DNA of 64,000 nt from Fibrobacter sp. (GTDB taxonomy: Bacteria > Fibrobacterota > Fibrobacteria > Fibrobacterales > Fibrobacteraceae). Position numbers and translations under genes: made by a program. Below are positions 1 through 64,000 of the stretch, piece after piece (the first letter of the stretch is position 1; every line of letters starts with the position of its first letter). Below the pieces are notes generated by a model. It did no database searches. It was not told where the DNA came from and saw only the letters and a program-made list of their open reading frames with translations. The stretch is taken from positions 186,001 through 250,000 of the forward strand of contig JAFPWY010000010.1 in the NCBI GenBank assembly GCA_017412605.1, in the 5' to 3' direction.

Positions 1-154
1 ATTGCCCGGTGCTCGAAATGCTTATGGTAACCCCAGCGTCTCATACACATACAATATAATTTTTACATGGGCGTGTAAGTAGGGAAAATTTCCAGATTTC
101 GCACAAATTTCAAAACCTGTGAGTAAAAATACGGGTTTTTGAAGAAATTTGGGC
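1..154. other. Left-edge non-coding stretch
   Basis: I see no supportable gene here. The stretch holds A/T-rich runs and a TATAAT at 55-60 followed 6 nt later by ATG, but that frame stops after three codons. It is probably the 3' intergenic region downstream of the leftward tsaD gene. Confidence 0.5.
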
Positions 155-175
155 GAAAAACGGGTCTGGTGACCC
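155..175 (-). terminator. Rho-independent terminator of tsaD transcript
   Basis: Read on the minus strand, a GGGTC/GACCC stem with a 4-nt loop is followed by GTTTTT. It lies immediately after the TAA stop of tsaD at 178-180. The stem is short, so its strength is uncertain. Confidence 0.55.
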
Positions 176-177
176 TT

Positions 178-1185
178 TTACGGGGCGAGCGGCATCCAGG
201 GCTTTACGGTATCGATGGACTTGAGCAGTCCCTGCCGGTTGCGACGGATGGCAGCGGCGGCGATCATCGCTCCGTTGTCTGTGCTGAGGCTTCTGTCGGG
301 GATGCAAAAACGGATGCCATGCCTGCCGCAGTAGTCCTGCAGGCGTGTGCGCAGCCACGCGTTCGCGCTCACGCCGCCACCGACGACGAGCGTCTTCATC
401 TTGGTCAATTTCAAGGCGTTGATGGTCTTCGAAACGAGACTATCGACGATGGCGTCTTCAAGCGAAGCGCAGATGTCGCCGAGGTGCCCCTTGATGAAGT
501 CGTGTTCGTGGGTTTCCGTGTAGCGGAGCACGGCCGTCTTGAGACCGCTGAAAGAGAATTCGCAGTTGTTGTGGATGTGCAGGGCTCGCGGGAAATCCAC
601 GAACTTGCGGTTGTGCCCTTGGGCGAGCTTGCTGATGGTCGCTCCCGCGGGGTACTTGAGGCCGATGAGCTTGCCGCACTTGTCGAAGGCTTCGCCGGCG
701 GCGTCGTCGCGGGTGCGACCGATGCTCGTGTACTTGAAGCCGGGTTCTTCCAGGATGAGTTCCGTGTGCCCGCCCGAGACCGTGAGCGTGAGGAAGGGCG
801 GCTCGATGTCGGGGTTGCTGAGCCATGCGGCGGCGAGGTGGCCTTCAAGGTGGTTCATGCCGTATGCCGGGATGCCCAGGTCGCGGGAAAGCCCCTTGGC
901 GAAGCTTGCGCCGACGAGCAGTGGTCCCATGAGCCCGGGGCCCGTGGTGTAGGCGATGGCGTCGATATCCTTGAGCGAAATACCCGCCTCTTTGACGGCA
1001 GCTTCAGCGATGGGCGCAATCTTTTGCAGGTGGGCCCTTGCCGCGATTTCGGGGACGACGCCCCCGTAGAGCGCATGCTCGTCTATTTGGCTGTAGAGCG
1101 GGTTCGATAGCACCTGGAGCGGTTCATCTTGCAGTACGGCGCAGGCGGTCTCGTCGCAGCTGGATTCAATACCAAGCCAGAGCAC
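178..1185 (-). CDS. tsaD: tRNA N6-adenosine threonylcarbamoyltransferase TsaD
   Basis: This cytoplasmic enzyme transfers the threonylcarbamoyl group from TC-AMP to A37 of ANN-decoding tRNAs, working with TsaB and TsaE. The 335-residue length is normal for the family. Visible motifs are the N-terminal GIESSCDET of the ASKHA fold, the metal-binding HLEGH near residues 112-116, SGGHTEL, GGGVSANAWLR and STDNGAMIA near the C-terminus. The start is a GTG at 1183-1185 that overlaps the TAG stop of the upstream YbbR gene, with a strong AGGAGGG ribosome-binding site, so the two genes are translationally coupled. The family is widely conserved and essential in most bacteria. The assignment is very secure. 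Confidence 0.97.
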   Translation of the reverse strand: MLWLGIESSCDETACAVLQDEPLQVLSNPLYSQIDEHALYGGVVPEIAARAHLQKIAPIAEAAVKEAGISLKDIDAIAYTTGPGLMGPLLVGASFAKGLSRDLGIPAYGMNHLEGHLAAAWLSNPDIEPPFLTLTVSGGHTELILEEPGFKYTSIGRTRDDAAGEAFDKCGKLIGLKYPAGATISKLAQGHNRKFVDFPRALHIHNNCEFSFSGLKTAVLRYTETHEHDFIKGHLGDICASLEDAIVDSLVSKTINALKLTKMKTLVVGGGVSANAWLRTRLQDYCGRHGIRFCIPDRSLSTDNGAMIAAAAIRRNRQGLLKSIDTVKPWMPLAP

Positions 1186-2228
1186 TATTTGCCCTCCTCT
1201 TCAAGGTCGTCCATCGTGAACACGGTGGGCTTGGCCGGTGCCTGCGTGGAATCAGTCTCCGTTTCGGTGGTGGGCTGCGGAATCTTCCGCTGCAGGCGCA
1301 CCTTGTCGGGCTTGATCTGGATGCCCTTGATGCTCAGGTCGGTGTTGATGTTCTTGTCGATCATCAATCGAACAGTGGGCGGCAGGCTGTCTACGTCTTC
1401 GATAGCGAAGCGGTTGATTTCCACGAACAGGTCGAGCGCTTCAGCCTTCAGCGTGTCCAAGATCTTTTCGCCACCGGTGATTTCTACCTCGACGGTGTTT
1501 GGAACGAGGCTCATTTCGTTCTTGTCGTAGCGGCCAATCAGATGGACCGGAATGCTCTTGAATACTTTGTTTGTAACCTTCTGGACGTCAATGGAAATTT
1601 CGATTGAGGAATCGTTCGGCGCGACATAGGCGGGAAGCTGGTCGAAGCGGAGCGGGACCGTGTAGCGGCCGGGCGCCTTGACGGAATCGTAGCGGATGGA
1701 ATCGGTGGGCACTTCGATGATGCGCATGAGTGCGTTGCGGGCACCGGACACGTTCAGACCTTCGGGATTGAGTACCGGGTCGCTCGTGATGATGTAGCCG
1801 TTGGCCGGCCTGAACGTCACGTTGGACTTGATCGGGACGTTACGGACGATGCGCGTGTCAATGTCGAGGTCGATAAAGCTGAGCCTTTCGTCGGAGTCCA
1901 CGTAATGGATGTTCGGGAAGTTCGGGGCGGAGTAGTTCTTGGAGCCGATATGCACGCGGTGGCTGCCGAGCTCGATGTCGTGCAGGTCCACGACGATGCT
2001 TGCGCCCTTGGCTTCCTGCGAACGCATGCGGATCAGGTCGAACGGCCTGCCCTCCACGGTGATGGGCATGCTCTGCGGCGGCCTCGATGCGATGGCGAGC
2101 GTTTCGGGGAGCTTCGAGAGGATGATGGGGGCTTCTATCTCGAGCTGGAAATTCTTAAGCGAGATGACATAGAACCAGAGGGCAATCCCGAAAAGGAATG
2201 CTGTAATCTTTAATGCGATGTGTTTCAT
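1185..2228 (-). CDS. YbbR/CdaR-like membrane-anchored protein
   Basis: A 347-residue protein with one N-terminal membrane helix (residues about 5-25, starting MKHIALKITAF), followed by extracytoplasmic YbbR-type beta repeats. Repeat-like phrases include PITVEGRPFDLIRM, VPIKSNVTFRPANG and VEITGGEKILDTLKAEALD. In Firmicutes, YbbR (CdaR) binds the diadenylate cyclase CdaA and tunes c-di-AMP synthesis. No cdaA is visible in this window, so that role is only an inference here. The C-terminus is a Thr/Pro-rich, acidic tail. An AGGGG ribosome-binding site precedes the ATG. It is the first gene of the leftward pair with tsaD. Confidence 0.85.
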   Translation of the reverse strand: MKHIALKITAFLFGIALWFYVISLKNFQLEIEAPIILSKLPETLAIASRPPQSMPITVEGRPFDLIRMRSQEAKGASIVVDLHDIELGSHRVHIGSKNYSAPNFPNIHYVDSDERLSFIDLDIDTRIVRNVPIKSNVTFRPANGYIITSDPVLNPEGLNVSGARNALMRIIEVPTDSIRYDSVKAPGRYTVPLRFDQLPAYVAPNDSSIEISIDVQKVTNKVFKSIPVHLIGRYDKNEMSLVPNTVEVEITGGEKILDTLKAEALDLFVEINRFAIEDVDSLPPTVRLMIDKNINTDLSIKGIQIKPDKVRLQRKIPQPTTETETDSTQAPAKPTVFTMDDLEEEGK

Positions 2229-2273
2229 GTTCGCCCCTAAATGACTCCCGTAAATTTAGTTATTATTCGCATC
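2229..2273. promoter_or_regulatory. Compact divergent promoter region ybbR/ftsX
   Basis: Only 12 bp separate the leftward ybbR start (2228) from the longest rightward ftsX start (2241). A TATTAT box at 2261-2266 lies 7 nt before an in-frame GTG at 2274, which would suit a leaderless ftsX message. On the other strand TAAATT-like boxes lie upstream of ybbR. The boxes are read by eye only. Confidence 0.35.
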
Positions 2274-3161
2274 GTGTTAGGTCAATTAGGTTACTTAGTA
2301 TCGGAATCCTTCAGGGGATGGAAGCAGCACCGTACGGTCATCCTGCCTTCCCTCGTCACGATATTCCTCTGCTCGCTGCTGTTGGCGTCGTCTTCGCTGT
2401 TCCTCGGGGGCGCCATGCGCGTCATCGATACCGAAAAGTCGCTGTATGCCATCGAGGCCTTCTTGCCCGGGCCCATTCCGGACGATTCCGTGGCGGCTGT
2501 GCGTTCCAGGCTTTTGCACATGAAGCACGTGGACAGCGTCGAGTACGTGAGCGCCGACAGTGCCCTGGCCGACTTCCGCAGGCATTTTTCGGGCGACATG
2601 CTCGACCTGGTGGATGACAATCCCATCCCGCCCTTTTTCCGCATTACCCTGGACGACAAGAGCAAGACCCCGATTGACCTTATCGAGGTCCGCAAGTCCG
2701 TTTCGCGCGATGGCGTGTTCGAGGAGGTGCAGGCTCCCGTGGACTGGGTGAACCGCATCGCCGAATGGAAGTTCAAGATGGTATTTTGGCCCGTGACGAT
2801 ATGCGTCCTCTTGCTCGTCACGCTTTCGCTCATCATCTGCAATTCGGTCCGGCTGTCTTTGCTTTCGCGCAAGCTGCTTGTTGAGAACATGAAGTATGCG
2901 GGCGGCAGCACCTTCTTCATCCAGTTCCCCTTCGTGCTGGAGGGCTTTGCCCAGGGGCTGCTCGGCAGCATTGCCGCGGTGGTTGTGCTCTGGATGGTGG
3001 TGGATGCCATCACGGAATCATTCCCGATAGTCGGTAGCTATGTCGACGGGTTCGGGGGAATTCTGTTCCTTGTCGTATTCGCGGTATCCTTCCTCTCGGC
3101 CTATTTCAGTTTCCATACGGTGCGCGGGTTCCTCAAGATCAAGCGCAACGAGCAGGAATAA
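2241..3161 (+). CDS. ftsX: Cell division protein FtsX (ABC-type permease)
   Basis: FtsX is the four-helix membrane partner of the ATPase FtsE. It transmits ATP hydrolysis to periplasmic activators of cell-wall amidases at the division septum. The 306-residue protein has an N-terminal helix (LPSLVTIFLCSLLLASSSLFL), a periplasmic loop (about residues 60-170) and three C-terminal helices (about residues 180-295) separated by the conserved MKYAGGSTFFIQFPFVLEG stretch, which is typical of FtsX. The ATG at 2241 has no ribosome-binding site; the GTG at 2274 is a good alternative start because it sits 7 nt after a TATTAT box. The gene is followed after 6 bp by an EnvC-like gene, the known FtsX partner. 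No ftsE is adjacent. Confidence 0.9.
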   Translation: MTPVNLVIIRIVLGQLGYLVSESFRGWKQHRTVILPSLVTIFLCSLLLASSSLFLGGAMRVIDTEKSLYAIEAFLPGPIPDDSVAAVRSRLLHMKHVDSVEYVSADSALADFRRHFSGDMLDLVDDNPIPPFFRITLDDKSKTPIDLIEVRKSVSRDGVFEEVQAPVDWVNRIAEWKFKMVFWPVTICVLLLVTLSLIICNSVRLSLLSRKLLVENMKYAGGSTFFIQFPFVLEGFAQGLLGSIAAVVVLWMVVDAITESFPIVGSYVDGFGGILFLVVFAVSFLSAYFSFHTVRGFLKIKRNEQE

Positions 3162-3167
3162 AGACCC

Positions 3168-4430
3168 ATGCGCCTGTTTGCCATTCTCCTGTGCCTGCTG
3201 GTCGGTCTTGTGTCTGCCGCCCCCAAGAAGACGGATGCGCAAATCAAGGAGCAGAAGCAGGCGCTCAAGAAACTCGAAAATGACCTTGCCAAGAAGCGCA
3301 AGGAACTTGCGATGCTCGAAAGCGAGGAGAAGGGCGTCATCAACACGATTTCGCTTCTAGACCAGAACCTGAACCAGACCCGAACCTACATTGCGGAACT
3401 TGCGAAAAGCGAGGCCATGGTGCAGGGGGCCGTGGTGCGGCTTGCCGCCGACATCGATTCGCTTGACCGCAAAATTGTCGAACGCAAGGAAGCCATGAAG
3501 CGCCGCATCCGCAGCCTCTACGTGAACGGCAGGCAGAGCGAGGCGCTTGTCCTGTACAATCTCCTTTCGCAGAAGGGCAACCCCGACCGCCAGGTGTACT
3601 GGGTGCACCACATCCTCAACGAGGACCGCGAACAGGTGCTGCTCCTCTCGCGCATGATGTCGGAGCGCGACGAGATGAAGAAAGCCGAACAGGACCACCT
3701 GAGCGACTTGAACAGGATGCGCAGCCGCAAGGCTCAGGAAGAGAAAGGCCTCGTGACGCAGATGAGCAGCCAGGAGAAGATGCTGTTCTCGCTGAAGGAA
3801 GACAAGAACATGCAGAAGAAGGCGCTGCAGGAATTCGAACGCAACCAGAAGACCATGCAGGCCCTCATCAAGAAACTTGAGGAAAAGCGCAAGAAGGAAA
3901 TCGAAGCGGCGAAGAAGGCCGAAGAAGAGCGCAAGAGGAAGGAGAAGGCGGCCAAGGCCAAGAAGGGCAAGGGCGGCAAGCCCGAGAAGGAAGAGAAGGT
4001 CGTCAAAAAACCGCAGGTCGCCGTGACGACTCCGGTGACAGGCCCGAAATGCATGCCGCTCAAGGGCGAGATTATCAGCAACTACGGCTTGCAGGAACAT
4101 CCGGTGTTGCATATCACCACGCGTAACCTCGGTGTGGAAATCCGCGGCAAGAAGGGTGCCGCCGTGCGTGCCGCTGCCGCAGGAACTGTGGCGATGGTTG
4201 CAGAGATTGACGGCCGTGGGCCTTCCGTGATTATCGAGCACGAGGGCGGAACGTATTCCGTGTACGGGCACCTCCAGAGCATCCGAGTGCAGGAAGGCAA
4301 AACGGTAAAGAATTGCGAGGAAATCGGCACCGCCGGTGACATTGCGTCTTTAAATGGAATTAAATTGTATTTCCAAGTTAGCGAGGGTACGCAGACCGTG
4401 GACCCTCTTGAATGGTTGAAACAGAAATGA
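3168..4430 (+). CDS. EnvC-like murein hydrolase activator (coiled coil + degenerate LytM)
   Basis: A 420-residue periplasmic protein. Residues 1-18 form a signal peptide (cleavage near VSAA/PKK), residues about 20-265 a long Lys/Glu-rich coiled coil, then a basic Lys/Gly linker and a C-terminal M23/LytM domain from about residue 298. The domain is degenerate: the usual HGVD is LGVE and the usual HLHFE is KLYFQ, while YGHL is kept. Loss of several zinc ligands is the hallmark of EnvC/NlpD-type activators, which switch on amidases rather than cut peptidoglycan themselves. Its position directly after ftsX fits the known FtsEX-EnvC complex. It overlaps holB by ATGA. Confidence 0.9.
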   Translation: MRLFAILLCLLVGLVSAAPKKTDAQIKEQKQALKKLENDLAKKRKELAMLESEEKGVINTISLLDQNLNQTRTYIAELAKSEAMVQGAVVRLAADIDSLDRKIVERKEAMKRRIRSLYVNGRQSEALVLYNLLSQKGNPDRQVYWVHHILNEDREQVLLLSRMMSERDEMKKAEQDHLSDLNRMRSRKAQEEKGLVTQMSSQEKMLFSLKEDKNMQKKALQEFERNQKTMQALIKKLEEKRKKEIEAAKKAEEERKRKEKAAKAKKGKGGKPEKEEKVVKKPQVAVTTPVTGPKCMPLKGEIISNYGLQEHPVLHITTRNLGVEIRGKKGAAVRAAAAGTVAMVAEIDGRGPSVIIEHEGGTYSVYGHLQSIRVQEGKTVKNCEEIGTAGDIASLNGIKLYFQVSEGTQTVDPLEWLKQK

Positions 4431-5551
4431 TTGAATATCGCTTGAACGGCCCATCGTCCCAGAACCGACAGCGCATCCGCCTCATGGCGGCGCTGCGTGA
4501 AAGCCGGTTCCCGCAGGCGATCCTTATCGACGGGCCGGTGGGCATTGGCAAGAAGGCCCTGGCGATGGAAATCGCGAAGGCCCTGCAGTGCAGTTCCGGG
4601 GAATCCAGACCCTGCGGGCATTGCTTTGGCTGCAAGATGGCTGCTGACCCGGGCAATACAGACAGCTGGGTCGTTCCCATGGAATCCAAGGAATCCTCTG
4701 CTCGGAGTGCCTCCGACGTGTCGGCGGGGAGCACAGCCAAGACGGTCCAGGATTACAAGCAGGCCTACATCGAAGAAATTGTGAAGAACCCCTACCGCAT
4801 CGACGTGTTCAGCGCTGCGGCGGGCATAACGGTGGACCTCATCCGTAACATGACGGCGGGGTTCGCCCTCAAGGGCGACCGCGTTCGCACGATTATTGTC
4901 GCGGAAGCGGATCGCATGAACGATTCCGCTGCGAACGCCTTCCTCAAGACGCTTGAGGAAGTTCCGCCGGACACCTACTTCATTTTGACGACCAGCAGCC
5001 GCGAGCGTCTGTTGCAGACCATCCGCAGCCGCTGCCTTGCATTGCACCTTCTGCCGCTGACGGACGACGAGGTCCGCGAGATTGCGGTGGAGTATGCGAA
5101 CGACGACTACGACGAGTCCGCCGTTACCGATGACGTGGTGGGGCTTTCTGTGGGTTCCCCCGGCAAGGCCATGTATTACGCACAGCACGCTTCCGCTTGG
5201 CTCGACCTGTCTGCGCGGTTCGTGAACCTTTCCCTTTCGGGCGATTACACCGACTTGTTCTTTGAACTGGAAGACGCGGGCATCGAGGATGCCGCCGTAG
5301 CGAACCGCTTCCTGGAAGTAGTCTCGTTCCTGCTGGCCGACATGGCCCGCAGCATGGCCGGGGCTCCGCTGCGCATTGCCGATACGACGGCCAAGGTCGA
5401 TACGTCCCGTTATCCGCAGATCGACTCCAGCGCGGTCGACCTTGCCTTGGTCGACGTCCAGGAGACCATGTCGCGCATTGCGAGCCGCCGTACGTCGCCC
5501 AGGGTATGCATCCAGGCCCTTGCGGTCAAACTTTTTGAGGGGGCCAAGTGA
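4427..5551 (+). CDS. holB: DNA polymerase III subunit delta'
   Basis: This is a clamp-loader AAA+ subunit. Visible features are a P-loop-like GPVGIGKKALA near residue 35, a zinc-binding CGHCFGC cluster near residue 64, and a sensor/arginine-finger region (LTTSSRERLLQTIRSRC) near residue 190. Length is 374 residues from the ATG at 4427, which overlaps the envC stop as ATGA; an in-frame ATG at 4412 would add five residues. An acidic and Ser-rich insertion (about residues 85-115) follows the zinc cluster. The clamp loader would place the sliding clamp on primed DNA. Overlap with recJ downstream indicates a single operon. Confidence 0.9.
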   Translation: MIEYRLNGPSSQNRQRIRLMAALRESRFPQAILIDGPVGIGKKALAMEIAKALQCSSGESRPCGHCFGCKMAADPGNTDSWVVPMESKESSARSASDVSAGSTAKTVQDYKQAYIEEIVKNPYRIDVFSAAAGITVDLIRNMTAGFALKGDRVRTIIVAEADRMNDSAANAFLKTLEEVPPDTYFILTTSSRERLLQTIRSRCLALHLLPLTDDEVREIAVEYANDDYDESAVTDDVVGLSVGSPGKAMYYAQHASAWLDLSARFVNLSLSGDYTDLFFELEDAGIEDAAVANRFLEVVSFLLADMARSMAGAPLRIADTTAKVDTSRYPQIDSSAVDLALVDVQETMSRIASRRTSPRVCIQALAVKLFEGAK

Positions 5552-7251
5552 TGGAAGAACTGGTCGCCTCCACCCTGGCCCGCGAACTCAAGGTGCCGCA
5601 CCTCGTGGCGCGGTTTCTCGTTTCGCGCGGGGTGAAAAACGTGGGCGACGCCTACCGGTTCCTCTACGGCAGCGACAGCGACATCGCTGACCCGATGCTC
5701 ATGATGGGCATGGGGGAGGCCATCGCCTGGCTCCTGGAAGTCCAGAAGACGGGTGAAGAGATTTTCATCTTCGGCGACTACGACCTCGACGGCATGACTT
5801 CGGTCACGCTGCTCAGCAAAGCTCTCGCCGAAATCGGCATCGCCACGCAGTGGCGCCTGCCCAACCGCTTCGGCGATGGTTACGGGCTTTCCGTCAGCGC
5901 CGTCGACGAGATGTACGAGGCCGGTGCACGCAACCTAATTACGGTCGACACGGGCATCACCGCGAACGCTGAAATTGCGCATGCCAAGGAACTGGGGATG
6001 CGAGTCATGGTCATCGACCACCACCAGCCCAGCGGCGACGGACTCCCCGTCTGCGACGTGCTGCTCGACCCGCACCAGGATGGCGACGCCTACCCGAATC
6101 CCGAACTCTGTGGCGTCGGCGTTTCGTACAAGTTTGTATGTGCCCTGTTCGCAAAACTCGGCCGGCCCGTGCCGACGCGCTTCCTTGACCTGGTTGCGCT
6201 GGGGACTTTGGCCGACCTCGTGCAGATGACGCCGGAGAACAGGCGCTTCACGAAGATTGGCCTCGAGCACTTGCGCAACAGCGAATGGCCGGGATTGCAG
6301 GCCATGTACTCTTCTCTCATGAAGTCCGGCAGCAGCGTGGGCGGCATCGACGTGATGTACAAGTACGCACCGCTCCTCAATGCGCCTGGCCGCATGGAAC
6401 GTCCTGATCCGGCACTCAAGTTGTTGTTGAGCGCAAGCAAGGCCGAGGCGATGACGTTGCTTTCGGAACTCAAGAACTGGAACGCCCGTCGCAAGCAGAA
6501 GGAATCCGAGATTACCGAGATGGCGCTCAAGAACGTGCGCGAACAGTACGGCGAAAAGGTTCCCGAGGTCATCGTGGTGGCGGGGGAGAACTGGCACGTG
6601 GGTGTCATCGGCATCGTCTCCGCGAAACTCGCCCAGGAATACCACAGGCCCGCGGCGGTGCTGTCGATTATCGACGGCATGGCGCACGCAAGTGCCCGCG
6701 CCGTTCCGGGTTTCAACTGGCACAAGGCGCTTTTCGACGTGCGCGATTTGTTCGAACGCTGGGGCGGCCATGCGAACGCTGCCGGCTTCTCGCTCGCCGC
6801 GACAAAGATTGACGAACTCCGGGAACGGCTGGAAGCCGCCGCCCGTGAGCAGGGCTACACCGGCGGCGGTCCCGAGGTGGACGAGGCCCACCGCTTTGAT
6901 ATCGAGGTGGCTCTCCGCGAACTTTCCGTGGCCCCGTCGCTGTCTCACCCGAAGGCGCACACCGTGCTCGACTATTTTGAACTGATGGAGCCGTTCGGCG
7001 GCAACTTCCCTTACCCGGTATTCCGCGCCGAGGGCGTGAAGGTGCACCGTGTGCGCGAGCTCCGCGGTGGGCACCTGCAGATGGAGCTTTCCCAGGCCGG
7101 GAGCCAGTCCTATTCCGCCATCGGGTTCGGGCTGCGCAAGAACAAGGTGCTTGTCGGCAAGAACCGTCCACTGTCCATCGTCTTCGAGCCCACGTGGAAC
7201 TACTACAACGACAAGAAGACCATCCAGCTTTGCGTGAAGGCTATTGAGTAG
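5551..7251 (+). CDS. recJ: Single-stranded-DNA-specific exonuclease RecJ
   Basis: RecJ is a 5'-3' ssDNA exonuclease of the DHH superfamily that acts in recombination and mismatch or base-excision repair. The 566-residue length is typical. The motifs are complete: FGDYDLDG near residue 75, VDTGIT, IDHHQP near residue 154, and the DHHA1 part with SARAVPG and GGHANAAGFS near residue 405, followed by the C-terminal OB-like domain. The ATG at 5551 has a GAGGGGG ribosome-binding site 7 nt upstream; a GTG three bases earlier is also open. It overlaps the holB stop. No catalytic residue appears to be lost. Confidence 0.96.
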   Translation: MEELVASTLARELKVPHLVARFLVSRGVKNVGDAYRFLYGSDSDIADPMLMMGMGEAIAWLLEVQKTGEEIFIFGDYDLDGMTSVTLLSKALAEIGIATQWRLPNRFGDGYGLSVSAVDEMYEAGARNLITVDTGITANAEIAHAKELGMRVMVIDHHQPSGDGLPVCDVLLDPHQDGDAYPNPELCGVGVSYKFVCALFAKLGRPVPTRFLDLVALGTLADLVQMTPENRRFTKIGLEHLRNSEWPGLQAMYSSLMKSGSSVGGIDVMYKYAPLLNAPGRMERPDPALKLLLSASKAEAMTLLSELKNWNARRKQKESEITEMALKNVREQYGEKVPEVIVVAGENWHVGVIGIVSAKLAQEYHRPAAVLSIIDGMAHASARAVPGFNWHKALFDVRDLFERWGGHANAAGFSLAATKIDELRERLEAAAREQGYTGGGPEVDEAHRFDIEVALRELSVAPSLSHPKAHTVLDYFELMEPFGGNFPYPVFRAEGVKVHRVRELRGGHLQMELSQAGSQSYSAIGFGLRKNKVLVGKNRPLSIVFEPTWNYYNDKKTIQLCVKAIE

Positions 7252-7259
7252 GGGGCAGC

Positions 7260-7757
7260 ATGCTGAAGCGCGATATTCCTGTAATTCTTTTCGCACTGGT
7301 GTTCCTGGTCATCGCTTATGGCCTCATCACCACACCCCCTCGCTACGCCCCCGTCAAGCCGCAGATGGTCATGGAGGAAGTCGAGGAGTTCGTGCCGCAG
7401 TCTTACTACAAGGGCCGTGTCGTCATGCCCGATGTCGACGACCTGTACGTGCTGGAAAACAGCGCTGGCCGTGACGTGCTCAAGCTCGGCAAGTCGTTGC
7501 AGGGCAGGGCAGCCGGACTCCACTGGCTTGCAGCGCCGCACTTCCGCACATACAACGACGACGTACTTGTCGGCCTCAAGCTGACAATCGATTCAACGGG
7601 TCACATCGATTACCCTGAAATTCTTTATTGCAATACGAACGACGACGATTTCAAGTGGAAACTCATCCACCACATCAGGACGTACTGGGTATACCCGCGC
7701 ACTAAGGGCGGGATAACCGAGTTCTGGTTCCCGGTCCGCTGGCTTGCGGAATACTAG
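7260..7757 (+). CDS. Small membrane protein with TonB-C/AgmX-like domain
   Basis: A 165-residue protein with a single N-terminal membrane helix (residues about 6-24) and a short linker. The C-terminal domain resembles TonB or AgmX/PglI C-terminal folds: VGLKLTIDSTGHIDYPEI, a helix, then YWVYPRT..GITEFWFPV. Such domains usually carry force or signals across the periplasm to outer-membrane partners. It lies 8 bp after recJ with a clear AGGGGG site, so it is probably co-transcribed, though the functional link is not obvious. There is no Pro-rich spacer and no ExbB/ExbD neighbour. The domain call rests on pattern recognition. Confidence 0.55.
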   Translation: MLKRDIPVILFALVFLVIAYGLITTPPRYAPVKPQMVMEEVEEFVPQSYYKGRVVMPDVDDLYVLENSAGRDVLKLGKSLQGRAAGLHWLAAPHFRTYNDDVLVGLKLTIDSTGHIDYPEILYCNTNDDDFKWKLIHHIRTYWVYPRTKGGITEFWFPVRWLAEY

Positions 7758-8179
7758 GCCCTCAGGATCTTGAGCAGGTCGGCGGCTCGCTTCTCGATAA
7801 GCACGAACGCTTCGAACATGCGTGCCTCGCGCCACTTGACCAGGTACTTCGCGCGCCATTCCTCGGCCACTTCGGCGGCCGGCTCGTGTTCCTTCTCGTT
7901 CCTGTACCAGACTTCCTTCTTGATTTCCTTGATCATGTCGCCCATTTCGGCGGCAGGCTGCAGGGAACCCTTGCAAAGGAGCAGGGCGCGCAGGTTGTCG
8001 AGCAAAATCTCGTCGGTCGGGTTCTCCGCGTCGTCGCGGGCGCAGTCCCAGATTTCACCACGATGGCGCTCGGTCCAGCCCATCAGGTGTTTCTCAGTCT
8101 TGTCGAGTTCGCCCTTGGCGAGCTTTTCTTCTACCGCCTCGCGGGGGTAGTAAATGCTGTTGGGGTAGAATTCTATCAT
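7754..8179 (-). CDS. Uncharacterised alpha-helical cytoplasmic protein
   Basis: A 141-residue soluble protein with no signal peptide or membrane helix. It is charged and predicted mostly helical, ending in a Leu/Arg-rich helix ([21 protein letters not shown]). I do not recognise a family. Its 3' end overlaps the convergent upstream gene by 4 bp. The tRNA-Leu gene lies just upstream on the same strand, so they might share a transcript. Codon use matches the GC-rich neighbours, which supports it being a real gene. Confidence 0.6.
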
Positions 8180-8215
8180 GTTTTACTCGAAATTTTACGA
8201 AAAACCTTTTTTTAA

Positions 8216-8298
<83 letters not shown>

Positions 8299-8347
8299 AG
8301 CAGTGAGTTGCCTTGAAAATATAGCAAAATTTGTTAACTTTTATTTT

Positions 8348-8914
8348 ATGAAAAAAACAACCTCCCTCATTTTTTCGCTGGCCGTGTGCCTTGCCTCCTT
8401 TGTTCCGGCATTCGCCGTCGACGACGGCTCGGAACCCCCTGACAACTTCACCATCCTCAAGGAAGAACTCGCGCTTATTCGTGACAGCTACCTGGTTAGC
8501 CTGAACGAGGCCATCGAGACATCTCTCGGCGAGAACACCGAGGATCTTACCCCGTGGTTCCACCTCCGCGACGAGGGCAAGGCTGCTACGTGGGCCGACC
8601 TCAGCTACGAGGTTCCCACGAGCCTCAAGTACCTCAAGGTCACCGAGATTCCCTACGGCCTGCACATCCAGGGCAAGGTCGGTCAGTACAGCGGCGATGT
8701 GAAGGTCACCGTCGTTACCCGCGACATGGACATCTTCTACGACCGCGTGTTCATGAAGGGCACGAGCGCCGACTTCAAGAACCTCGTGATCGAACTCTTC
8801 CGCAACGACCGCGTGGTGTACTACGACAATTCTACGCCTTGCAAGATGTCCGCCGTGACCTGCATTCACGAATACAAGCAGGGCACCCTGGGCCTCAAGA
8901 AGAAGAAAAAGTAA
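8348..8914 (+). CDS. Uncharacterised secreted protein
   Basis: A 188-residue protein with a classical signal peptide (MKKTTSLIFSLAVCLASFVPAFA, cleaved before VDDG). The mature part is a mixed alpha/beta domain that I cannot assign to a family; it has one Cys pair near the C-terminus and ends in a Lys-rich tail. The start is placed at MKKTTSL rather than at an upstream ATG inside the tRNA-proximal region, because the signal peptide begins there. TTGAAA-N16-TAACTT ends 7 nt before this ATG and there is no Shine-Dalgarno sequence, so the message may be leaderless. A strong terminator follows. Confidence 0.75.
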   Translation: MKKTTSLIFSLAVCLASFVPAFAVDDGSEPPDNFTILKEELALIRDSYLVSLNEAIETSLGENTEDLTPWFHLRDEGKAATWADLSYEVPTSLKYLKVTEIPYGLHIQGKVGQYSGDVKVTVVTRDMDIFYDRVFMKGTSADFKNLVIELFRNDRVVYYDNSTPCKMSAVTCIHEYKQGTLGLKKKKK

Positions 8915-8954
8915 AAATCGGCCCGCCTTCCGCATAAACATCTTTTCACGAAAA

Positions 8955-8988
8955 AAGCCGGACGAAAGTCCGGCTTAATTCGTTTTTT
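8955..8988 (+). terminator. Strong rho-independent terminator
   Basis: A 9-bp perfect stem AAGCCGGAC/GTCCGGCTT with a GAAA tetraloop (8955-8976), followed by AATTCGTTTTTT. It closes the transcript of the secreted protein and isolates the pilin cassette downstream. Confidence 0.9.
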
Positions 8989-9075
8989 CGGCAAAAAGGG
9001 GTGCCTACGATTCAATGTGGTTTGTTAATATTTCTTTACATTATATTAAGAGTAAGAAAATGTTAACATAGTCAC

Positions 9076-9104
9076 TTGATGTACTCGTAATAATTACTTA
9101 TATT
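9076..9104 (+). promoter_or_regulatory. Putative sigma70-type promoter of pilin cassette A
   Basis: TTGATG at 9076-9081, a 17-bp spacer and TATATT at 9099-9104. Transcription would begin near 9111 and give a leader of about 115 nt before the first pilin gene. Confidence 0.5.
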
Positions 9105-9122
9105 AGTATTGGTAAGTAGGGT

Positions 9123-9216
9123 GGGGCTTGCTTCAGAAAAGCGAGCTCCCCTTCCTTGTCTATTCGAAAGTTGTCTGCGAATATTTCTTACTTTGTGATT
9201 AACAATCACTTAGGAG
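9123..9216 (+). promoter_or_regulatory. Structured 5' leader of cassette A
   Basis: Three consecutive hairpins can be drawn. GGGG-CTTGCTT pairs with AAGCGAG-(CT)-CCCC (9123-9151). TATTCG pairs with CGAATA (9161-9183). GTGATT pairs with AATCAC (9195-9209), directly before the AGGAG ribosome-binding site at 9212-9216. The last hairpin is placed to influence translation initiation. I do not recognise a known riboswitch class. Confidence 0.4.
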
Positions 9217-9225
9217 AAATAGGGT

Positions 9226-9765
9226 ATGCATATGTTACATTCGAGCGAGATGAAAAAAGGTTTCACAATGGCTGAAATACTCGTGGTGTTGACCATCATG
9301 GGTATTCTTTCGGCTATGGGCATTTCTGCCATGCGCGATGCAATTGTTAATAACCGGGTCAAGGATGCCTCGTTGAACGTCGCCGCCTACCTGGAACGTG
9401 TCGCCAACGAGACGAACCGCATTTCCGACAAGGTTTGCGTAAAGAACGATGGCAAGGAACTCTATGCCGCCAAGGGCGACTGCAACGCAGCCTCGAAAAA
9501 CAATAAAATCAGTTCTTACACGCTCGAAGGCCCTCTCGATTTTGATTTGACGACTAGAGGAAAAGACTGTTCAGACAACTGGCTTGCCAGTGATGACGGA
9601 GAATTCGAGCCCAGGTTCGGCTTAAGCGCAGCTCCGGTGGAAGGCTGTATTGTCATCAAGTATGGCGCTAGCAGTAAATTTGCCCGCGTACTTAAGTTGA
9701 GAACGAAAAACAATATCATTCCGCAGGTCTCTTACGACAGCGCAAAAACCTGGACGGGCCTGTAA
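9226..9765 (+). CDS. Prepilin-like minor pilin, FimU/GspH type
   Basis: A 179-residue type III signal protein. A short leader ends at KKG, and the prepilin peptidase site G/FTMAE is followed by the hydrophobic helix ILVVLTIMGILSAMGISAM, with Glu at +5. The C-terminal domain contains paired cysteines (CVKNDG..GDC and later CS/GC). Length and position, first in an H-V-W-X order, suggest the GspH/FimU role in a pilus or pseudopilus tip. The ATG at 9226 lies 9 nt after AGGAG; ATGs at 9232 and 9250 are alternatives. This gene type occurs only in cassette A of the three cassettes here. Confidence 0.85.
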   Translation: MHMLHSSEMKKGFTMAEILVVLTIMGILSAMGISAMRDAIVNNRVKDASLNVAAYLERVANETNRISDKVCVKNDGKELYAAKGDCNAASKNNKISSYTLEGPLDFDLTTRGKDCSDNWLASDDGEFEPRFGLSAAPVEGCIVIKYGASSKFARVLKLRTKNNIIPQVSYDSAKTWTGL

Positions 9766-9769
9766 TTCT

Positions 9770-10219
9770 ATGAAAAATCTACGGAAGAATATTTTTGGCA
9801 ACCTGTCCGGTTTTGGAATCGTCGAAGTTCTTATTTCAGCTGTCGTGCTCGGCTTTCTGTATCTCGCGCTACTGCACATGCAGGTCGGCAACCGTGAATC
9901 TCTCCTGAGAATTCGTGGGCGCGATGGCGCCGTCGAGGTCGCCCAGAACATTATCGATTCCCTCAAGACCGTCGGGGTCGCCTCCATTGCGTCGTTTTCC
10001 AAGAACGACATCGTCAAGTCCTGGGACCGTGGTCCGGGTGGCAAGTCTAGCCTCACGTACCGTGCCGATGTCACCGTGGGTACCGTCAGCGAATCCGCCT
10101 CGTCCGGTTCCTACTACGAGACCATGTCGCATGTGTATGCAAAGCAGGTGGATGTGAAGGTATCGTGGAAATTCAAGGGCTCCGAACAGTCCGTCAATGT
10201 ATCAAGCGTGGTAAGATGA
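9770..10219 (+). CDS. Prepilin-like minor pilin, PilV/GspI type
   Basis: A 149-residue protein with leader to LSG and prepilin motif G/FGIVEVLISAVVLGFLYLAL, with Glu at +5. It carries the stretch GNRESLLRIRGRDGAVEV, which is identical in the cassette B paralogue at 23650, while the rest has diverged. The C-terminal domain is a small beta domain ending VSWKFKGSEQSVNVSSVVR, also similar in B. It should be processed by a prepilin peptidase and sit near the tip between the H- and W-type subunits. It overlaps the next gene by ATGA, so the two are translationally coupled. Confidence 0.85.
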   Translation: MKNLRKNIFGNLSGFGIVEVLISAVVLGFLYLALLHMQVGNRESLLRIRGRDGAVEVAQNIIDSLKTVGVASIASFSKNDIVKSWDRGPGGKSSLTYRADVTVGTVSESASSGSYYETMSHVYAKQVDVKVSWKFKGSEQSVNVSSVVR

Positions 10220-11568
10220 GAAAATCCGGCTTTACCTTGATGGAACTGATGGTCTATATCGCTATCCTCGGGATAGTGGTCATCGTTGCGGGCCAGGCTT
10301 TCAGCAACAGCACCAAGATGCGCGTGCGGACCGAGAACATGATCAAGGCCAGCGCGTCCGTTGGAGAACTGGAAGCGTTCATTCATGACGATGTTGCCCA
10401 GCTGGGCTCAAAGAGTGCTAAGGAATCCCGGGATTATGGAACCTCGGACAGCTTCTATGTTTCTCCCAAGGTATACATGGACGTGGACAATGGAGACATG
10501 TCTTCGTTCTATCTGGAAAATAGCGTTAGCTCGGGTGACCATAAGGATTCTCTGGCGTTCCGTAGAATGCGCTACGATTCGCAGGGCCATTATCTCTCGG
10601 TGGAACAGGTCTCGTGGTATCTCAAAAAGCAGACTTTGTACCGCAAGTGCACGACTCTGGATTACAATACCAGCAAACTGTCTGAACCGCCTCCGGAGTG
10701 TCCGTCTAACGGCGAGGGCGCTGTCGAAATGTTCAGCAACGTGAAGTCGTTTGACGTTGTTCCTGCGAAACCGGCTGTGCTGGCTTCGGAATACAGCAAT
10801 CTGGCTAACTCTCCGCGACTTCTGCCATCGCCGAACAAGGATGACAGGGTCTTTAGGCTGATCTCCCGTTTTGACAACGGCAACGATGCGACAAAAGGCT
10901 ACAAGGCGTTGAACCGTGATCCCCAGAATGGCGGGCAAAGTGTAACCCTGTTCAATTTTGCCTCGAATTACAACTATACCGACCAGAAAATGGAAACCTC
11001 GTGGAAAAACGTGAACCAGGTGTATGTTGCTTCTGGAACTAGCGATGCAACGGAGAATACCGATTCGTGGAAAACGTGTACCAAGGTTAAACTGGAAGCG
11101 CACGTCAAGTACGAATTGTCCTTCTATATTCCGTATGTCTCAGAAGATAAGAGCCGCTCTTTCTGCCCAGGGATAGACCACATGGCTGTGGGATTCCGCT
11201 ATGCTAAAGATGGATCTGCTGTGGCCGACCTCAACGACTTCTCATTTTATCCACCTATAGACGGTTCCGCGAATGGAACTCGCTCGATGCAGTTCTCCTT
11301 GGATTCGACAGTTAGTGATCTTTGCCTGGCGTTCACGTTTGCAATGTATTCTCCGACGGCGTCAAATGGCCGCATTACCATTACCGACCTGAAATTGAAC
11401 AAGGTGGAAGAGTCCGATTATGAATTTGACGACACCCTCGACTTGACCCAATTTGATGATAAACAAAATATTAGGGCGTTGAAATTTATGATCCGCTTTA
11501 AGGAAGGCGGCGAAGCTGGGATACTGGACTTGGTTGTCGTGACTCCCGGAAATGGCAAGAAAGTTTAA
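10216..11568 (+). CDS. PilW/GspJ-type minor pilin with large beta-sandwich C-domain
   Basis: A 450-residue protein starting at ATG 10216 (ATGA overlap with the preceding gene). Prepilin motif G/FTLMELMVYIAILGIVVIVAG with Glu at +5. The pilin part (to about residue 200) is PilW/GspJ-like. The C-terminal half (about residues 215-450) contains phrases like YELSFYIPYVSED, HMAVGFR, LCLAFTFAMYSP and GRITITDLKLNKVE, reminiscent of CBM4/9-like jelly-roll domains. It is far longer than typical PilW or GspJ (200-350 residues). Homologues lie in cassettes B and C. A carbohydrate-binding role is an inference. Confidence 0.8.
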   Translation: MRKSGFTLMELMVYIAILGIVVIVAGQAFSNSTKMRVRTENMIKASASVGELEAFIHDDVAQLGSKSAKESRDYGTSDSFYVSPKVYMDVDNGDMSSFYLENSVSSGDHKDSLAFRRMRYDSQGHYLSVEQVSWYLKKQTLYRKCTTLDYNTSKLSEPPPECPSNGEGAVEMFSNVKSFDVVPAKPAVLASEYSNLANSPRLLPSPNKDDRVFRLISRFDNGNDATKGYKALNRDPQNGGQSVTLFNFASNYNYTDQKMETSWKNVNQVYVASGTSDATENTDSWKTCTKVKLEAHVKYELSFYIPYVSEDKSRSFCPGIDHMAVGFRYAKDGSAVADLNDFSFYPPIDGSANGTRSMQFSLDSTVSDLCLAFTFAMYSPTASNGRITITDLKLNKVEESDYEFDDTLDLTQFDDKQNIRALKFMIRFKEGGEAGILDLVVVTPGNGKKV

Positions 11569-11578
11569 GGGGACGAAA

Positions 11579-14500
11579 ATGAAAAAAGGTGTATCGCTAG
11601 TAACAGTCCTGCTGTTTATGATGGTTGCAACAATTGCTGCAACGGCAACGTATAAGTTGATTGGCTCGGTGGGTGGCGCCTCTGCCGCTCGTCTGAAGTT
11701 GTCGGAAGCTCGTGAAGCGGCCCAGATGGGCATAAATGCGACTCGTTCTTGGATGACTTTTAAGGGAAATGATGTGGGTGCATTGGTCAGGCAGTATTTC
11801 GAGGGCAAGAAGAAACCGATTCTCCTTAATTCTGTGCTTCCTCGCCTTTCTAACGAGAAGATGAAGGATAGCGTTTGGCTCGTTGGTGCCGATATCGATG
11901 GTTCCAACTACAGGCTTAAGATTCTTTCTGTAGGTACCTTGGCCGACAACACGTCTTACCACGAAGTTGCTGTTTTAAATGTGAACGGACTGTACCAGGT
12001 CCAGATTCCGACGAATGTTCGCTCTGTGCCCTACAACGATGCGTTCCATGGCTCTCTGACCACGGCGGATGTTATCAATGTCGATGCTGCTGTTATCAAG
12101 CGATCTCCTAATGTTTCGAATGCCGGTGGCCAGGCGCTGAATTCCATTACGTCGAGTAAGTACCTTGTTCTTGATGGAAACTTCTATGTGAACGATGCCG
12201 CCAATGTGAGAGACCTGTATGTGTCGGGCGATCTTTCCTTTGGAAACTCTTTGAATGTTAGCGGTAATTTGTATGTAGGCGGAATGGTTTATGCCACAAT
12301 GTCCACAAATCCGCTGGATGTCAGAGGTACAGCCTATTTGAATGGGGGTATGAACCTTAACGAAAAGGCTAGCTATATTGCAAGTAGTGTTCAAGGCTTC
12401 CAAGGTGCGCTAGGCGGACGGTACACGTTCCATAGCAATGTGACTTGTAATGGCGATATAGAACATTTTGCGCATGATTACGGTTCCTTTGTGTTGATGG
12501 AACGAAACCTGGTGATGAACGGAAAAATCAAGTATCATGGAACGACAACGTCTGCAAACGATAATATCCGTGTCTTGCACAACGCTTTCGTTAATGGAAC
12601 TGTTGCTGTTAATGGTGCTGTAAATACGAGCAAGTATGCCAGAAAGACCATGTTTGGAACTGGTCCGGACGATAAATTGCTTATCACGGGAATGAGCATG
12701 TATTCTGATGATGGTGCTCTGTGCCGGGATTCCGTGTTCCACTGCGCCACAAAGGGTGATGATGAAAACCTTGTTGTCGCTTTCAATGGTACCTATACCC
12801 AGGCTATCGAAGACCATGAGCTTGCATCTTGGGGCGCCGATCCGCTTACAAAGTATGGGGCGCTGATTAGCGAAAAGCAGACGGGTGCTTGCAACCTTGC
12901 TAAGGGCCCGCTTATGGTAAATTCCTCGGTTGCTTCTCTTGACATTGTCCATAAATCCGACAGGACGTTGGGCTGTAGTGACGATATTTGGAAAAATACC
13001 GAAGACGCCGTGTCTTTGCTGAACGAATGTTATACCAAAGCCTCCGCCCGTGGAGAACTTTATAATAAGAGCTGGCTTATTGTGGAATTCCCGGGGGCTC
13101 CGTTGTGGAAGTCCTCTCCGGGCCGCCTCCAGGGTAATTTCGTATTCATTATCAATGGTAACACGATAAGTCAGGAATGGGTGATTCCCCAGACTGGAGC
13201 CGATTCCTATGTGATGCTCTATCTCCCGAATGGATGGCCCAATACGGAAGAGGGGAACTCTTTGAGAACGGCGGACGATGCGTCTGACAACATCTATAAC
13301 TATTTCATTTATAGTAAGGGAAATATTGGAAGATTCGATTCTAGGGTCGACGACCCGTTGCGCGGATCTATTTATATGGATGGCTGCGCAAGCCTCAATA
13401 CGTTGAATTCGAACAATACGCTTTCTGTGCAGTTCAACGAGAATTTGGTGAATGAACTCGTCCGTGCAAACTTGATATGCGAAAATAACGGGACCGGATC
13501 CTGCTCCAACTTTGCAGGAGTTTCCTCCTTGTACGCTGTGTCTGGGTTTGATGAACCCAAGGACCCCTTCCATATCGCAACATCTCCGCAGTTGACTGTT
13601 GCCGTGGAATCCCAGTATCGCAATAATGAGCCATCTCCCGCTGTTGGTGACTTTGACCTTATCCAGAAAACGGCTGTTGTGTTGCCCCGCATTATTTATT
13701 TGACCAGGGATGCCGTGGGTACATTGAGCGATTACTATAACGTTGTTGCGCTGAACGGTTCTCGCCAGCGTAGAGAGATAAATAAAATGACATGTCCGTC
13801 GCAGATTCGTACGGCCGCTAAGTTGTCTTCCGATACGGATTTGATCGATGAAGGTGTGTATCTGTGTTCTTATTCGGAAACGGAAACCAACGACGTTATT
13901 CCGGTGTTTGTCGTTGTGCATGGCCTCCAGAATGCCCAGCCCGACATTAAGTTCGACCAGCCGGATAAAGCTATTGCAGCGGGTTCTACTGTCAAGGTTT
14001 ACCTGAGAGCGACGGATGAAAGCGACCGCGTCAAGATTCTCATATCGGCCCCGATAGCTAAGCCTTTTGGCTGGGACTACACTCCGAATGAAAGGCTCCA
14101 GTACGAAGGCGAATCCGATGGCCGCGTACTTTATAGTCTCGAAACGTCCACCACGTTGGGATCGGATATCGAAGTGTTCACTGTGTCGACTGAAGAACAT
14201 GCGGCACTTTCTGATATTACGTTCCAGTTGGAATCGCCTTGCACAAATTGCAATATCGGTCAGCCCGATGTTTCCCGAATCTACATTTCGAACAGGGTGT
14301 ATGTCGAGCGCACTGATTTCGGCTCGTCTTTGTGCAGTCAGGGCGGCAATGCCTACAAGTTCATGCAGGCATATGGCGTGGCATGTAACGAAGTCGTGAC
14401 GTGGCCGTCCTGCGAAGTCTTCCTGGACGACGATGATGTCTGGGTTACGGCGGATGGCTTGGGCTGTTCTGTTGAAGATCCCAATAACAGGTGGCGCTGC

Positions 14501-17500
14501 GCTACGGGCGGTAATACGGTTCGCTTGAAGGAAGCGGCATCGATCGATAACAAGTGTAAGGCTTTCATTCCGGATTCACAGTTGGTCTTGTCCTCGGCAA
14601 ATCGCGAGTATAAGCTGCCTGCAGTTGTGAAGCGCAAGCCGGTTATGCTCAATGTGCGATTCCATGGGGATTCGAGAGAGACCGGTGTCAACATCGAGGT
14701 GAAACGCCCGAATTGGACATCTTCTGCCGATACGGTGTGCTATGAAGATTGCGATTATAGGCTGTTTGCTGGTGACACCGTTTTCTTGCTTCGTACGCTT
14801 GCAGGTTACGGAAAATTCTCTTATTGGGCCTGTAAGGGTGAGGACTGCCCGTATAAGGATAAGCCGATTATCAACTCGGATACCTTGAAAATGACGTTGA
14901 GCGGGTTGTCCGATGATACCGTGGCTATCCACTTCAACGAGAAGGATAGGCATTGCTTCTACGCCGACTTCTCGGAAACCGAAATATGGTGCAATAGCGC
15001 TAACAAGGATGACTGTATCGACAAGTGCAAGAGCGGTACTCATTGCTCGATTGGTGGCGGAAATTACAAGAATGCGGATTGGCTCATGGTCTATTCCAAC
15101 GATGGTAATAGTTTTGTTAAGCCCGCATTGAACAACGGCTATATATCGCCGCCGAATGGCTTTGGCTATTTCAAAACATTGATATTTGGTATTGAATTCC
15201 AGACGGGAGAGCCGACACTTGTCCTGAATACGGCCTTGGCGGGCTATAACGGCAAGTACACGTCGATGATCAGGATTCCCTCGATTCTGTCCAATACGCT
15301 TGACAATATTCGCAACAGGCCGATTGATGATGGTCTAGTCTTTAGATCTAATGCTTCCGGTACGGAATACTACCTACTGAGTATTATTACCCATGCTGCG
15401 GCGGCTTATGCAAGGCTTTGCTATGTGACTGGCCGCGATAGCGATAACAAACGGTGCCAGGAATCTGCATTCCGTCGTGGATTGTTCGACAACCAGCTTG
15501 CGGCCCTGACTATGTTGTCCTATGCCTCTATCAACTTGGATATCGAGGGCCCGGATATCGTGGCGACACTCAGCTATAACACGGGTGGAGCGGACTGGGG
15601 CTCTGCAGTAGCTACGTTCGACTTGACAGAAAAGTTTAGCGATGTTATCCATGCGGACGATGCTCACCAGTATGTCGGCTTCAAGCTGGGCGTGCCCCAC
15701 CTTCTCACGAGCTTTGAACTTTACGACATTGGCTGGACGAGTACGACTGGTGATTATGCGGACTCCTGCTGGGCTTCCCCGGCTGTGACTTGCTCCTTCA
15801 GGTCGAATTACGAAGGCGGCATGGTTCCCAAGGATTCCATGGTTACGCCTTGGGTGGCCCTGTCTTCTTGGTTCAAGGGCAAGAACTGCAATATCTCGTA
15901 CTTCTATAACGGCTGTGACTTGAGGGATGACCGCTTTGTAAATGGCTGGAACTTCCTTGGCTTCTCCCTGGCCTACGGCGATAACGATATGGCGTGTGGT
16001 GTTACTGGTGGAAAAGGCTTCTATCGATATTCGGCCAAGAAGTTGGATTTGTATAAGCGAGGCAAGTTGAAGGATAATCGGTACAACTTCGAAAAGGATG
16101 GCTACCACGGTTATGCGTACACGGGTGCGAATGGCAGGTCTGGCGTTATCAATGATGCGTCCATCCTGGTTTACTGTACCGGTGATGGTGCCAATGGCCA
16201 TACCTACGAGGCGAGCTGTGGTGACTTTATTGTCGGCGAGTTCGAGCATTGTACGGAAAGCTACATGGAATTGCTGGATCGTCCGGCTAGTTGCTTCTAC
16301 AAGGATTCCTGCTATGTCCCGCTGGATATCGATAGCACGATTAACGTCCGCGAATCCGAAATGCACTTTACAATCGATTTGAACGGTGGTTCTGTGCAGG
16401 CTTATGTGATGGATGTCGATGGCTTTATGAGCAAGGTGGGCGCTGTTGCCCATGCCTCTGGAGACTATACGCTGAATATGGAGAAGATTTCCGATGAGGG
16501 CGGTTTCAATCCGCAGCACATCACGGGATTGGTGTTCAAGACGCCTGACCAGGCAAATTTCAATATCACCCATGTGGACAGCTATTGTAAATATGCCTTT
16601 GGTGTTCGTTCCTGTAAGGTTGACCCCTATAATGTGAATACCCGCCAGTGGAGGGTCACTGCGACGGTCATCCATCCGGAAAAGGCTGCAAAGTGCAAGG
16701 TGATTGGTCATGACGCGGCCGCTGGCATTGTTGATGAAATGCCTTGCGCGACGGAATTTATTGACGAAATAACCCAGGACAATATTTACGGTAATGATGT
16801 GGAAAAATCCTATTGGTTCTCCGTCATTGCTTACGATGAGAATGGGTACGAGATGGATGCCTGTGAGACTACGCCCAGGGTGATTCCTGCAATGAGCATG
16901 ACTTGTGCTGTGTCGCAGGACAAAATTGAGCAAACCTACGGCATACCTTCGTTCCGCTTCAATATCGATGGTTGCCCTGTTGATGGCTGCCCCTATGAAA
17001 TTACGTACCCGGATAATTCGAAATCCGGTTCGCTTACAGGCGAAACGGGTGCTGGATTGTGCCCGGAAAATGGGTGCAATAGCTACAATACCTACGAAGA
17101 CAAGTTTGATGAGGGTAGGACATATCAATACAAGATAAAGGCCTATGACCAGACCTGTGTCGCGGAATTTACAGTTCTTCCTGAACCGCCTGCTATGAAG
17201 TGCGAAGCTAGCTACGATGGAGAAAAGTTCATTGCGGATGTGTCCTATATAAGCGAGTCGGGAACGCCGACTTCTTGGACGGGTACGCTGGATTTGAGCG
17301 TGTCGGGTACGGCTGCGTTGACCGACCAGTTGGGTAACATTGTCTTCTCGGAAAAGATGAGAGGCGACAATGCTCATTTCGAGTATACCTTCCCAGAAAA
17401 CCTGAAGGCTTGTCCGGCGGGCGAATGCAACTACTATGCATGGCTTGTTCTGCCGGGTCACAACGATCAGCCCTGTCATGCGTCTTGGACGGCTCGCGCC

Positions 17501-19036
17501 GCATTGACGGATGCCAAGTGCCCCGAAATTGACGTGGCAAGCTGGGATCCGCAGTCTCCGGTTGTGATCCAGCCGAATGTCGATGGATGCGAAGACAGTA
17601 AGTGTGCTGTGACGGTCAAGAAGGGTAGCCGTGATCTTATTACGCCCATTACGGACTACGATGGAAAAACGGATATCATATTCTTGGACGAAGACGCTGC
17701 AGGTACAAGAACGTACACGTTTGAACTGAAGAACCCGAGTGACGAAACGACATCGTGCCAGTTTACCGTGACATACAATAACGACAAGTTGAATACAACA
17801 TGTACGTTTGGGTCTACGGGCCTCTCATGGGGACAAACCGCACCTCTTTCCATTCAGTCGAATTGCGAAGGCTGTGAATACAAGGTGTACTATCCGTCTG
17901 GAAAGGAGGTTCCGGAATCACAAGGTGTAATACCTGGGGACAACTCTTCTAAATCGGTCGATGTAAAACTCCTTGAAAATGGAAAGTACAAGATTTCCGT
18001 CAACTCTGTTGATACGGAATGTGAAGAACTGACCCTGCCTACGCTGGAAATTAATCCCAATGGAGCCGGCGCTTGCAAGGTTAACCCGAACAACCTTTCT
18101 GCTTCGGAAACGGCAACGTTTACGGCGAAGATTGACGCTTGCCTAGATGCCGATGGATGCGAGTGGGATTATGTGCTGAAGAAGGATGGCTCTAATCACA
18201 AGACTGGAAAAACAGGAAAGAGTGTTTCTATCCCTGTTACGGGTTACGGCAAGTACGAATTGTTCCTGAACAATCAGTCCGCTGCAGTTTGCGATGCCAC
18301 GGCAAGTAAGAAGAAGTCTTGCTATTTCAATAAATCTGAATATGCGTATGGTGAGAGTTTCCAGTTTATGGTTAATAACTTGACTGCTCAATGTGGCTGG
18401 TCCGGCTGTTACTGGGATCCATGGACATTCAAATTTGGAATCATTGGCCGTGAAACATGGTACGAAGCTTCAAGTAGTTATAGTGATCAAACAATGACTC
18501 TTACGGGTACAGCCAAAACGTCTGGCACCTATCGTTTTGTCGGTGGAAATAAGCAAGGTGATGACTGCTCGGATGAGCTTGTTGTTGAACATCCAACATT
18601 GACCTGTAAGCAGGTTGGGAAAATGCTTTATGTTACAGCGACTGGTTGTGCCGAGAGGTGTACGGCAACCTATCAGAATGTTGATTATCCTTCGTATACT
18701 GGATCAATTGAAATAATAAATGGAAGCGGAAGTGTTGAAAAAAGCAGTCAATATCGCTATCAGGTTTATTTCTCCGGAGATACACAAAAGGAAATGTGCG
18801 AGAAAGTTTCGCCTAAGTTGATTTCGTGTATTAAGAAAAATTGGGATAGAAGCGATCGTTACCTAGAAATAACGGCAGAAAATTGCGAGGCTGGGTGCAC
18901 GCTTAATTTATATAGATGGGACAATCGTTATTCATTTACAAAGCAAGTTTTTAATTCGAAAAAAATAACTGATCTTAATGGACAAAACTATGATGTTTGG
19001 TTTGATGGTGGTGAGAAACTGACTTGTTCTTTCTAA
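11579..19036 (+). CDS. Giant PilX/GspK-like pilin-adhesin (cassette A)
   Basis: A 2,485-residue protein. The N-terminus MKKG/VSLVTVLLFMMVATIAATATYK is a prepilin signal with Thr instead of Glu at +5, as in PilX/GspK. A bactofilin-like beta-helix stretch (about residues 195-265; VRDLYVSGDLSFGNS) follows, then a conserved region to about 650 and a divergent InlB-B-repeat-like domain (about 1023-1122; LAGYGKFSYWACKGEDC). A Cys-rich lectin-like region begins at HCFYADF (1125) and includes CSFRSNYEGG (1405) and YFYNGCDL. From about 1772 to the end I count eight Ig-like repeats of 70-100 residues with C-x(2-5)-C motifs (DGCPVDGC, NCEGC, GCAERC). Probably a surface or pilus-tip adhesin stabilised by disulfides. 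AAGGGG ribosome-binding site. The last 700 bases are AT-richer. Confidence 0.8.
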   Translation: MKKGVSLVTVLLFMMVATIAATATYKLIGSVGGASAARLKLSEAREAAQMGINATRSWMTFKGNDVGALVRQYFEGKKKPILLNSVLPRLSNEKMKDSVWLVGADIDGSNYRLKILSVGTLADNTSYHEVAVLNVNGLYQVQIPTNVRSVPYNDAFHGSLTTADVINVDAAVIKRSPNVSNAGGQALNSITSSKYLVLDGNFYVNDAANVRDLYVSGDLSFGNSLNVSGNLYVGGMVYATMSTNPLDVRGTAYLNGGMNLNEKASYIASSVQGFQGALGGRYTFHSNVTCNGDIEHFAHDYGSFVLMERNLVMNGKIKYHGTTTSANDNIRVLHNAFVNGTVAVNGAVNTSKYARKTMFGTGPDDKLLITGMSMYSDDGALCRDSVFHCATKGDDENLVVAFNGTYTQAIEDHELASWGADPLTKYGALISEKQTGACNLAKGPLMVNSSVASLDIVHKSDRTLGCSDDIWKNTEDAVSLLNECYTKASARGELYNKSWLIVEFPGAPLWKSSPGRLQGNFVFIINGNTISQEWVIPQTGADSYVMLYLPNGWPNTEEGNSLRTADDASDNIYNYFIYSKGNIGRFDSRVDDPLRGSIYMDGCASLNTLNSNNTLSVQFNENLVNELVRANLICENNGTGSCSNFAGVSSLYAVSGFDEPKDPFHIATSPQLTVAVESQYRNNEPSPAVGDFDLIQKTAVVLPRIIYLTRDAVGTLSDYYNVVALNGSRQRREINKMTCPSQIRTAAKLSSDTDLIDEGVYLCSYSETETNDVIPVFVVVHGLQNAQPDIKFDQPDKAIAAGSTVKVYLRATDESDRVKILISAPIAKPFGWDYTPNERLQYEGESDGRVLYSLETSTTLGSDIEVFTVSTEEHAALSDITFQLESPCTNCNIGQPDVSRIYISNRVYVERTDFGSSLCSQGGNAYKFMQAYGVACNEVVTWPSCEVFLDDDDVWVTADGLGCSVEDPNNRWRCATGGNTVRLKEAASIDNKCKAFIPDSQLVLSSANREYKLPAVVKRKPVMLNVRFHGDSRETGVNIEVKRPNWTSSADTVCYEDCDYRLFAGDTVFLLRTLAGYGKFSYWACKGEDCPYKDKPIINSDTLKMTLSGLSDDTVAIHFNEKDRHCFYADFSETEIWCNSANKDDCIDKCKSGTHCSIGGGNYKNADWLMVYSNDGNSFVKPALNNGYISPPNGFGYFKTLIFGIEFQTGEPTLVLNTALAGYNGKYTSMIRIPSILSNTLDNIRNRPIDDGLVFRSNASGTEYYLLSIITHAAAAYARLCYVTGRDSDNKRCQESAFRRGLFDNQLAALTMLSYASINLDIEGPDIVATLSYNTGGADWGSAVATFDLTEKFSDVIHADDAHQYVGFKLGVPHLLTSFELYDIGWTSTTGDYADSCWASPAVTCSFRSNYEGGMVPKDSMVTPWVALSSWFKGKNCNISYFYNGCDLRDDRFVNGWNFLGFSLAYGDNDMACGVTGGKGFYRYSAKKLDLYKRGKLKDNRYNFEKDGYHGYAYTGANGRSGVINDASILVYCTGDGANGHTYEASCGDFIVGEFEHCTESYMELLDRPASCFYKDSCYVPLDIDSTINVRESEMHFTIDLNGGSVQAYVMDVDGFMSKVGAVAHASGDYTLNMEKISDEGGFNPQHITGLVFKTPDQANFNITHVDSYCKYAFGVRSCKVDPYNVNTRQWRVTATVIHPEKAAKCKVIGHDAAAGIVDEMPCATEFIDEITQDNIYGNDVEKSYWFSVIAYDENGYEMDACETTPRVIPAMSMTCAVSQDKIEQTYGIPSFRFNIDGCPVDGCPYEITYPDNSKSGSLTGETGAGLCPENGCNSYNTYEDKFDEGRTYQYKIKAYDQTCVAEFTVLPEPPAMKCEASYDGEKFIADVSYISESGTPTSWTGTLDLSVSGTAALTDQLGNIVFSEKMRGDNAHFEYTFPENLKACPAGECNYYAWLVLPGHNDQPCHASWTARAALTDAKCPEIDVASWDPQSPVVIQPNVDGCEDSKCAVTVKKGSRDLITPITDYDGKTDIIFLDEDAAGTRTYTFELKNPSDETTSCQFTVTYNNDKLNTTCTFGSTGLSWGQTAPLSIQSNCEGCEYKVYYPSGKEVPESQGVIPGDNSSKSVDVKLLENGKYKISVNSVDTECEELTLPTLEINPNGAGACKVNPNNLSASETATFTAKIDACLDADGCEWDYVLKKDGSNHKTGKTGKSVSIPVTGYGKYELFLNNQSAAVCDATASKKKSCYFNKSEYAYGESFQFMVNNLTAQCGWSGCYWDPWTFKFGIIGRETWYEASSSYSDQTMTLTGTAKTSGTYRFVGGNKQGDDCSDELVVEHPTLTCKQVGKMLYVTATGCAERCTATYQNVDYPSYTGSIEIINGSGSVEKSSQYRYQVYFSGDTQKEMCEKVSPKLISCIKKNWDRSDRYLEITAENCEAGCTLNLYRWDNRYSFTKQVFNSKKITDLNGQNYDVWFDGGEKLTCSF

Positions 19037-19052
19037 CATCTGTAACCCTTTC

Positions 19053-19079
19053 AGGACCCCGCTCTGCGGGGTCCTTTTG
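19053..19079 (+). terminator. Rho-independent terminator after cassette A
   Basis: A perfect 10-bp stem AGGACCCCGC/GCGGGGTCCT with loop TCT, followed by TTTTGT. It lies 16 bp after the giant gene. Confidence 0.92.
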
Positions 19080-19133
19080 TATAAACAAAAAACAGCCCCC
19101 GTCCGGGAGCCGTTCGTATGAATGTGTTTGATT

Positions 19134-20117
19134 TTATGCCTGCTCGCGACGCTTCTTCTGGAGCGCGTCGATTCGGGCTTGGGCTTCCGCGATTTGATCT
19201 TCGGGAATACCCATTTCGCGCAGTGCTGTCGCCGTATCGGCTTTCGCCTTCGCTTGTGCGTCAGCTAGCTGCTTCTGCGCTTTCGCCTGTTCCTCGTTGC
19301 GCGCTTCCGCGATTTTCTGGCGGAAAACGTCTCCGGCACTCACGAAACCGTATTTCTGTCCGATGCTTACGAATGCCATGTCGAGCTCCTTCAGCACGTC
19401 CTTGGTGACGTACTCCTTCAAATATATACTAATCTTCGCCAGCAGGCAAGCCGCCTCGTCGTGTGGCATGCGTTGCAGCGCCTTCTTGAACAGCGGCAGC
19501 ACCCTGAGCAGGTTCTCCTTGTCGAATGCGTACTTCATCGCTATAATGCCCATTCCTGTGGCTGTGTCCTCGCAGGCGAGGCAGTCGCTGTCGGGTATAT
19601 CGACCATGTTTACGAACGAGCAGGCGAACGGGAGGATCCTCCCGCGGAAACACGATGGATATCTGTCCTCGATGCTCCCGAGCGGGTTCCAGTTCTCGCG
19701 CCCGTTGTAGAATATAATGGCCATCGTGGGGAGCCCGCTGAAGGCGCGGTGTTCACTGTATATCTTCATCACGGAATTTACGTATCGCGCAATCTGGTCA
19801 AGCGTGCCGGAATCGCGCCCGGACTTGTGCTCTGCGAGAATGCCCACGAGCATGGGCGCTCCCGAGGCAACTTCTACGCGGAAGGCAAGGTCTGCTTCTC
19901 CCGTTTCTTCGACTTCGGAATACGAGTCGGGGATGCGTACGAGCGTGTCGAGGTTCACCTCCGAGATGAACTCGCCGATGTCCTTATTCACCTTGCCGGA
20001 AAGTTCTAGCAAATGCCTGAGCCGCCCAACGTCGGAAAAAAGCCATCTGAAAAAAGCGTCGTGTGGTTTTGGTTCGGATGTTTCGTCTGTCTTTGTCATA
20101 GGATCTGTATTTCCCAT
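19134..20117 (-). CDS. Rpn-family recombination-promoting nuclease / PD-(D/E)XK putative transposase
   Basis: A 327-residue protein of the Rpn (PF04754-like) family, which consists of PD-(D/E)XK-type DNases that promote RecA-independent recombination in E. coli. Visible features are HDAFFRWLFSD at the N-terminus, the nuclease core GEADLAFRVEV..LVGILAEHKSGRD, and the AIIFYNGRENW strand. The C-terminus is Ala/Lys/Gln-rich and helical with LREMGIPEDQIAEAQARI, a tail module also seen at 41100-41170. The GGAGA ribosome-binding site precedes the ATG at 20117; an in-frame ATG at 20099 is possible. It is inserted between pilin cassettes A and B, on the opposite strand to both. Confidence 0.85.
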   Translation of the reverse strand: MGNTDPMTKTDETSEPKPHDAFFRWLFSDVGRLRHLLELSGKVNKDIGEFISEVNLDTLVRIPDSYSEVEETGEADLAFRVEVASGAPMLVGILAEHKSGRDSGTLDQIARYVNSVMKIYSEHRAFSGLPTMAIIFYNGRENWNPLGSIEDRYPSCFRGRILPFACSFVNMVDIPDSDCLACEDTATGMGIIAMKYAFDKENLLRVLPLFKKALQRMPHDEAACLLAKISIYLKEYVTKDVLKELDMAFVSIGQKYGFVSAGDVFRQKIAEARNEEQAKAQKQLADAQAKAKADTATALREMGIPEDQIAEAQARIDALQKKRREQA

Positions 20118-20183
20118 TTGGAATCTCCATATAGAGGGTTATATCCTATAGACGTTTTAACAGACACTTTTGTCCCTCAAAAA

Positions 20184-20220
20184 TTGAAAAAAAAGTGCTA
20201 AAACAAGGTATATTTACAAT
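20184..20220 (+). promoter_or_regulatory. Promoter with -10 box abutting the start codon
   Basis: TTGAAA (20184-20189), a 19-bp spacer and TATATT (20209-20214), with only 6 nt to the ATG at 20221. The transcription start would fall at or next to the start codon, and no Shine-Dalgarno sequence is present. Confidence 0.5.
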
Positions 20221-21183
20221 ATGAAGATTCTCAATTTATTGCCCATTTTTTCTTTGCTTTTCTTCGTCGCTTGCGGTGACGATTCTTCCAGTGCAATTAG
20301 TGTTGACCCCGAAACTTCTTCCAGTTCAGATGAAGTTGTCGAAACCAGTTCCAGTTTCGAGAAAGGTAAAAGTTCCTCTAGCAAAGCTAAGGTTTCGTCT
20401 TCAAGCAAAAAAGAAGCGCGGTCATCGAGCTCTGCTGCTGTCGAAGAATCATCCAGCTCGGGAAAATCAAATCGCTCCTCCAGTTCGAAAAAATCGAATA
20501 GTTCTTCCAGCTCGTCCAAGAAGTCCTCGAAATCTTCCAGTTCCTCGGTTGCGAAGAATTCCTCCAGTTCTGCAGATGTTGTTCTGACTGACCCTATGAA
20601 AATTTTCAAAACAAGAACTCCGAAAGCGGCGGTCCGTCAATGCAGTTTTGAGGAAAAAATTGGAAAAGAATCTATAAAGTGGGACATGGATTTCGACCAA
20701 CAGGATTGGATTTGCACTTTCAAGTATGCCGATAAGGAAGGCTTTGTCTACGTGCAGGGCTCGCCGACCGACTGCCAGACGACGGGCATGGGAATGAATC
20801 CCGAAATCAGTGTGGACACGGCCGTGTTGTACGTGAACGGGAAATATGCAACTCTGAAAGATTTGAACTATGAGTGGGGCGGCAACCACCACAATGACAA
20901 GTTCCGCTTCACTTACGATGGCAAGGTCTACGAATACTTCCATTCTTCCTATGGCTTTGGCGGCCGCAGCTGCCAGGAAATGGATTGCATGAGGGTCTTC
21001 GAATCCGACGGAACGACTCTCATAGAAGACGGCTGCAAGACCTTTGACGAAGACTTGAGCACAGTGAGGTCGCTGCCGGTCGTGTGTCGCTTTGCTAGCG
21101 TGGACGACGGCTCGTTCGGGGATTTCACCGACACGTTTGAACTCTGCGTCGGCGATTTCCGACAGGACATGGATCAAGAATAA
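20221..21183 (+). CDS. Ser-rich-linker lipoprotein of unknown function
   Basis: A 320-residue lipoprotein. The signal peptide ends in lipobox FVAC/GDD. Residues about 20-120 are a low-complexity linker of Ser runs mixed with Lys/Glu (patterns such as ESSSSGKSNRSSSSKK). The globular C-domain (about residues 125-320) has six or more cysteines and aromatic residues (WDMDFDQQDWICTF, YEWGGNHHNDKF). Ser-rich linkers joining a lipid anchor to a surface domain are common in Fibrobacter. I do not recognise the C-domain. The gene appears leaderless. The next gene, another lipoprotein, starts 9 bp downstream, so the two probably form an operon. Confidence 0.75.
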   Translation: MKILNLLPIFSLLFFVACGDDSSSAISVDPETSSSSDEVVETSSSFEKGKSSSSKAKVSSSSKKEARSSSSAAVEESSSSGKSNRSSSSKKSNSSSSSSKKSSKSSSSSVAKNSSSSADVVLTDPMKIFKTRTPKAAVRQCSFEEKIGKESIKWDMDFDQQDWICTFKYADKEGFVYVQGSPTDCQTTGMGMNPEISVDTAVLYVNGKYATLKDLNYEWGGNHHNDKFRFTYDGKVYEYFHSSYGFGGRSCQEMDCMRVFESDGTTLIEDGCKTFDEDLSTVRSLPVVCRFASVDDGSFGDFTDTFELCVGDFRQDMDQE

Positions 21184-21192
21184 ACGGTTCTT

Positions 21193-23457
21193 ATGCCTAT
21201 GATGCGTTTGTCTGTACTTGCCTATTTCTTGTTGTCGATTTTAGTGGCAACGTTTTGGGCGTGCTCCGACGATGATTCTTCCAGAGACCCGAGCGGTCCT
21301 GATGATCCCGATATCATAGTGCCGGACACGACGAGTACAGATACCACCAAGAAGGACACGACCCGTACAGATACGACGCAAACGGATACAGTAAAGACGG
21401 ATACACTCTCGGAGCCGAGTCCGGTCTTTATCCAGAACGAAAACGAGTACACGGGCTTCTACAAAGAAGACGGCTATGCGGCTTTCCGCAAGTTGGCCTA
21501 CACGTCAAAGACGGAGATGGGCGCGAGCTACTTGGTGAAATTTGTTATTTCCAATTTCGATACGGATTCTCCTGAAGTCCATTTCATGAACACGAAGGCT
21601 TATCCGATACATTACGACTTTGCGCAGATGGTACTGCACGACGAACGCTCGGTGTTTGTGTTCGAAAGCGAGACGTATTTCACGACGGAGAAGAATACCG
21701 TTGCTGGGACACTTACGTACTACGCTTCTGTCGATTCCATGATTGCGTTGACGTTCTTTCCGACCGATCTCATTACGCCCGAGCAGGTGGCTGTAGTATA
21801 CAAGATGCTTGAATCCCGTATGCTGTTCCTTTCTCCGGGAGCATCCAAGAACTGCCTGTTCTACATGCCCGCAGGGACAAATGCCGAGGAGGCTGCAGCC
21901 GGTTATGCCGCTGAGTTCAAGGCGGCGAACATCCCCGTCTATACGCATGCCCAGCTGTTTGGCGATATTCCTTTCCAGATCATGAACACCGGGACCGCAT
22001 ACGGGACGCTCCGCAAGCTGACTGCTGCGGAACTCGATACGGCGATTGTCTCTTCGCACGACATTCTGATTCTCGAAACGCTCCCCGCCGAAATCCCGTT
22101 GGTTGCAGCGACAATCAGCAAGGATGCACAGACTCCGCTTTCGCACGTGAATCTTGCTGCGAAGGCCCGCAAGACGCCGAACATCGCATTTAACGGCAAC
22201 GAACTTCCCGATAGCCTGCTCGCCCTTTGCGGAAAACTGGTGAAGCTGGAGGTCAAGTCAAATTCCTATACGGTGGGCGAGGCCTCTCTTGATGAGGCGC
22301 AGGAGTTTTGGAACAAGAATGTGCGTGACCCGATAACCCTCACTTACGATTTGTCGGATACGGGCTTCATCGACTTCGCAGACCTGGATTTCAATTCGGC
22401 GAAGTCGGTGGGCGTGAAGGCCGCGAACCTTGCGGAACTCCACAAACTGCTTCCCGACAATTCGCCCGATGGATTCGCTGTTCCGTTCTACCACTACAGC
22501 CACTTTATGGATTACGCCCAGGTGACTGGGGAACTCTGCGAACGTTCCTTTGCTGATTGCGGGACCGAGGGCCGCTCTTCGGAAATCTGCACCCAGGTGA
22601 AATCCGCCTGCGACAATGCACTCCAGCAAGAATCAGAGGGCTCAGAGTCTGCCGACGAGCCTGGAACCACGTCCCTCCGCTCTTATATCACGAGTCTCGT
22701 CAACCGTGAAGACTTTGCCGCCGATACGCGCCTGCGCGAGGCGATGCTCGACAACATCCGCTACATGTTCAAGCATATCCCCGTCGAAACTTCCTTTGGC
22801 GAGGCTCTCGATGCCAAGGTGCGCGGACTTTATGGCGAAGCGGGTGTGCGCCTGCGTTCCAGCACCAATTCCGAGGATTTGAGCGACTTCAACGGAGCTG
22901 GCCTCTACAAGTCCGTCAAGGCCACCACGCGCGAAAAGGACCTCCCGTCCGACGAAATCCGCAAGGTGTGGGCGTCCGTATGGAGTTTCAAGGTCTTCGA
23001 GGAGCGTTCCCTCTGGAACATCGACCACTTCTCGGTGCAGATGGCCGTGGCCGTGCATGAATCCTACCCGGACGAAGTCGCGAACGGCGTCATCATCACG
23101 CAGAATATCGCGGATTACTCGGTCGCTGGAATCTATGCGAACATCCAGGTCGGCGAAACGTCCGTCACCAATCCTGAAGGCGGGGAACTCCCGGAAATCA
23201 TTTCCATCATCCCGTCGCCACCGCCGCAGCGCGGCGTGCAGAGCGTGCTCTTGCAGCATTCTTCGCTTTGCCCGGATTCTCTAATCCTCGGCAGTGGCGA
23301 AATCTACGCACTCTACCGGACCGTCAAGCTCATCCAGGACCACTTTGCCGCACTTTACAAGAAAAGCTCCGACGCGATAGCCCTCGATATCGAGTTCAAA
23401 CTCATGGGGGAGGACCGCAAGATGGTGTTCAAGCAGGTCCGGCCCTACATCAATTAG
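21193..23457 (+). CDS. Lipoprotein-like PEP/pyruvate-binding (dikinase) domain protein
   Basis: A 754-residue protein. A probable lipoprotein signal (SILVATFWAC/SDDD; the lipobox is imperfect) is followed by a Thr/Asp-rich linker (residues about 30-75). The middle domain contains QTPLSHVNLAAKARKTPN near residue 315, resembling the phospho-His domain of PPDK and glucan water dikinase (LSHVSVRAR). The C-terminal part (about 395-754) is a PPDK_N ATP-grasp domain: SVGVKAANLAEL, GFAVPF, VRLRSSTNSEDLSDFNGAGLY and the final VFKQVRPY. The order phospho-His then ATP-binding matches glucan water dikinases rather than PPDK. A dikinase outside the cytoplasm is odd because ATP is scarce there; the signal should be tested. 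Alternative starts are 21199 and 21202. Confidence 0.75.
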   Translation: MPMMRLSVLAYFLLSILVATFWACSDDDSSRDPSGPDDPDIIVPDTTSTDTTKKDTTRTDTTQTDTVKTDTLSEPSPVFIQNENEYTGFYKEDGYAAFRKLAYTSKTEMGASYLVKFVISNFDTDSPEVHFMNTKAYPIHYDFAQMVLHDERSVFVFESETYFTTEKNTVAGTLTYYASVDSMIALTFFPTDLITPEQVAVVYKMLESRMLFLSPGASKNCLFYMPAGTNAEEAAAGYAAEFKAANIPVYTHAQLFGDIPFQIMNTGTAYGTLRKLTAAELDTAIVSSHDILILETLPAEIPLVAATISKDAQTPLSHVNLAAKARKTPNIAFNGNELPDSLLALCGKLVKLEVKSNSYTVGEASLDEAQEFWNKNVRDPITLTYDLSDTGFIDFADLDFNSAKSVGVKAANLAELHKLLPDNSPDGFAVPFYHYSHFMDYAQVTGELCERSFADCGTEGRSSEICTQVKSACDNALQQESEGSESADEPGTTSLRSYITSLVNREDFAADTRLREAMLDNIRYMFKHIPVETSFGEALDAKVRGLYGEAGVRLRSSTNSEDLSDFNGAGLYKSVKATTREKDLPSDEIRKVWASVWSFKVFEERSLWNIDHFSVQMAVAVHESYPDEVANGVIITQNIADYSVAGIYANIQVGETSVTNPEGGELPEIISIIPSPPPQRGVQSVLLQHSSLCPDSLILGSGEIYALYRTVKLIQDHFAALYKKSSDAIALDIEFKLMGEDRKMVFKQVRPYIN

Positions 23458-23649
23458 CCGTTTTTAGGGCAAAAAAGCTCCATTGACCGAAAAAAACGCG
23501 TTTTACGCCTCAAAAAACGTGATTTTCCGCATGGATGTAAAAATTTTTTAATACATGGGCCCAAAACATATATATATTGATAAAAAAAGGCTCGTTGGAG
23601 GGACGTGCCTTTTTATCGGGTATGTTTAGAAGTGCAAGAAGAGGTTGAA
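23458..23649 (+). promoter_or_regulatory. Promoter and terminator-like hairpin leading cassette B
   Basis: An A/T-rich stretch with TATATATATT (ending near 23578) is followed at 23584-23614 by a hairpin, AAAAAGGC(T)CG/CG(T)GCCTTTTT. This has an A-tract on one side and a T-tract on the other and so looks like a bidirectional terminator. The first cassette B gene starts 35 bp downstream. This could be an attenuator, or the terminator for the lipoprotein gene with a promoter inside. Confidence 0.45.
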
Positions 23650-24117
23650 ATGTTGCTAGGCAAGGCGTTTAAAAGAAGGAAAGGCTTTGGCATCATAGAG
23701 GTACTGATATCGATAACAGTACTGGGTTTTTTGTATCTCGCACTGATGAACCTCCAGCTGGGGAACAGGGAATCTCTGCTCCGTATCCGTGGCCGCGACG
23801 GCGCGGTGGAAGTCACCCAGCAGCTCCTCGATTCGCTTCAGTCCGTCGGGGCCTCGTTACTCCCGTCCAAGCCCAAAAAGGATGTTACCTTCGATGGGCC
23901 GGAGTACGTGCGCAAGTGGGGCCGTGGCGATGATTCCATATCGGTCAGGTATTTCACGGAAGTGACCGTACAAGCCGATACGATGTACCATTCTAAGGAC
24001 TCATCCCTGTTCGAGCCGTCTATAGAGCATGTCTATGCGAAAAATGTCAAGATCAAGGTTTCTTGGAGGTTCAAGGGATCGGTTCAGTCTATCACGACCT
24101 CGGGAGTAGTACGATGA
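23650..24117 (+). CDS. Prepilin-like minor pilin, PilV/GspI type (cassette B)
   Basis: A 155-residue paralogue of the gene at 9770. Leader MLLGKAFKRRKG, then prepilin motif G/FGIIEVLISITVLGFLYLAL with Glu at +5, then the identical stretch GNRESLLRIRGRDGAVEV. The C-domain ends VSWRFKGSVQSITTSGVVR. The start is placed at ATG 23650 because upstream codons would make an abnormally long leader. It overlaps the next gene by ATGA, as in cassette A. It should work with the W-type and giant proteins that follow as part of a pilus or pseudopilus tip. Confidence 0.85.
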   Translation: MLLGKAFKRRKGFGIIEVLISITVLGFLYLALMNLQLGNRESLLRIRGRDGAVEVTQQLLDSLQSVGASLLPSKPKKDVTFDGPEYVRKWGRGDDSISVRYFTEVTVQADTMYHSKDSSLFEPSIEHVYAKNVKIKVSWRFKGSVQSITTSGVVR

Positions 24118-25448
24118 ATAAACGTGGCTTTACAATGATGGAATTCTTGGTCTACATGGCCATTGTTGGCGCTGTCGTCATTATTGCCGGGAACGCGTTC
24201 AGCGATAGTACCAGGTTCCGTGTGCAATCCGAGAGCATGATTAAGGCTAATCAGGAGGCCGAGGCCCTGGGTGTTCTATTCCGTGACGATGTCTCGCGGA
24301 TGGGCATGAAGTCAATCGTTGAAAAGGATAGCATCTCTGGAGTCCGTGCAGCCGGATTGTATGTAAAACCCGAAGTCTACATGAATCTGTATAGGCACGA
24401 TTACTCTTCGTTCAAGTATTACCCCGGGAAGGGAGATTCTTGTAAAGTAGGGAAATTAGGAAAAAGAGATGCCGGCAAGGATAGCCTTGTCCTGCGCAAG
24501 GTTGTGGTCAATGATTCCGATGGCACTTTTTTGCGAGTCGAAGAGATTTCTTGGTACCTCAATTGCAAGGAAGAGCTGAAACGTACATGTAAAACTATTG
24601 TGGGAACGCAAGATCTTGATAATTGTCCGCAACAGAAAGATTCAACAATTGATTTGGCTTCGGGAGTTACCCGGTTTGCAGTGACCCCTGCGAACCCCTC
24701 GCTTCTCGAAGGCTCCATCCAGATGTTCCCTGTTGGCGGAACCGAACAATTTAGCTTGATTGCCCGTGAGGATACGGTTAATAAAGTTTATGGGCTTACG
24801 ATTGCCCCTCCGTCGGGCGGTGTCGCTATAGGTATGAAAGGGCTTATCACGAACTACAACAACGGGAATCCGATTGCAACGAAGCGTTACCATCAGGTTT
24901 TTGTGGGCAATGCAGGCGAAGTTGCTACGGATTGGCGGAGCTGCCAAAAGTTCACGTTTAACAAGGATACGACCTACGAGGTCTCGTTCAGGACACCCTT
25001 TAGCGAAGACTTTTCTAGAATGTTCAGACCGGCGAAGGACCACTTCACGGTTGGCTTGAGAACCGTCGAGAACGGTGTCGTGAAACCGTGTAGTGCAGCG
25101 GTAGATATGATGATCTTCCCGCCGCTATCGGATGAAACTCCGGATTCTCACAGATTGCGCTTTATTCCGGATACAACATATACGAACGTCTGCGTGGCGT
25201 TCACCATGGCGTTCTTCTCGCCGACACTCGATATGGGAAGTATTAACATCGCAGAATTGAAGGTGAAGGCAATCTCCGACAGGAACTACGTTTTTGGGGA
25301 CTACCTTCTCGATGAGGACGATGATGAAAAGGTGAAACAAAAAGCGAATGTTCGGGCCTTCAAGTTGGATTTGCAGGTGAGAAGGAACAAAGTGTCGGGG
25401 TCGTCGGTTATGGTTGTTCCTGTTCCTAGCAACGGCGTGGCCGAATAA
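24114..25448 (+). CDS. PilW/GspJ-type minor pilin with large C-domain (cassette B)
   Basis: A 444-residue paralogue of the gene at 10216. Prepilin motif G/FTMMEFLVYMAIVGAVVIIAGNAF with Glu at +5, followed by SDSTRFRVQSESMIKA, nearly matching cassette C. The C-terminal beta-rich half keeps the landmarks YEVSFRTPFSED, FTVGLRTVENG, CVAFTMAFFSPTLDMG and INIAELKVK. It is longer than ordinary PilW. The start at 24114 overlaps the previous stop. The giant gene begins 13 bp after its end. The similarity of the C-domain to CBM4/9-type folds is my inference from strand patterns. Confidence 0.8.
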   Translation: MNKRGFTMMEFLVYMAIVGAVVIIAGNAFSDSTRFRVQSESMIKANQEAEALGVLFRDDVSRMGMKSIVEKDSISGVRAAGLYVKPEVYMNLYRHDYSSFKYYPGKGDSCKVGKLGKRDAGKDSLVLRKVVVNDSDGTFLRVEEISWYLNCKEELKRTCKTIVGTQDLDNCPQQKDSTIDLASGVTRFAVTPANPSLLEGSIQMFPVGGTEQFSLIAREDTVNKVYGLTIAPPSGGVAIGMKGLITNYNNGNPIATKRYHQVFVGNAGEVATDWRSCQKFTFNKDTTYEVSFRTPFSEDFSRMFRPAKDHFTVGLRTVENGVVKPCSAAVDMMIFPPLSDETPDSHRLRFIPDTTYTNVCVAFTMAFFSPTLDMGSINIAELKVKAISDRNYVFGDYLLDEDDDEKVKQKANVRAFKLDLQVRRNKVSGSSVMVVPVPSNGVAE

Positions 25449-25461
25449 AATAGGAGGCGTT

Positions 25462-28400
25462 ATGTTTAAGTCTCGAAAAGGTGTTTCTCTCTTTACCGTG
25501 CTGCTGTTCATGATGATGGCAACCATTGCCGCTACTGCAACCTACAAGTGGCTCTTTTCTGAAGGTTTCTCTTCCAAGGACAGAATGCTGATGAACGAGG
25601 CCCGCGCAGCTTCGTTGGCCGGTGTGGATGCTGCCCGCTCCTGGATGTCGTATCACTCGAACGACGTGGGCTCCTTGTTGAAACAGTATTTTACGATGAA
25701 GCATCAGAAAAGAGGGATTTCGCTGGATACCGTACTCAAGCCGATGGCGAAACCGGGGCAGTTGTTTTCTGTGGCGCTTGTGGGCGTAGATGCTCCACCG
25801 GCCAGCGCTACGTATACGCTTAAGATTATCTCTACAGGCTATACCCGTGATAGTTCTGCCGTGTATACCGAGACGGCGGTGCTGAAGGTCTCTGGCCTAT
25901 ATAGGGTCCGCAGGCCTGTTGCTGAAATACAAATTCATAACGATTATCACTACGCTTATTTTGGGGGCTCGACGTCTTTTGCTGGAAAGCATAACGGATC
26001 GGCCATGTTGATTAACGGAAACTGGGGTACGCAAAATGGATCTAACCCAGGTCGTTTGGCTAATGACTTCATTGTTACAGGCGATGCCAGGTTGAGCGGC
26101 GATAGCATTGTTGTAGGTGGAACCGCTTGTATCGGAAGAGATATTTTGACCGATAACGGATTGTGGGCCGGAAACCTGTTTGTCGGCCGCAATTCCATTG
26201 GCAATAACGACTTTAATGCAAGCGTTGTTCAAGATGCCTTTTTTGCGGGAAACATCAAGGTGGGCCCGGTCCAAAAGGCCGGCTTTGCCATTGGCGGCAA
26301 CGTGTTCTTGCAAGGAAGGCTCACGCCAAGGTTGAGCAGCTTTGCGCATACCATCGGCGGAAACCTTTGCCTGGATTCAAACGCTTCGCTTTATTTTCAG
26401 TCGGAATCGGCAAACTACGACTTTATGGTCACGCATAATGTTTGGATGCCTGTGTCGAATCCTGGGAAAGGCTTGGTTACGAGCAATAATGGTACGACGA
26501 GTCTTTATCATAGACAGCTGGGTACGACAGTTGGCGATACCGCCTTTATCAAGGATGCCAAGAACTGCTACAACAACGTTGTTCCTGGAATGACCGACTG
26601 TAGCGATATTGATATACACGGAATGAAGTACAAGAAGTACTTCCAGCTTACGAACGGAAATTCGTCACAGGGATATTCGGGCTTTACGACAAAAGCTGCT
26701 GTGCCCGCCGTGCTTCCGGATACCGTGCCGTTTGCGTGTGGTGCTGGGGTGAAAAAATATTGCGATGCCATTTGGCAGACGAAGGAAAAGGCCGGAAAAT
26801 CTTGCGACAACGCACCTTATTATGTACCCGATATTCTCAGGACCGCACATATCCAGTTTGAGCCTTATGCTAGCGAAACCAAAGGAACAAAGGCCAGTGA
26901 ATCTGGTGTGAATGATTGCAAAAACATCACACACATTTCAAAGACGAATATCACGAAAATGAATTCGTGCTATACTCAGATGATGCTCAATCCGACGTAT
27001 AGAAAAAAATACTTGTATAACGATTATCTGGTGGTCCGCCTTGAATCCAACGAGAATGAATCAAGCGAAGCGGACAATGCGCAATACCAATTGAATGGAA
27101 AGTTCTTGTTCATTTATGAACAGGCTCTTCAGGGGAACAACCCGCATTTCCCGCAGACGGCGGATAATTCGATTGTATTCGTCTATTTGAAAGGGGGTAC
27201 AGGTGCGAATACGAAAATCAACTGTAATGGTCAAAAGGGTGTAAAGTACAACTATTTCATCTTCTCAAAACATGATATTGGTGGCTTGTTGGGGCAATGC
27301 ACCTGGAGCGGTTCTTTGTACGGTTCTGCCACGTATTGCGCGAAAATCCACGACATTAACGGAAGCGTCGAAATGGAATATAACCAGAAAGTTGTCGACG
27401 ATCTAGTCAGGAGCGCGATTATATGTGATGCAAAGTTGGACTCGTGCGATGGTTCGATGCATGGCGACAATGGCGGTGGCCACTCTAGCAGTTCCAATAA
27501 TGGGAACGGTTCTTCCGATAATGACAACGAAGAAGTCGAACTTCGTTTCTTGAACGGCCCGTACGATGAAGAATTTGTTGCAACCGGTACGCAGCTGTAT
27601 GTTACTGTGGAATCGGAATACCGCAGCAAGGATAAGATTGATCCGGATGTGCATAAAATGGAACCGTCTTACCTTGTGATGCCGAGAATCCTCTATTTGG
27701 CTCAGGGATTCCCTGGAAAGCTGAAGGACTATGTAACCGTAGTTCCTCGTGCTGGGGCGAAGGCTGTTAAAGTTGATGATTCAGACATCGAGTGCTCTGG
27801 TAGGGCGAGCGGTTTGCAAAGCGGCAAAATCGAAAACAAACTTGCCGAAATGTCGCCAAATGTCTATTCATGTTCCTTTAAAGAAAATAATCTTGAATCC
27901 AAATTCTATGTGGTCCTTTTGGATGGCGATGTCCATGAAATGCCGATGGTCTATTTTGAAGGCGAAACGAACGAATTCTTCGAGGTAGGGAAGTCTGGCA
28001 GTGGCGAGGTGAAAATCGTTTTGGCTCCGTCAAACTACCAAGGTAAATTCTCTGTAACTATCGGTATGTCGGAAAAGCCTTCGGACTGGGAAGTTATAAA
28101 GAGCGATGGCTCTGCGGTCAACTGGAAAACCGCTGAAGATGGCTCCCAGTACATTGAAGTTGAAAAACAAGCGAAAAAAGAGGGCGAGACATTTGCCATA
28201 TTTAAGGTTTCTGCAGGTGAATCCGCAGCACCGGGAACTCTCCGGTTTACATTGCATAATCCACAAAACTGTATCCTTGCCGGTGGTTCTGCGGTAAAGA
28301 CATTCAACCGTCGTGGCTCGACGGGCATTAGTAGGTGTACAATCAATCAGTATTGTGAGCGTTACCCGGATAATTGTAATTCCAACAGCCGCCTTAGAAT

Positions 28401-31400
28401 TGCGGCCGATTCCGCAGAAGATTGTAATACGGCGGCTGGAACGTGGGTCCGTGCCGATGGTATTGGTTGCGACGCCTCTAATCAAAACCAAACCTGGCAA
28501 TGCGATGCTGGCGTGGGTGAAGCCAATGAAATCAGGCTGGTTAAGGGAAACTCGACTAATAACAATTTATGTGCTGTATATATTCCTGAACAGCATAACA
28601 GTGTCTCTGCTCCAAAGGCCGATACGACTTATGAACTTTGTGCATCAATCAAGAGACTGCATTACATGCTTCATATTGATATGCATGGCGCTCACCACAA
28701 CAGTGAGGTGGTTGCCAGCATTTATGAACCGGAAGATACGACATTCTCGCATCCATATGCAGTTAAGAGATGCTCGAACTCCTCGGGTTGTGATTTTATA
28801 GTCTATAAAGGACAAACCGTTCTGATGAAACCATCCCTTAAAGGGGATGATAAGTTCTCCCGTTGGTATTCGGAGGGGTATTATTTCTCCAAGAGACAGG
28901 CTTCGCCTTACCAGTTGCAGTTTGTGGTGTCGGAAGATCGCTCCTATAGCGCATATTTCAATGAAAAAGATGAGCACTGCTTCTACACGGAATTCGAAGA
29001 ATCTCCTATTTGGTGCCCGGATGATGAAACCATCGACTGTGTTGATTATTGCAATGGAAGTGCTCCATGTGCTATTGAGGATGTCCGCTATAAGAAAGCC
29101 AACTGGGTCGTAATAAATAGCAAAGGTGGCGCGGACGTAAAGCCCGAAATCGTTTCGCAAAAGTATATTGCCAAGCCTGCTGACCCCGATGATATTGCGA
29201 TGATGATGAGTACTGTGAATGCGGGACCGGAAGGCACGTTCTCTGCTCAACTTTGGACAGAAATTGGCCACGCAGGGCCGTTAGGCGTGGGTAATTTGTC
29301 GCTGAATAGTGGTGTGGTGGTTAGATCGGATAGCGCGGGTTCAGAATACATCTCGGTGAACTTCTATGGAGCGGGTGGCCCTGCAAATGCGTCTGCAACA
29401 ACAACGTACGCCCGTGTTTGTTATGCGAAAAAATTAAAATTGCTGGCTGGCGATGCAGGCTCGAATAATTGCAAGGCGATTGCTTTGACGAGTACGAATT
29501 TGCTGTCGTTCACCTGGAACTCTATGACCCCCGTCAACTTTGAAGTGAGGGTGGAAGGCGATAGCTTGCATATCTTGGGGAGTTATGCTAATGCATTCGG
29601 TGTCTATCAGGCGACGGGTGATGTTGACTTAAGGGACGTTATCCACCAGGAAGACAACACTTTGAACGATGACAAACACAGGTTTGTGGGACTCAAGCTG
29701 GGCGATGCTAATTTTGGTGTCTACAATGCCGCATGGTATTCCAAGACCTATGACGCGGAATGTTTTGCTACTCCAACGATTTTCTGTTCCTTTGATGCAA
29801 AATATATGGCGGGCGAGGTTCCGCAGAATCAGTCGGTGTCCCCCGTTGTCGGGTATTCCAGCTGGTTTATGAACGAAGGGGCGGAATGCTTGAATAAGAC
29901 GAAGTTCTATTATAACGGCTGTGACATGCCTAGCGACAGGTATGCAAATCCGATGGCCGCCGATATGCTGAACGGCATGTACTGTAATGGGCGAATTGAC
30001 GGAGATGGCAATGTGGAAAACTACTTCACGAATAGTAGCTTCGAAGTCAAGGATGGCAATGACTTCTACTTTAAGCTAGAAGGTCCGCATGGATTTGAGC
30101 ACAACACCCGTAGCGGAATTGTCAGGAATGCATCGGTCATGGTGAACTGCAGTAAAGTCAATGGACATTCGTACCAGGCTAATTGCGGTGAATTTTATGT
30201 TGGACAGACCCATAGTTGCTCTCAGGATGAATATATTTCGGGCCCGTCACCGATGCATGGCATCATGGACTATGAAATCCCCTTGACAGGAGTTTATGCG
30301 AATGGAATGAACTTCCGCGATGCGAAGGTGCTGTTCTACCTGGCGATGAATCCAGGAATCAAGGTGTCGGCGCGCTTTGTCGATGCTTCCGGAAGGACCT
30401 CCAAGTCCGTTTCCTTGACTTCTGTCGGATTGAACGAAGTCGAAGGCAAGGACTATGCAAAGCAATTCGGATTTGACCAGGAACATGTGACAAAGATTAT
30501 TTTGAGGGGCTCCGGGACCTATTCCGTGGATTCCATCGTGACCCAGTGTGCTGCATCCTTAAAGGTGCGTTGTGGGGAAAACGATGCGTCCTATGTCAAT
30601 GAGGGATACTGGCGCGTTCATGCCAGTATAGATCCGTACCAGCTTGCGGAAAAATGCAAGGTGGAGCCTATAGGGCTACCGGCCATGTCGCCTTATTTTG
30701 GCCCCTGTAACTCGCAGGGTATCTTCCTGCTCAATGATCTCGATTTCGAAGATCGTCTGAATATGGGAAATGAGGTGCAAAAGGTGTCCTTCAAGGTGTC
30801 GGTGTACGATAACGATGCTGCAGATGCGTTCTCGAGCCCCAAGAGCGAATGTATTGCGTCTACGCAGGAGTACAAGCCGATTACTCTCAGTTGCAATCTT
30901 TCCGGTGACGCGGAAGTTATGCAGGGCGCAGGGGTCCCCGCTGTCGTCGTTGACGCTCAAAATTGCCCGTCTACAGGCTGCGTGTACAGCATTACGCTGT
31001 CGAACGGAACGGAATACGTGCATACTTCCAACATAATGGGTACTATGACGTGGCAACCCACCTTGAATACGACGACGAAATTGCCTCCAAACAGTTACCG
31101 CTACACGGTGAACATCTACAATTCCGATAAGTCAAAGGTGTATAAAACCTGTACGACGGGTGACTTTGACGTAGTCACGGCTTCTTCTGCGACTGCGACT
31201 AGTTGTGAAGTTAACGATGCAGGGCATTTCCGTGCATTCGTGACTACCGGGAATGAGGGGACTGTCTCGGCGACCCTTACTCGGTCGGACCTGCTTGGGA
31301 ATCCGCTTGGACAGCAGACCTTGCCTGCGAATTCAAGCGACTATGTTGACTTTGACTTGCATTTGGGTACGTATCCCAGTGGAACCTACCAGTTTAACTT

Positions 31401-32136
31401 GAGTTTGAACGGTGATCCGGCGTGTGCTGTGTCGCATACGGTGGACAATACTAACCCGTTGACCGTGAAGTGCCCAGAAAACCCGATTACTGGGCAGAAT
31501 CCGAGCAGTTCGATCTCGGTTAATGTTTCCGTGAGTGGATGTACAGGACCTTTCGACTGGAATATCCCCGGTGCGACGTCAGGGGGCGTTGGCACCTCAA
31601 CGAACGGTTCTGTTAGCTTCTACGATTTAAATGGTACGGGACAGAAGACATACTCATTCAAGGTCAGCAAATGTAATGGTGGCCCAGGTAAGCCGAATCT
31701 GTCTGGCGAATGCACTTTCAACGTGGTATTTAACTCGTCGTCCAGCAGTTCTTCTAGCAGCAGCTCGAGCAGCAGTTCTTCTAGCAGCAGTTCCAGCAGT
31801 TTTTCTAGCAGCAGTTCTAGCAGCAGCTCTTCTAGCAGTAGTTCTAGTAGCTCGAGTAGCGTTGCGGCCATTCCTGTAACGTTCTCTTACCAGGGCCCTG
31901 CTACGGACTTTGTGGCTGGTAAGACATATCAGGTCAGTTGTCCTAGAGGTGGGTTGATTTGTACCGCACCAGCGGGGGGTACGAAGATGTACATCAATAA
32001 CACCTTGGTGTATACAACTCAAGATTGGCAAGGAGATCAATATCCTGGTGGCTTCCAACAGGTAGAATATTGCAGTAACCTCAATGGTGCAACTGTAACC
32101 GTGTCAGGGACAATGAAGTGTAAAAACGACTGGTAA
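25462..32136 (+). CDS. Giant PilX/GspK-like pilin-adhesin (cassette B)
   Basis: A 2,224-residue paralogue of the 11579 protein, starting after a perfect AGGAGG site. N-terminus G/VSLFTVLLFMMMATIAATATYKW, with Thr at +5 in place of Glu. A beta-helix-like N-region (FIVTGDARLSGDSIVVGG; IGGNVFLQG) follows, then a Ser/Asn/Gly-rich spacer near residue 675, an InlB-like domain before HCFYTEF (about 1171), and the lectin-like region with CSFDAKYMAGE (about 1441) and FYYNGCDM. Three C-terminal Cys-Ig-like repeats (NCPSTGC, SCEVND, KCPENP) follow. Unlike its paralogues it then has a 42-residue poly-Ser linker (2092-2133) and a unique 91-residue C-terminal domain with several Cys and Trp residues. Probably surface-exposed and adhesive. 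Confidence 0.8.
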   Translation: MFKSRKGVSLFTVLLFMMMATIAATATYKWLFSEGFSSKDRMLMNEARAASLAGVDAARSWMSYHSNDVGSLLKQYFTMKHQKRGISLDTVLKPMAKPGQLFSVALVGVDAPPASATYTLKIISTGYTRDSSAVYTETAVLKVSGLYRVRRPVAEIQIHNDYHYAYFGGSTSFAGKHNGSAMLINGNWGTQNGSNPGRLANDFIVTGDARLSGDSIVVGGTACIGRDILTDNGLWAGNLFVGRNSIGNNDFNASVVQDAFFAGNIKVGPVQKAGFAIGGNVFLQGRLTPRLSSFAHTIGGNLCLDSNASLYFQSESANYDFMVTHNVWMPVSNPGKGLVTSNNGTTSLYHRQLGTTVGDTAFIKDAKNCYNNVVPGMTDCSDIDIHGMKYKKYFQLTNGNSSQGYSGFTTKAAVPAVLPDTVPFACGAGVKKYCDAIWQTKEKAGKSCDNAPYYVPDILRTAHIQFEPYASETKGTKASESGVNDCKNITHISKTNITKMNSCYTQMMLNPTYRKKYLYNDYLVVRLESNENESSEADNAQYQLNGKFLFIYEQALQGNNPHFPQTADNSIVFVYLKGGTGANTKINCNGQKGVKYNYFIFSKHDIGGLLGQCTWSGSLYGSATYCAKIHDINGSVEMEYNQKVVDDLVRSAIICDAKLDSCDGSMHGDNGGGHSSSSNNGNGSSDNDNEEVELRFLNGPYDEEFVATGTQLYVTVESEYRSKDKIDPDVHKMEPSYLVMPRILYLAQGFPGKLKDYVTVVPRAGAKAVKVDDSDIECSGRASGLQSGKIENKLAEMSPNVYSCSFKENNLESKFYVVLLDGDVHEMPMVYFEGETNEFFEVGKSGSGEVKIVLAPSNYQGKFSVTIGMSEKPSDWEVIKSDGSAVNWKTAEDGSQYIEVEKQAKKEGETFAIFKVSAGESAAPGTLRFTLHNPQNCILAGGSAVKTFNRRGSTGISRCTINQYCERYPDNCNSNSRLRIAADSAEDCNTAAGTWVRADGIGCDASNQNQTWQCDAGVGEANEIRLVKGNSTNNNLCAVYIPEQHNSVSAPKADTTYELCASIKRLHYMLHIDMHGAHHNSEVVASIYEPEDTTFSHPYAVKRCSNSSGCDFIVYKGQTVLMKPSLKGDDKFSRWYSEGYYFSKRQASPYQLQFVVSEDRSYSAYFNEKDEHCFYTEFEESPIWCPDDETIDCVDYCNGSAPCAIEDVRYKKANWVVINSKGGADVKPEIVSQKYIAKPADPDDIAMMMSTVNAGPEGTFSAQLWTEIGHAGPLGVGNLSLNSGVVVRSDSAGSEYISVNFYGAGGPANASATTTYARVCYAKKLKLLAGDAGSNNCKAIALTSTNLLSFTWNSMTPVNFEVRVEGDSLHILGSYANAFGVYQATGDVDLRDVIHQEDNTLNDDKHRFVGLKLGDANFGVYNAAWYSKTYDAECFATPTIFCSFDAKYMAGEVPQNQSVSPVVGYSSWFMNEGAECLNKTKFYYNGCDMPSDRYANPMAADMLNGMYCNGRIDGDGNVENYFTNSSFEVKDGNDFYFKLEGPHGFEHNTRSGIVRNASVMVNCSKVNGHSYQANCGEFYVGQTHSCSQDEYISGPSPMHGIMDYEIPLTGVYANGMNFRDAKVLFYLAMNPGIKVSARFVDASGRTSKSVSLTSVGLNEVEGKDYAKQFGFDQEHVTKIILRGSGTYSVDSIVTQCAASLKVRCGENDASYVNEGYWRVHASIDPYQLAEKCKVEPIGLPAMSPYFGPCNSQGIFLLNDLDFEDRLNMGNEVQKVSFKVSVYDNDAADAFSSPKSECIASTQEYKPITLSCNLSGDAEVMQGAGVPAVVVDAQNCPSTGCVYSITLSNGTEYVHTSNIMGTMTWQPTLNTTTKLPPNSYRYTVNIYNSDKSKVYKTCTTGDFDVVTASSATATSCEVNDAGHFRAFVTTGNEGTVSATLTRSDLLGNPLGQQTLPANSSDYVDFDLHLGTYPSGTYQFNLSLNGDPACAVSHTVDNTNPLTVKCPENPITGQNPSSSISVNVSVSGCTGPFDWNIPGATSGGVGTSTNGSVSFYDLNGTGQKTYSFKVSKCNGGPGKPNLSGECTFNVVFNSSSSSSSSSSSSSSSSSSSSSSFSSSSSSSSSSSSSSSSSSSVAAIPVTFSYQGPATDFVAGKTYQVSCPRGGLICTAPAGGTKMYINNTLVYTTQDWQGDQYPGGFQQVEYCSNLNGATVTVSGTMKCKNDW
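31735..31860 (+). repeat. Poly-serine linker codon tract
   Basis: Twenty-two Ser codons, one Phe codon, then nineteen Ser codons inside the cassette B giant gene. All six Ser codons are mixed rather than one codon repeated, so the tract is maintained at protein level rather than being a simple slippage repeat. It links the Ig-like stalk to a unique C-terminal domain. Confidence 0.9.
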
Positions 32137-32168
32137 CTTAAACCTTATTTTACCACTATTTTACCTAG

Positions 32169-32200
32169 TAGGTGTGGCGCGCGTCACACCTATTTTGTTA
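32169..32200 (+). terminator. Terminator between cassettes B and C
   Basis: An 8-bp stem TAGGTGTG/CACACCTA with an 8-nt GC-rich loop, followed by TTTTGTTATTTT. It lies 32 bp after the cassette B giant gene. No strong promoter is visible between it and the cassette C start at 32256, so read-through is possible. Confidence 0.75.
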
Positions 32201-32255
32201 TTTTAGTACCTCTAGGCTCTATCGATGGGGTTGTTTGCGGGGCCAAACGGGGAAT

Positions 32256-33611
32256 ATGAGCGGGAATTGTAAAAAATACGGCTTCACTTTGATGGAGCTA
32301 ATGGTATACATCGCCATCCTTGGCGTCATTGTGCTTATTGCTGGAAATGCCTTTAGTGATAGTACCCGGTTCCGCATCCGCACCCAGAACATGCTCAAGG
32401 CCAACGAGGTAGCCACCGCTGCTGCGTCCATGTTCGTGGAAGATATTTCGCAGACGGGTGCCAAGAGCTACAAGACCGCGGGCGATATCAACACCCCCGA
32501 CAAATTTGAGACCTCTTCGCTGGTGTACATGGACCCGGACGGTTCCGTCCCGGATTCCTCGTCTTTTTCGATTGTACGGCGCAATAATGGCGATTCGCTC
32601 ACGGTAAGGCGCGTCCGCTTCGATTCCAACGGCGAATACGAGGCTGTCGAAGAGGTTTCGTGGTTCAAACGCCGCAATTCCATTTACCGTAGTTGCAAGA
32701 CTCTCGATATCAAGACGGGCGTTACCGCTCCCGACGAATGCCCTACCGAAAACATGCCCGAGGTCGAAATCGTTTCTGGTGTGGATTCCTTTATCGTTGT
32801 CCCGGCACGACCGGTTGTCGTTGGCGATGCGGGCGTTTCTGCCGCAGTCAAGTCCATTGTGCTGCCCGAGGTCAACTCCGGGGCCTCCGAATACCCCTTC
32901 AAGCTGCTTCCGCGCTTTACGGGGGCCACGTCCACGGGGCCGCAATACTTCGCTTTGGCCTCCAATCCCACGGATGGGGGCGTCAGCCAGGAACTCAGCG
33001 GGTTCAAGACGAATTATATTGCCGGTTCGCATTCGGAGAATGCCTCCGGCAAAAAGGTCGGACAGGTCTTTGTCGGGCGTGCGAATACCGGCCTTACGGC
33101 GGTAAATGGTGACGACTGGAAGACGTTCTGCTCCAAGGTCACGCTCGATTCGACGGCTGAATACGAAATTTCCTTCAAAATTCCCTATTCCAAGGACAAT
33201 AGCCGCCTGTTCTGCGCGGGCCGCGACCACGCCTCGGTCGGTTTCAGGACCGCGACGGGCGACAAGATTGCCGGCCTTGAGGACTTCCTTTTCTACCCGC
33301 CCGTATCAAAACTGGAACCTGCACTGCGCGCGTTCCGTTTCAGGCCCCCGAATTCCGTGAAGAACGCCTGCCTTGCGTTCTCGTTCGCAAGTTACGCTCC
33401 TGATGGGGGCGGTCGCATAACCATTAACGACCTTTTCTTGAAAAAGATCGAAAGCTCCAATTACAATTTTGACGACAAGACATACGATCCGGCCACTACC
33501 GACAAGCAGAACGTGAAGGCTTTCCAGCTGCGCATTGTCGTGACCGTGGGCGGTGAAACGGGTGAAATTTTACAGGTTGCTCCGATGCCCAGCAACGGGC
33601 CGGAAGACTAG
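32256..33611 (+). CDS. PilW/GspJ-type minor pilin with large C-domain (cassette C)
   Basis: A 451-residue protein, third paralogue of the 10216 and 24114 genes. Prepilin motif G/FTLMELMVYIAILGVIVLIAGNAF with Glu at +5. The C-terminal half retains YEISFKIPYSKDNSR, ASVGFRTATGD, NACLAFSFASYAPDGG and RITINDLFLKKIE. The start at ATG 32256 follows an ACGGGGA site; an upstream in-frame ATG would give an implausible leader. Its codon use is GC-richer than cassettes A and B. In this cassette no PilV-type gene precedes it, so it may share the V subunit of another cassette. Confidence 0.8.
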   Translation: MSGNCKKYGFTLMELMVYIAILGVIVLIAGNAFSDSTRFRIRTQNMLKANEVATAAASMFVEDISQTGAKSYKTAGDINTPDKFETSSLVYMDPDGSVPDSSSFSIVRRNNGDSLTVRRVRFDSNGEYEAVEEVSWFKRRNSIYRSCKTLDIKTGVTAPDECPTENMPEVEIVSGVDSFIVVPARPVVVGDAGVSAAVKSIVLPEVNSGASEYPFKLLPRFTGATSTGPQYFALASNPTDGGVSQELSGFKTNYIAGSHSENASGKKVGQVFVGRANTGLTAVNGDDWKTFCSKVTLDSTAEYEISFKIPYSKDNSRLFCAGRDHASVGFRTATGDKIAGLEDFLFYPPVSKLEPALRAFRFRPPNSVKNACLAFSFASYAPDGGGRITINDLFLKKIESSNYNFDDKTYDPATTDKQNVKAFQLRIVVTVGGETGEILQVAPMPSNGPED

Positions 33612-33621
33612 GGGGACTCGA

Positions 33622-36600
33622 ATGCGAAACAACTGCCTGGCAAAAAGAGGTGTCTCGCTTATAACGGTGCTCATTTTCATGATGATTGCCACTATTGCGA
33701 CCACGGCCACCTACAAGTGGCTCAGTTCGGCGGGCTTTACCAGTGCCGACCGCATGGCCATGTCCGAGGCCAAGGAAGCGTCCCATGCTGGGCTCGAGAG
33801 TGTCCGTTCGTGGATGACGTACCATGCAAACGATGTGGGCGCCATTCTCCGCCAGTATTATGATGGTGGCAAAAAGCCGGTGGCCCTCACCAATGTCGTC
33901 CGCAGCATGAATTCCAGCAAGCAGGTGTTCAAGGTCTGGCTGACCGGGGTAGAAACGTCGGGCTCGGCCTACAAGTTCACCATCGTTTCCAACGGCGTAT
34001 CCCATGGCGATGCCAAGTACAGCGAGACATCGGTCTTGAAGGTGCGTGGCCTGTACAAGGTGAGGGAACCCGAGGTTGTTATGGAAAGCCCGGTGGATTT
34101 CAAGCATTCGTACTTTGGCGGGTCAATGGAAGGCTCCGGCGAAAACAAGAATACATCGATGGTTATCAACGGCAACTGGAAAGGCAACCCGACAGGAGTC
34201 TCTGAAGACTTCATTGTGACCGGAAAAGCGGAACTTTCGGGCAATGACGTCAATTTGGGGCGTCATGCCTGCATTGGTGGCGACTTCAAACCTCAAAACG
34301 AGGGCGCTACTGCTGGGGACATCTATGTGAAGGGCGCTACCACCAATCTCAGTGCTAGTATTACCGGCAATGCCGTTTTCGATAAGAGTGTCGGGTCGAC
34401 TACGGCGGGGCATGGCATAGAAGTTGCCGGGGACTTGACCTTAAGAGGTACGTTCACGACCGAAAAAACCAAGCGAACCAGAATTCGTGGTAACTTTTGC
34501 GTGGAAGCGGGCGGCCAACTGAATATCGGCGATCTTTATCAAGACTTTACCGCAGAAAGAAGCGTCAATGTGAAGACGAACAATCTTTTCCTGAATTCGC
34601 CAAATTCAGATGCTGTCGGGCATACGAATTTTGGTGGGAGTGGCTATTCTATATACATGCCGAACTTTGGAACCTGCAATTCCAACAATAACCCGGTGCA
34701 AGGCTGTAGAAGCGGATGGAATTATCAGGGTTACGGCGGCTTTTTCAAGACGAGCGCAATCCCAGTTTCTACCCCGAACAACACGATGTATTGCGACACC
34801 AGTATCATCGCATATTGCGACAGCATCTTGGGAAAGCCGACGAAAGGCTGCGATAATACCAAATACAAGATCAAAGACATGATTACCACCGCGTATGACT
34901 CTTTCAAACAGCTGGTGGACAAGGTCCCTTGTGCCAAAATCACCGGCAGCAACACAAACAACTTTAATATGGCGACCTTGAATCAGTGCTATAGGAATAT
35001 CTCTAATACGCCCAACTTGATGTACCATGGTTACCTTGTGGTAGGAGTACATGGCTCTGGAGACCAGTCTATATTCAAGAATCCCAGCGGAAGACTTGAA
35101 GGAAACTTCATCTTCGTTTCTGAAAACAAGATTTCCATGTTGAATCTTCCCCCGACAACGGATACGTCGAAGGTGTTTTTCTACATGGCGAAAGGCGCCG
35201 GGATGGTCAATACTCCGCCTTCCAAGGTTCATGAAAGATACAATTACTTTGTCTATTCAAAAGAAAATATTGATGAACTCCAGAACAGAAACATGGCTGA
35301 TACCCTCTGGAACGGCTCGTTCTATCTGACTGCGGACAACTGTGCCGGAATCAAACACTTCAATACGGCGCACATGGGAATTCAATATAATGAACCCTTG
35401 GTTCAGAGTTTGGTCGACAATGCCATCATTTGCGGTATTAACGAAGAAGGCTCCTGCGGTTCCCTGGTCAACGACCACGAAGACGACATCAACCACGATG
35501 GCGAAGAACTGAATGTGGAAGCCGGTTATGACTCTTACTACATAGCGACGGCTCCGCAGCTATCCATATCGCTCGAATCGCAACGCCGGAACAAGGAAAT
35601 TCTGTACGACAACCTGTCTTCCAGTGAATATACCACGGTTAAGCCGAGCATTGTCATCTTGCCGCGCATTATCTACATGAGTGACCTGCCCACGGGCAAG
35701 CTGTGGCAATACTTCAAGGTGATTAATCTGAACGGTGCGAAGGAAACCTACGGGAGTGGAAGAACGAAATGTACTCCGAATATCGAGACGGAAGACGTGA
35801 TTACTGACGGCGTTCCGTTGGAACATCCGGTGTACAAGTGCGAATATACAGCGAAGAAGTCGTCCTACGGCACCATACCCTTCTGGTTGGTGGTCGATGC
35901 CCAGGCGGCTCAGAGATCTGCTGTGAGCTTCGTCGGTACGGAATCGCGAATCTTTGGCGGTGGCTCGGTAACCGTAAAGATGAATGCCGATGGAAGCCAA
36001 CACGAACCGATTACGGTGAATGTGCGCATGACCGAAATCCCCGACGGCTGGCAGGTGCACACGTCCGGCGACTATGTCACCGCTGGCGAAGTCATGGACG
36101 ACGGCTCCCGCATGTATACGGTGATATTGCCGCCGGGCATGGAGACTCCGGTATTTGTGGTGTCCTCCGAGGCTGGGCTCGACAACAACCAGATTAACTT
36201 TACGATTACCTCGGTGGGCGAGAATGGACGAATGGGCTCGCCTGTGAACCATTCTGTCTGGCTTGATGGTGCGGCCACGGTCGTGCGCGACGATATTCCC
36301 AAGACCGGGTTCTGCGATGCGAACAAGCATAAGACGATTAACGGAGTCAGCTGCAGCGAGATCGTTACCAGGCCCGAGTGTACAGGGAACCTTGTCGTAG
36401 CCTCTGTCGGCGATTGGATCCGTCCCAGCTGCCCCGACATCACGACGCAGGAATCCAACAAGCAGTGGGGCTGCGGCCTCTCCGATGCCGAGGATGTCGA
36501 ACTCCAAAGGACGAGGAACGCCTCTCCATATTGTGACGTGTTCATTCCGGATTCCTCCATCGATAACCTGCAAGATGGCCACACCTACACGCTCTACGCG

Positions 36601-39600
36601 TCTTACAAGGCCAAGGAATTCACCCTCAAGGTGTTCCTGAACGGGGCCTCTAAATCCAAGGTGGAAGTACGCTCTTCAGACCAGATTATCAATGCGAACA
36701 CGCCCTTGAATGCCATTACCTCGAGCATGTGCAATGCGGGGGATACCTGTCGCGTCAAGGTGTTCGCGGGTCGCCATATTCAACTCCGTCATCAGGATGG
36801 TCCTGGTGAAGAATTCAAGACTTGGAACTTCTTGCGCAGCGATGGAACCGCGGATTCCGTGTCGTCTTCCGATAAGATGGCGGTATCCTTGCTCCACGAT
36901 ACGCTTGTCGTCGCGGAATACGCCGATATCGAGAACCACTGCTTCTACACGGACTTCAAGGACGTGAGGATATGGTGCAACGGCACAAACGATAACTGCG
37001 TTGACACTTGCCAGGTATCTAACAAGAATTCGTCGTGCCATACCGACGGCGACGGCCAGTACCCGACTTCGGACTGGCTGCTGCCCAGGACCAACAATGG
37101 ACAGAAATACAGTAAACCCAAGATATCATCGGGTAAATTCATCTATTATTCGGCCGGTAAGAACGCCAATAGCGGCAATTCGACCATCTCTTACCTGCTG
37201 AACCGTACCCAGGCGGGTGGCCATGGAACGCTCACGTCGCGATTCAAGGCCTGCTCTCGCGAGATGAAGGGGAACAGCTATACTCCGTTGAACAGTGGCT
37301 TTATACTGCGCTCTACCGACAATGCCTCGCGTTACTCTATCGTGCAGGTATACGGCAGGGCGAGCCAGGTGACTAGCGTCGGCAATTACGTCATGGAGGT
37401 GCGCGTCTGCGAGGGGGACGGCAGCGGCATCAAGAACGAGAACCAGGGTGCCTGCAAGAAGGCCTCGTTCCCCGGAATCACCCTTACCCCGGCCGAATTC
37501 GGCGGCATTGTCTTCAATACCGATATCGAGGTGTTCGGCGACTCCGCGAAGGTCAAGCTCAGCTATAAGAGGGATGGCTCCTGGGTCCGTTCCTCGGTGA
37601 ATATCCCGCTCCTTGTCGGTGCGACCCTTGACGAGTACGTGGGCCTCAGCATGGCCGATGACTGCTTCAAGGTGATGAACCTCGGCTGGTCTTCCGATGA
37701 CTGGGATCCCGAGCACTGTTTCGACATCCCGAATGTCACCTGTTCCTTTGCTGCAAACTACCTGGGCGGAATCCTCCCCCTGAACGAGGACGTGAAGCCC
37801 TGGGTGGGTACCTCCAGCTACTTCAACGACCCGGCCAACGCGGACAAGCTCCGTCCCGGCTGTTCCATGACTTACCACTACAACGGCTGCGATCTGGCCT
37901 CTGGCTATGCCAAGCACTCCTGCGAGACCTGGTTGGACGGCTCCACGCATTGCGGCAGCTGCAGCGCGGATAGCGACGGCCCGTATTTTGTGAGCGGTGT
38001 CTATGCAGACAGGCTGGAAAGGAGCAAGGGCGACAAGTACAACTTCACCTATGCTGGGCTGCACGGAACGTCCAAGTCTTACGACTTCAATGGTACAATC
38101 ATCAACGGCGCCGTGCGCGACGCAAGCGTGACTATCGACTGCAGCGATGAAGCCCAGGGCGGTAACGGCCATACGTACGAAACCACCTGCGGCCGATTCG
38201 TGGTCGGCCACATCAACGAATGCTCGCAGGGCACGTCGTTCGTTATTGACGATTGCGATAACCAGTCGTCGTGCGTGGCGAGTGTTTCGGGCGGTGTCGC
38301 GAACCTCAGGTCTTCTAGCATCATGGGCGAAATCAGCGGCCTGCCCGACACCGACGGTTCCGGGAATATTCCCGTTGTTTCGATGGTGATGATGGATGCG
38401 AACGGTATCCGGTCGCAGGAATTCCTCATCAGCGGCAACGGCTCGTTCTCGCGCAGCGTGGACCTGATGTCCGACATGCAGGAATTTGACCCCGAAAGAG
38501 TCGTTTCCGTCGAGTTCACGGGCTCGAACGACTTCACCGTGACAAGCCTCGTGAGCGATTGCCCCAACAGCGTGGGCGTCCATGGCTGCGAGGCTATGCT
38601 GGACGGCGACCGCTTTGTAATCTCTTCGAACCTCATGAATGCGGACGAGGCGCTTTGCAAGGTGAAGGGCGTGGACAACTCCTACGAGACCGAAGAGAAG
38701 GATTGCCCGCCGGAAGGCAAGTTCTACCTGCCTGCGGTGGATTTGCAGAAGAACGTCAACATCAGCGGCGGCGACCGTACATTCACCTTCACGGTTTCCG
38801 TGAAGCCCAAGGGTGGCGGCGACGAGATGACCTGTACGACACTTCCTGTCGATGTGCTTTCGAACGAACTGACTTGCAGCCTGAGCTCTACAGTGCCCGT
38901 TAATCCGGGCGACAACCTGCCCGCGCTCAATTACCAGATTACGAACTGCCCGCAGTCCGGTTGCGTTGTTGAGGCGAGAATCGGCAGCGAGGCTCCTGTA
39001 AGGCTCACGTACCGCGGCAACGGCCAGGTGAATAGCTGGTCTCCCACCATCAACACCACCCCGGGCAACTACCGCTACACGCTCAGCTATGCGGGCCTTA
39101 CTTGCACCGCCGACATCACCGTCGTTACCGGTGCGAACGGCTCTACGGCCGAAAACTGCGCCATCGACGAGGTGAGCAAGCGGTTCACGGCCGACTTGAA
39201 CCTGGCCGTGGGCAACACGAACTCGATCAAGCTCTGGTACATGGACAAACTGGGCAACATCATCGACCGCTCCAAGAACGTGAGCCCGTCGACCACCCGG
39301 TTCGACGAGCCGCTCCCTACGATGACTGAGGCCGGCGAATACATCGTGGCCCTAAGCATCAACGGCGAAGAGGTCTGCTCCGTGCCCTATACATTTGCTG
39401 GGGAAGAACCCGAGCCGGAAGCTGATTGCTATATCGAGAATGGGCGCTTCAAGAGCCGGAACAAGAATACCACCGGCCAGACGATGTATAGCGTCTCGCT
39501 GAACTACAGCACCGACGGAACGCCCTATGGCAACACGGTGAGCAGCGGCTCTTGGCCTGCGGATGGGTACGTGGACATGGATGCATACCTGCCCACGGCA

Positions 39601-39690
39601 CCGGGAACGTACACCTACAATTTGTGGGGGAGCGGGCTCCTGTGCTCCGTTACATACGAAGTAAAGGACGAATCCGAAGAGAACCCCTAA
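33622..39690 (+). CDS. Giant PilX/GspK-like pilin-adhesin (cassette C)
   Basis: A 2,022-residue paralogue with N-terminus MRNNCLAKRG/VSLITVLIFMMIATIATTATYKW, Thr at +5. It has the same order of parts: a beta-helix-like N-region (FIVTGKAELSGNDVNLG), a conserved region ending near a His/Asp-rich spacer (NDHEDDINHDGEE), an InlB-like domain (FNGASKSK.. to DTLVVAEY), HCFYTDF near 1107, the lectin-like region with CSFAANYLGG and YHYNGCDL, and a second Cys-rich sandwich (SCVASVSGG). Three C-terminal Cys-Ig-like repeats (NCPQSGC, NCAIDE, DCYIENG) end in EESEENP-like acidic residues. There is no poly-Ser linker. Sequence and GC content set it apart from A and B, so it may be older or recombined. Confidence 0.8.
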   Translation: MRNNCLAKRGVSLITVLIFMMIATIATTATYKWLSSAGFTSADRMAMSEAKEASHAGLESVRSWMTYHANDVGAILRQYYDGGKKPVALTNVVRSMNSSKQVFKVWLTGVETSGSAYKFTIVSNGVSHGDAKYSETSVLKVRGLYKVREPEVVMESPVDFKHSYFGGSMEGSGENKNTSMVINGNWKGNPTGVSEDFIVTGKAELSGNDVNLGRHACIGGDFKPQNEGATAGDIYVKGATTNLSASITGNAVFDKSVGSTTAGHGIEVAGDLTLRGTFTTEKTKRTRIRGNFCVEAGGQLNIGDLYQDFTAERSVNVKTNNLFLNSPNSDAVGHTNFGGSGYSIYMPNFGTCNSNNNPVQGCRSGWNYQGYGGFFKTSAIPVSTPNNTMYCDTSIIAYCDSILGKPTKGCDNTKYKIKDMITTAYDSFKQLVDKVPCAKITGSNTNNFNMATLNQCYRNISNTPNLMYHGYLVVGVHGSGDQSIFKNPSGRLEGNFIFVSENKISMLNLPPTTDTSKVFFYMAKGAGMVNTPPSKVHERYNYFVYSKENIDELQNRNMADTLWNGSFYLTADNCAGIKHFNTAHMGIQYNEPLVQSLVDNAIICGINEEGSCGSLVNDHEDDINHDGEELNVEAGYDSYYIATAPQLSISLESQRRNKEILYDNLSSSEYTTVKPSIVILPRIIYMSDLPTGKLWQYFKVINLNGAKETYGSGRTKCTPNIETEDVITDGVPLEHPVYKCEYTAKKSSYGTIPFWLVVDAQAAQRSAVSFVGTESRIFGGGSVTVKMNADGSQHEPITVNVRMTEIPDGWQVHTSGDYVTAGEVMDDGSRMYTVILPPGMETPVFVVSSEAGLDNNQINFTITSVGENGRMGSPVNHSVWLDGAATVVRDDIPKTGFCDANKHKTINGVSCSEIVTRPECTGNLVVASVGDWIRPSCPDITTQESNKQWGCGLSDAEDVELQRTRNASPYCDVFIPDSSIDNLQDGHTYTLYASYKAKEFTLKVFLNGASKSKVEVRSSDQIINANTPLNAITSSMCNAGDTCRVKVFAGRHIQLRHQDGPGEEFKTWNFLRSDGTADSVSSSDKMAVSLLHDTLVVAEYADIENHCFYTDFKDVRIWCNGTNDNCVDTCQVSNKNSSCHTDGDGQYPTSDWLLPRTNNGQKYSKPKISSGKFIYYSAGKNANSGNSTISYLLNRTQAGGHGTLTSRFKACSREMKGNSYTPLNSGFILRSTDNASRYSIVQVYGRASQVTSVGNYVMEVRVCEGDGSGIKNENQGACKKASFPGITLTPAEFGGIVFNTDIEVFGDSAKVKLSYKRDGSWVRSSVNIPLLVGATLDEYVGLSMADDCFKVMNLGWSSDDWDPEHCFDIPNVTCSFAANYLGGILPLNEDVKPWVGTSSYFNDPANADKLRPGCSMTYHYNGCDLASGYAKHSCETWLDGSTHCGSCSADSDGPYFVSGVYADRLERSKGDKYNFTYAGLHGTSKSYDFNGTIINGAVRDASVTIDCSDEAQGGNGHTYETTCGRFVVGHINECSQGTSFVIDDCDNQSSCVASVSGGVANLRSSSIMGEISGLPDTDGSGNIPVVSMVMMDANGIRSQEFLISGNGSFSRSVDLMSDMQEFDPERVVSVEFTGSNDFTVTSLVSDCPNSVGVHGCEAMLDGDRFVISSNLMNADEALCKVKGVDNSYETEEKDCPPEGKFYLPAVDLQKNVNISGGDRTFTFTVSVKPKGGGDEMTCTTLPVDVLSNELTCSLSSTVPVNPGDNLPALNYQITNCPQSGCVVEARIGSEAPVRLTYRGNGQVNSWSPTINTTPGNYRYTLSYAGLTCTADITVVTGANGSTAENCAIDEVSKRFTADLNLAVGNTNSIKLWYMDKLGNIIDRSKNVSPSTTRFDEPLPTMTEAGEYIVALSINGEEVCSVPYTFAGEEPEPEADCYIENGRFKSRNKNTTGQTMYSVSLNYSTDGTPYGNTVSSGSWPADGYVDMDAYLPTAPGTYTYNLWGSGLLCSVTYEVKDESEENP

Positions 39691-39711
39691 TAAGCAGTGA
39701 GAATATTCAAT

Positions 39712-39837
39712 AACGGACCGGTTTAACCCGGCCCGTTTGCTGTTTTGTGAAAATTTTTTTGAGGATAAAATCGTCATTTAGAACGTCTTATAGTACAGGC
39801 GGAAGCAAATCCCGACTGCGCAGCGGGCGCGTTCCCG
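39712..39837 (+). repeat. Direct repeat copy 1 (intergenic, with terminator hairpin)
   Basis: This intergenic block starts with an imperfect hairpin (ACGGACCGG..CCGGCCCGT, one A-C mismatch) that probably terminates the cassette C transcript. It then carries an A/T-rich stretch up to the Rpn-family gene start. It is nearly identical to 40785-40914. Confidence 0.85.
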
Positions 39838-39853
39838 CAAATAGGACTCCACA

Positions 39854-40768
39854 ATGACAAAAAAAGAGTATGCGGCAATGCTTGTTGACATCAATGAGAC
39901 TCACAAGGCCGGTGGCGATGTATCCGCCTGTATTGCAAGGTATCGAGAGAAGTATAAGTTCGTCTACATCTACAACGACTCCATCTTCAAATTGATTTTC
40001 GGCAACCCTGAGAACGAGAGGATGACCGTAGACTTCCTGAATGCGGTACTCAATCTCTGCGGCAGCGATTGTATAGAGCGTCTCGCCTTCGTGAATCCTG
40101 CCGTGCCCGGTGCGTTCAGTAAGGAGATTATCTCGGACATCGTGGCGATGGATCAGGGCATGGACCGCATCGTCCTTGAGGTGCAACATGTAGACGATGG
40201 AACTTATAGTGACCGCCTTGTGTTCTATACCGCGAAGCATACGGTGGCGAGTCGTATCAAAGGTGACGATTACAAACTTCGTAACTTGAATCTCGTGAGC
40301 CTCCAGATGTTCAGCGGGTTTCCCGAATCGAGCAACTACCGCCACCATGTGCGCCTCAAGAATCAGGAAAACGAGGAATTTTACAAGAAGCAGACCATCA
40401 CGCTTGTCGAGATTCCCAAGTTTTTGAATGGAAAATATCTTTCCGACAACAGCATGCTGGCGCAATGGCTTCGCGTAATTGACGGGCTGAACAATGAACA
40501 ACCACTCCCCGTGCCGGAAGGCTCGATGTTTGCCCACTTGCACGAATGCGCAAAATTGAGTATTTTTATTATAAGCGAGGCAAAGAACATGAGCGACCGA
40601 AACTACGAATTATACGTCGAGAAGAAACGTTCCCGTGCCGAAGGACGCGCCGAGGGCGAAGCCGAAGCTGAAAAGAGAGCCAATGACCGAGCTGCTAAGC
40701 GGATTGACTATCTTCGTTCAATGGGCGTCCCTGAAGAGATTATTGTCGGGGCGGCGGCAATCAAATAG
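39854..40768 (+). CDS. Rpn-family / PD-(D/E)XK nuclease family putative transposase (PF12784-like)
   Basis: A 304-residue protein. The nuclease core is visible as FKLIFGNPENE, then SDIVAMDQGMDRIVLEVQ (the D...E-x-Q signature) and the following RLVFYTAKH. A middle region (HHVRLKNQENEEFY) matches the family's usual reported-element part. The C-terminus is a Glu/Ala/Arg-rich helix (EKKRSRAEGRAEGEAEAEK) with a short LRSMGVPEE tail. Members are often found as multi-copy genes and are linked to Rpn-type recombination. It differs from the 19134 gene but shares the tail design. A partial duplicate lies just downstream. The tail appears shortened compared with that duplicate. Confidence 0.8.
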   Translation: MTKKEYAAMLVDINETHKAGGDVSACIARYREKYKFVYIYNDSIFKLIFGNPENERMTVDFLNAVLNLCGSDCIERLAFVNPAVPGAFSKEIISDIVAMDQGMDRIVLEVQHVDDGTYSDRLVFYTAKHTVASRIKGDDYKLRNLNLVSLQMFSGFPESSNYRHHVRLKNQENEEFYKKQTITLVEIPKFLNGKYLSDNSMLAQWLRVIDGLNNEQPLPVPEGSMFAHLHECAKLSIFIISEAKNMSDRNYELYVEKKRSRAEGRAEGEAEAEKRANDRAAKRIDYLRSMGVPEEIIVGAAAIK

Positions 40769-40784
40769 TGGTATCTATAGCGAC

Positions 40785-40914
40785 AACGGACCGGTTCATT
40801 TGACCCGGCCCGTTTGCTGTTTTGTGAAAATTTTTTTGAGGATAAAATCGTCATTTAGAACGTCTTATAGTACAGGCGGAAGCAAATTCCGTTTGCGCAG
40901 CGGGCGCGTTCCCG
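40785..40914 (+). repeat. Direct repeat copy 2 (intergenic)
   Basis: Nearly identical to 39712-39837, including the hairpin, the TGCTGTTTTGTGAAAA stretch and the GCAGCGGGCGCGTTCCCG end. It then runs straight into the 3' part of a nuclease gene copy instead of into the gene start. Confidence 0.9.
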
Positions 40915-41174
40915 TGCCGGAAGGCTCGATGTTTGCCCACTTGCACGAATGCGCAAAATTGAGTATTTTTACAGAGGACTTCCTTATAAGCGAGGCAAAG
41001 AACATGAGCGACCGAAACTATGAAATGTACGTCGAGAAGAAACGTTCCCGTGCCGAAGGACTCGCCGAAGGCGAAGCCAATGTCCTAGGCGTCATGAAAG
41101 ACATGAACTTCCCCGCGGAGCAGATTGCCGAGGTGCAGGCGCGGCTTGCCGCAATGGCTGCAAAGCAACCCTGA
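40911..41174 (+). pseudogene. 5'-deleted copy of the Rpn-family gene
   Basis: The sequence matches the last third of the 39854 gene (from VPEGSMFAHLHECAKLSIF onward, then SEAKNMSDRNYE.YVEKKRSRAEG). Relative to the intact copy about 674 bp are missing between GTTCCCG and the following TGCCGGAAGG. It has a 12-bp in-frame insertion (TEDF) that the intact copy lacks, and a different tail, FPAEQIAEVQARLAAMAAKQP, resembling the tail of the 19134 gene. It has no start codon of its own in a sensible place, so it is a remnant. Confidence 0.8.
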
Positions 41175-41209
41175 TTTCTATAGTTAATTTGGGAATGTTC
41201 AAAAAAATG

Positions 41210-41235
41210 CGGACCGGTTCATTTGACCCGGCCCG
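41210..41235. terminator. Bidirectional terminator hairpin (third copy of the family)
   Basis: The hairpin CGGACCGG..CCGGCCCG has one internal mismatch, with TTCTTCTTTTG on the plus-strand side and CATTTTTTTG on the minus-strand side. It lies between the rightward nuclease remnant and the leftward pilin gene. The same hairpin occurs at about 39713 and 40786. Confidence 0.8.
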
Positions 41236-41272
41236 TTCTTCTTTTGTTTGTAATGCCTTTGTTGTAGGTTGC

Positions 41273-41791
41273 CTACGGCGTGGCGGTGATTTTGTTGTAG
41301 GTGTCTAGGGCATCGAATTTTTTGGTGAGCGCTTCGCACCTGGGATCGCTGATAACGACTTTGTATACAATGTTGTATGCGCTGTTCGTGGACTTGGAAA
41401 CGTCTAGTTGCCAAGAACTGCGTGCATCGCAGTCGTTCAGGTCGCTGATGTTCTGCGCCTTCCATGCGGCAGTTTCACCATCATCGATAAAGATTGCTGT
41501 GGCCGATTTGATGCCGCCTTCGGTATTGTCTTCGAAGTATTTGAAACTGTTGCTGACGGGTGGCTTGTACCCGATAGAAACCCATGTTCCGATGCTGTCG
41601 TGGTACTGAATGTTGTACGAATCCTGCAGGTGAATATAGGTGCCCGCTGCCGAGTAGAGTTCGCTTGCTCGAGCCTTCGCAATTTGCCCGAAAACCTTGG
41701 GAATGGCGACGGCGGCAAGTGCGCCCATTATGACTACGACCGCCATGAGCTCTATGAGCGTGAAACCTTTACATTTGTCACTAAAAATCAT
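41273..41791 (-). CDS. Type IV pilin-like protein
   Basis: A 172-residue pilin. Leader MIFSDKCKG, then G/FTLIELMAVVVIMGALAAVAIPKVFG with Glu at +5. The C-domain has Trp-rich strands (GTWVSIGYKPP, WKAQNISDLNDC, SSWQLDVS) and a terminal Cys pair (NDCDAR and DPRCEAL), typical of a pilin D-loop. It is clearly paralogous to the divergent pilin at 42119 (IAKARASE versus IAKSKASE; same order of strands). The start at 41791 gives a normal short leader; a longer in-frame start at 41845 is less likely. Probably an alternative or minor pilin subunit. Confidence 0.85.
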   Translation of the reverse strand: MIFSDKCKGFTLIELMAVVVIMGALAAVAIPKVFGQIAKARASELYSAAGTYIHLQDSYNIQYHDSIGTWVSIGYKPPVSNSFKYFEDNTEGGIKSATAIFIDDGETAAWKAQNISDLNDCDARSSWQLDVSKSTNSAYNIVYKVVISDPRCEALTKKFDALDTYNKITATP

Positions 41792-42118
41792 AACCAATCC
41801 CGTTGATTTTGACCTCTGTAAAAAAAAACTAGCAATAAAGGCCAATTATTCCAAGGTGGAATAAAAAAAAGTGAAAAAATTTGAGGGAAAATACGTTTTT
41901 TTTAAAAAAATTTTACTATATATAGAACATCCAACAGTCCATGAGGAGCTGTTTTTGCTCGCAAAAGTGCCATTTTTGCCTAGCAAGTGTGTTTTATGAC
42001 ACATTCGTGACAAAAAATTGACAGAAGTGTTGCTTTTGGGGAAAAAGATGGTATATTTATGGATGTAGCCGGGCAATTCCGCCCAAAAAAGTGTGTCACA
42101 AACAACAAGGAGTACACT
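41792..42118. promoter_or_regulatory. Divergent pilin promoter region
   Basis: An AT-rich 327-bp region. For the rightward gene a TTGCTT (42030-42035)-N16-TATATT (42052-42057) promoter is plausible, giving a leader of about 55 nt with an AAGGAG ribosome-binding site. Around 41955-41985 three overlapping TTTTGC/GCAAAA elements form possible inverted repeats that could be regulator-binding sites. No coding sequence is visible. Confidence 0.4.
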
Positions 42119-42601
42119 ATGAAGAAACAAGGTTTTACCCTTATCGAATTGATGGTCGTGATTGTTATCATGGGCATCCTCGCTGCCGTCGCAGTGCCTA
42201 AGCTGTTCGGCATGATCGCCAAGTCCAAGGCTTCGGAAGTTCCGACCGCTGCTGGTACCTGGATTAACCTCATTGAAGCTTACGCTCAGGAAGCTTACAA
42301 GGCCGGTGACTGGAACCAGATTGGTTACACCGCTCCGGGTGACAAGAAGGCTTCGGGCTCCTTCGAATCCAACGAATTCAAGTATTATGGTGGTGTGGCT
42401 AGCGGCAAGGGTACTTGGAAAGCCGAAAACGTGCATAAGTTGGATGACTGCACCGTTCAGGCCGGTACTGCTGCCTGGGATCTGGAAGCTGAAGTGGAAG
42501 GACCGCTTTCTTCCAAGGCTGGTCAGGTCTCTATTACGGTCAACACGGGTCGTCCTGAATGCATGGGCCTTACAACGTCCTTCTCAAAGCTTGCTAAGTA
42601 A
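42119..42601 (+). CDS. Type IV pilin, probable major subunit
   Basis: A 160-residue pilin with a minimal leader MKKQG and G/FTLIELMVVIVIMGILAAVAVPKLFG, Glu at +5. The globular domain has WINLIEAY, WNQIGYTAPG and GTWKAENVHKLDDC, and a second Cys at RPECMG closing a D-loop. Codon use is strongly biased to a few codons (GCT, GGT, AAG, TCC), and the gene has a strong AAGGAG site and its own terminator. All of this suggests high expression and hence the main pilus subunit. Pili of this type in Fibrobacter have been linked to adhesion to plant fibre; that role is inferred here. No assembly genes (pilB, C, D, M-Q) are in the window. Confidence 0.9.
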   Translation: MKKQGFTLIELMVVIVIMGILAAVAVPKLFGMIAKSKASEVPTAAGTWINLIEAYAQEAYKAGDWNQIGYTAPGDKKASGSFESNEFKYYGGVASGKGTWKAENVHKLDDCTVQAGTAAWDLEAEVEGPLSSKAGQVSITVNTGRPECMGLTTSFSKLAK

Positions 42602-42625
42602 TCTCTGTACATAAGCAAAAAAAAG

Positions 42626-42650
42626 TCGGTCCTTTGGGCCGATTTTTTTT
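42626..42650 (+). terminator. Rho-independent terminator of the major pilin gene
   Basis: A 7-bp stem TCGGTCC/GGGCCGA (one G-T pair) with loop TTT, followed by nine T residues. It is 25 bp after the stop codon. Confidence 0.93.
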
Positions 42651-42707
42651 TAATGTTTTTTTTTGTAATCAAGCCTGTTGTAGATTTAATTTATAAATTG
42701 TTTTGAA

Positions 42708-44504
42708 ATGTCGCTGTATTCCCACCATTTTATCGTAGCCTTGATTCTCTCTGCTGTTGGGGCAGCTGCTTGTGCGGGGACGTTAAAAAAACGCCTGCTA
42801 GCATTGGTTTTAGCGCCAGTCGTACTATACATTTTTTTCTATGACTACGACTATGGACTATTAGGAGGTCCATTTCCACTAGTTCTCTCTTATGTGGGGG
42901 GGGCTTTTGCCGTCTTTTTGAGTTTACTTACAACCTCATTTTGCAGGTCTTCAGCAAAAGAGGACTATGCTTCACATCCGCTAATTAAAATTTTTCTTTC
43001 CGAGTTTGTCGTTTATTTGATTCTTTTCATAATTTTTACAATTCCCTGGGCAATAGACACATTCCCACTTTCTAATGTGGAGGCTGTTCTATTCACTGTA
43101 TTTGCTGGAGAAAATGAAGGTGCCGAGGAATTTGTGATATCTTCGTTTATGGAAAAAGTTTTTTTCCCAGTTCTTTGGATCTTTGCTGTCGGTTTGCTAG
43201 TTCAAATTGCCCTATCGCTTGTTATGGTTAAATGGAACTTGTTTTATGAAATTAAACTAAGGAGGTTCAGACTATCTTTCAATTGTCGGGGCGTATTGCC
43301 TCTTCTTTGGCAAATACAGAAAGCTTTGCTTATGGTTTTCGGTATATATGCGGTAATACTTCTTCTTGTGTTGCCCGGAATAGTTATGAGCGCTCCGTTC
43401 AAGGCTTTAATCCAACAACCTGTAGATTCCGAATTCTATCGCGAGAATTACGTTCATCCTGATTCTGTAAAAATAATTGCACAGGATGAACCTAAGAACT
43501 TAGTTGTAATCTTCCTTGAATCAATGGAAAAAAACTTCGCCCACCATACACCGGAAATTGTCCGTTTAGAAAAATCTTCTCTTGATTTTTTGCCAGGCGG
43601 CCAGGATGTTTCGGGAACAAGTTGGACGATTGCCGCTCTAACGGGAAAATTGTGCAGTATTCCTCTGAACATGCCTATGGGTATTGAAGAATATCTTGGA
43701 AAGCTGCCTACGTATGTTCCTTATGCGAAATGTTTAATGAACGTACTTGCAGATAGGAAATATAACCAGCTTTATATTCAAGGAACCAGTGGCGAATTTA
43801 CCCAAAAGAACGATTTTTGGAAAGCACATGGAAATGTAAAGGTCCATGACATTAAATACTATAAATCGGTGGGAAAAATACCTGAAGATTATCATGTGTT
43901 TTGGGGGTTTGAAGATCGTAAACTATTTCGTTTGGCAAAAGAAGAATTGGATAGTCTTGCAAATTTGGATAAACCATTCGCATTTTACATGTTGACGGTA
44001 GATACGCACTTGCCTAGAGGGTGGTTGGATGATTCGTGTAGAATCGCTCTTAAGAGTATAGGTATAACTGATATCAAATTAAATCATTTCCCAGAAGCGC
44101 TACGTTGTGCTTCTATGCAATTGGAATCATTTATAACTTGGATACGAGTGCAACCATGGTTTGAGAGAACGGTAATTTTTGTGATGGGAGACCATACCTC
44201 ACCTTTCTTATCTACCAAAGCCGGACTTCCTCAGTCAGAAAATTTGCATTGGACTAATTTTGGCATTAATTTGCCAATTGATAAAGCGAAAGCCTATCGT
44301 CCGGGACGAGCTTATTCCTCGCTAGACATGTTCCCGACTATCCTTGAATCAATGGGCTTTGAACTTGAGAATCATGCTGTTGCTCTTGGACGATCATTAT
44401 ACGCTGATTCACCTACCCTGTTAGAAAAATATGGTCAAAAAGCTTTGGATAGTTTGCTGCGCGAACGTAGCATTCAGTATGATTATTTCTTGATGGGACG
44501 ATGA
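42708..44504 (+). CDS. OpgB/LTA-synthase-like phosphoglycerol transferase (sulfatase fold)
   Basis: A 598-residue membrane enzyme of the alkaline phosphatase superfamily. It has about five membrane helices (residues 1-245), then a periplasmic catalytic domain: NLVVIFLESME near 265, GTSWTIAAL near 303 with the presumed nucleophilic Thr, DTHLP near 432 and MGDHTSPF near 493. The GTSWT...C.IPL context is like E. coli OpgB/MdoB, which moves phosphoglycerol from phosphatidylglycerol to periplasmic glucans; LTA synthase uses the same chemistry. The true acceptor here is unknown. It is followed after 3 bp by a multi-pass membrane protein gene and probably forms an operon with it. The gene is AT-richer than the core genes. 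Confidence 0.75.
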   Translation: MSLYSHHFIVALILSAVGAAACAGTLKKRLLALVLAPVVLYIFFYDYDYGLLGGPFPLVLSYVGGAFAVFLSLLTTSFCRSSAKEDYASHPLIKIFLSEFVVYLILFIIFTIPWAIDTFPLSNVEAVLFTVFAGENEGAEEFVISSFMEKVFFPVLWIFAVGLLVQIALSLVMVKWNLFYEIKLRRFRLSFNCRGVLPLLWQIQKALLMVFGIYAVILLLVLPGIVMSAPFKALIQQPVDSEFYRENYVHPDSVKIIAQDEPKNLVVIFLESMEKNFAHHTPEIVRLEKSSLDFLPGGQDVSGTSWTIAALTGKLCSIPLNMPMGIEEYLGKLPTYVPYAKCLMNVLADRKYNQLYIQGTSGEFTQKNDFWKAHGNVKVHDIKYYKSVGKIPEDYHVFWGFEDRKLFRLAKEELDSLANLDKPFAFYMLTVDTHLPRGWLDDSCRIALKSIGITDIKLNHFPEALRCASMQLESFITWIRVQPWFERTVIFVMGDHTSPFLSTKAGLPQSENLHWTNFGINLPIDKAKAYRPGRAYSSLDMFPTILESMGFELENHAVALGRSLYADSPTLLEKYGQKALDSLLRERSIQYDYFLMGR

Positions 44505-44507
44505 GTT

Positions 44508-46646
44508 ATGATGAATGCTCTTTGCGAAAAGAAATGGCTCTTTTACCTATGTGGAATTTCGCTATTCTTGGCTTTTGTTCGTTATAAAGGCTATGATTTT
44601 GATGCTGCTCTTTACTTGCTACAGGTTGCGAACTATTTGCAGCCGGAACGGTTCGTGAACGATGTTCCGTTTATGTTTGGCAACCAGGATTTCTTCAGTT
44701 TATTTTCTCCTATTGTTGGTTCTGCGTTTAAAATTTTTGGCGTAAATACTGGTGGGATGGTTGTGACTTTGTTTTCACAAGTCGCTTTGGGCTTTTCCAT
44801 CATTGCGCTGGTTTATAGATGGCTTAAGTCGGTTGATGCTAGAAAATGGGTTCTTCCCGTAGTCTTGCTTATGTTTGCTTTGCTTGCAAATAAGGAGTAT
44901 GGGCCACCGGGCTTTTATCTGCCTATATTCGAACCTGTCCTTGTTGCGAGGCTCTTTTCTGAAGTGCTGGTTATAGCGGGGCTTATTTTCTTCTTTGAAA
45001 AGAATCGATATGCATCGTTGGTGATGTTTGTTTTCGCCTCGTTGATGCATCCGTTAATGGGTGGGTGGGCTTTGGCTTTGTGGTTGTTCTACCATTTCCC
45101 GAAATGGAGAATCCCTGTGCTTGCCATAACGCTTCTTTCTCCTTTGAGTGGATTCTTGCATATAGCGTGTTTAGATTTTTATTCTAGTGTTTGGAATCCT
45201 ATCTTTTTCAGACCGGATTGGGATGATTTCCTTTTGTATTTTGGCTTGCTGCTATTTTGGCTGGCTATGTTTCGCCATTTTAAAGAAGGCAGATTTGCTA
45301 GACTCTCTATAAATCTTTTTTGGATTTCTTTAGCTGGGTTCTATTTACAGTTTGCTGGATCTTATTTTGAACATGTTTTCTTGTTCCAGATGCAGCCTTT
45401 CCGAGTTCAATGGCTGAGTACGATTCTTGTGATTCCGGTGTTTGCCGTTTTTGTTCGTGATTGTTTGGAAAATGGCGGAAAGATGAATCTTTGCGATTAT
45501 GCGGGAATTACACTTGGGCTGTGTGCCGTTGCAGGGTGCCAATGGACCTTGTTGTTATTTGGATGCTTGCTTGCTATTTATACTCCAATAGGGCGTTATG
45601 ATAAAATAGGATTGCCCTCTCGTTGGATTAAAATATTCTTTGCTGCCGGCCTTGTTTTTCTATTGGTGAATTCTATACTCTGTAATTTCATTCAGTTGTC
45701 TATAGAACAGGGTGTCGGAAGTACAAACTTGGCGGTGTCGTGGATAAATATTCCCGCTTATTTGGGCGTGGTTGAGAGAATTTTACTGATTTCGTTTGCC
45801 TTGATGTGTACTTTACAAAAAAAATATGGACTTGCGCTTATCTTTGCCGTTGCCTTTTGTTGCAATGGTTTAAAAATTCTTCCTTTAGTTGGTTTGATAT
45901 TGATCCTTATTCCGAACTTGAACTATACAATGAAGAATTTTTTGTTGGCGAGTTCTTTTTCGATTTCTTTTTTTGAAATATTGAGCTCGCTGCACAAGCT
46001 GAATTCTTTGGAACAGTTGCCTTTGGAAAACGCTCCAGTGGCATGTGTTGTTCTTTTTGTTGTGTTAACGATTGTTTCCTTTTGGCTAATGTCTATAAGA
46101 AAGGATCCGCACGGTCGAAAAGCTCTTGTTCCATTGGTTGTGCTACTTGTTTCGCTATCTGCATGGGATGTTTATAGATGGGATTCAAGGGACGAAATCG
46201 TAGCTTTAAACGAAAAGCAAATGGACGCTTTTTTTGAAGCCCCCATCTTCCCTCAAGTAAAAGATCGTGGCAAACTTCTTTTTACGGTTGATTACGAAGC
46301 ACCCATACAATCCAGAATTAACTTTATGACTGGCGCCTATGCCGATGAGTCGATATATGTGGGTGAGGTCTTTTACAAGGAACAGTTTATGGAATCAAAT
46401 CGCCGTCGAAGCGCCTTGTTGACGGGGTCGCCTCAGATGGTCAATTTGGCTAAGTTTAAGGAGGAGATTATAAAGGTATATGGAAATCCCGATACGCTTT
46501 TAACTCGTGTCCGTTATCTGTGTGGCGCGGGAGAAGTTACGCACTTTGCTACCGATTATGCGAATATGCCCCTCCCTAAACAAGATTCCGTGTATTTGAA
46601 TGTGAAACAAAAATTTGTGTGGCTATACGGATGCCCTGGTGATTAA
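44508..46646 (+). CDS. Multi-pass membrane protein, GT-C-like, paralogue 1
   Basis: A 712-residue protein with roughly a dozen membrane helices and a C-terminal soluble part. The first loop contains GYDFDAALYLLQ..ERFVNDVPFMFGNQD, with acidic residues in the position where GT-C glycosyltransferases keep catalytic acids; MHPLMGGW is another landmark. The C-terminal part (about 560-712; NEKQMDAFFEAPIFPQVKDRGKLLF, YADESIYVGEVFYKEQF) is also found in the next gene. The two are about half identical by eye and lie in tandem with 1 bp between. It may be a lipid-linked sugar transferase acting in the periplasm with the OpgB-like enzymes. The family name is uncertain. Confidence 0.55.
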   Translation: MMNALCEKKWLFYLCGISLFLAFVRYKGYDFDAALYLLQVANYLQPERFVNDVPFMFGNQDFFSLFSPIVGSAFKIFGVNTGGMVVTLFSQVALGFSIIALVYRWLKSVDARKWVLPVVLLMFALLANKEYGPPGFYLPIFEPVLVARLFSEVLVIAGLIFFFEKNRYASLVMFVFASLMHPLMGGWALALWLFYHFPKWRIPVLAITLLSPLSGFLHIACLDFYSSVWNPIFFRPDWDDFLLYFGLLLFWLAMFRHFKEGRFARLSINLFWISLAGFYLQFAGSYFEHVFLFQMQPFRVQWLSTILVIPVFAVFVRDCLENGGKMNLCDYAGITLGLCAVAGCQWTLLLFGCLLAIYTPIGRYDKIGLPSRWIKIFFAAGLVFLLVNSILCNFIQLSIEQGVGSTNLAVSWINIPAYLGVVERILLISFALMCTLQKKYGLALIFAVAFCCNGLKILPLVGLILILIPNLNYTMKNFLLASSFSISFFEILSSLHKLNSLEQLPLENAPVACVVLFVVLTIVSFWLMSIRKDPHGRKALVPLVVLLVSLSAWDVYRWDSRDEIVALNEKQMDAFFEAPIFPQVKDRGKLLFTVDYEAPIQSRINFMTGAYADESIYVGEVFYKEQFMESNRRRSALLTGSPQMVNLAKFKEEIIKVYGNPDTLLTRVRYLCGAGEVTHFATDYANMPLPKQDSVYLNVKQKFVWLYGCPGD

Positions 46647-46647
46647 G

Positions 46648-48651
46648 ATGCGTTCCTTGCTTGAAAAAAAATGGTTTATCTATACGGCGGGGTTAGCCTT
46701 CTTCTTCGTCCTGTTCCGTTATTATGGATACTTCGAAGATGCTGGGCGTTACCTTTTGCAGGCGGTCCATTTTTTGCATCCAGAACGCTTCGTGAACGAT
46801 GTCCCGTTCATGTTTGGGAATCAGGATAACTTTACTGTTTTCTCGCCCCTTTTGGTGTGCTTTTTCAAGGTTTTTGGAGTCAATCACGGGGGGATTGTTG
46901 CTGTCTTGCTTATAGAACTTTTATGGGGCCTAGCTGCAATTACCTTGTTTGTCCGTTGGACAAAAATGTGGAGCCACCCAACATGGGCTTTGCCCGCCTT
47001 TGTTGCATGCCTTGTCGTGCTTACGAATAAGCAGTATGGGAGTGGGGCGTATTTTCCGATAATTGACCATATTTTGGTCGCCAGATTTGCCGCAGAAGTG
47101 TTTATTCTTCTTGGTCTGGCTTTTCTATGGTCTAGAAATCGTTATATTTCTTTAGCGATGTTCTTGCTGGCATCCGTGTTGCACCCGCTGATGGGCGGGT
47201 GGGGCATTCCGCTTTGGTTGTTGCTTCATTATCCCGTACTTCGCTTGCCCATGGCAATTGTGGTGGTTCTTGCTCCTTTGACGGGATTCTTGCATGTGGG
47301 GCGTCTGGACTTTTTCCCAAATGATTGGTTTGGCGAACGCCTTCCTTTTACGCCTACTGGCGAAGATGCGATATTTTATGCGGGGGTTCTTGTTTTTTGG
47401 TGGGTAGTTTGGAAATTTTGCAAGAATCTTGCGGTTTCCAGATTTGCGTCTGCAATCTTTTGGCTTAGCCTTTTCGGAATCTTTTGGCTGTATGCGGGAA
47501 TATTCATGCGTCATGAACTGTTGGTTCAGGCGCAACCCTATCGAGTATTGTGGTTAGGCTTTGTTCCCATGGTTCCTGTTTCGGTATTGTGCCTATGGGA
47601 TTTCTTTCGCAAACCTACTGCGATATCTTTATGGTTAAAAGCTAAACCTAAACTTGTTTTCACCGTATTTGTCTTTGTGTTAGCCTTTTTGGTTACTTCG
47701 GTATTGCTGCATAATATGGTGCAATTGGCTATGGAACAGGATGTTGGAAATGTCGGGCTTGCCAGAAATCTAATGGATTTGCCTGCCATGTTGGCTCCTG
47801 CCCACAAGGTTGTTTTAGGTGTTCTTGCGTTGATATGCCTTGCGGAGAGTCTGTTCGGGCTTGCGATTGCTTTCGGCCTTTCCCTGTTTAATGGCGATTT
47901 GACGATACTACCCATTATCGCCATTATATTGTATTTGTTTCCGTCTATAGAGGGGGTGATTAAGGATTTTTTGATTGTTGCTGCGGTTGTTATTTCTCTT
48001 GCAGAATATTTGTCCGGGCTGCAGGCTTCACCGTTGCTTGGCCCGGGCGTTCAGAGCTCTCTTTTCCTTGTCGCTTTACTCATCCTTGTAGGTTTGACTA
48101 CATATCTATATAGATGTCATAGAGAGAATGTGCTGTGGATTCCATTTTTGCTGATGATTGTGACACTTGTGGCTTGGGACGTTGCCAAATGGGATGTACG
48201 TAATGAGTCAAGAGTCTTGGACGAACAACAAATGGACGCTTTCTTTGATCAGACTGCGTTTCCTCAAATTAAGGATCGTGGGAAAATTCTATTTGTAGAA
48301 AAAGGCGAATCCCCTTTGCAATCGCGATTCAAGTTCTTGACGGGAACGTATGCCGATGAAACCATTAATATTGGGGAACTTTTTTACAAGGGCCAGTTTC
48401 TTGAGGCCCGTGCCCGTAAAAATGCATTGCTTTTGGGGGATACGGTTTTGGGCTTTTGGGGCAATTATTCGCAGAGGATTGCAGAAGTCTATGCGAATCC
48501 AGATACGTTATTGACTCGAGTGAACTTCTTGTGTAGCATAAATGATATTACGCATTTTGTCACAGATTATGTAAATATATCTCTGCCAAAGAAGGACTCC
48601 TTATTTCTTGTAAAAAAGAATAAATATGTTTATTTATATGGATGCAAATAA
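46648..48651 (+). CDS. Multi-pass membrane protein, GT-C-like, paralogue 2
   Basis: A 667-residue tandem paralogue of the previous gene, starting at ATG 46648 one base after its stop. It conserves PERFVNDVPFMFGNQD, LHPLMGGW, EQQMDAFFDQTAFPQIKDRGKILF, YADETINIGELFYKGQF and the DTLLTRV...CS..DITHFVTDY tail. Tandem duplication with divergence suggests a pair of enzymes or subunits with related substrates. The N-terminal start was chosen because the longer open frame overlaps the previous gene. An OpgB-like gene follows after a 144-bp gap. The role in envelope glycan or lipid modification is an inference from context only. Confidence 0.55.
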   Translation: MRSLLEKKWFIYTAGLAFFFVLFRYYGYFEDAGRYLLQAVHFLHPERFVNDVPFMFGNQDNFTVFSPLLVCFFKVFGVNHGGIVAVLLIELLWGLAAITLFVRWTKMWSHPTWALPAFVACLVVLTNKQYGSGAYFPIIDHILVARFAAEVFILLGLAFLWSRNRYISLAMFLLASVLHPLMGGWGIPLWLLLHYPVLRLPMAIVVVLAPLTGFLHVGRLDFFPNDWFGERLPFTPTGEDAIFYAGVLVFWWVVWKFCKNLAVSRFASAIFWLSLFGIFWLYAGIFMRHELLVQAQPYRVLWLGFVPMVPVSVLCLWDFFRKPTAISLWLKAKPKLVFTVFVFVLAFLVTSVLLHNMVQLAMEQDVGNVGLARNLMDLPAMLAPAHKVVLGVLALICLAESLFGLAIAFGLSLFNGDLTILPIIAIILYLFPSIEGVIKDFLIVAAVVISLAEYLSGLQASPLLGPGVQSSLFLVALLILVGLTTYLYRCHRENVLWIPFLLMIVTLVAWDVAKWDVRNESRVLDEQQMDAFFDQTAFPQIKDRGKILFVEKGESPLQSRFKFLTGTYADETINIGELFYKGQFLEARARKNALLLGDTVLGFWGNYSQRIAEVYANPDTLLTRVNFLCSINDITHFVTDYVNISLPKKDSLFLVKKNKYVYLYGCK

Positions 48652-48795
48652 TAATTATATTTTTGCTTGGTCGCAATATTCTTTGGTGCTGACTCTTCTT
48701 GAAAAATACGGGATGCAATTTGTAAACAAAATGCTGGGCAAACGCAGTGTAGAATACGACTCTTTCCACGTTTTGACCCCAAAAGGACATCCAGA
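48652..48795. other. Intergenic gap without gene
   Basis: No open frame or strong hairpin is visible. A weak resemblance to the gene ends upstream (PEKYGMQF-like codons) could be decayed coding sequence, but I cannot support this. Confidence 0.3.
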
Positions 48796-50316
48796 ATGCT
48801 GAAATATTTAAAAATTTTATTGGTGATTGGGCTTGTAATCCTTTGCTTTACTGGAATGTTCCTTTTTGAAAGCATTGATGTTTTGATGCTTTTTTTCCCA
48901 TTGGAAAATCTCGATGCTGTTGTTTTTACTCTTACGCATAATGTTGATGGTGCGTCAAAAGTTATGTGGGTTCTTTTAGAACCTTGTTTAATAACAGCAA
49001 TTGAAAATACTTTTTGGGGATTGGCCCTTATTGTGTCAATTGTAGCATTCTTTTTGCTTGTATCTTGTAAGAAAAAGTTCATTGTTTCAACTTTTTTTGA
49101 AAAAAGTTTTAAGCCGATAATCATTTGTTTTGCTGTATTCTGCTTAATTATTTGGCTCCCTACTATACATAAATTTCCGTTGTTGTCATACATAGAATTC
49201 TATGGGACCTTGTTGAATGACAAACCGATATACAATTCCCTATATGAGGAGAACTATGTTCATCCAGATTCTGTTCGTTTCTTGATGGAAAAAAAGAGAA
49301 ATCTTATTTTAGTAATATTGGAGTCGATAGAAAGCAATTTTCAGGATGAAAAAAATGGAGGTGTTCTAACAGATAATCTAATCCCAGATATAACCGAAAT
49401 GGTTAAAACAAATGTATCATTTCTGCCTGGAGGAGTAACAGTGGAAGGGGCTGGATGGACAATGGGTGAAGCGATTGCAAAAACATGTGGAATCCCTTTA
49501 CAAGAACCAATAGGCAGGAATAAGCATGGAATAGAAAATTATCTAAAAAATGCAGTATGTTTAACGGATGTTCTTCGTAAAAATGGGTATATAATCAAAT
49601 TGATTCAAGGCACGAATATTGAGTTTGCTTCGATGGATTTTTTTGCTAATTCTCATGGTATCGAAAAAGAAAATATTTATGACTTATCTGTTTTTCTGAA
49701 AAAAAATGTCCAGCGTTCAGACACATCCTTCTTTGAAAGTATAAAAGATGTTGATTTATATGATGAGGTCAAGAATGTTGCTGCGGATTTAGGATCGCAA
49801 GATAATCCGTGGATGCTTTGGTTTTTCACTATGGATACCCATGGCCCGTATGGGCGAGTAGATTCTAGATGTGTTGAAATTCCTGAACAAATTGAAAAAG
49901 AAAAACAATATCCGTTCGCATTGCGATGTGCTTCAAAACTTATAAAAAATTTTGTAGACTGGGCGAAAACGCAAGATTGGTTTGAAAATACGACTATCGC
50001 TGTTATGGGGGATCATCCCGCAATGATTGCGCCGGAGGTGGTCGGTTATCCTCAGAAAAAAATAGAGCGTTATTGGGTGAATTTCTTCGTGAACTCTGAA
50101 ATTGATTCTGTTTCGAATAGAAATAGACAATTTACTTCATTTGATATGTATCCAACTATTTTGGAAGCGATGGGCGTGAAAATAGAAGGTCGTGCGCTTG
50201 GATTGGGCCGTTCGCTGTTTTCTGACGAGAAAACCTTAATTGAAAAATACGGGAAAGACTCCCTTAATGTCTTAATAAAGAGGAAAGGAACAAGATATAA
50301 ATCTTTTTGGGATTAA
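48796..50316 (+). CDS. OpgB/LTA-synthase-like phosphoglycerol transferase, second copy
   Basis: A 506-residue protein. It has three or four N-terminal membrane helices (to about residue 135) and a catalytic domain with LVILESIESNF near 171, GAGWTMGEAIAKTCGIPL near 219 (presumed nucleophilic Thr in WT), DTHGPYG near 347 and MGDHPAM near 404. The WT...CGIPL context is very like E. coli OpgB. It is homologous to the 42708 protein (YENYVHPDSV, FLPGG, MFPTILE/MYPTILE, RSL and EKYG are shared), but shorter at the membrane end. The gene is AT-rich. The two enzymes bracket the duplicated GT-C-like pair, forming an enzyme-GT-GT-enzyme unit. Confidence 0.75.
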   Translation: MLKYLKILLVIGLVILCFTGMFLFESIDVLMLFFPLENLDAVVFTLTHNVDGASKVMWVLLEPCLITAIENTFWGLALIVSIVAFFLLVSCKKKFIVSTFFEKSFKPIIICFAVFCLIIWLPTIHKFPLLSYIEFYGTLLNDKPIYNSLYEENYVHPDSVRFLMEKKRNLILVILESIESNFQDEKNGGVLTDNLIPDITEMVKTNVSFLPGGVTVEGAGWTMGEAIAKTCGIPLQEPIGRNKHGIENYLKNAVCLTDVLRKNGYIIKLIQGTNIEFASMDFFANSHGIEKENIYDLSVFLKKNVQRSDTSFFESIKDVDLYDEVKNVAADLGSQDNPWMLWFFTMDTHGPYGRVDSRCVEIPEQIEKEKQYPFALRCASKLIKNFVDWAKTQDWFENTTIAVMGDHPAMIAPEVVGYPQKKIERYWVNFFVNSEIDSVSNRNRQFTSFDMYPTILEAMGVKIEGRALGLGRSLFSDEKTLIEKYGKDSLNVLIKRKGTRYKSFWD

Positions 50317-50374
50317 ATATTATAATTGCAATGCTTCTTTAAAAATGAACGCCTTAAAATGAAATTTTAAAACG

Positions 50375-50387
50375 TATATTTAAACAT
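50375..50387 (+). promoter_or_regulatory. TATATT box 7 nt before start codon
   Basis: TATATT at 50375-50380 with 7 nt to the ATG at 50388 and no ribosome-binding site. It fits a leaderless transcript. No good -35 is visible. Confidence 0.4.
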
Positions 50388-52064
50388 ATGAAGTTCAGGG
50401 ATTTTCTACAAAAACCCTTTGTTGCGGCTCTCTGCCTAAACCTGCTGTTCCTCTTGCTTTGCCTAGGAATCGGCGGTATTCATGTGGGCTCGCTGGACGA
50501 TTACTTCATGTCGGCTATCGTGACGGGCGCGTATGGTGGCGAATTTGACCCGCACATCCTTTTCGTGAACGGGGCGTACGCCTACTTTCTAAAGCCGTTC
50601 TACATGTTGTTCCCGAGTGTGGGCTGGTACTACATTTTCCAGTTGGTTTCTGTATTTGCGGCCTTTACGGTATTTACATACTTTATGCTGCGTCAGGTGA
50701 GTGGCCGGCTTGGAATAGCTCTGTCTGTGTTTGTGCTCGCGTGCCTTGCTTCTGATTTGTACATGAATGTCGCTTTTACGCAGTGCGCGGCTGCTGCGAC
50801 TGCGGCGGCGATAGTCCTGTTCTATTTTGGCAACAGCGAAAGGCACCGTTTGTGGCTAGTCGCCGGTGGAGTCTTCTTCGTTGTGGGAATCGTGTTTCGC
50901 AAGGAAGGGTTCTTGCTCGGGATGCCGTTCCTGGTGGCGGTCCTTGCGCTGAACGTTGTTGAAACTAGAAAACTCCTCAAGACGACGGCGGTTGTCTTGC
51001 TCCTTTGCGTGTCGGCTTACCAGGGCCTTCTGGCGTTCAACAATAGATTGTTCGAGAACAACGAATATACCTACTACCGAGATTATCAGTGGAGCAGGTC
51101 GACTTTCGGTGATGGCGCGAATTACGACGTGGATGCCGTGGTCGACGAACTGGATGAGCGGCAGATGCAGAGCCGCGATTTCAGGTATATGCAGAGCTGG
51201 ATTTTCCACGATACGCAGGTGCTCTCGCTGGATAGCCTAAAGCCATTCGTGAATGTGGTGAACCGCAACCGTTATGAGGTGAACGCGGTCAGGATGCCTG
51301 CTGCGCTGTTCCTTGTGCTGGCAGGCTCCTTCTTCAAGACGAATGCCTGGTGCTGGGTCGTGCTGTGCTTCGCGTTCTTCTTCTTTGCACCGAGGCGGGC
51401 GAACTGGTATGCATGGGGGGCGCTTGCGCTCATATGCCTGTGCCTGGGCTACCTTCTGTATGTCAATCGCGTCGTCTCGCATGTGGAATCGGGAATATGG
51501 CTGTATGCGATTGTCTCGGCCATACCCATGATGAAGGCGAAGGATTTTGTGGTCGATAAACGCTTGAATAAGCTGCCGTACCTGATAGTTGTGTTGGCCT
51601 TGGGCGCCCTTGTCATGGCTTTTTCTTCGGAGCGAAATATAAGTAACGTTAGGATGCTTTTCGGGACTCCGCAAATGTCAAAAGACTGGAGTAATCTCGT
51701 ACACTACATGGAGTCCCGCCCTGACGATGTATTCCTGCTCTATTTCAGCGATTACCAGTACTTGGCTGCATGCAGGAATCCTGCCTACAGGGCTGTCGCC
51801 CCGAGAAGTTGGGGAAACATCATTCCGGTGGGTTACTGGAATATCAACCTGCCCGGAATGAAGAAGGAAATGGCTGAACGCGGCGTCGACAATCCTATCC
51901 GAGACTTGGTCAAGGACAACGTTTACATCATGGAATCGGATACGCTGCGGAAATTCGAAAGGTATTATCTGGTCCATTACCATCAGAAAGTCACGAGAGA
52001 TACGGTCGCATCTTTTGGTGACATGCAGTTGATCAAGTACAGGTTGGACGGGGGTGAGCAATGA
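50388..52064 (+). CDS. Multi-pass membrane protein, GT-C-like glycosyltransferase
   Basis: A 558-residue protein with about ten membrane helices. The first periplasmic loop has SLDDYFMSAIVTGAYGG..DPHILFVNG, with the Asp-Asp position typical of GT-C catalysis. A second loop has YYRDYQWSRSTF. The C-terminus is soluble (DYQYLAACRNPAYRAVAPRSWG). It may transfer a sugar from a lipid carrier. Composition here is GC-rich again, unlike the previous four genes. It is coupled to the next gene by an ATGA overlap at 52061-52064. Other polytopic proteins with similar loops exist, so the family is not certain. Confidence 0.55.
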   Translation: MKFRDFLQKPFVAALCLNLLFLLLCLGIGGIHVGSLDDYFMSAIVTGAYGGEFDPHILFVNGAYAYFLKPFYMLFPSVGWYYIFQLVSVFAAFTVFTYFMLRQVSGRLGIALSVFVLACLASDLYMNVAFTQCAAAATAAAIVLFYFGNSERHRLWLVAGGVFFVVGIVFRKEGFLLGMPFLVAVLALNVVETRKLLKTTAVVLLLCVSAYQGLLAFNNRLFENNEYTYYRDYQWSRSTFGDGANYDVDAVVDELDERQMQSRDFRYMQSWIFHDTQVLSLDSLKPFVNVVNRNRYEVNAVRMPAALFLVLAGSFFKTNAWCWVVLCFAFFFFAPRRANWYAWGALALICLCLGYLLYVNRVVSHVESGIWLYAIVSAIPMMKAKDFVVDKRLNKLPYLIVVLALGALVMAFSSERNISNVRMLFGTPQMSKDWSNLVHYMESRPDDVFLLYFSDYQYLAACRNPAYRAVAPRSWGNIIPVGYWNINLPGMKKEMAERGVDNPIRDLVKDNVYIMESDTLRKFERYYLVHYHQKVTRDTVASFGDMQLIKYRLDGGEQ

Positions 52065-52837
52065 GCTGTTTGCAGAAAATCGGGTTGGTCGCCTTCGCTG
52101 CCTTTGTCGCCTTTGCCGTGATGTTCTCGTACTTGACAAAGTCGCAGTTCATAAGGATGCCCGAAAAGCCCTGGCACATGCAGCCCGCCATAGATGCGGA
52201 TTCTCTGACAGAGGGATATGTCTCTAAGTATGAGCTGCTCGACCGGAGAAAATTGATTGGTCAATTTGCCGATTCCTCGCGGGTGACCGTGTCTATCCTT
52301 GTGGATGCTTGGGGCGTCCCATTCGGCGAAAGCTTGCTTGCGGAAGATTTTGCGATTTTCAAGGACGTGCCGCACAGGGAGTTCTTGCATCACAGATTGG
52401 CTAACCGTACCCGCCATGCGGAATTTGCCGAGCTGCGCATTCCCGGCGACAGCACTCGCCCGCACGGTGGTGTGTACCTGTTCGGCGGGGATTCCCTGGA
52501 GTACGGACGCAACCTCTACATCGATTCGCTGGGGTACGGCGTGCGGCTGTTCTGCCAGAAGTGCCCCGACAGCGTGATGGCGGCAACGCTAGATTCCGTG
52601 CTCGCGGCCGTGGCGGTTGACTCTGCATCCCCCGTGAAGAACGTCGCCTGGACTACACAGGGTTCCCGCGACGGCGACCGTGCCAAGCTGCACGCCACGT
52701 TGCGCCTTATCGCCGGCGTGGCCCGCAGGCACCCCGAAGCCCGCTTCATAGTGCAGGGGACTCACCGCCCCATCCTCGGCGACCCGAAAATCCGCCGTGA
52801 AAGCTTTGCCCATTGGGTTCCTGTTGTCATATTTTAG
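52061..52837 (+). CDS. Membrane-anchored protein of unknown function
   Basis: A 258-residue protein with an N-terminal anchor helix (residues about 6-24) and an extracytoplasmic domain. Phrases such as VTVSILVDAWGVPFGESLL near residue 77 and RFIVQGTHRPILGD..FAHWVPVV at the C-terminus resemble parts of alkaline-phosphatase/sulfatase-like folds, but the metal-binding set is not visible. I do not recognise the family. It starts within the stop of the GT-C-like gene, so the two probably act together. It contains two Cys in CQKC. Confidence 0.4.
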   Translation: MSCLQKIGLVAFAAFVAFAVMFSYLTKSQFIRMPEKPWHMQPAIDADSLTEGYVSKYELLDRRKLIGQFADSSRVTVSILVDAWGVPFGESLLAEDFAIFKDVPHREFLHHRLANRTRHAEFAELRIPGDSTRPHGGVYLFGGDSLEYGRNLYIDSLGYGVRLFCQKCPDSVMAATLDSVLAAVAVDSASPVKNVAWTTQGSRDGDRAKLHATLRLIAGVARRHPEARFIVQGTHRPILGDPKIRRESFAHWVPVVIF

Positions 52838-52854
52838 TATAATTTCCCAAAAAC

Positions 52855-52917
52855 TCGCTCATTTTTTAGTGGAAATCAACTAAAATTCGCTCATTTTTTT
52901 AGAAAAGAATGTATATT
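52855..52917 (+). promoter_or_regulatory. Direct and inverted repeats with TATATT box before ATPase gene
   Basis: TCGCTCATTTTTTAG (52855-52869) is repeated, with one extra T, at 52887-52902. Between them lies an inverted repeat TTTTAGT/ACTAAAA (52864-52870 and 52879-52885). TATATT follows at 52912-52917, 6 nt before the ATG. The arrangement suggests an operator next to a leaderless promoter. Confidence 0.4.
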
Positions 52918-52923
52918 TAAAGC

Positions 52924-54258
52924 ATGTACCTGAAACGCAAACTAGATGATTTCTTGCTAGAATGGAAAAAATCCGCCGATAGGAAACCCCTGATTGTCAA
53001 AGGGGCCCGTCAGATAGGGAAGACGGAATCCATCAAGCATTTCGCGGTAAATTACGAGAATTTTGTCAACATAAACTTTGTGTTGGAGAAAAAGTACAAG
53101 ACCATCTGCGAAGATGGCTACACCGTACAGGATGTCATCAGAAATATCTCTCGCATTGATTCCGAAAAGAAGTTCATACCTGGGAAAACTCTTATTCTTT
53201 TCGACGAGATTCAAGACTATCCTGAAATTGCGACATCGCTCAAGTCGTTCTGCATAGACCGTCAGTTCGATGTGATTTGCAGCGGCTCCATGCTGGGGAT
53301 AAATTACAAGCGTATAGAGAGCAACAGTGTTGGCTACAAGTCGGAATTCCAGATGCAGTCGATGGATTTCGAGGAATTCCTGTGGGCCATGGGATATGGC
53401 TCGGATGTTGTCGGTGATCTTTTGTCGCACATGCGGTCGGTAACGCCATTTAACCAAACGGACATGAATGTTTTTGGTAGTCTGTTCATGGACTATTGTC
53501 TCCTTGGGGGAATGCCCGAAGTGGTGCGTTCTTTTGTCGAAAAGGGAACGTTCGAGGGGACGCTTGCGCTCCAGCGCGCCCTTATCGCGGATTACAAAGA
53601 AGATATAAAGAAGTATGTCGAAGGGATAGACAAGACCAGAGTGCTCAACGTGTTCAACAGCATCCCTGTGCAGTTGGCAAAAGAAAACAAGAAGTTCCAG
53701 GTTTCTAAGGTTGCGAGTGGGGCGAAGTTCAAGGACTATTGGGGTTGCGTCGAATGGCTTAATGATGCCGGCATGGTGAATCTCTGCCATTGCCTGCATA
53801 CACCGGAACTCCCGCTGAAAGGGAACTTTGAAGAAAAAAAGTACAAGATTTATTTCAAGGATACGGGGCTCCTTGTCGCGAATCTCGATGATGAATCCCA
53901 GGAAGACCTTCGCGCTAACCGGAATATGAATGTGTACAAGGGGGCCTTATACGAAAATATCGTTGCCGAGATTCTGAGCAAGCAGGGTTACGAGCTTTTC
54001 TACTATAAGAAAGAGAACTCCACGCTGGAGCAGGACTTTTTTGTGCGAACGAAAAAAACGCTCGTACCGGTCGAAGTCAAGGCGAAGGCTGGGACGGCAA
54101 AATCGCTGTCAACCCTTGTCAAGAGTGATGCGTACCCGGATATTACGACAGGGATCAAGTTTTCTGCGGGTAATGTCGGATTTCAGAACAACATCTACAC
54201 GTTCCCTTACTTCTGTGTTTTTTTGTTGAAACGTTATCTTTCGGGAGTAGATTTCTAG
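52924..54258 (+). CDS. AAA ATPase with DUF4143 domain
   Basis: A 444-residue protein of the widespread AAA_14/DUF4143 family. Walker A GARQIGKTES near residue 27, Walker B LILFDEIQ near 94, and a sensor-like CSGSMLG. The C-terminal DUF4143 part contains YKGALYENIVAEIL and QDFFVRT..LVPVEVKAKAG, a PD-(D/E)XK-like fold. Members are common in bacterial accessory regions; their biological role is poorly known. The gene appears leaderless. It is next to a broken glycosyltransferase gene and a toxin-antitoxin pair, so this spot is probably a hotspot of insertion. Confidence 0.9.
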   Translation: MYLKRKLDDFLLEWKKSADRKPLIVKGARQIGKTESIKHFAVNYENFVNINFVLEKKYKTICEDGYTVQDVIRNISRIDSEKKFIPGKTLILFDEIQDYPEIATSLKSFCIDRQFDVICSGSMLGINYKRIESNSVGYKSEFQMQSMDFEEFLWAMGYGSDVVGDLLSHMRSVTPFNQTDMNVFGSLFMDYCLLGGMPEVVRSFVEKGTFEGTLALQRALIADYKEDIKKYVEGIDKTRVLNVFNSIPVQLAKENKKFQVSKVASGAKFKDYWGCVEWLNDAGMVNLCHCLHTPELPLKGNFEEKKYKIYFKDTGLLVANLDDESQEDLRANRNMNVYKGALYENIVAEILSKQGYELFYYKKENSTLEQDFFVRTKKTLVPVEVKAKAGTAKSLSTLVKSDAYPDITTGIKFSAGNVGFQNNIYTFPYFCVFLLKRYLSGVDF

Positions 54259-54262
54259 TATT

Positions 54263-54358
54263 ATGCCGATACCCAAGATAATCCATTACTGCTGGCTGAG
54301 CGGCGGGCCCAAAATCCGCCACGAAATGTTGTTTAATTTAACGCCTATTTCATATTGA
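54263..54358 (+). pseudogene. 5' fragment of a GT32-type glycosyltransferase
   Basis: Starting at ATG 54263 the frame reads MPIPKIIHYCWLSGGPK, the characteristic start of the Gly_transf_sug/GT32 family (IPKIIHYCW), then runs out after 31 residues. The rest of the gene is missing. A second, diverged copy of the same 5' end (ATGACCATCCCCAAGATTG) begins the GT2 gene at 55705. Confidence 0.7.
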
Positions 54359-54383
54359 CAAATAGTATATAAAATTATATATT
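54355..54383 (+). promoter_or_regulatory. Promoter of the AbiE-type operon
   Basis: A consensus TTGACA (54355-54360), a 17-bp spacer and TATATT (54378-54383), with 10 nt to the ATG of the antitoxin gene. This gives a near-leaderless message. The -35 box overlaps the stop of the GT32 fragment. Confidence 0.7.
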
Positions 54384-54393
54384 TTCTGCAAAC

Positions 54394-54999
54394 ATGAAAA
54401 ATGCTGTGGAAAATACTCAAAAACTGGCAGATTTCGCCCCGAAGGTGGGCGGAGTATTTTCTCTGTTGGAACTTGGCGCCCTCTTCGACATATCGAACCA
54501 GCAGTCGCTCTGGATTGCGGCCAGACGGTTCGAAGCCGCGGGTCTCCTGAAGCGCTACTGCCGAGGAATTTACGTCGCTCGGGATTTTGATCCACAGGTC
54601 CTTTCTGCCAAGGTCCGTACGGATTCATACATATCGTTCGGGTCGGCGCTCGCTTATCACAGGCTCATCGGCACCGAAAGTCCGTTCTTGGTGAGCTGTG
54701 TCGTACCGTCGCGGGCGAGCGAGTTCGCTGGCGAAGTAAACCTCTCCTATGCAAGGATATCCAAGGAGCTGTATTTTGGCATGGTGCCGCTAGAAAACGG
54801 GGCGAAGATGGCTGATGCCGAGAAGGCGGTGCTGGACACGCTCTACTTTTACCAGCACAAGAAGGTATTCTATTTTAACGTGTTTCAGGATATCGATTTT
54901 GCGGCCCTTTCGAAGGAAAGGGTGGACATGTACCTGGAGCGATACGTGAATCCAAGATTCAGGGCTTTTGCAAGGAACACCATTTATGGAAAAGCTTGA
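54394..54999 (+). CDS. AbiEi-family antitoxin
   Basis: A 201-residue protein with an N-terminal winged-helix part (VFSLLELGALFDISNQQSLWIAARRFEAAGLL) and the typical AbiEi middle region: GIYVARDF, SYISFGSALAYHRLIG, ARISKELYFGM and MADAEKAVLDTLYF. AbiEi proteins bind their own promoter and counteract the AbiEii nucleotidyltransferase in type IV toxin-antitoxin and phage-abortive systems. It overlaps the toxin gene by 14 bp and so is co-expressed with it. The TTGACA promoter just upstream is a likely autoregulation target. Confidence 0.85.
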   Translation: MKNAVENTQKLADFAPKVGGVFSLLELGALFDISNQQSLWIAARRFEAAGLLKRYCRGIYVARDFDPQVLSAKVRTDSYISFGSALAYHRLIGTESPFLVSCVVPSRASEFAGEVNLSYARISKELYFGMVPLENGAKMADAEKAVLDTLYFYQHKKVFYFNVFQDIDFAALSKERVDMYLERYVNPRFRAFARNTIYGKA

Positions 55000-55705
55000 A
55001 AACACGGAAGCGCTGCTCGCCTGGATTGTCGATTTCTTTGCGACGAATTTCGGCAACTCCGCAATATTGAAGGGCGGAATGGCCCTGCGGTTAATGCATA
55101 GCCCACGTTACACGAACGATGTTGACTATATATTCATTCCGTTCGATTCGAAAAAAGATGCGAAGGGGGTTATAGAGCAGGCGTTGTCGAAAGTGGATGG
55201 ATTACAGTTCCAGTCGACAATGAATTCGAAGGCATTGAGAGTCCTGCTGACGTATGGCGGCCAAAGTGCGCAGATAGAGGTGAATGCCGAGAAGGATTGT
55301 CCGTCAATCCCGATGTCTTCGGCTTTGCTCAGCACGGCGTATGGGCGGCCGGCACGCATCTTGCGAATTATGGAGCCGGGCGTATCTTTTGCCCATAAGA
55401 TTGCAGCATGGAACGAACGCGAATTGATGCGCGACCTGTATGACATTTATCAGTACGAAAGTCTGTTCAAGGTCAAGCCCAGAATGGACATTTTGCAGAT
55501 GCGGCTGAAAAAAGCGCGGTCATATAAGGGCGTTGTCACCGCCCGAGATATGAATGAACTTGTAAACAAGTTAACACAAAGGGCTGAAATGCTAAATGAT
55601 GGTAACTTGGCTGAATTGCAGCCGCTCTTGAGTGAAGAAGAACTCGCGGGGCTGGCATTCCGAATGAGACCCGCCATACTGAATCTATGCGAGGAATTGA
55701 GCTGA
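54986..55705 (+). CDS. AbiEii/AbiGii-family nucleotidyltransferase toxin
   Basis: A 239-residue protein starting at ATG 54986. The nucleotidyltransferase signature is visible: ILKGGMALRLM near residue 33, then TNDVDYIF with the metal-binding D-x-D, and a third acidic position in QIEVNAEKD. The rest (KIAAWNERELMRDLYDIYQYE) is typical of AbiEii. Family members block growth by modifying tRNA or other nucleic acids until neutralised by AbiEi. Its stop overlaps the ATG of a GT2 gene (TGATG at 55703-55707), an unusual coupling of a toxin with a glycan gene. Confidence 0.88.
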   Translation: MEKLENTEALLAWIVDFFATNFGNSAILKGGMALRLMHSPRYTNDVDYIFIPFDSKKDAKGVIEQALSKVDGLQFQSTMNSKALRVLLTYGGQSAQIEVNAEKDCPSIPMSSALLSTAYGRPARILRIMEPGVSFAHKIAAWNERELMRDLYDIYQYESLFKVKPRMDILQMRLKKARSYKGVVTARDMNELVNKLTQRAEMLNDGNLAELQPLLSEEELAGLAFRMRPAILNLCEELS

Positions 55706-56577
55706 TGACCATCCCCAAGATTGTCCATTACGCATTTGTAATCCTCCATTATGGTGACGCGGCTGTCACCATGGAGGCTATCGAATCGATTCGCTCCCTA
55801 GATAGGGGCGGGCGTAAGGTGTCCGTGATAGTCGTGGACAATGCATCGCCAAATGGAACTGGAGAACAGGTCAAGAAGCAGATTGAATCATTGCCAGATT
55901 TCCACTACATTCTCAATGAAGAAAATCTCGGATTCGCAAGGGGCAACAATGTCGGCTTTAAATATGCAAAGAATGAACTGAAAGCAGATTTTATTGCCTT
56001 GATGAACAACGATGCCGTGATTGAATCTGCAGATTTTTTTGCGCTGGTAGAACAGGATTATTCAAGCGAAAAGTTTGCAGTGCTAGGGCCCAGTATCCAT
56101 ACGCCTGTGGGGAAAGAACAGAATCCTCTTAGGCTGAAGATGCTTCGTGGCTTTAGGCTTAAGTTGACAGTGGCGTATTTATGGGTAGATTTGCTGGCTA
56201 CGTTCCTGCTCATTTCTCCGATGATTTCTTGCTTGCTGAAAAAGTTCCCTCGAAAACAGACGAGGCAAGAACTTTCAGCCATGAACAATGTGGAACTTCA
56301 TGGTAGTTTTTTGATTTTCTCACTTGAGTTCATTGAAAAATTTGACGGACTTGATGACAGGACGTTCATGTATTGCGAAGAGGAATTTTTATTCGCAAGG
56401 TGCATGTTCAATAACTTGAAAACGAGATTCAATCCTGCAATTCGCATCCTTCATAATGAAGTGGAAAACCGTAAGGCGAGTATTCTGCAACAACGGAAGA
56501 AAAGGCTATTTAGAGTAAAGAACTGTCTAAAAAGCTTAAAGATATATTCTAGGAATGTTGTTGGGAAGATATCCTGA
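55705..56577 (+). CDS. GT2 family glycosyltransferase
   Basis: A 290-residue protein. After MTIPKIVHY, which looks like a GT32 start, comes the GT2 pattern AFVILHYGDAAVTMEAIESI, VIVVDNASPNGT, NLGFARGNNVGFK and the acidic LMNNDAV. The C-terminal half has a putative membrane-associated segment (LWVDLLATFLLISPMISCLL) and a YCEEEFLFARC motif typical of rhamnosyltransferase-like GT2 enzymes. It overlaps the AbiEii stop. Its 3' end overlaps the convergent GT2 gene at 56549 by 29 bp. It probably adds a sugar in a surface polysaccharide. The chimeric start deserves checking. Confidence 0.8.
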   Translation: MTIPKIVHYAFVILHYGDAAVTMEAIESIRSLDRGGRKVSVIVVDNASPNGTGEQVKKQIESLPDFHYILNEENLGFARGNNVGFKYAKNELKADFIALMNNDAVIESADFFALVEQDYSSEKFAVLGPSIHTPVGKEQNPLRLKMLRGFRLKLTVAYLWVDLLATFLLISPMISCLLKKFPRKQTRQELSAMNNVELHGSFLIFSLEFIEKFDGLDDRTFMYCEEEFLFARCMFNNLKTRFNPAIRILHNEVENRKASILQQRKKRLFRVKNCLKSLKIYSRNVVGKIS

Positions 56578-57400
56578 AAAATAGCCCTTCTTTGAATCCT
56601 TTCGCTATAGCACTTATCTTTCTGAGTCGTTCTCTTTCGAACAATACGGCTTTAGTGTCGCAGAAAATAGTGAAAAGAAACAGCCAAAGAGAAAATGCTG
56701 ATATCGGATGCTTGCGGAGGAATATGACCCGATCTCGCGTCTGTTTTTCAAGCCTGAATGGGGAATAATTGTAAAGGAAGAAGGGCCCGATTCGGCTGAT
56801 GTTGCCGAGGCTGATGTGGAGTTTTGCTGAATTAATGCGCAGCGTTTTCAGGCGGAACTTGTTTGCTTGTATGAAAAAATCAAAGTCAACGCAGTCGATA
56901 AATAGGTCTTCGTCAAAACGAAGTCCTTTTGGCAAATTATGCAGATTTATGAGCGTTCCGGAATTAATAGAGCGCTTTACATAATCGCATGTATTTTTTG
57001 TTTTTGTTGGGTAAATATTTTCGTAATCGATATTGTTATGAACGAGAAAAGGAACTAAACAGAAAAAATCCGCGTCAAGATGCTTTCTGTATTCATCTAG
57101 AAAATGCTTGTCGAAAGTGGAATCTTGATCGAGAATAAGTAAATAGTCAAAGCCGTTTTCTAGCCCATATTGAATTGCTGCATTGTAGTGTGTCGGAAGG
57201 CCTTTGTTTATGGGGCTGGAATGGATGATTACATTTTGCGGAAATTGAATGCTGGCAATATCTTTGAAATTTAGGGAATTGTTGTCGTAGAGTAGAATGG
57301 AATCTATTTGCTTGGATAAGGTCATAACTACATCTTTTAAATGATGTAATTCGGGATTGTAGGTGACGATGACCGAGAGAATCTTAATGGATGAAATCAT
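56549..57400 (-). CDS. GT2 family glycosyltransferase (rhamnosyltransferase-like)
   Basis: A 283-residue GT2 enzyme. ILSVIVTYNPELHHLKDV, ILLYDNNS, NKGLPTHYNAAIQYG and LLILDQDSTF, with DQDS as the metal-binding acids, are all typical of the RfbF-type rhamnosyltransferases. SVIVTYN is at the very start, so the ATG at 57400 is right; it overlaps the previous gene's stop by ATGA. It is the last gene of the leftward polysaccharide operon. Rhamnose as the donor sugar is only family habit, not seen in the sequence. Confidence 0.85.
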   Translation of the reverse strand: MISSIKILSVIVTYNPELHHLKDVVMTLSKQIDSILLYDNNSLNFKDIASIQFPQNVIIHSSPINKGLPTHYNAAIQYGLENGFDYLLILDQDSTFDKHFLDEYRKHLDADFFCLVPFLVHNNIDYENIYPTKTKNTCDYVKRSINSGTLINLHNLPKGLRFDEDLFIDCVDFDFFIQANKFRLKTLRINSAKLHISLGNISRIGPFFLYNYSPFRLEKQTRDRVIFLRKHPISAFSLWLFLFTIFCDTKAVLFERERLRKISAIAKGFKEGLFFRISSQQHS

Positions 57401-58350
57401 TTTATTATGATTCCTTTTATTAGCAAACAAAGCAGATTGTATATGAAGGAGGGTAATTTCCTTTTAGGGGATAACTGTATTGTTCTATAATTTGAAATAT
57501 AGTGCTTTGTGCGCCATAAAAAATCTTTCCGATAAGCCAAAGCTTCGTAAAATCTTGTTGCGGAATCAATTTTGTATTGGAATGATGGCGAAGACCCCTC
57601 CCTTTTCAATTCATTCAGCATCATCGCTACTTCTTTGTAGTACTCCTTTTTTTCGTGAGTGTCTTTGAAAAAAATAGAGAGTGCATCTGCTATGCCGAAA
57701 AATTTTTTGTTTGTAATGCTAGACTCGTGTTGCCTGTATTTCAATAGAATGCGGTCGACATATTTGCAGCCGTTGTTGTTGCAGGCATTTAAAGCTATCC
57801 ACCAATCGTGGTATTTGACAGAATCGGGGATAGGAATAATTTTTTTGACTAGCGATTGGCGAATCATGCTTGCCGCGCCTTGTACGATGTTTCCGTACAC
57901 CTCGTGCGAGAAGAGATCCTCCGTGTTTTGTGGAAATATACGAATGGGAATTATTTCCCGCATGGTTCGGCGTAATGAATTGTCGTTTGAATCTATGAGC
58001 AAAGCATTCCCGCAAACACAGTCGTTTGAACCTATTTCCTGAATGAGTATTTTAAGGTGATCTGGCTCCCAAATGTCGTCTTGATCGCAAAAAGCGATGT
58101 ATTCGCCTTGGCAAAGAGAAATGATTTTTTCGAAGTTCTTTTTGTAGCCTAGGTTATGTTTATTCTCAAAAATTTTTATGCGAGAATCTTTACTTGCATA
58201 TTCCTTTAAAATATGAACAGTAGAATCTGTTGAACAATCGTCACAAATAACAACCTCAAAATTTGACAATGATTGTGATAAGATTGAATCCATCTGTTGC
58301 CGGATGAATCTTTCTCCATTGTAAGTTGCTAAAGCGATAGAGACGAGCAT
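57397..58350 (-). CDS. GT2 family glycosyltransferase
   Basis: A 317-residue GT-A enzyme. Near-perfect GT2 motifs: SIALATYNGERFIRQQMDSIL, VICDDCSTDST, NLGYKKNFEKI, and FCDQDDIWEPDHL with the DQD metal site. The HDWWIALNACNNNG and YRQHESSIT motifs match a large O-antigen/capsule glycosyltransferase group. The start is the ATG at 58350, 4 bp after the GT92-type gene. Codon use is AT-rich like all genes of this operon. Transfers one sugar in the repeat unit; donor and acceptor unknown. Confidence 0.87.
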   Translation of the reverse strand: MLVSIALATYNGERFIRQQMDSILSQSLSNFEVVICDDCSTDSTVHILKEYASKDSRIKIFENKHNLGYKKNFEKIISLCQGEYIAFCDQDDIWEPDHLKILIQEIGSNDCVCGNALLIDSNDNSLRRTMREIIPIRIFPQNTEDLFSHEVYGNIVQGAASMIRQSLVKKIIPIPDSVKYHDWWIALNACNNNGCKYVDRILLKYRQHESSITNKKFFGIADALSIFFKDTHEKKEYYKEVAMMLNELKREGSSPSFQYKIDSATRFYEALAYRKDFLWRTKHYISNYRTIQLSPKRKLPSFIYNLLCLLIKGIIIK

Positions 58351-58354
58351 GTAA

Positions 58355-59311
58355 TTATGTATACGTTTCAGGGATTTTGTTTTTTAGGCTGTCAACGAAA
58401 GAGGACAAGTCAATGTCACTCTCTTTAGTCGCCCAATAGGTAAAATCATATGCCTTTTTGTCAAAAGGCCTTTTTTCTGCATTGCTAACTCTTCCTCGAG
58501 ATAGTTTAGAAATGTATTCCTCCTTACTTTTGGAGTAATAATGATTTATTCGTATTTTTTTGAATGATACATGAGTTGAAAATGGGGTAATTAATGTGTC
58601 GAAATTCTCGTCAACCGCTTTTTTGGAAGGCTTGAGAATCATATAGTGCGGATTTGTACATATTTTAACGCTTTTTGGCTTTACAATACACTTTATGTGC
58701 CGGTTGGCGGAATTGTCGTCAATTGCGTGACATCGTGTGTAATTGGATATTACAAAGCCTTTGGTTGGACATTTTTCATGATTGTTTGCGTCGAACACGC
58801 ACCAATTTATTCCTAGCATATCGATTTTTTCATACATCTTCAAAAATTGAAGAAGATTTGTGGAATAATTGGGATTTAATACAATAAATTCATCAATGTC
58901 AATAAAAGCTATCCAATGACTAGAGTCTTTAAAACGAGCTATGGCGTCGTTGTAGACGGTAATTTGCATCGCAGAACCGGGACAAAAGAGGTAAGAGACA
59001 ACTCCTTTGTCAATGTAAGGAAGAAGAACCTCATGTAAATTATCTTCTGATTCGTTGTCGTAAATGTAAAAATGATCTACACCTATAATTAAATGGTATT
59101 CTATCCATTCTCTAATGTATTTCGATTCGTTTTTTACTATGGCGACAATCGAAATATTATTGTCGTGTTTTTTTTCTTCGTTGGCAACTATTGCTTTGCT
59201 TTTTTTCGAATGGAATAGAAATATGGTGGCGATTTCTATAGACCGTTTGTAAATGGACTTCCAGGAATAATTCCGGATTACAAAAAATAATTTTTTGCAA
59301 AAAGAAAACAT
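58355..59311 (-). CDS. GT92-type glycosyltransferase (DUF23-like)
   Basis: A 318-residue protein. ISIVAIVKNESKYIREWIEYHLIIGVDHFYIYDNESEDN is the signature of the GT92/DUF23-like and related GT2 group; WIAFIDIDEFIV contains the D-x-D acids, and NWCVFDANNHEKC and YSKSKEEYISKLSRG follow. A basic N-terminal segment of about 45 residues precedes the catalytic domain. It sits in the middle of the leftward operon with 3-4 bp gaps on both sides. GT92 members include galactosyltransferases, but the substrate is not known here. Confidence 0.8.
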   Translation of the reverse strand: MFSFCKKLFFVIRNYSWKSIYKRSIEIATIFLFHSKKSKAIVANEEKKHDNNISIVAIVKNESKYIREWIEYHLIIGVDHFYIYDNESEDNLHEVLLPYIDKGVVSYLFCPGSAMQITVYNDAIARFKDSSHWIAFIDIDEFIVLNPNYSTNLLQFLKMYEKIDMLGINWCVFDANNHEKCPTKGFVISNYTRCHAIDDNSANRHIKCIVKPKSVKICTNPHYMILKPSKKAVDENFDTLITPFSTHVSFKKIRINHYYSKSKEEYISKLSRGRVSNAEKRPFDKKAYDFTYWATKESDIDLSSFVDSLKNKIPETYT

Positions 59312-59314
59312 GCT

Positions 59315-60424
59315 TTAGAATTCCGTATTTTGACGGTTTTTGTTTATTGCGCTTAATGTTTCTTCTAAAAAGCCAAGGCCATTTTTTTGATCAGGCTCTA
59401 GATGACATCCTTCGGCCCACTCATTCCATGCGTTAACAAAGATGAAGTTTTCTTCATCTGAGTAAGGATGGAAATTTTTTAAAATGAATTGAAGCCATTG
59501 GCCGTACAATTTAGGAGTATTTTTTGTTAGTGCCCAAAATGATCTTTTAATCCTTCTTGGAGAGTTGTCCCAGCCGGGGGTTATGCCGGGGAACTCTTTT
59601 AATGTTTTTGATAAAAGTACAGATTCCTCATGCATGACATAATTATCATATTTGAACAAAACTGGCATTTTGGGGGCTTTTTTCCCGCCCAGATGATATC
59701 TAAGCCCATCAATCCAAGCGTATATGTCTAACCACCATCTTTTTTTGGGAATGGTGTGAGGTTGGAAGTCTATTGCAACATCAAATCCGTCAATTAAAAG
59801 TTGTTCTCGTGAGAGAGACAAATTCTTCATGAATCCGATGTAAAGGTCTAAGTCATATTTTTTTGCAACATCTCGCCAAGTGATAATGGTCTCTTTAATG
59901 TTGGGAATATTTTCCGGTTGATAAATTACAAAGAACGGCCGACCATTTATTTTTATATATCTTTTATCGCAAAAGACATTTTTGCATAAATATTCCATAT
60001 GTGCAATATCGTCTTCTTTTGAATAGTGTTGCTCAATGAGAATCTCTTTTTCTCCACCATCCCAAGCGCGAGTCCAATTTTCGTTTGCCCAACACAACAT
60101 GAACGGAAAATCAGGTTTTCCTGAAGTTAAAATGTCATTGACGGGACGTTCCATCAATCGTTTACCGTTGAACCAATAATGATAGTAGCAGAATCCGTAT
60201 ATGCCATATTTGCGAGCCATTTCGGCCTGCATTTCTCTGGCTTCAGGTAATCGCAAATCATAAAAACCGGTATCTGCCGGTAAATGAGGTTGATAGTGTC
60301 CCCTGAAACGGGGACGTGCTTTTACCACGTTCGTCCATTCGGTGAAACCCTTACCCCACCATTCATCATTTTCTTTGAATGGATGAAATTGAGGGAGGTT
60401 TATGGCGATGAGGCGTTTAGTCAT
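59315..60424 (-). CDS. WbsX-family (GH99-like) glycan protein
   Basis: A 369-residue protein of the WbsX/GH99-like family. Landmarks are LIAINLPQFHPFKENDEWWGKGFTEW, GIYGFCYYHYWFNGK, FPFMLCWANENWTRAWDG, NGRPFFVIYQPE and FVNAWNEWAEGCHLEPD. These proteins occur in many O-antigen and capsule clusters; some are glycosidases, others may be transferases. The ATG overlaps the GT4 gene's stop by 8 bp. No signal peptide is present, so it acts in the cytoplasm. Its role in synthesis versus trimming is open. Confidence 0.85.
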   Translation of the reverse strand: MTKRLIAINLPQFHPFKENDEWWGKGFTEWTNVVKARPRFRGHYQPHLPADTGFYDLRLPEAREMQAEMARKYGIYGFCYYHYWFNGKRLMERPVNDILTSGKPDFPFMLCWANENWTRAWDGGEKEILIEQHYSKEDDIAHMEYLCKNVFCDKRYIKINGRPFFVIYQPENIPNIKETIITWRDVAKKYDLDLYIGFMKNLSLSREQLLIDGFDVAIDFQPHTIPKKRWWLDIYAWIDGLRYHLGGKKAPKMPVLFKYDNYVMHEESVLLSKTLKEFPGITPGWDNSPRRIKRSFWALTKNTPKLYGQWLQFILKNFHPYSDEENFIFVNAWNEWAEGCHLEPDQKNGLGFLEETLSAINKNRQNTEF

Positions 60425-61643
60425 TTATTCCCTCTAGTATGCAATTTAGTAATTCTTTTAAATCTTTTTCAGATTTTCTATTTATCAAGGAATACTGTGA
60501 TTCGGATTTTTGCGAAAAATAATCATAATTGTTGTTGGTTAATTCATGTAAAGCCTTGTAGATATCTGTTGCATATAATGGAGAAAAATAAATGGGTGCG
60601 TCTCCTAAAATTTCTGGTAGTGATGTAGTATAGGAGGCAAAAACCGGTTTTTTATAGAACATGGCCTCTATGGGAGGGTATCCAAATCCTTCAAAGAATG
60701 AGGGGTAAATAAGTGCGTAACATTGTTTTAATGAAAATTCAAAGTCTGCATCGTTTAAAAATGGAATTGATATATGATTCTTGAATTGTTGCGAAGGACC
60801 ATTGATGGTTAATAGGTATGATTCAGGATTATTTTTTGCAAATTGTTCAAAGGCTGCTAATGTATTGTATGGATTCTTGAGACTGCGATTGGCGTTAAGT
60901 AATAAATAAATTTTTTTGTTTTTGAAAATCTTTTTTATTTCGTTTGACGCGGTAATCTCTTTAGAAAAAATTCTGTTGGGAAGATAAAATGTTCTGACCC
61001 TGTTTTCGTCGATTTTCAAATTAAATGATAATGATTTTTTTGAAAATTCAGAATCAGTTATCAGGTGAAATTTTTTATTGTTCTTGTGTAGATTAACAAT
61101 GAATTTTGTGCGAGATTTTGCTTTCCAATAATTATTTCGAATGGTGCGAATATATTGAATAAATGAAAGTGTAGCTTTTTGGTAACGGAAAAAACCATAG
61201 ATAGAATGTTCTCGTTCTGCGAGATGAAATGCTGGATTTAGCATGTCACAATAAATGTTTAAATTTTTCTGACCAATCTCTTCGTCCACCATGTCGTGTA
61301 TAACGCAAATAGTTTCACAAGAAATTTTGTCTATATTTGGATAGTCTCCAAGGTATTGTGCGCATCCAATAAAAAAACGAGTTATTTGATATTTCTTTAT
61401 GATTTCGCAAATGTCGTTTTTATGTAAATCTATATATTCAATGGCTAAATTTTTTTTTGAAAGGTTTTCTTCTGTTAAGTCGTCGTATGCGATTCCGAAT
61501 GCAGAATCGTAGAGTGCAAATAGTTTTATGTGGTCTTTGGGACGTCCTTCTATTTCTTCTAATAAATTATAGAATACGGTGCGTACGTATTCTCCTGCGC
61601 CGGTTTTGTATCGAATTGTGATGAAATCAAATAGTAAATTCAT
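60417..61643 (-). CDS. GT4 family glycosyltransferase
   Basis: A 408-residue GT-B enzyme. The N-terminal domain has TGAGEYVRTVFYNLL and VIHDMVDEEIG. The C-terminal domain has YLLLNANRSLKNP, LTINGPSQQ, the acceptor-loop AL-x-Y-PSFFEGFGYPPIEAM with the EX7E pair, and PVFASYTTSLPEILGDAPIYF. These define the GT4 (GT1-type) retaining transferases common in polysaccharide clusters. It has 33 bp between it and the GT-A gene upstream and overlaps the WbsX-type gene. AT-rich coding. Confidence 0.88.
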   Translation of the reverse strand: MNLLFDFITIRYKTGAGEYVRTVFYNLLEEIEGRPKDHIKLFALYDSAFGIAYDDLTEENLSKKNLAIEYIDLHKNDICEIIKKYQITRFFIGCAQYLGDYPNIDKISCETICVIHDMVDEEIGQKNLNIYCDMLNPAFHLAEREHSIYGFFRYQKATLSFIQYIRTIRNNYWKAKSRTKFIVNLHKNNKKFHLITDSEFSKKSLSFNLKIDENRVRTFYLPNRIFSKEITASNEIKKIFKNKKIYLLLNANRSLKNPYNTLAAFEQFAKNNPESYLLTINGPSQQFKNHISIPFLNDADFEFSLKQCYALIYPSFFEGFGYPPIEAMFYKKPVFASYTTSLPEILGDAPIYFSPLYATDIYKALHELTNNNYDYFSQKSESQYSLINRKSEKDLKELLNCILEGIND

Positions 61644-61676
61644 AAAATTATTTGCTTGGGGTGGAAAAAGATTTGA

Positions 61677-62699
61677 CTATTTTTTTTTGCTAAAACATCT
61701 TTTTATGGGATACAATAGTTTTATTGTGGCATAGTACATTTTGCGCATGATGAAGAATATTTTTTCGAATAATTTGAATAGACGCTTGTCTGCGCTGTTT
61801 TTTGATGAATGGGTGTTCATTAGGGTGTATATTAGCCTAGAATTTCGCCATCGATCAAAATCGTTACCCATGATAAATGTGTTTGGGTCAAAAGCTTTTT
61901 TAGGATTATGAATCAATGTCTGAAACTCTTCTGCTTTTGGATTCTTTCTAAATAGGCTCAGCCATTCCTTCTGAAGAAATTTATATGCGGGTACGTAGGA
62001 AATGTTATCGTTCCAGGAAGAATAATAATGCAGAATAATTCCATCTAATAATGTGTTTATATTTCGACCGAACTGAGCATTCCAAGAGTTCGGCAAAAGT
62101 TTGAGTATTTCGTTCGATTTGAAAATGGCTTGTTGGAGGGCTGGTTGGTCTATGAATATTCCTTTTTTACAGGAGTCTTGCCAAAGCTTATGCCATTCAT
62201 CAATAAAATGGTGAACATTGGGTGTGTCTTTGAAGAAAAGAACTCCGCTATTGATATGGTAATTTGAATTTGTTGAATAGCCTAATTTTTTTAAATTCTC
62301 AATTATAAACCATTTTAGAGGGTGCTGTGCTAAAGAGTAGTTTCCGTCAGGAACACCCATGACTTCTTCGGAAAGCAACGATTCGTCTAATGGTGCGGCA
62401 AAAACAGTGTCAACGTCAACGTATAAAAAATCGCCTTTAACTAACTTTCTTGTGGATGTTTTGAGCCATCTAGATTTTTGCATTGGAGACAAAGATGAAT
62501 CTAGGTCAATGACGATTTTTTCGGATATGTATTCGTTGATAAGACTGCGAGACCCCTTTAATTCGTTATCAGTTGCTCGTTCGGTCAATAATGAAATAGT
62601 GCAACTAGGCATTTGGTATTTTGCCGACATCATTGAAATTAATGCCTGCTCGTAATAGAAATCAGAATCGGAACTGACGAGAACATACAAGATTTTCAT
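61677..62699 (-). CDS. GT-A fold glycosyltransferase (GT8/GT77-like)
   Basis: A 340-residue protein. It starts MKILYVLVSSDSDFYYEQALISM and has FLYVDVDTVFA with the D-x-D metal site, HINSGVLFFKD and DQPALQQAIF, and a later ILHYYSSW. This order matches nucleotide-diphospho-sugar transferases of the GT8/GT77-like group. The C-terminus is basic and ends in KRCFSKKK, which may contact the membrane. It is separated from the methyltransferase by 16 bp and is in the same leftward operon. Exact family uncertain. Confidence 0.75.
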   Translation of the reverse strand: MKILYVLVSSDSDFYYEQALISMMSAKYQMPSCTISLLTERATDNELKGSRSLINEYISEKIVIDLDSSLSPMQKSRWLKTSTRKLVKGDFLYVDVDTVFAAPLDESLLSEEVMGVPDGNYSLAQHPLKWFIIENLKKLGYSTNSNYHINSGVLFFKDTPNVHHFIDEWHKLWQDSCKKGIFIDQPALQQAIFKSNEILKLLPNSWNAQFGRNINTLLDGIILHYYSSWNDNISYVPAYKFLQKEWLSLFRKNPKAEEFQTLIHNPKKAFDPNTFIMGNDFDRWRNSRLIYTLMNTHSSKNSADKRLFKLFEKIFFIMRKMYYATIKLLYPIKRCFSKKK

Positions 62700-62715
62700 A
62701 AGAACTCCAGATAAT

Positions 62716-63483
62716 CTATTTTCTGCCTACGAATAATATTTCTTTGGGGTTGAGACCGTATTTAGGATACTGGCATTGTAATTTGATTTCCTGTACGTTG
62801 AATCCGCAAGATTCAAGCCTGGATTTATAATCCATGCCGAACAATCGAACATGGTCTTTTTGTCCAAATTTTTTTTCTAATATATCCTTGTCTGTAATGG
62901 ATGGGTCTGAAATGGTCGTTTCTAGAACTGGCGAGATCGGTACTTGTAAAATGGCTATACCATCTTTTGCAAGTACTCGATAAAGTTCACATATTGCTTT
63001 TTTTTCATCAAAAACGTGCTCAAGGACATGATTGCATATGATTAAATCAAAAGAGTTATCTGCAAAAGGCAAATTTTGAACATCCATATGCTCAACAAAA
63101 TCTCTGGAATAATCTGCGTGTTGTCCCTCTGCATAAAAGTCGCCACAAATATAATTTTTGAAATCATGTGCAATAAATTGATTCGCTATAATCATTTCTG
63201 GGGCAATGTGAAGAACTTTAGTTTTGGGTTTGCTAAAAATGTTTAGTTCTTGTTTCAAATAGGTATAAACAAGTCTTTCGCGATCTGTTGATGCGCATTT
63301 AGGACAGCCCGCATTTCTTTGCCCTGCTCCAATAATTTGATATCTCTTAATGGTTGGGTTGTCTAAGCCAATCGGAAAAAGATCTTTGGAATGAAAACCG
63401 CAGAAAGGACACTTGTATTTTAACCCCCAATGAGAAAGGAGGTTTACATATGCCTGCCTATTTTGTAAAATGCTTTTTTTCAT
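62716..63483 (-). CDS. SAM-dependent methyltransferase with zinc-ribbon N-terminus
   Basis: A 255-residue protein from ATG 63483 (an ATG three codons earlier is also open). The N-terminus has CPFCGFHSKDLFP and GCPKCASTDRERL, a four-Cys zinc-ribbon. The class I methyltransferase core follows: VLHIAPE, MDVQNLPFADNSFDLIICNHVLEHV and LYRVLAKDGIAILQVP. Such enzymes methylate sugars or glycan ends in O-antigen clusters. The neighbours are glycosyltransferases, which supports a polysaccharide role. Confidence 0.82.
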   Translation of the reverse strand: MKKSILQNRQAYVNLLSHWGLKYKCPFCGFHSKDLFPIGLDNPTIKRYQIIGAGQRNAGCPKCASTDRERLVYTYLKQELNIFSKPKTKVLHIAPEMIIANQFIAHDFKNYICGDFYAEGQHADYSRDFVEHMDVQNLPFADNSFDLIICNHVLEHVFDEKKAICELYRVLAKDGIAILQVPISPVLETTISDPSITDKDILEKKFGQKDHVRLFGMDYKSRLESCGFNVQEIKLQCQYPKYGLNPKEILFVGRK

Positions 63484-63497
63484 AGCAAACATCTTTC

Positions 63498-64000
63498 TTA
63501 TTCAATATTTAAAAAAGCCCCTTTTTTCATTGATTCATTTTTATATAGACTGAAACGACGAAGATTAATGATAAATTTTATATAGTACCGGATGCTATAA
63601 ATGAAGCGTTGATGGCTTGTAAAAATTTTCAATAAAGTTTCGTAAGAATAATTCCATAGAATTTCTTTTTTTGAAAATTTAAAGCTTGAAAAATTTGAAA
63701 TCATCGTGCAGAAATCTAGCAGAGCTCGTTTTTGTTCTGAAGTTGGACGATTTTCTCTATCGTGGATTCCTATGGCATTTGAGGCTATGCCAACCTTGAA
63801 GCCTTTTTTCCATGCTCTATCCGCGTAATTATTATCTTCGCCATAGTGGAAAAATGCTGGAGAAAAACCGCCAACATTTATGAGACAATCTCGGCTTATT
63901 AGCCAATGTGCAGCCATGATTCTTGGAATGGACATGACTTCGTTCTTTCTCCCAAAGAATAGGTCCTCATATGCCTTCGTTTCTTTATTCCACTGACTTA
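63498..64000 (-). CDS. GT2 family glycosyltransferase, 5' part beyond window
   Basis: The open frame continues to the right edge, so only the C-terminal 167 codons are visible. Typical late GT2 features are AHWLISRDCLINVGGFSPAFFHYGEDNNYADRAWKKGFKVGIA and the HDRE.RPTSEQK region, as in rhamnosyltransferase-like proteins. It is the first visible gene of the leftward operon. An internal ATG at 63935 is not the true start because coding continues upstream without a stop. Confidence 0.8.
   Translation of the reverse strand, partial: SQWNKETKAYEDLFFGRKNEVMSIPRIMAAHWLISRDCLINVGGFSPAFFHYGEDNNYADRAWKKGFKVGIASNAIGIHDRENRPTSEQKRALLDFCTMISNFSSFKFSKKEILWNYSYETLLKIFTSHQRFIYSIRYYIKFIINLRRFSLYKNESMKKGAFLNIE

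Follow-up and report, generated by a model that had tools for sequence, protein, structure and literature searches.

It has long been asked how Fibrobacter, a leading non-cellulosomal fiber degrader in the gut of herbivores, attaches to cellulose. The locus described here raises a more specific question, namely whether three tandem gene cassettes, each ending in the gene for a giant protein, encode tips of a type IV pilus that carry adhesins. In F. succinogenes S85, adhesion has been linked to pilins, and the pilus gene set of this strain was called incomplete (PMC3079729). A later survey listed PilB, PilC, PilD, PilM, PilN, PilO, PilQ and PilT but no tip proteins (PMC4704652), and the pilins of S85 were found to be modestly raised on cellulose (PMC6851124; PMC4668043).

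The window analyzed here is a stretch of 64,000 nucleotides, positions 186001-250000 of contig C10, in a Fibrobacter genome of 3.53 Mb. Three paralogous cassettes had been proposed from its sequence, and this layout was borne out, with boundaries close to those first drawn. Nine genes, all on the forward strand and each a single unbroken open frame, are arranged as H-V-W-giant (cassette A), V-W-giant (cassette B) and W-giant (cassette C). Cassette A consists of H (9226..9765), which is found in this cassette only, V_A (9770..10219), W_A (10216..11568, 450 aa) and giant A (11579..19036; 2485 aa, 273 kDa, 79 Cys). Cassette B consists of V_B (23650..24117), W_B (24114..25448) and giant B (25462..32136; 2224 aa, 241 kDa, 61 Cys), which has a long poly-Ser linker near its C-terminus. 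Cassette C consists of W_C (32256..33611) and giant C (33622..39690; 2022 aa, 219 kDa, 57 Cys). BLASTP comparison of the giants gave pairwise identities of 26-28% across alignments of 1574-2237 aa (E 1e-116 to 0), and the corresponding values were 34-43% for the three W proteins (E 1e-71 to 1e-115) and 53% for V_A and V_B (E 3e-48). Paralogy of the cassettes is thus far beyond chance.

The earlier note had also described ATGA overlaps within the cassettes. These were present between V and W in cassettes A and B, but W and the giant are separated by a gap of 10-13 nt that contains a Shine-Dalgarno-like sequence. The open reading frame of giant A opens at 11552; given this gap and its ribosome-binding-like sequence, the best start is the ATG at 11579, which is preceded by AAGGGGA. 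Promoter-like sites upstream of H were no more numerous than expected by chance, and a tRNA was the sole RNA element found in the cassette region. Two further pilin genes adjoin cassette C, at 41273-41845 on the reverse strand and 42059-42601 on the forward strand.

The smaller cassette genes encode proteins related to known minor pilins. The Pfam model N_methyl (PF07963) matched H (24.8 bits), V_B (21.8 bits) and all three W proteins (29 bits for W_C); together with the two pilins at 41273-42601, these account for seven of the nine N_methyl sites in the genome. H also matched the GspH model at E 2.3e-7, below the cut-off, and V_A matched the PilV model TIGR02523 at E 1e-3. Profile comparison by hhalign was performed with the gsp operon of E. 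coli K-12 as the yardstick. H aligned with GspH over 64 columns, V_A with GspI over 71 columns (E 4e-5) and W_A with GspJ over 155 columns (Prob 96, E 4e-9); W_B and W_C were assigned by the same alignment of W to GspJ. The N-terminus of the giants aligned with GspK over 74 columns (E 0.0034), a match that is weak taken alone. The operon order of GspH, I, J and K is therefore matched by H, V, W and the giant; the alignment is strong for GspJ and lies mainly at the N-terminus for the others. The mismatched pairs that were tried gave far shorter alignments or none. The family CBM_4_9, suspected by eye as an insert in W, matched 2 of 42 W proteins, with a best E of 0.024. Repeated cassettes of prepilin-like proteins are also a feature of the Verru_Chthon group. 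The models of that group gave weak matches to H and W (E 0.007 and 0.04) that lay far below the curated cut-offs, at 16.4 against 70 bits for TIGR02596 and 13.1 against 256.5 bits for TIGR02599, and the assignment was rejected.

The giants begin with a leader like that of class III signal peptides, a short basic leader ending in G and followed by about 20 hydrophobic residues. The prepilin-type motif within it reads G|VSLxTVL, and G occupies position -1 in each of the 46 giants compared, followed by VSLxTVLxFMxxATIAxTAT. Position +5 is occupied by T in 31 of these, by A in 10 and by V in 5, and by Glu in none, whereas Glu is present at this position in H, V and W. The prepilin motifs had been described as matching throughout the cassettes; for the giants this holds for the basic leader and the invariant G but not for Glu5. 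The N-terminus of E. coli GspK likewise lacks Glu at +5. Because Glu5 is absent, the N_methyl model returned no match in the giants.

A second Pfam model, PilX_N (PF14341), recognized many relatives of these proteins. It matched 36 of 42 giant N-termini (best E 2.9e-7) and 10 of 19 full-length giants. The earlier note had called for a search of the N-termini against PilX and GspK. PilX_N thus matched most of the giants compared, but in the window giants A, B and C all fell below the cut-off of this model, giant C at E 4.5. Pfam and NCBIfam scans of the whole giants of the window found no domain, and over 19 relatives the scan returned PilX_N and scattered Ig-like matches and nothing else. The giant is also the last gene of the H-I/V-J/W-K/X set. 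We regard it as very likely that the giants are pilins.

A scan of public genomes returned 39 named loci. Almost all belong to Fibrobacter, and many were recovered from samples of rumen, yak, sheep, horse and deer. Among the 43 giants from other genomes with usable sequence, W lay directly upstream in every case, so the gene order is not a local chance. The wider upstream context was H-V-W for 26 of these giants, V-W for 3 and W only for 11, and the remaining 3 were at contig edges. Distances among W proteins correlated with distances among giants (Mantel r 0.68 and 0.77), and none of 2000 permutations reached values as high. A tree built from residues 1-700 placed giants A, B and C in distinct supported clades, and every one of these clades included orthologues from other species. 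At locus L009, which occupies the same chromosomal site, A, B and the beginning of C follow one another in tandem without intervening genes, from which it appears that the genes between A and B in the window and in locus L010 were inserted.

The distribution of the giants was assessed in 168 Fibrobacterota genomes, including 111 of the family Fibrobacteraceae. Giants were found in 96 of the 111 family genomes (76 of 80 from the same genus and 20 of 31 from the rest of the family). Outside the family there were five matches, one with E 1.6e-9 and the other four with E between 4e-4 and 9e-4. The same 168 genomes were searched for the T2SSE ATPase, the secretin and the prepilin peptidase. All three were present in every genome that was at least 90% complete and had a confident giant match, and the four exceptions to this co-occurrence (G151, G083, G043 and G046) have a completeness of 70-87%. 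In one genus, four genomes (G160-G163) were without secretin, peptidase and giants alike. Homologues in genomes lacking type IV pilus or type II secretion genes had been named as a finding that would refute the pilin reading; given the co-occurrence above, no such case was found among genomes at least 90% complete with a confident giant match. The tip protein PilY1 (PF05567) matched in 0 of the 168 genomes; control genomes gave no match either, so this is no proof of absence, and the proposal that these cassettes need no pilY1 is only suggestive.

In the genome that contains the window, a single cluster (L078) encodes a secretin along with PilM, PilN and PilO. The genome also encodes PilB (T2SSE with MshEN), PilT-like ATPases, PilC and one prepilin peptidase, so that the PilM/N/O/Q, PilB, PilC, PilT and PilD set is present. 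The cassettes adjoin neither pilMNOQ nor pilB. A second filament cluster on contig C3 encodes a GspD-like secretin, two N_methyl pilins and a prepilin of normal size, about 300 aa. By eye, this prepilin has β-helix-like repeats. It looks to be of the usual size for such a subunit, an argument for a separate tip in the second system. We infer that the type IV pilus, and not the second filament system, assembles the giants.

Tapirins are cellulose adhesins of plant-biomass degraders with a β-helix shape (PMC7142884), and their attachment to S-layer proteins and pili has been described (PMC10267330). ComZ is a large minor pilin that has a GspK-like fold with an inserted β-solenoid, and a tip position has been argued for it (PMC6561018). 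Both were encountered in structure prediction of the giants. Giant C was modeled with AlphaFold2 as two halves, from alignments of window and locus sequences with 46 and 44 rows, and the mean pLDDT values were 80.3 and 80.8. In the model, residues 1-157 (33622..34092) form a long kinked helix and an antiparallel sheet, with helices at 13-35, 41-67 and 69-81 followed by strands at 102-148. The pLDDT was mostly 75-90 from residue 41 and 42-59 before it, where the membrane helix lies. This predicted helix and sheet are pilin-like. No pilin was among the fold-search matches listed for residues 1-157, a list filled by other domains, so that absence is not implied.

The second predicted domain of giant C, residues 158-609 (34093..35448), is a β-helix. 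It matched the tapirin C-terminal domain 4wa0 with Z 21.4 (rmsd 3.9, 303 of 358 residues, 14% identity) and tapirin 6n2b with Z 19.6 for the predicted model. The match of residues 159-606 to ComZ (6qvi) ranked below the tapirins, with Z 11.2 over 233 residues. Other high fold matches of the first half came from a separate Calx-beta-like domain at residues 764-884 (35911..36273), which matched 3fso with Z up to 11.5 (rmsd 2.4, 103 aligned). Residues 1104-1363 (36931..37710) resembled ConA-like lectin folds at Z 10-12, with CBM66 (4b1m) at Z 12.1 over 152 aligned residues and legume and L-type lectins at Z 10-11.4. The C-terminal 490 residues (1535-2022; 38224..39687) were predicted to form a row of Ig/Fn3-like domains. 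The alignment of giants A and B with giant C follows the same domain series, and the corresponding features were mapped from giant C. In giant A these are the pilin module (11579..12025), the tapirin/ComZ-like β-helix (12026..13495) and the ConA-lectin-like domain (14945..15763); in giant B they lie at 25462..25938, 25939..27438 and 28969..29757, respectively. Searches of PDB sequences with the giants gave weak β-helix and Ig matches and nothing more, and the profile search returned no tapirin at E <= 10 or E <= 1, so structure prediction is the basis of the fold assignment. The predicted fold suggests a relation to tapirins, with the caution that likeness in fold is no proof of function. With an N-terminal pilin module joined to a non-pilin module, the predicted giants have the makeup of modular pilins.

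Identity along the giants was uneven. The mean pairwise identity across all giants was 0.56 for the pilin module, against 0.28 for the β-helix, 0.24 for the Calx-like domain, 0.31 for the lectin-like domain and 0.24 for the stalk. The giants compared are 1998-3103 aa long; the β-helix domain ranges from 450 to 742 aa and the stalk from 259 to 1405 aa. A conserved pilin module with divergent displayed domains is the pattern expected of a conserved anchor with variable binding parts. In some giants the N and C halves have discordant nearest neighbors. The N half of the giant at L046, for example, is 53% identical to that at L035, while its C half is 28% identical to L035 but 47% identical to L045. 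Such discordance hints at module exchange; rate differences could also bear on the pattern. The cassettes had been proposed to be interchangeable, and the variable displayed domains and discordant halves agree with this idea in part, while each of A, B and C also forms a stable lineage of orthologues.

These results support the proposal that the subunit in the PilX/GspK position itself carries a giant putative adhesin, through the PilX_N matches of its relatives, the GspH/I/J/K order, the co-occurrence with W, the pilin-like module of the model and the machine genes. Each cassette would supply all or part of a GspH-I-J-K-type initiation and tip complex for a type IV filament, with a giant modular pilin as the last subunit, the counterpart of PilX or GspK. 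The single prepilin peptidase would cleave the subunits, and the W-giant tip complex, with V and H where present, would then start the pilus. With the giant at the front, the pilus would be extended by PilB and PilC through the PilQ secretin; its retraction would fall to PilT. The conserved pilin module would anchor the giant in the pilus, and the tip would display the tapirin/ComZ-like β-helix, Calx-beta-like and ConA-lectin-like domains on an Ig-like stalk, where they may bind plant cell-wall polysaccharides. Three paralogous cassettes could thereby provide tips with different binding properties to one shared machine. In this mechanism Cys-rich chains of 219-273 kDa would have to pass the secretin, a demand that counts against it. 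We consider this reading of the giants, as oversized modular tip pilins presenting plant-polysaccharide adhesins, to have a probability of roughly two in three. A position at the tip of the type IV pilus is likely and, given the pilin and tip readings, a plant polysaccharide is the probable ligand; the predicted tapirin and lectin folds lend structural support to plant-fiber binding.

The parallel between H-V-W-giant and gspH-I-J-K would also suit cassettes that encode tips of a type II secretion-like pseudopilus, in which the giants pick up or push out cellulases and are not pilus-tip adhesins. A further secretin cluster, equipped with separate minor pilins, is present in the genome, and type II secretion genes of S85 are reported to be raised on cellulose (PMC4668043). 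That cluster, however, owns a PilX-like prepilin of about 300 aa, so the giants are not needed there, and the PilM/N/O/Q/B/C/T set is present in the genome. Type II secretion pseudopili remain in the periplasm. A protein of 219-273 kDa with lectin-like domains makes little sense in that compartment, and a secretion role is unlikely.

A pilus tip may also serve other ends. The ComZ match of the β-helix, and the fact that ComZ is encoded in a pilin operon and binds DNA (PMC6561018), would fit giants that act as tips of DNA-uptake (competence) pili, as in Thermus. We judge this very unlikely, since tapirins match far better, the further 1,400 residues with their lectin-like fold have no counterpart in ComZ (554 aa), and several paralogues with fast-evolving displayed domains are unexpected for a general DNA receptor. 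Alternatively, the giants could be pilus-tip adhesins for mucin, other cells, or ciliate or fungal glycans. ConA-like and Ig-like folds bind many ligands, the fast divergence of the displayed domains fits variable glycans, and the loci were obtained from the gut of yak, sheep, horse and deer. Against such ligands, the largest pilin-proximal module is closest in predicted fold to a dedicated cellulose adhesin, and the giants are, apart from the five matches outside the family, confined to Fibrobacteraceae, a cellulose-degrading group (PMC4704652). A tip adhesin for such a different ligand is unlikely.

Plant-fiber adhesion through type IV pilus tips remains the preferred reading, and our literature search found no description of the giants and no link between Fibrobacter and tapirins. 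The giants are strong candidates for the missing Fibrobacter tip adhesin, as they occur in most genomes of the family, are invisible to pilin-motif searches and have a predicted tapirin-like fold. They make Fibrobacter adhesion testable with single domains and single operons.

Several known systems share parts of this design. The Fibrobacter cassettes have the four-gene order and subunit homology of FimU-PilV-PilW-PilX and GspH-I-J-K, but they can shorten to V-W-giant or W-giant. In contrast to FimU-PilV-PilW-PilX with PilY1, the putative adhesin is covalently part of the PilX/GspK-like subunit, and the PilY1 search, though without a match, was uncontrolled. The predicted β-helix of giant C is shared with the C-terminal domain of the Caldicellulosiruptor tapirins (4wa0, 6n2b), whereas sequence-level matches are absent and the giants have, in addition, a pilin module of PilX type and some 1,400 more residues. 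ComZ of Thermus thermophilus, like the giants, is encoded beside minor pilins and was missed by a pilin-motif finder (PMC6561018), but compared with this DNA-binding protein of about 554 aa the giants are about four to six times longer, carry lectin-like and Ig-like modules, and often number several per genome. It is conceivable, though doubtful at present, that a single family of β-helix tip pilins gave rise to tapirins, ComZ and the giants of Fibrobacter. Its members would have become cellulose adhesins in both Caldicellulosiruptor and gut Fibrobacter, and in the latter would have been enlarged into giant multi-domain tips that are exchanged as cassettes on one pilus machine; if so, the grip of Fibrobacter on fiber would be by retractable pili.

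A precedent for the overall architecture comes from Streptococcus sanguinis, whose type IV pilins PilB and PilC are modular. In these a pilin module is joined to an adhesin module that the pilus presents, probably at its tip; tip placement was argued for the bulky PilB (PMC8179133). They share with the giants an N-terminal pilin module and an extra module. The giants had been called highly unusual, which is true of their size but not of their type, as modular minor pilins are already a known class (PMC8179133). The survey that defined the class required the IPR012902 motif, and its most extreme multi-domain case has 860 residues (PMC8179133). The giants, which lack this motif and reach 1998-3103 aa, push modular pilins well past that extreme.

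Cassettes B (V-W-giant) and C (W-giant) are bracketed by a pair of genes encoding PD-(D/E)XK nuclease 'transposases' (PF04754 YhgA-like / PF12784), located at 19134-20117 on the minus strand and 39854-40768 on the plus strand of the window. Among giant-bearing loci of other genomes, L010 also carries such genes between cassettes A (H-V-W-giant) and B, similar genes lie downstream of cassette A in L011 and L013, and L009 has none between cassettes A, B and C. These nuclease genes may be markers of recombination at the cassette locus, or may favour it. Two plus-strand genes inserted between cassettes A and B are also conserved in L010: one encodes a Ser-rich lipoprotein (20221-21183), and the product of the other (21193-23457) resembles a lipoprotein and has a PPDK_N (PEP/pyruvate-binding) domain. 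A PPDK-like ATP-grasp domain is odd in an exported protein.

The giants, the modular pilins that end each cassette, had N and C halves with discordant nearest neighbours in L046, L035, L045, L014, L019 and L021, a pattern that suggests module shuffling. Giant B contains a long poly-Ser linker followed by a small C-terminal domain, shortly before position 32136, and no such linker was found in giants A or C. The giant of L038 lies on a 9.8 kb contig of a MAG labelled Bacteroidales and is probably misbinned Fibrobacter DNA.

Upstream of H lies a probable small secreted protein gene (8303-8914, plus strand), and a similar ORF is present in L009 and L013. A longer opposite-strand ORF (8195-8941), which overlaps a minus-strand tRNA (8216-8298), is probably spurious. 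Immediately 3' of cassette C, two divergent type IV pilin genes (41273-41845, minus strand; 42059-42601, plus strand), with N_methyl matches of 33 and 38 bits for the pair, encode candidate major pilins. Duplicated genes were noted by eye at 42708-50316: one pair, at 42708 and 48796, codes for sulfatase-like membrane proteins, and the other, at 44508 and 46615, for multi-pass membrane proteins that are related to each other.

The same genome carries a second filament cluster on another contig, C3 (L079, 7062-11584), which encodes a GspD-like secretin, V- and W-like pilins, a PilX-like prepilin of ~300 aa with beta-helix-like repeats, and a PilP/GspC-like protein recognised by eye. The W proteins, at ~450 aa, are twice the length of GspJ. 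In the W protein alignment, the extra part (residues ~230-410 of the cassette A protein, encoded at 10216-11568) looks like a beta-sandwich insert, and its CBM_4_9 matches were weak and limited to 2 of 42 members (best E 0.024).

Follow-up and report, generated by a model that had tools for sequence, protein, structure and literature searches.

The question raised by this locus is what a dikinase would do outside the cytoplasm. To our knowledge, the known dikinases are cytoplasmic or plastidial and serve central metabolism, starch turnover, or antibiotic inactivation. A gene of a rumen Fibrobacter, located in a stretch of 64,000 nucleotides (G000:C10:186001-250000, here called the window), encodes an intact-looking dikinase that appears to be lipid anchored. 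Such a protein raises two questions, namely, which envelope component of a rumen cellulose degrader receives the phosphate, and what is the source of the phosphate donor. Our analysis points to an exported dikinase which, with a co-inherited lipoprotein, would constitute an unrecognised extracytoplasmic phosphorylation system, not a starch kinase.

Reading frame, domain order, and catalytic residues

The reading frame of the dikinase gene (Table 1) was confirmed to be real; since the gene has orthologues in many genomes and is under strong purifying selection (dN/dS of about 0.06 to 0.15 against close orthologues), the frame is far beyond what chance would produce. An in-frame stop codon is found 12 bases 5' of the ATG, and the candidate starts are 21193, 21199, and 21202.

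Table 1 Features of the dikinase locus (positions in the window)
Feature	Position	Strand	Remarks
Partner lipoprotein	20221..21183	+	Stop codon 9 bases before the dikinase ATG; adjacent in orthologous loci
Dikinase-like lipoprotein gene	21193..23457	+	754 aa; orthologues in many genomes
Signal peptide and lipobox F-W-A-C24	21193..21264	+	Sequence reading; leader and Cys kept in Fibrobacterota with a complete N terminus
Variable linker, Asp/Thr-rich (Ser-rich in many orthologues)	21265..21423	+	Alignments
N-terminal domain, common to the Streptomyces homologues; invariant K116, H140, Y162, D192	21424..21900	+	
GWD-like phosphohistidine swivel domain, motif TPLSH318VN..TPN	21970..22300	+	Weak PF22973 match; H318 invariant
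PPDK_N ATP-grasp domain (K409, R555, E561, D562, D732, E734, Q748, R750)	22402..23454	+	Pfam, profile alignment

The earlier note on this DNA had placed a phosphohistidine domain ahead of a full ATP-grasp domain, and this was borne out by Pfam and by a profile alignment to phosphoenolpyruvate (PEP) synthases: the former domain covers residues 286 to 364, with the motif LSHVNLAAKARKTPN at residues 316 to 330, and the C-terminal ATP-grasp domain covers residues 404 to 751. The Pfam PPDK_N model matched residues 404 to 643 above its cut-off (E=4e-17), a match that spans positions 2 to 196 only of the 328 in the profile. For the remaining part of the ATP-grasp fold, the family profile aligned with solved PEP synthases through DIEFK (residues 732 to 736) and KQVRP (residues 747 to 751), the latter being the ATP-grasp motif that forms the C terminus. 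The N-terminal domain gave no Pfam match. An AlphaFold2 model of the dikinase built from 13 sequences reached a pLDDT of 45, owing to the shallow alignment, and was set aside.

We then compared 42 aligned members of the family, many of which are close relatives. Residues H318, N320, P329, N330, K409, R555, S556, S557, E561, D562, R605, Q748, R750, and P751 were invariant wherever covered, while D732 and E734 were exchanged solely as D/E, in one member. The conserved residues correspond in the alignment to those that form the catalytic set of the ATP-grasp domain in solved PEP synthases. A loss of ATP-binding residues, the concern voiced in the earlier note, was not found in this alignment, and the catalytic set is kept. 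As read from the alignment, the ATP site and the phosphohistidine are intact, and judged by its parts the protein should work like a dikinase. These residues also bear on the view that the protein is a pseudo-enzyme, i.e., a lipoprotein that is exported and senses nucleotides or phosphate by binding without transfer. Its unusual location and the fact that no acceptor domain was recognised would fit such a role, but an acceptor histidine and ATP-grasp catalytic residues that are invariant across deep divergence are rarely kept by pseudo-enzymes, and we hold this view to be improbable.

Relation to glucan water dikinases

The histidine of glucan water dikinase (GWD) is phosphorylated by the beta-phosphate of ATP, and the phosphate then passes to the glucan (PMC7569903). 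The domain order of the Fibrobacter protein matches that of GWD, with the phosphohistidine domain before a C-terminal ATP-grasp domain, and to this extent the GWD-like character suggested from the DNA alone was upheld. A bacterial GWD-like dikinase acting at the cell surface on plant or bacterial glucans would also suit the habits of Fibrobacter, which lives on plant polysaccharide, and weak matches to the GWD histidine-domain model PF22973 were obtained for 8 of 23 dikinase members, the best with an E value of 0.0013. For the dikinase itself, however, this model scored 12 bits over residues 286 to 364 against a cut-off of 27 (Pfam, E=0.16), and since below-cut-off matches were also found in five unrelated control genomes, including that of E. 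coli, the PF22973 match alone is not specific. Neither CBM45, CBM20, nor any other carbohydrate-binding module was detected in the dikinase (Pfam, E<=1) or among the families matched by the 23 members, it lacks the CFATC redox motif found in plant GWD, and no glycogen, starch, or glycoside hydrolase gene is conserved beside it in the orthologous loci, where the co-inherited genes encode predicted exported lipoproteins with no function assigned and no evident tie to glucan. The alpha-glucan (starch) kinase part of the suggestion was not supported, the dikinase is not classed here as a GWD, and a GWD function is not supported by its sequence; a glucan-directed enzyme seems to us an improbable reading.

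Leader and export

The N terminus of the dikinase, MPMMRLSVLAYFLLSILVATFWAC-SDDDSS, reads as a lipoprotein-type signal with Cys at residue 24. Signal calls were rule-based. Every Fibrobacterota relative with a complete N terminus, down to about 30% identity, has a leader that is hydrophobic and runs up to a Cys. Within the genus, the residue preceding the lipobox Cys is Ala or Gly (FWAC, LLAC, LWGC, VVAC, LGAC, and others), while some distant Fibrobacterota members have an atypical residue at -1. The linker following the leader is variable, Asp/Thr- or Ser-rich, and resembles those of exported modular proteins. The only leaderless homologues were two, both from Streptomyces. Because the leader and Cys are conserved in every phylum relative with a complete N terminus, the lipoprotein-like signal described earlier stands, and its misprediction, one of the options then offered, is unlikely; nor is it a start-codon artefact. 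We infer that the dikinase is an exported, lipid-anchored lipoprotein.

The same conservation speaks against a spurious signal on what would be a cytoplasmic enzyme of the PEP synthase or pyruvate phosphate dikinase (PPDK) type. A metabolic role is arguable in that the lipoprotein dikinase was the sole PPDK_N protein found in its genome, with no canonical PEP synthase or PPDK found there. Pfam, however, detected no PEP/pyruvate-binding domain in the dikinase or the other members, the domain order is reversed, the conserved neighbours bear export signals, and, unlike that of a central metabolic enzyme, the gene is present in 23 of 80 Fibrobacter genomes only. We regard a cytoplasmic enzyme as extremely improbable.

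Predicted ATP-using kinases outside the cytoplasm

The objection that ATP is lacking outside the cytoplasm, also raised in the earlier note, is fair in general but weak here, because at least 12 CotH-type kinases are encoded in the genome carrying the dikinase, and the members of a tandem array that were read carry export signals. This array (L099, G000:C10:308000-316500) consists of four similar CotH kinase open reading frames with signal peptides. CotH-type kinases were found in 142 of 167 genomes of the phylum, and exported ATP-using kinases are, as far as their genes indicate, usual in Fibrobacterota. In Bacillus, CotH phosphorylates coat proteins (PMC11841064).

CotH genes lie near the dikinase gene in two distant loci. 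We rejected co-occurrence with CotH as evidence of linkage, since CotH is nearly universal in the phylum; only the proximity in the two distant loci is suggestive. At L088:11518-14954, genes for a CotH kinase, a DUF4956 membrane protein, and an HlyD-like protein are found about 2.5 kb from a dikinase gene.

Partner lipoproteins and co-inheritance

The lipoprotein encoded directly upstream of the dikinase (Table 1) comprises a Ser-rich linker and a Cys-rich all-beta C-terminal domain (residues ~119 to 320) and matched no Pfam family. A structure model of the conserved domain was all-beta (pLDDT 79), and no fold was recognised for it in Foldseek and VIA searches, which returned weak beta-barrel matches. 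The best of these, to bradavidin (Z of 5.9), is too weak for any family kinship to be claimed.

The partner was present in exactly the same 23 of the 80 Fibrobacter genomes as the dikinase, which also occurs in more distant Fibrobacterota, and in none of the 57 dikinase-less ones. It adjoins the dikinase in 21 of the 23; in the remaining two it was detected solely on a different contig, and in at least one of these (G137) a contig end truncates the dikinase gene. Some genomes have two to four copies of the partner, one of them downstream of the dikinase. The probability of such co-occurrence by chance is ~1e-20 if the genomes are taken as independent, a figure that overstates the case since they are related; the patchy distribution nevertheless makes the link between the two genes strong.

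Families f3 and f9 of the phylum have a different partner lipoprotein, A5, encoded directly upstream of the dikinase, an independent repeat of the pairing. A5 was found in only 8 of 167 genomes, all 8 of which carry the dikinase gene; in one of them (G078), the contig ends within the dikinase gene, which begins immediately behind that of the partner. No homology was detectable between the two partner families (hhalign probability of 0.4%). The neighbours differ again in a third dikinase clade, where they bear export signals, in some cases together with lamin-tail-domain lipoproteins or CotH. The conserved neighbours of the dikinase carry export signals by the rule-based calls, and the dikinase tree splits along partner type. 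Clade-matched partners would be expected if the enzyme serves different clients in different clades. The co-inheritance shows that partner and dikinase share a function, not that the partner is phosphorylated, and the partner could be a receptor, a scaffold, or a target.

Several further features of these loci deserve mention. In another clade of the phylum (L100, L101, L102), a conserved cluster of three more genes with export signals (~328, 393, and 144 aa) lies upstream of the dikinase. Positions 10165 to 39690 of the window hold repeated modules in which N-methylated pilin-like genes are each followed by a gene for a giant protein (2494, 2240, and 2045 aa). Only in close strains does the second such module directly follow the dikinase, and a link between the pilin genes and the dikinase was rejected for this reason. 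YhgA-like/PDDEXK transposase-family genes (19134 to 20117, minus strand, and 39854 to 40768, plus strand) flank the region and may have brought genes into it. A viral contig record (L039:4065-4673) contains a PPDK_N gene fragment beside other genes, which may mark a prophage boundary.

Homologues in Streptomyces

A sensitive search of plasmids, phages, and viral contigs, together with Fibrobacterota, identified homologues sharing the N-terminal domain outside the phylum in Streptomyces only. They are ~24% identical to the dikinase and cover 83 to 91% of the query length. Named 'PEP/pyruvate-binding domain-containing protein' (L037 and L038), they have the same N-terminal domain, histidine motif, and ATP-grasp domain, and differ in being without a leader and in an operon suggestive of a small-molecule product. 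In this plasmid operon (L037:4475-9302 and L038:4127-8807), a candidate phosphorylated-peptide pathway, the homologue is flanked by genes for an ATP-grasp ligase and an MFS exporter, an arrangement that by analogy is typical of small-peptide biosynthesis. The ancestral substrate of the dikinase family may, on the same analogy, be a small molecule.

It could then be asked whether the Fibrobacter dikinase itself phosphorylates a small molecule or peptide, on O or on N, outside the cytoplasm, with the partner as a binding protein. Besides the Streptomyces layout, the all-beta, barrel-like model predicted for the partner domain would agree with this, and the review PMC9961378 cites an N-P-bond-forming kinase in the biosynthesis of phosphoramidate protease inhibitors, a possible parallel. 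The Streptomyces proteins, however, are leaderless and distant, and no biosynthetic genes were seen near the Fibrobacter locus. We consider such an activity rather unlikely.

Proposed function

We propose, with a probability of about one half, that the dikinase is an exported, lipid-anchored phosphohistidine phosphotransferase devoid of a PEP/pyruvate domain, which resides in the periplasm or on the cell surface and has a dedicated partner lipoprotein. The proposal is built on the leader and its Cys, the intact catalytic set, the domain order, the selection on the gene, and its strict co-inheritance with the partner, all read from sequence; actual export, ATP as the donor, the dikinase reaction, and the partner as a client are what we infer from them. 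The C-terminal ATP-grasp domain would bind Mg-ATP and phosphorylate H318 in the swivelling histidine domain, and phospho-H318 would pass its phosphate to an acceptor on the N-terminal domain and/or on the partner lipoprotein. We take the likely acceptor to be the partner or else a glycan or small ligand that it binds; the layout of the Streptomyces operon hints at a small ligand rather than at the partner. More tentatively, and at somewhat less than even odds, we suggest a two-gene extracytoplasmic system in which the histidine relay of the exported dikinase phosphorylates the partner lipoprotein dedicated to it, or a ligand of that lipoprotein, and for which unrelated partners were recruited in different clades. 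The dikinase and its partner are a defined gene pair with which both the envelope target and the source of the phosphate donor can be tested.

Comparison with known systems

A literature search for an exported PPDK_N protein yielded nothing relevant, and a phage search likewise. Among the known systems, the plant dikinases GWD and PWD (EC 2.7.9.4 and 2.7.9.5) have in common with the Fibrobacter protein a phosphohistidine domain that is immediately followed by a C-terminal PPDK_N ATP-grasp domain, the SHV motif, and the absence of a PEP-binding domain. The Fibrobacter dikinase differs from them in having no starch-binding modules and a histidine domain below the model cut-off, and in being, as predicted, a bacterial exported lipoprotein with a partner lipoprotein. 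With PEP synthase and PPDK it shares an ATP-grasp domain with equal catalytic residues and a phosphohistidine swivel domain, while its reversed domain order, the missing PEP/pyruvate TIM barrel, and its predicted export set it apart. Rifampin phosphotransferase (Rph) combines PPDK_N with a histidine relay acting on a non-PEP acceptor. Rph is, however, cytoplasmic and without a partner lipoprotein, and its order is an N-terminal ATP-grasp domain, an acceptor domain, and then the histidine domain, the reverse of that in the Fibrobacter dikinase, which scored 35 bits with the Rph NCBIfam model against a cut-off of 999. The CotH kinases, finally, modify coat or exported proteins and are abundant and, where read, carry export signals in the same genome, but they are unrelated to the dikinase and contain neither a PPDK_N nor a phosphohistidine domain; if our proposal is true, the two-gene system would phosphorylate extracytoplasmic proteins or ligands without a kinase-fold enzyme such as CotH.
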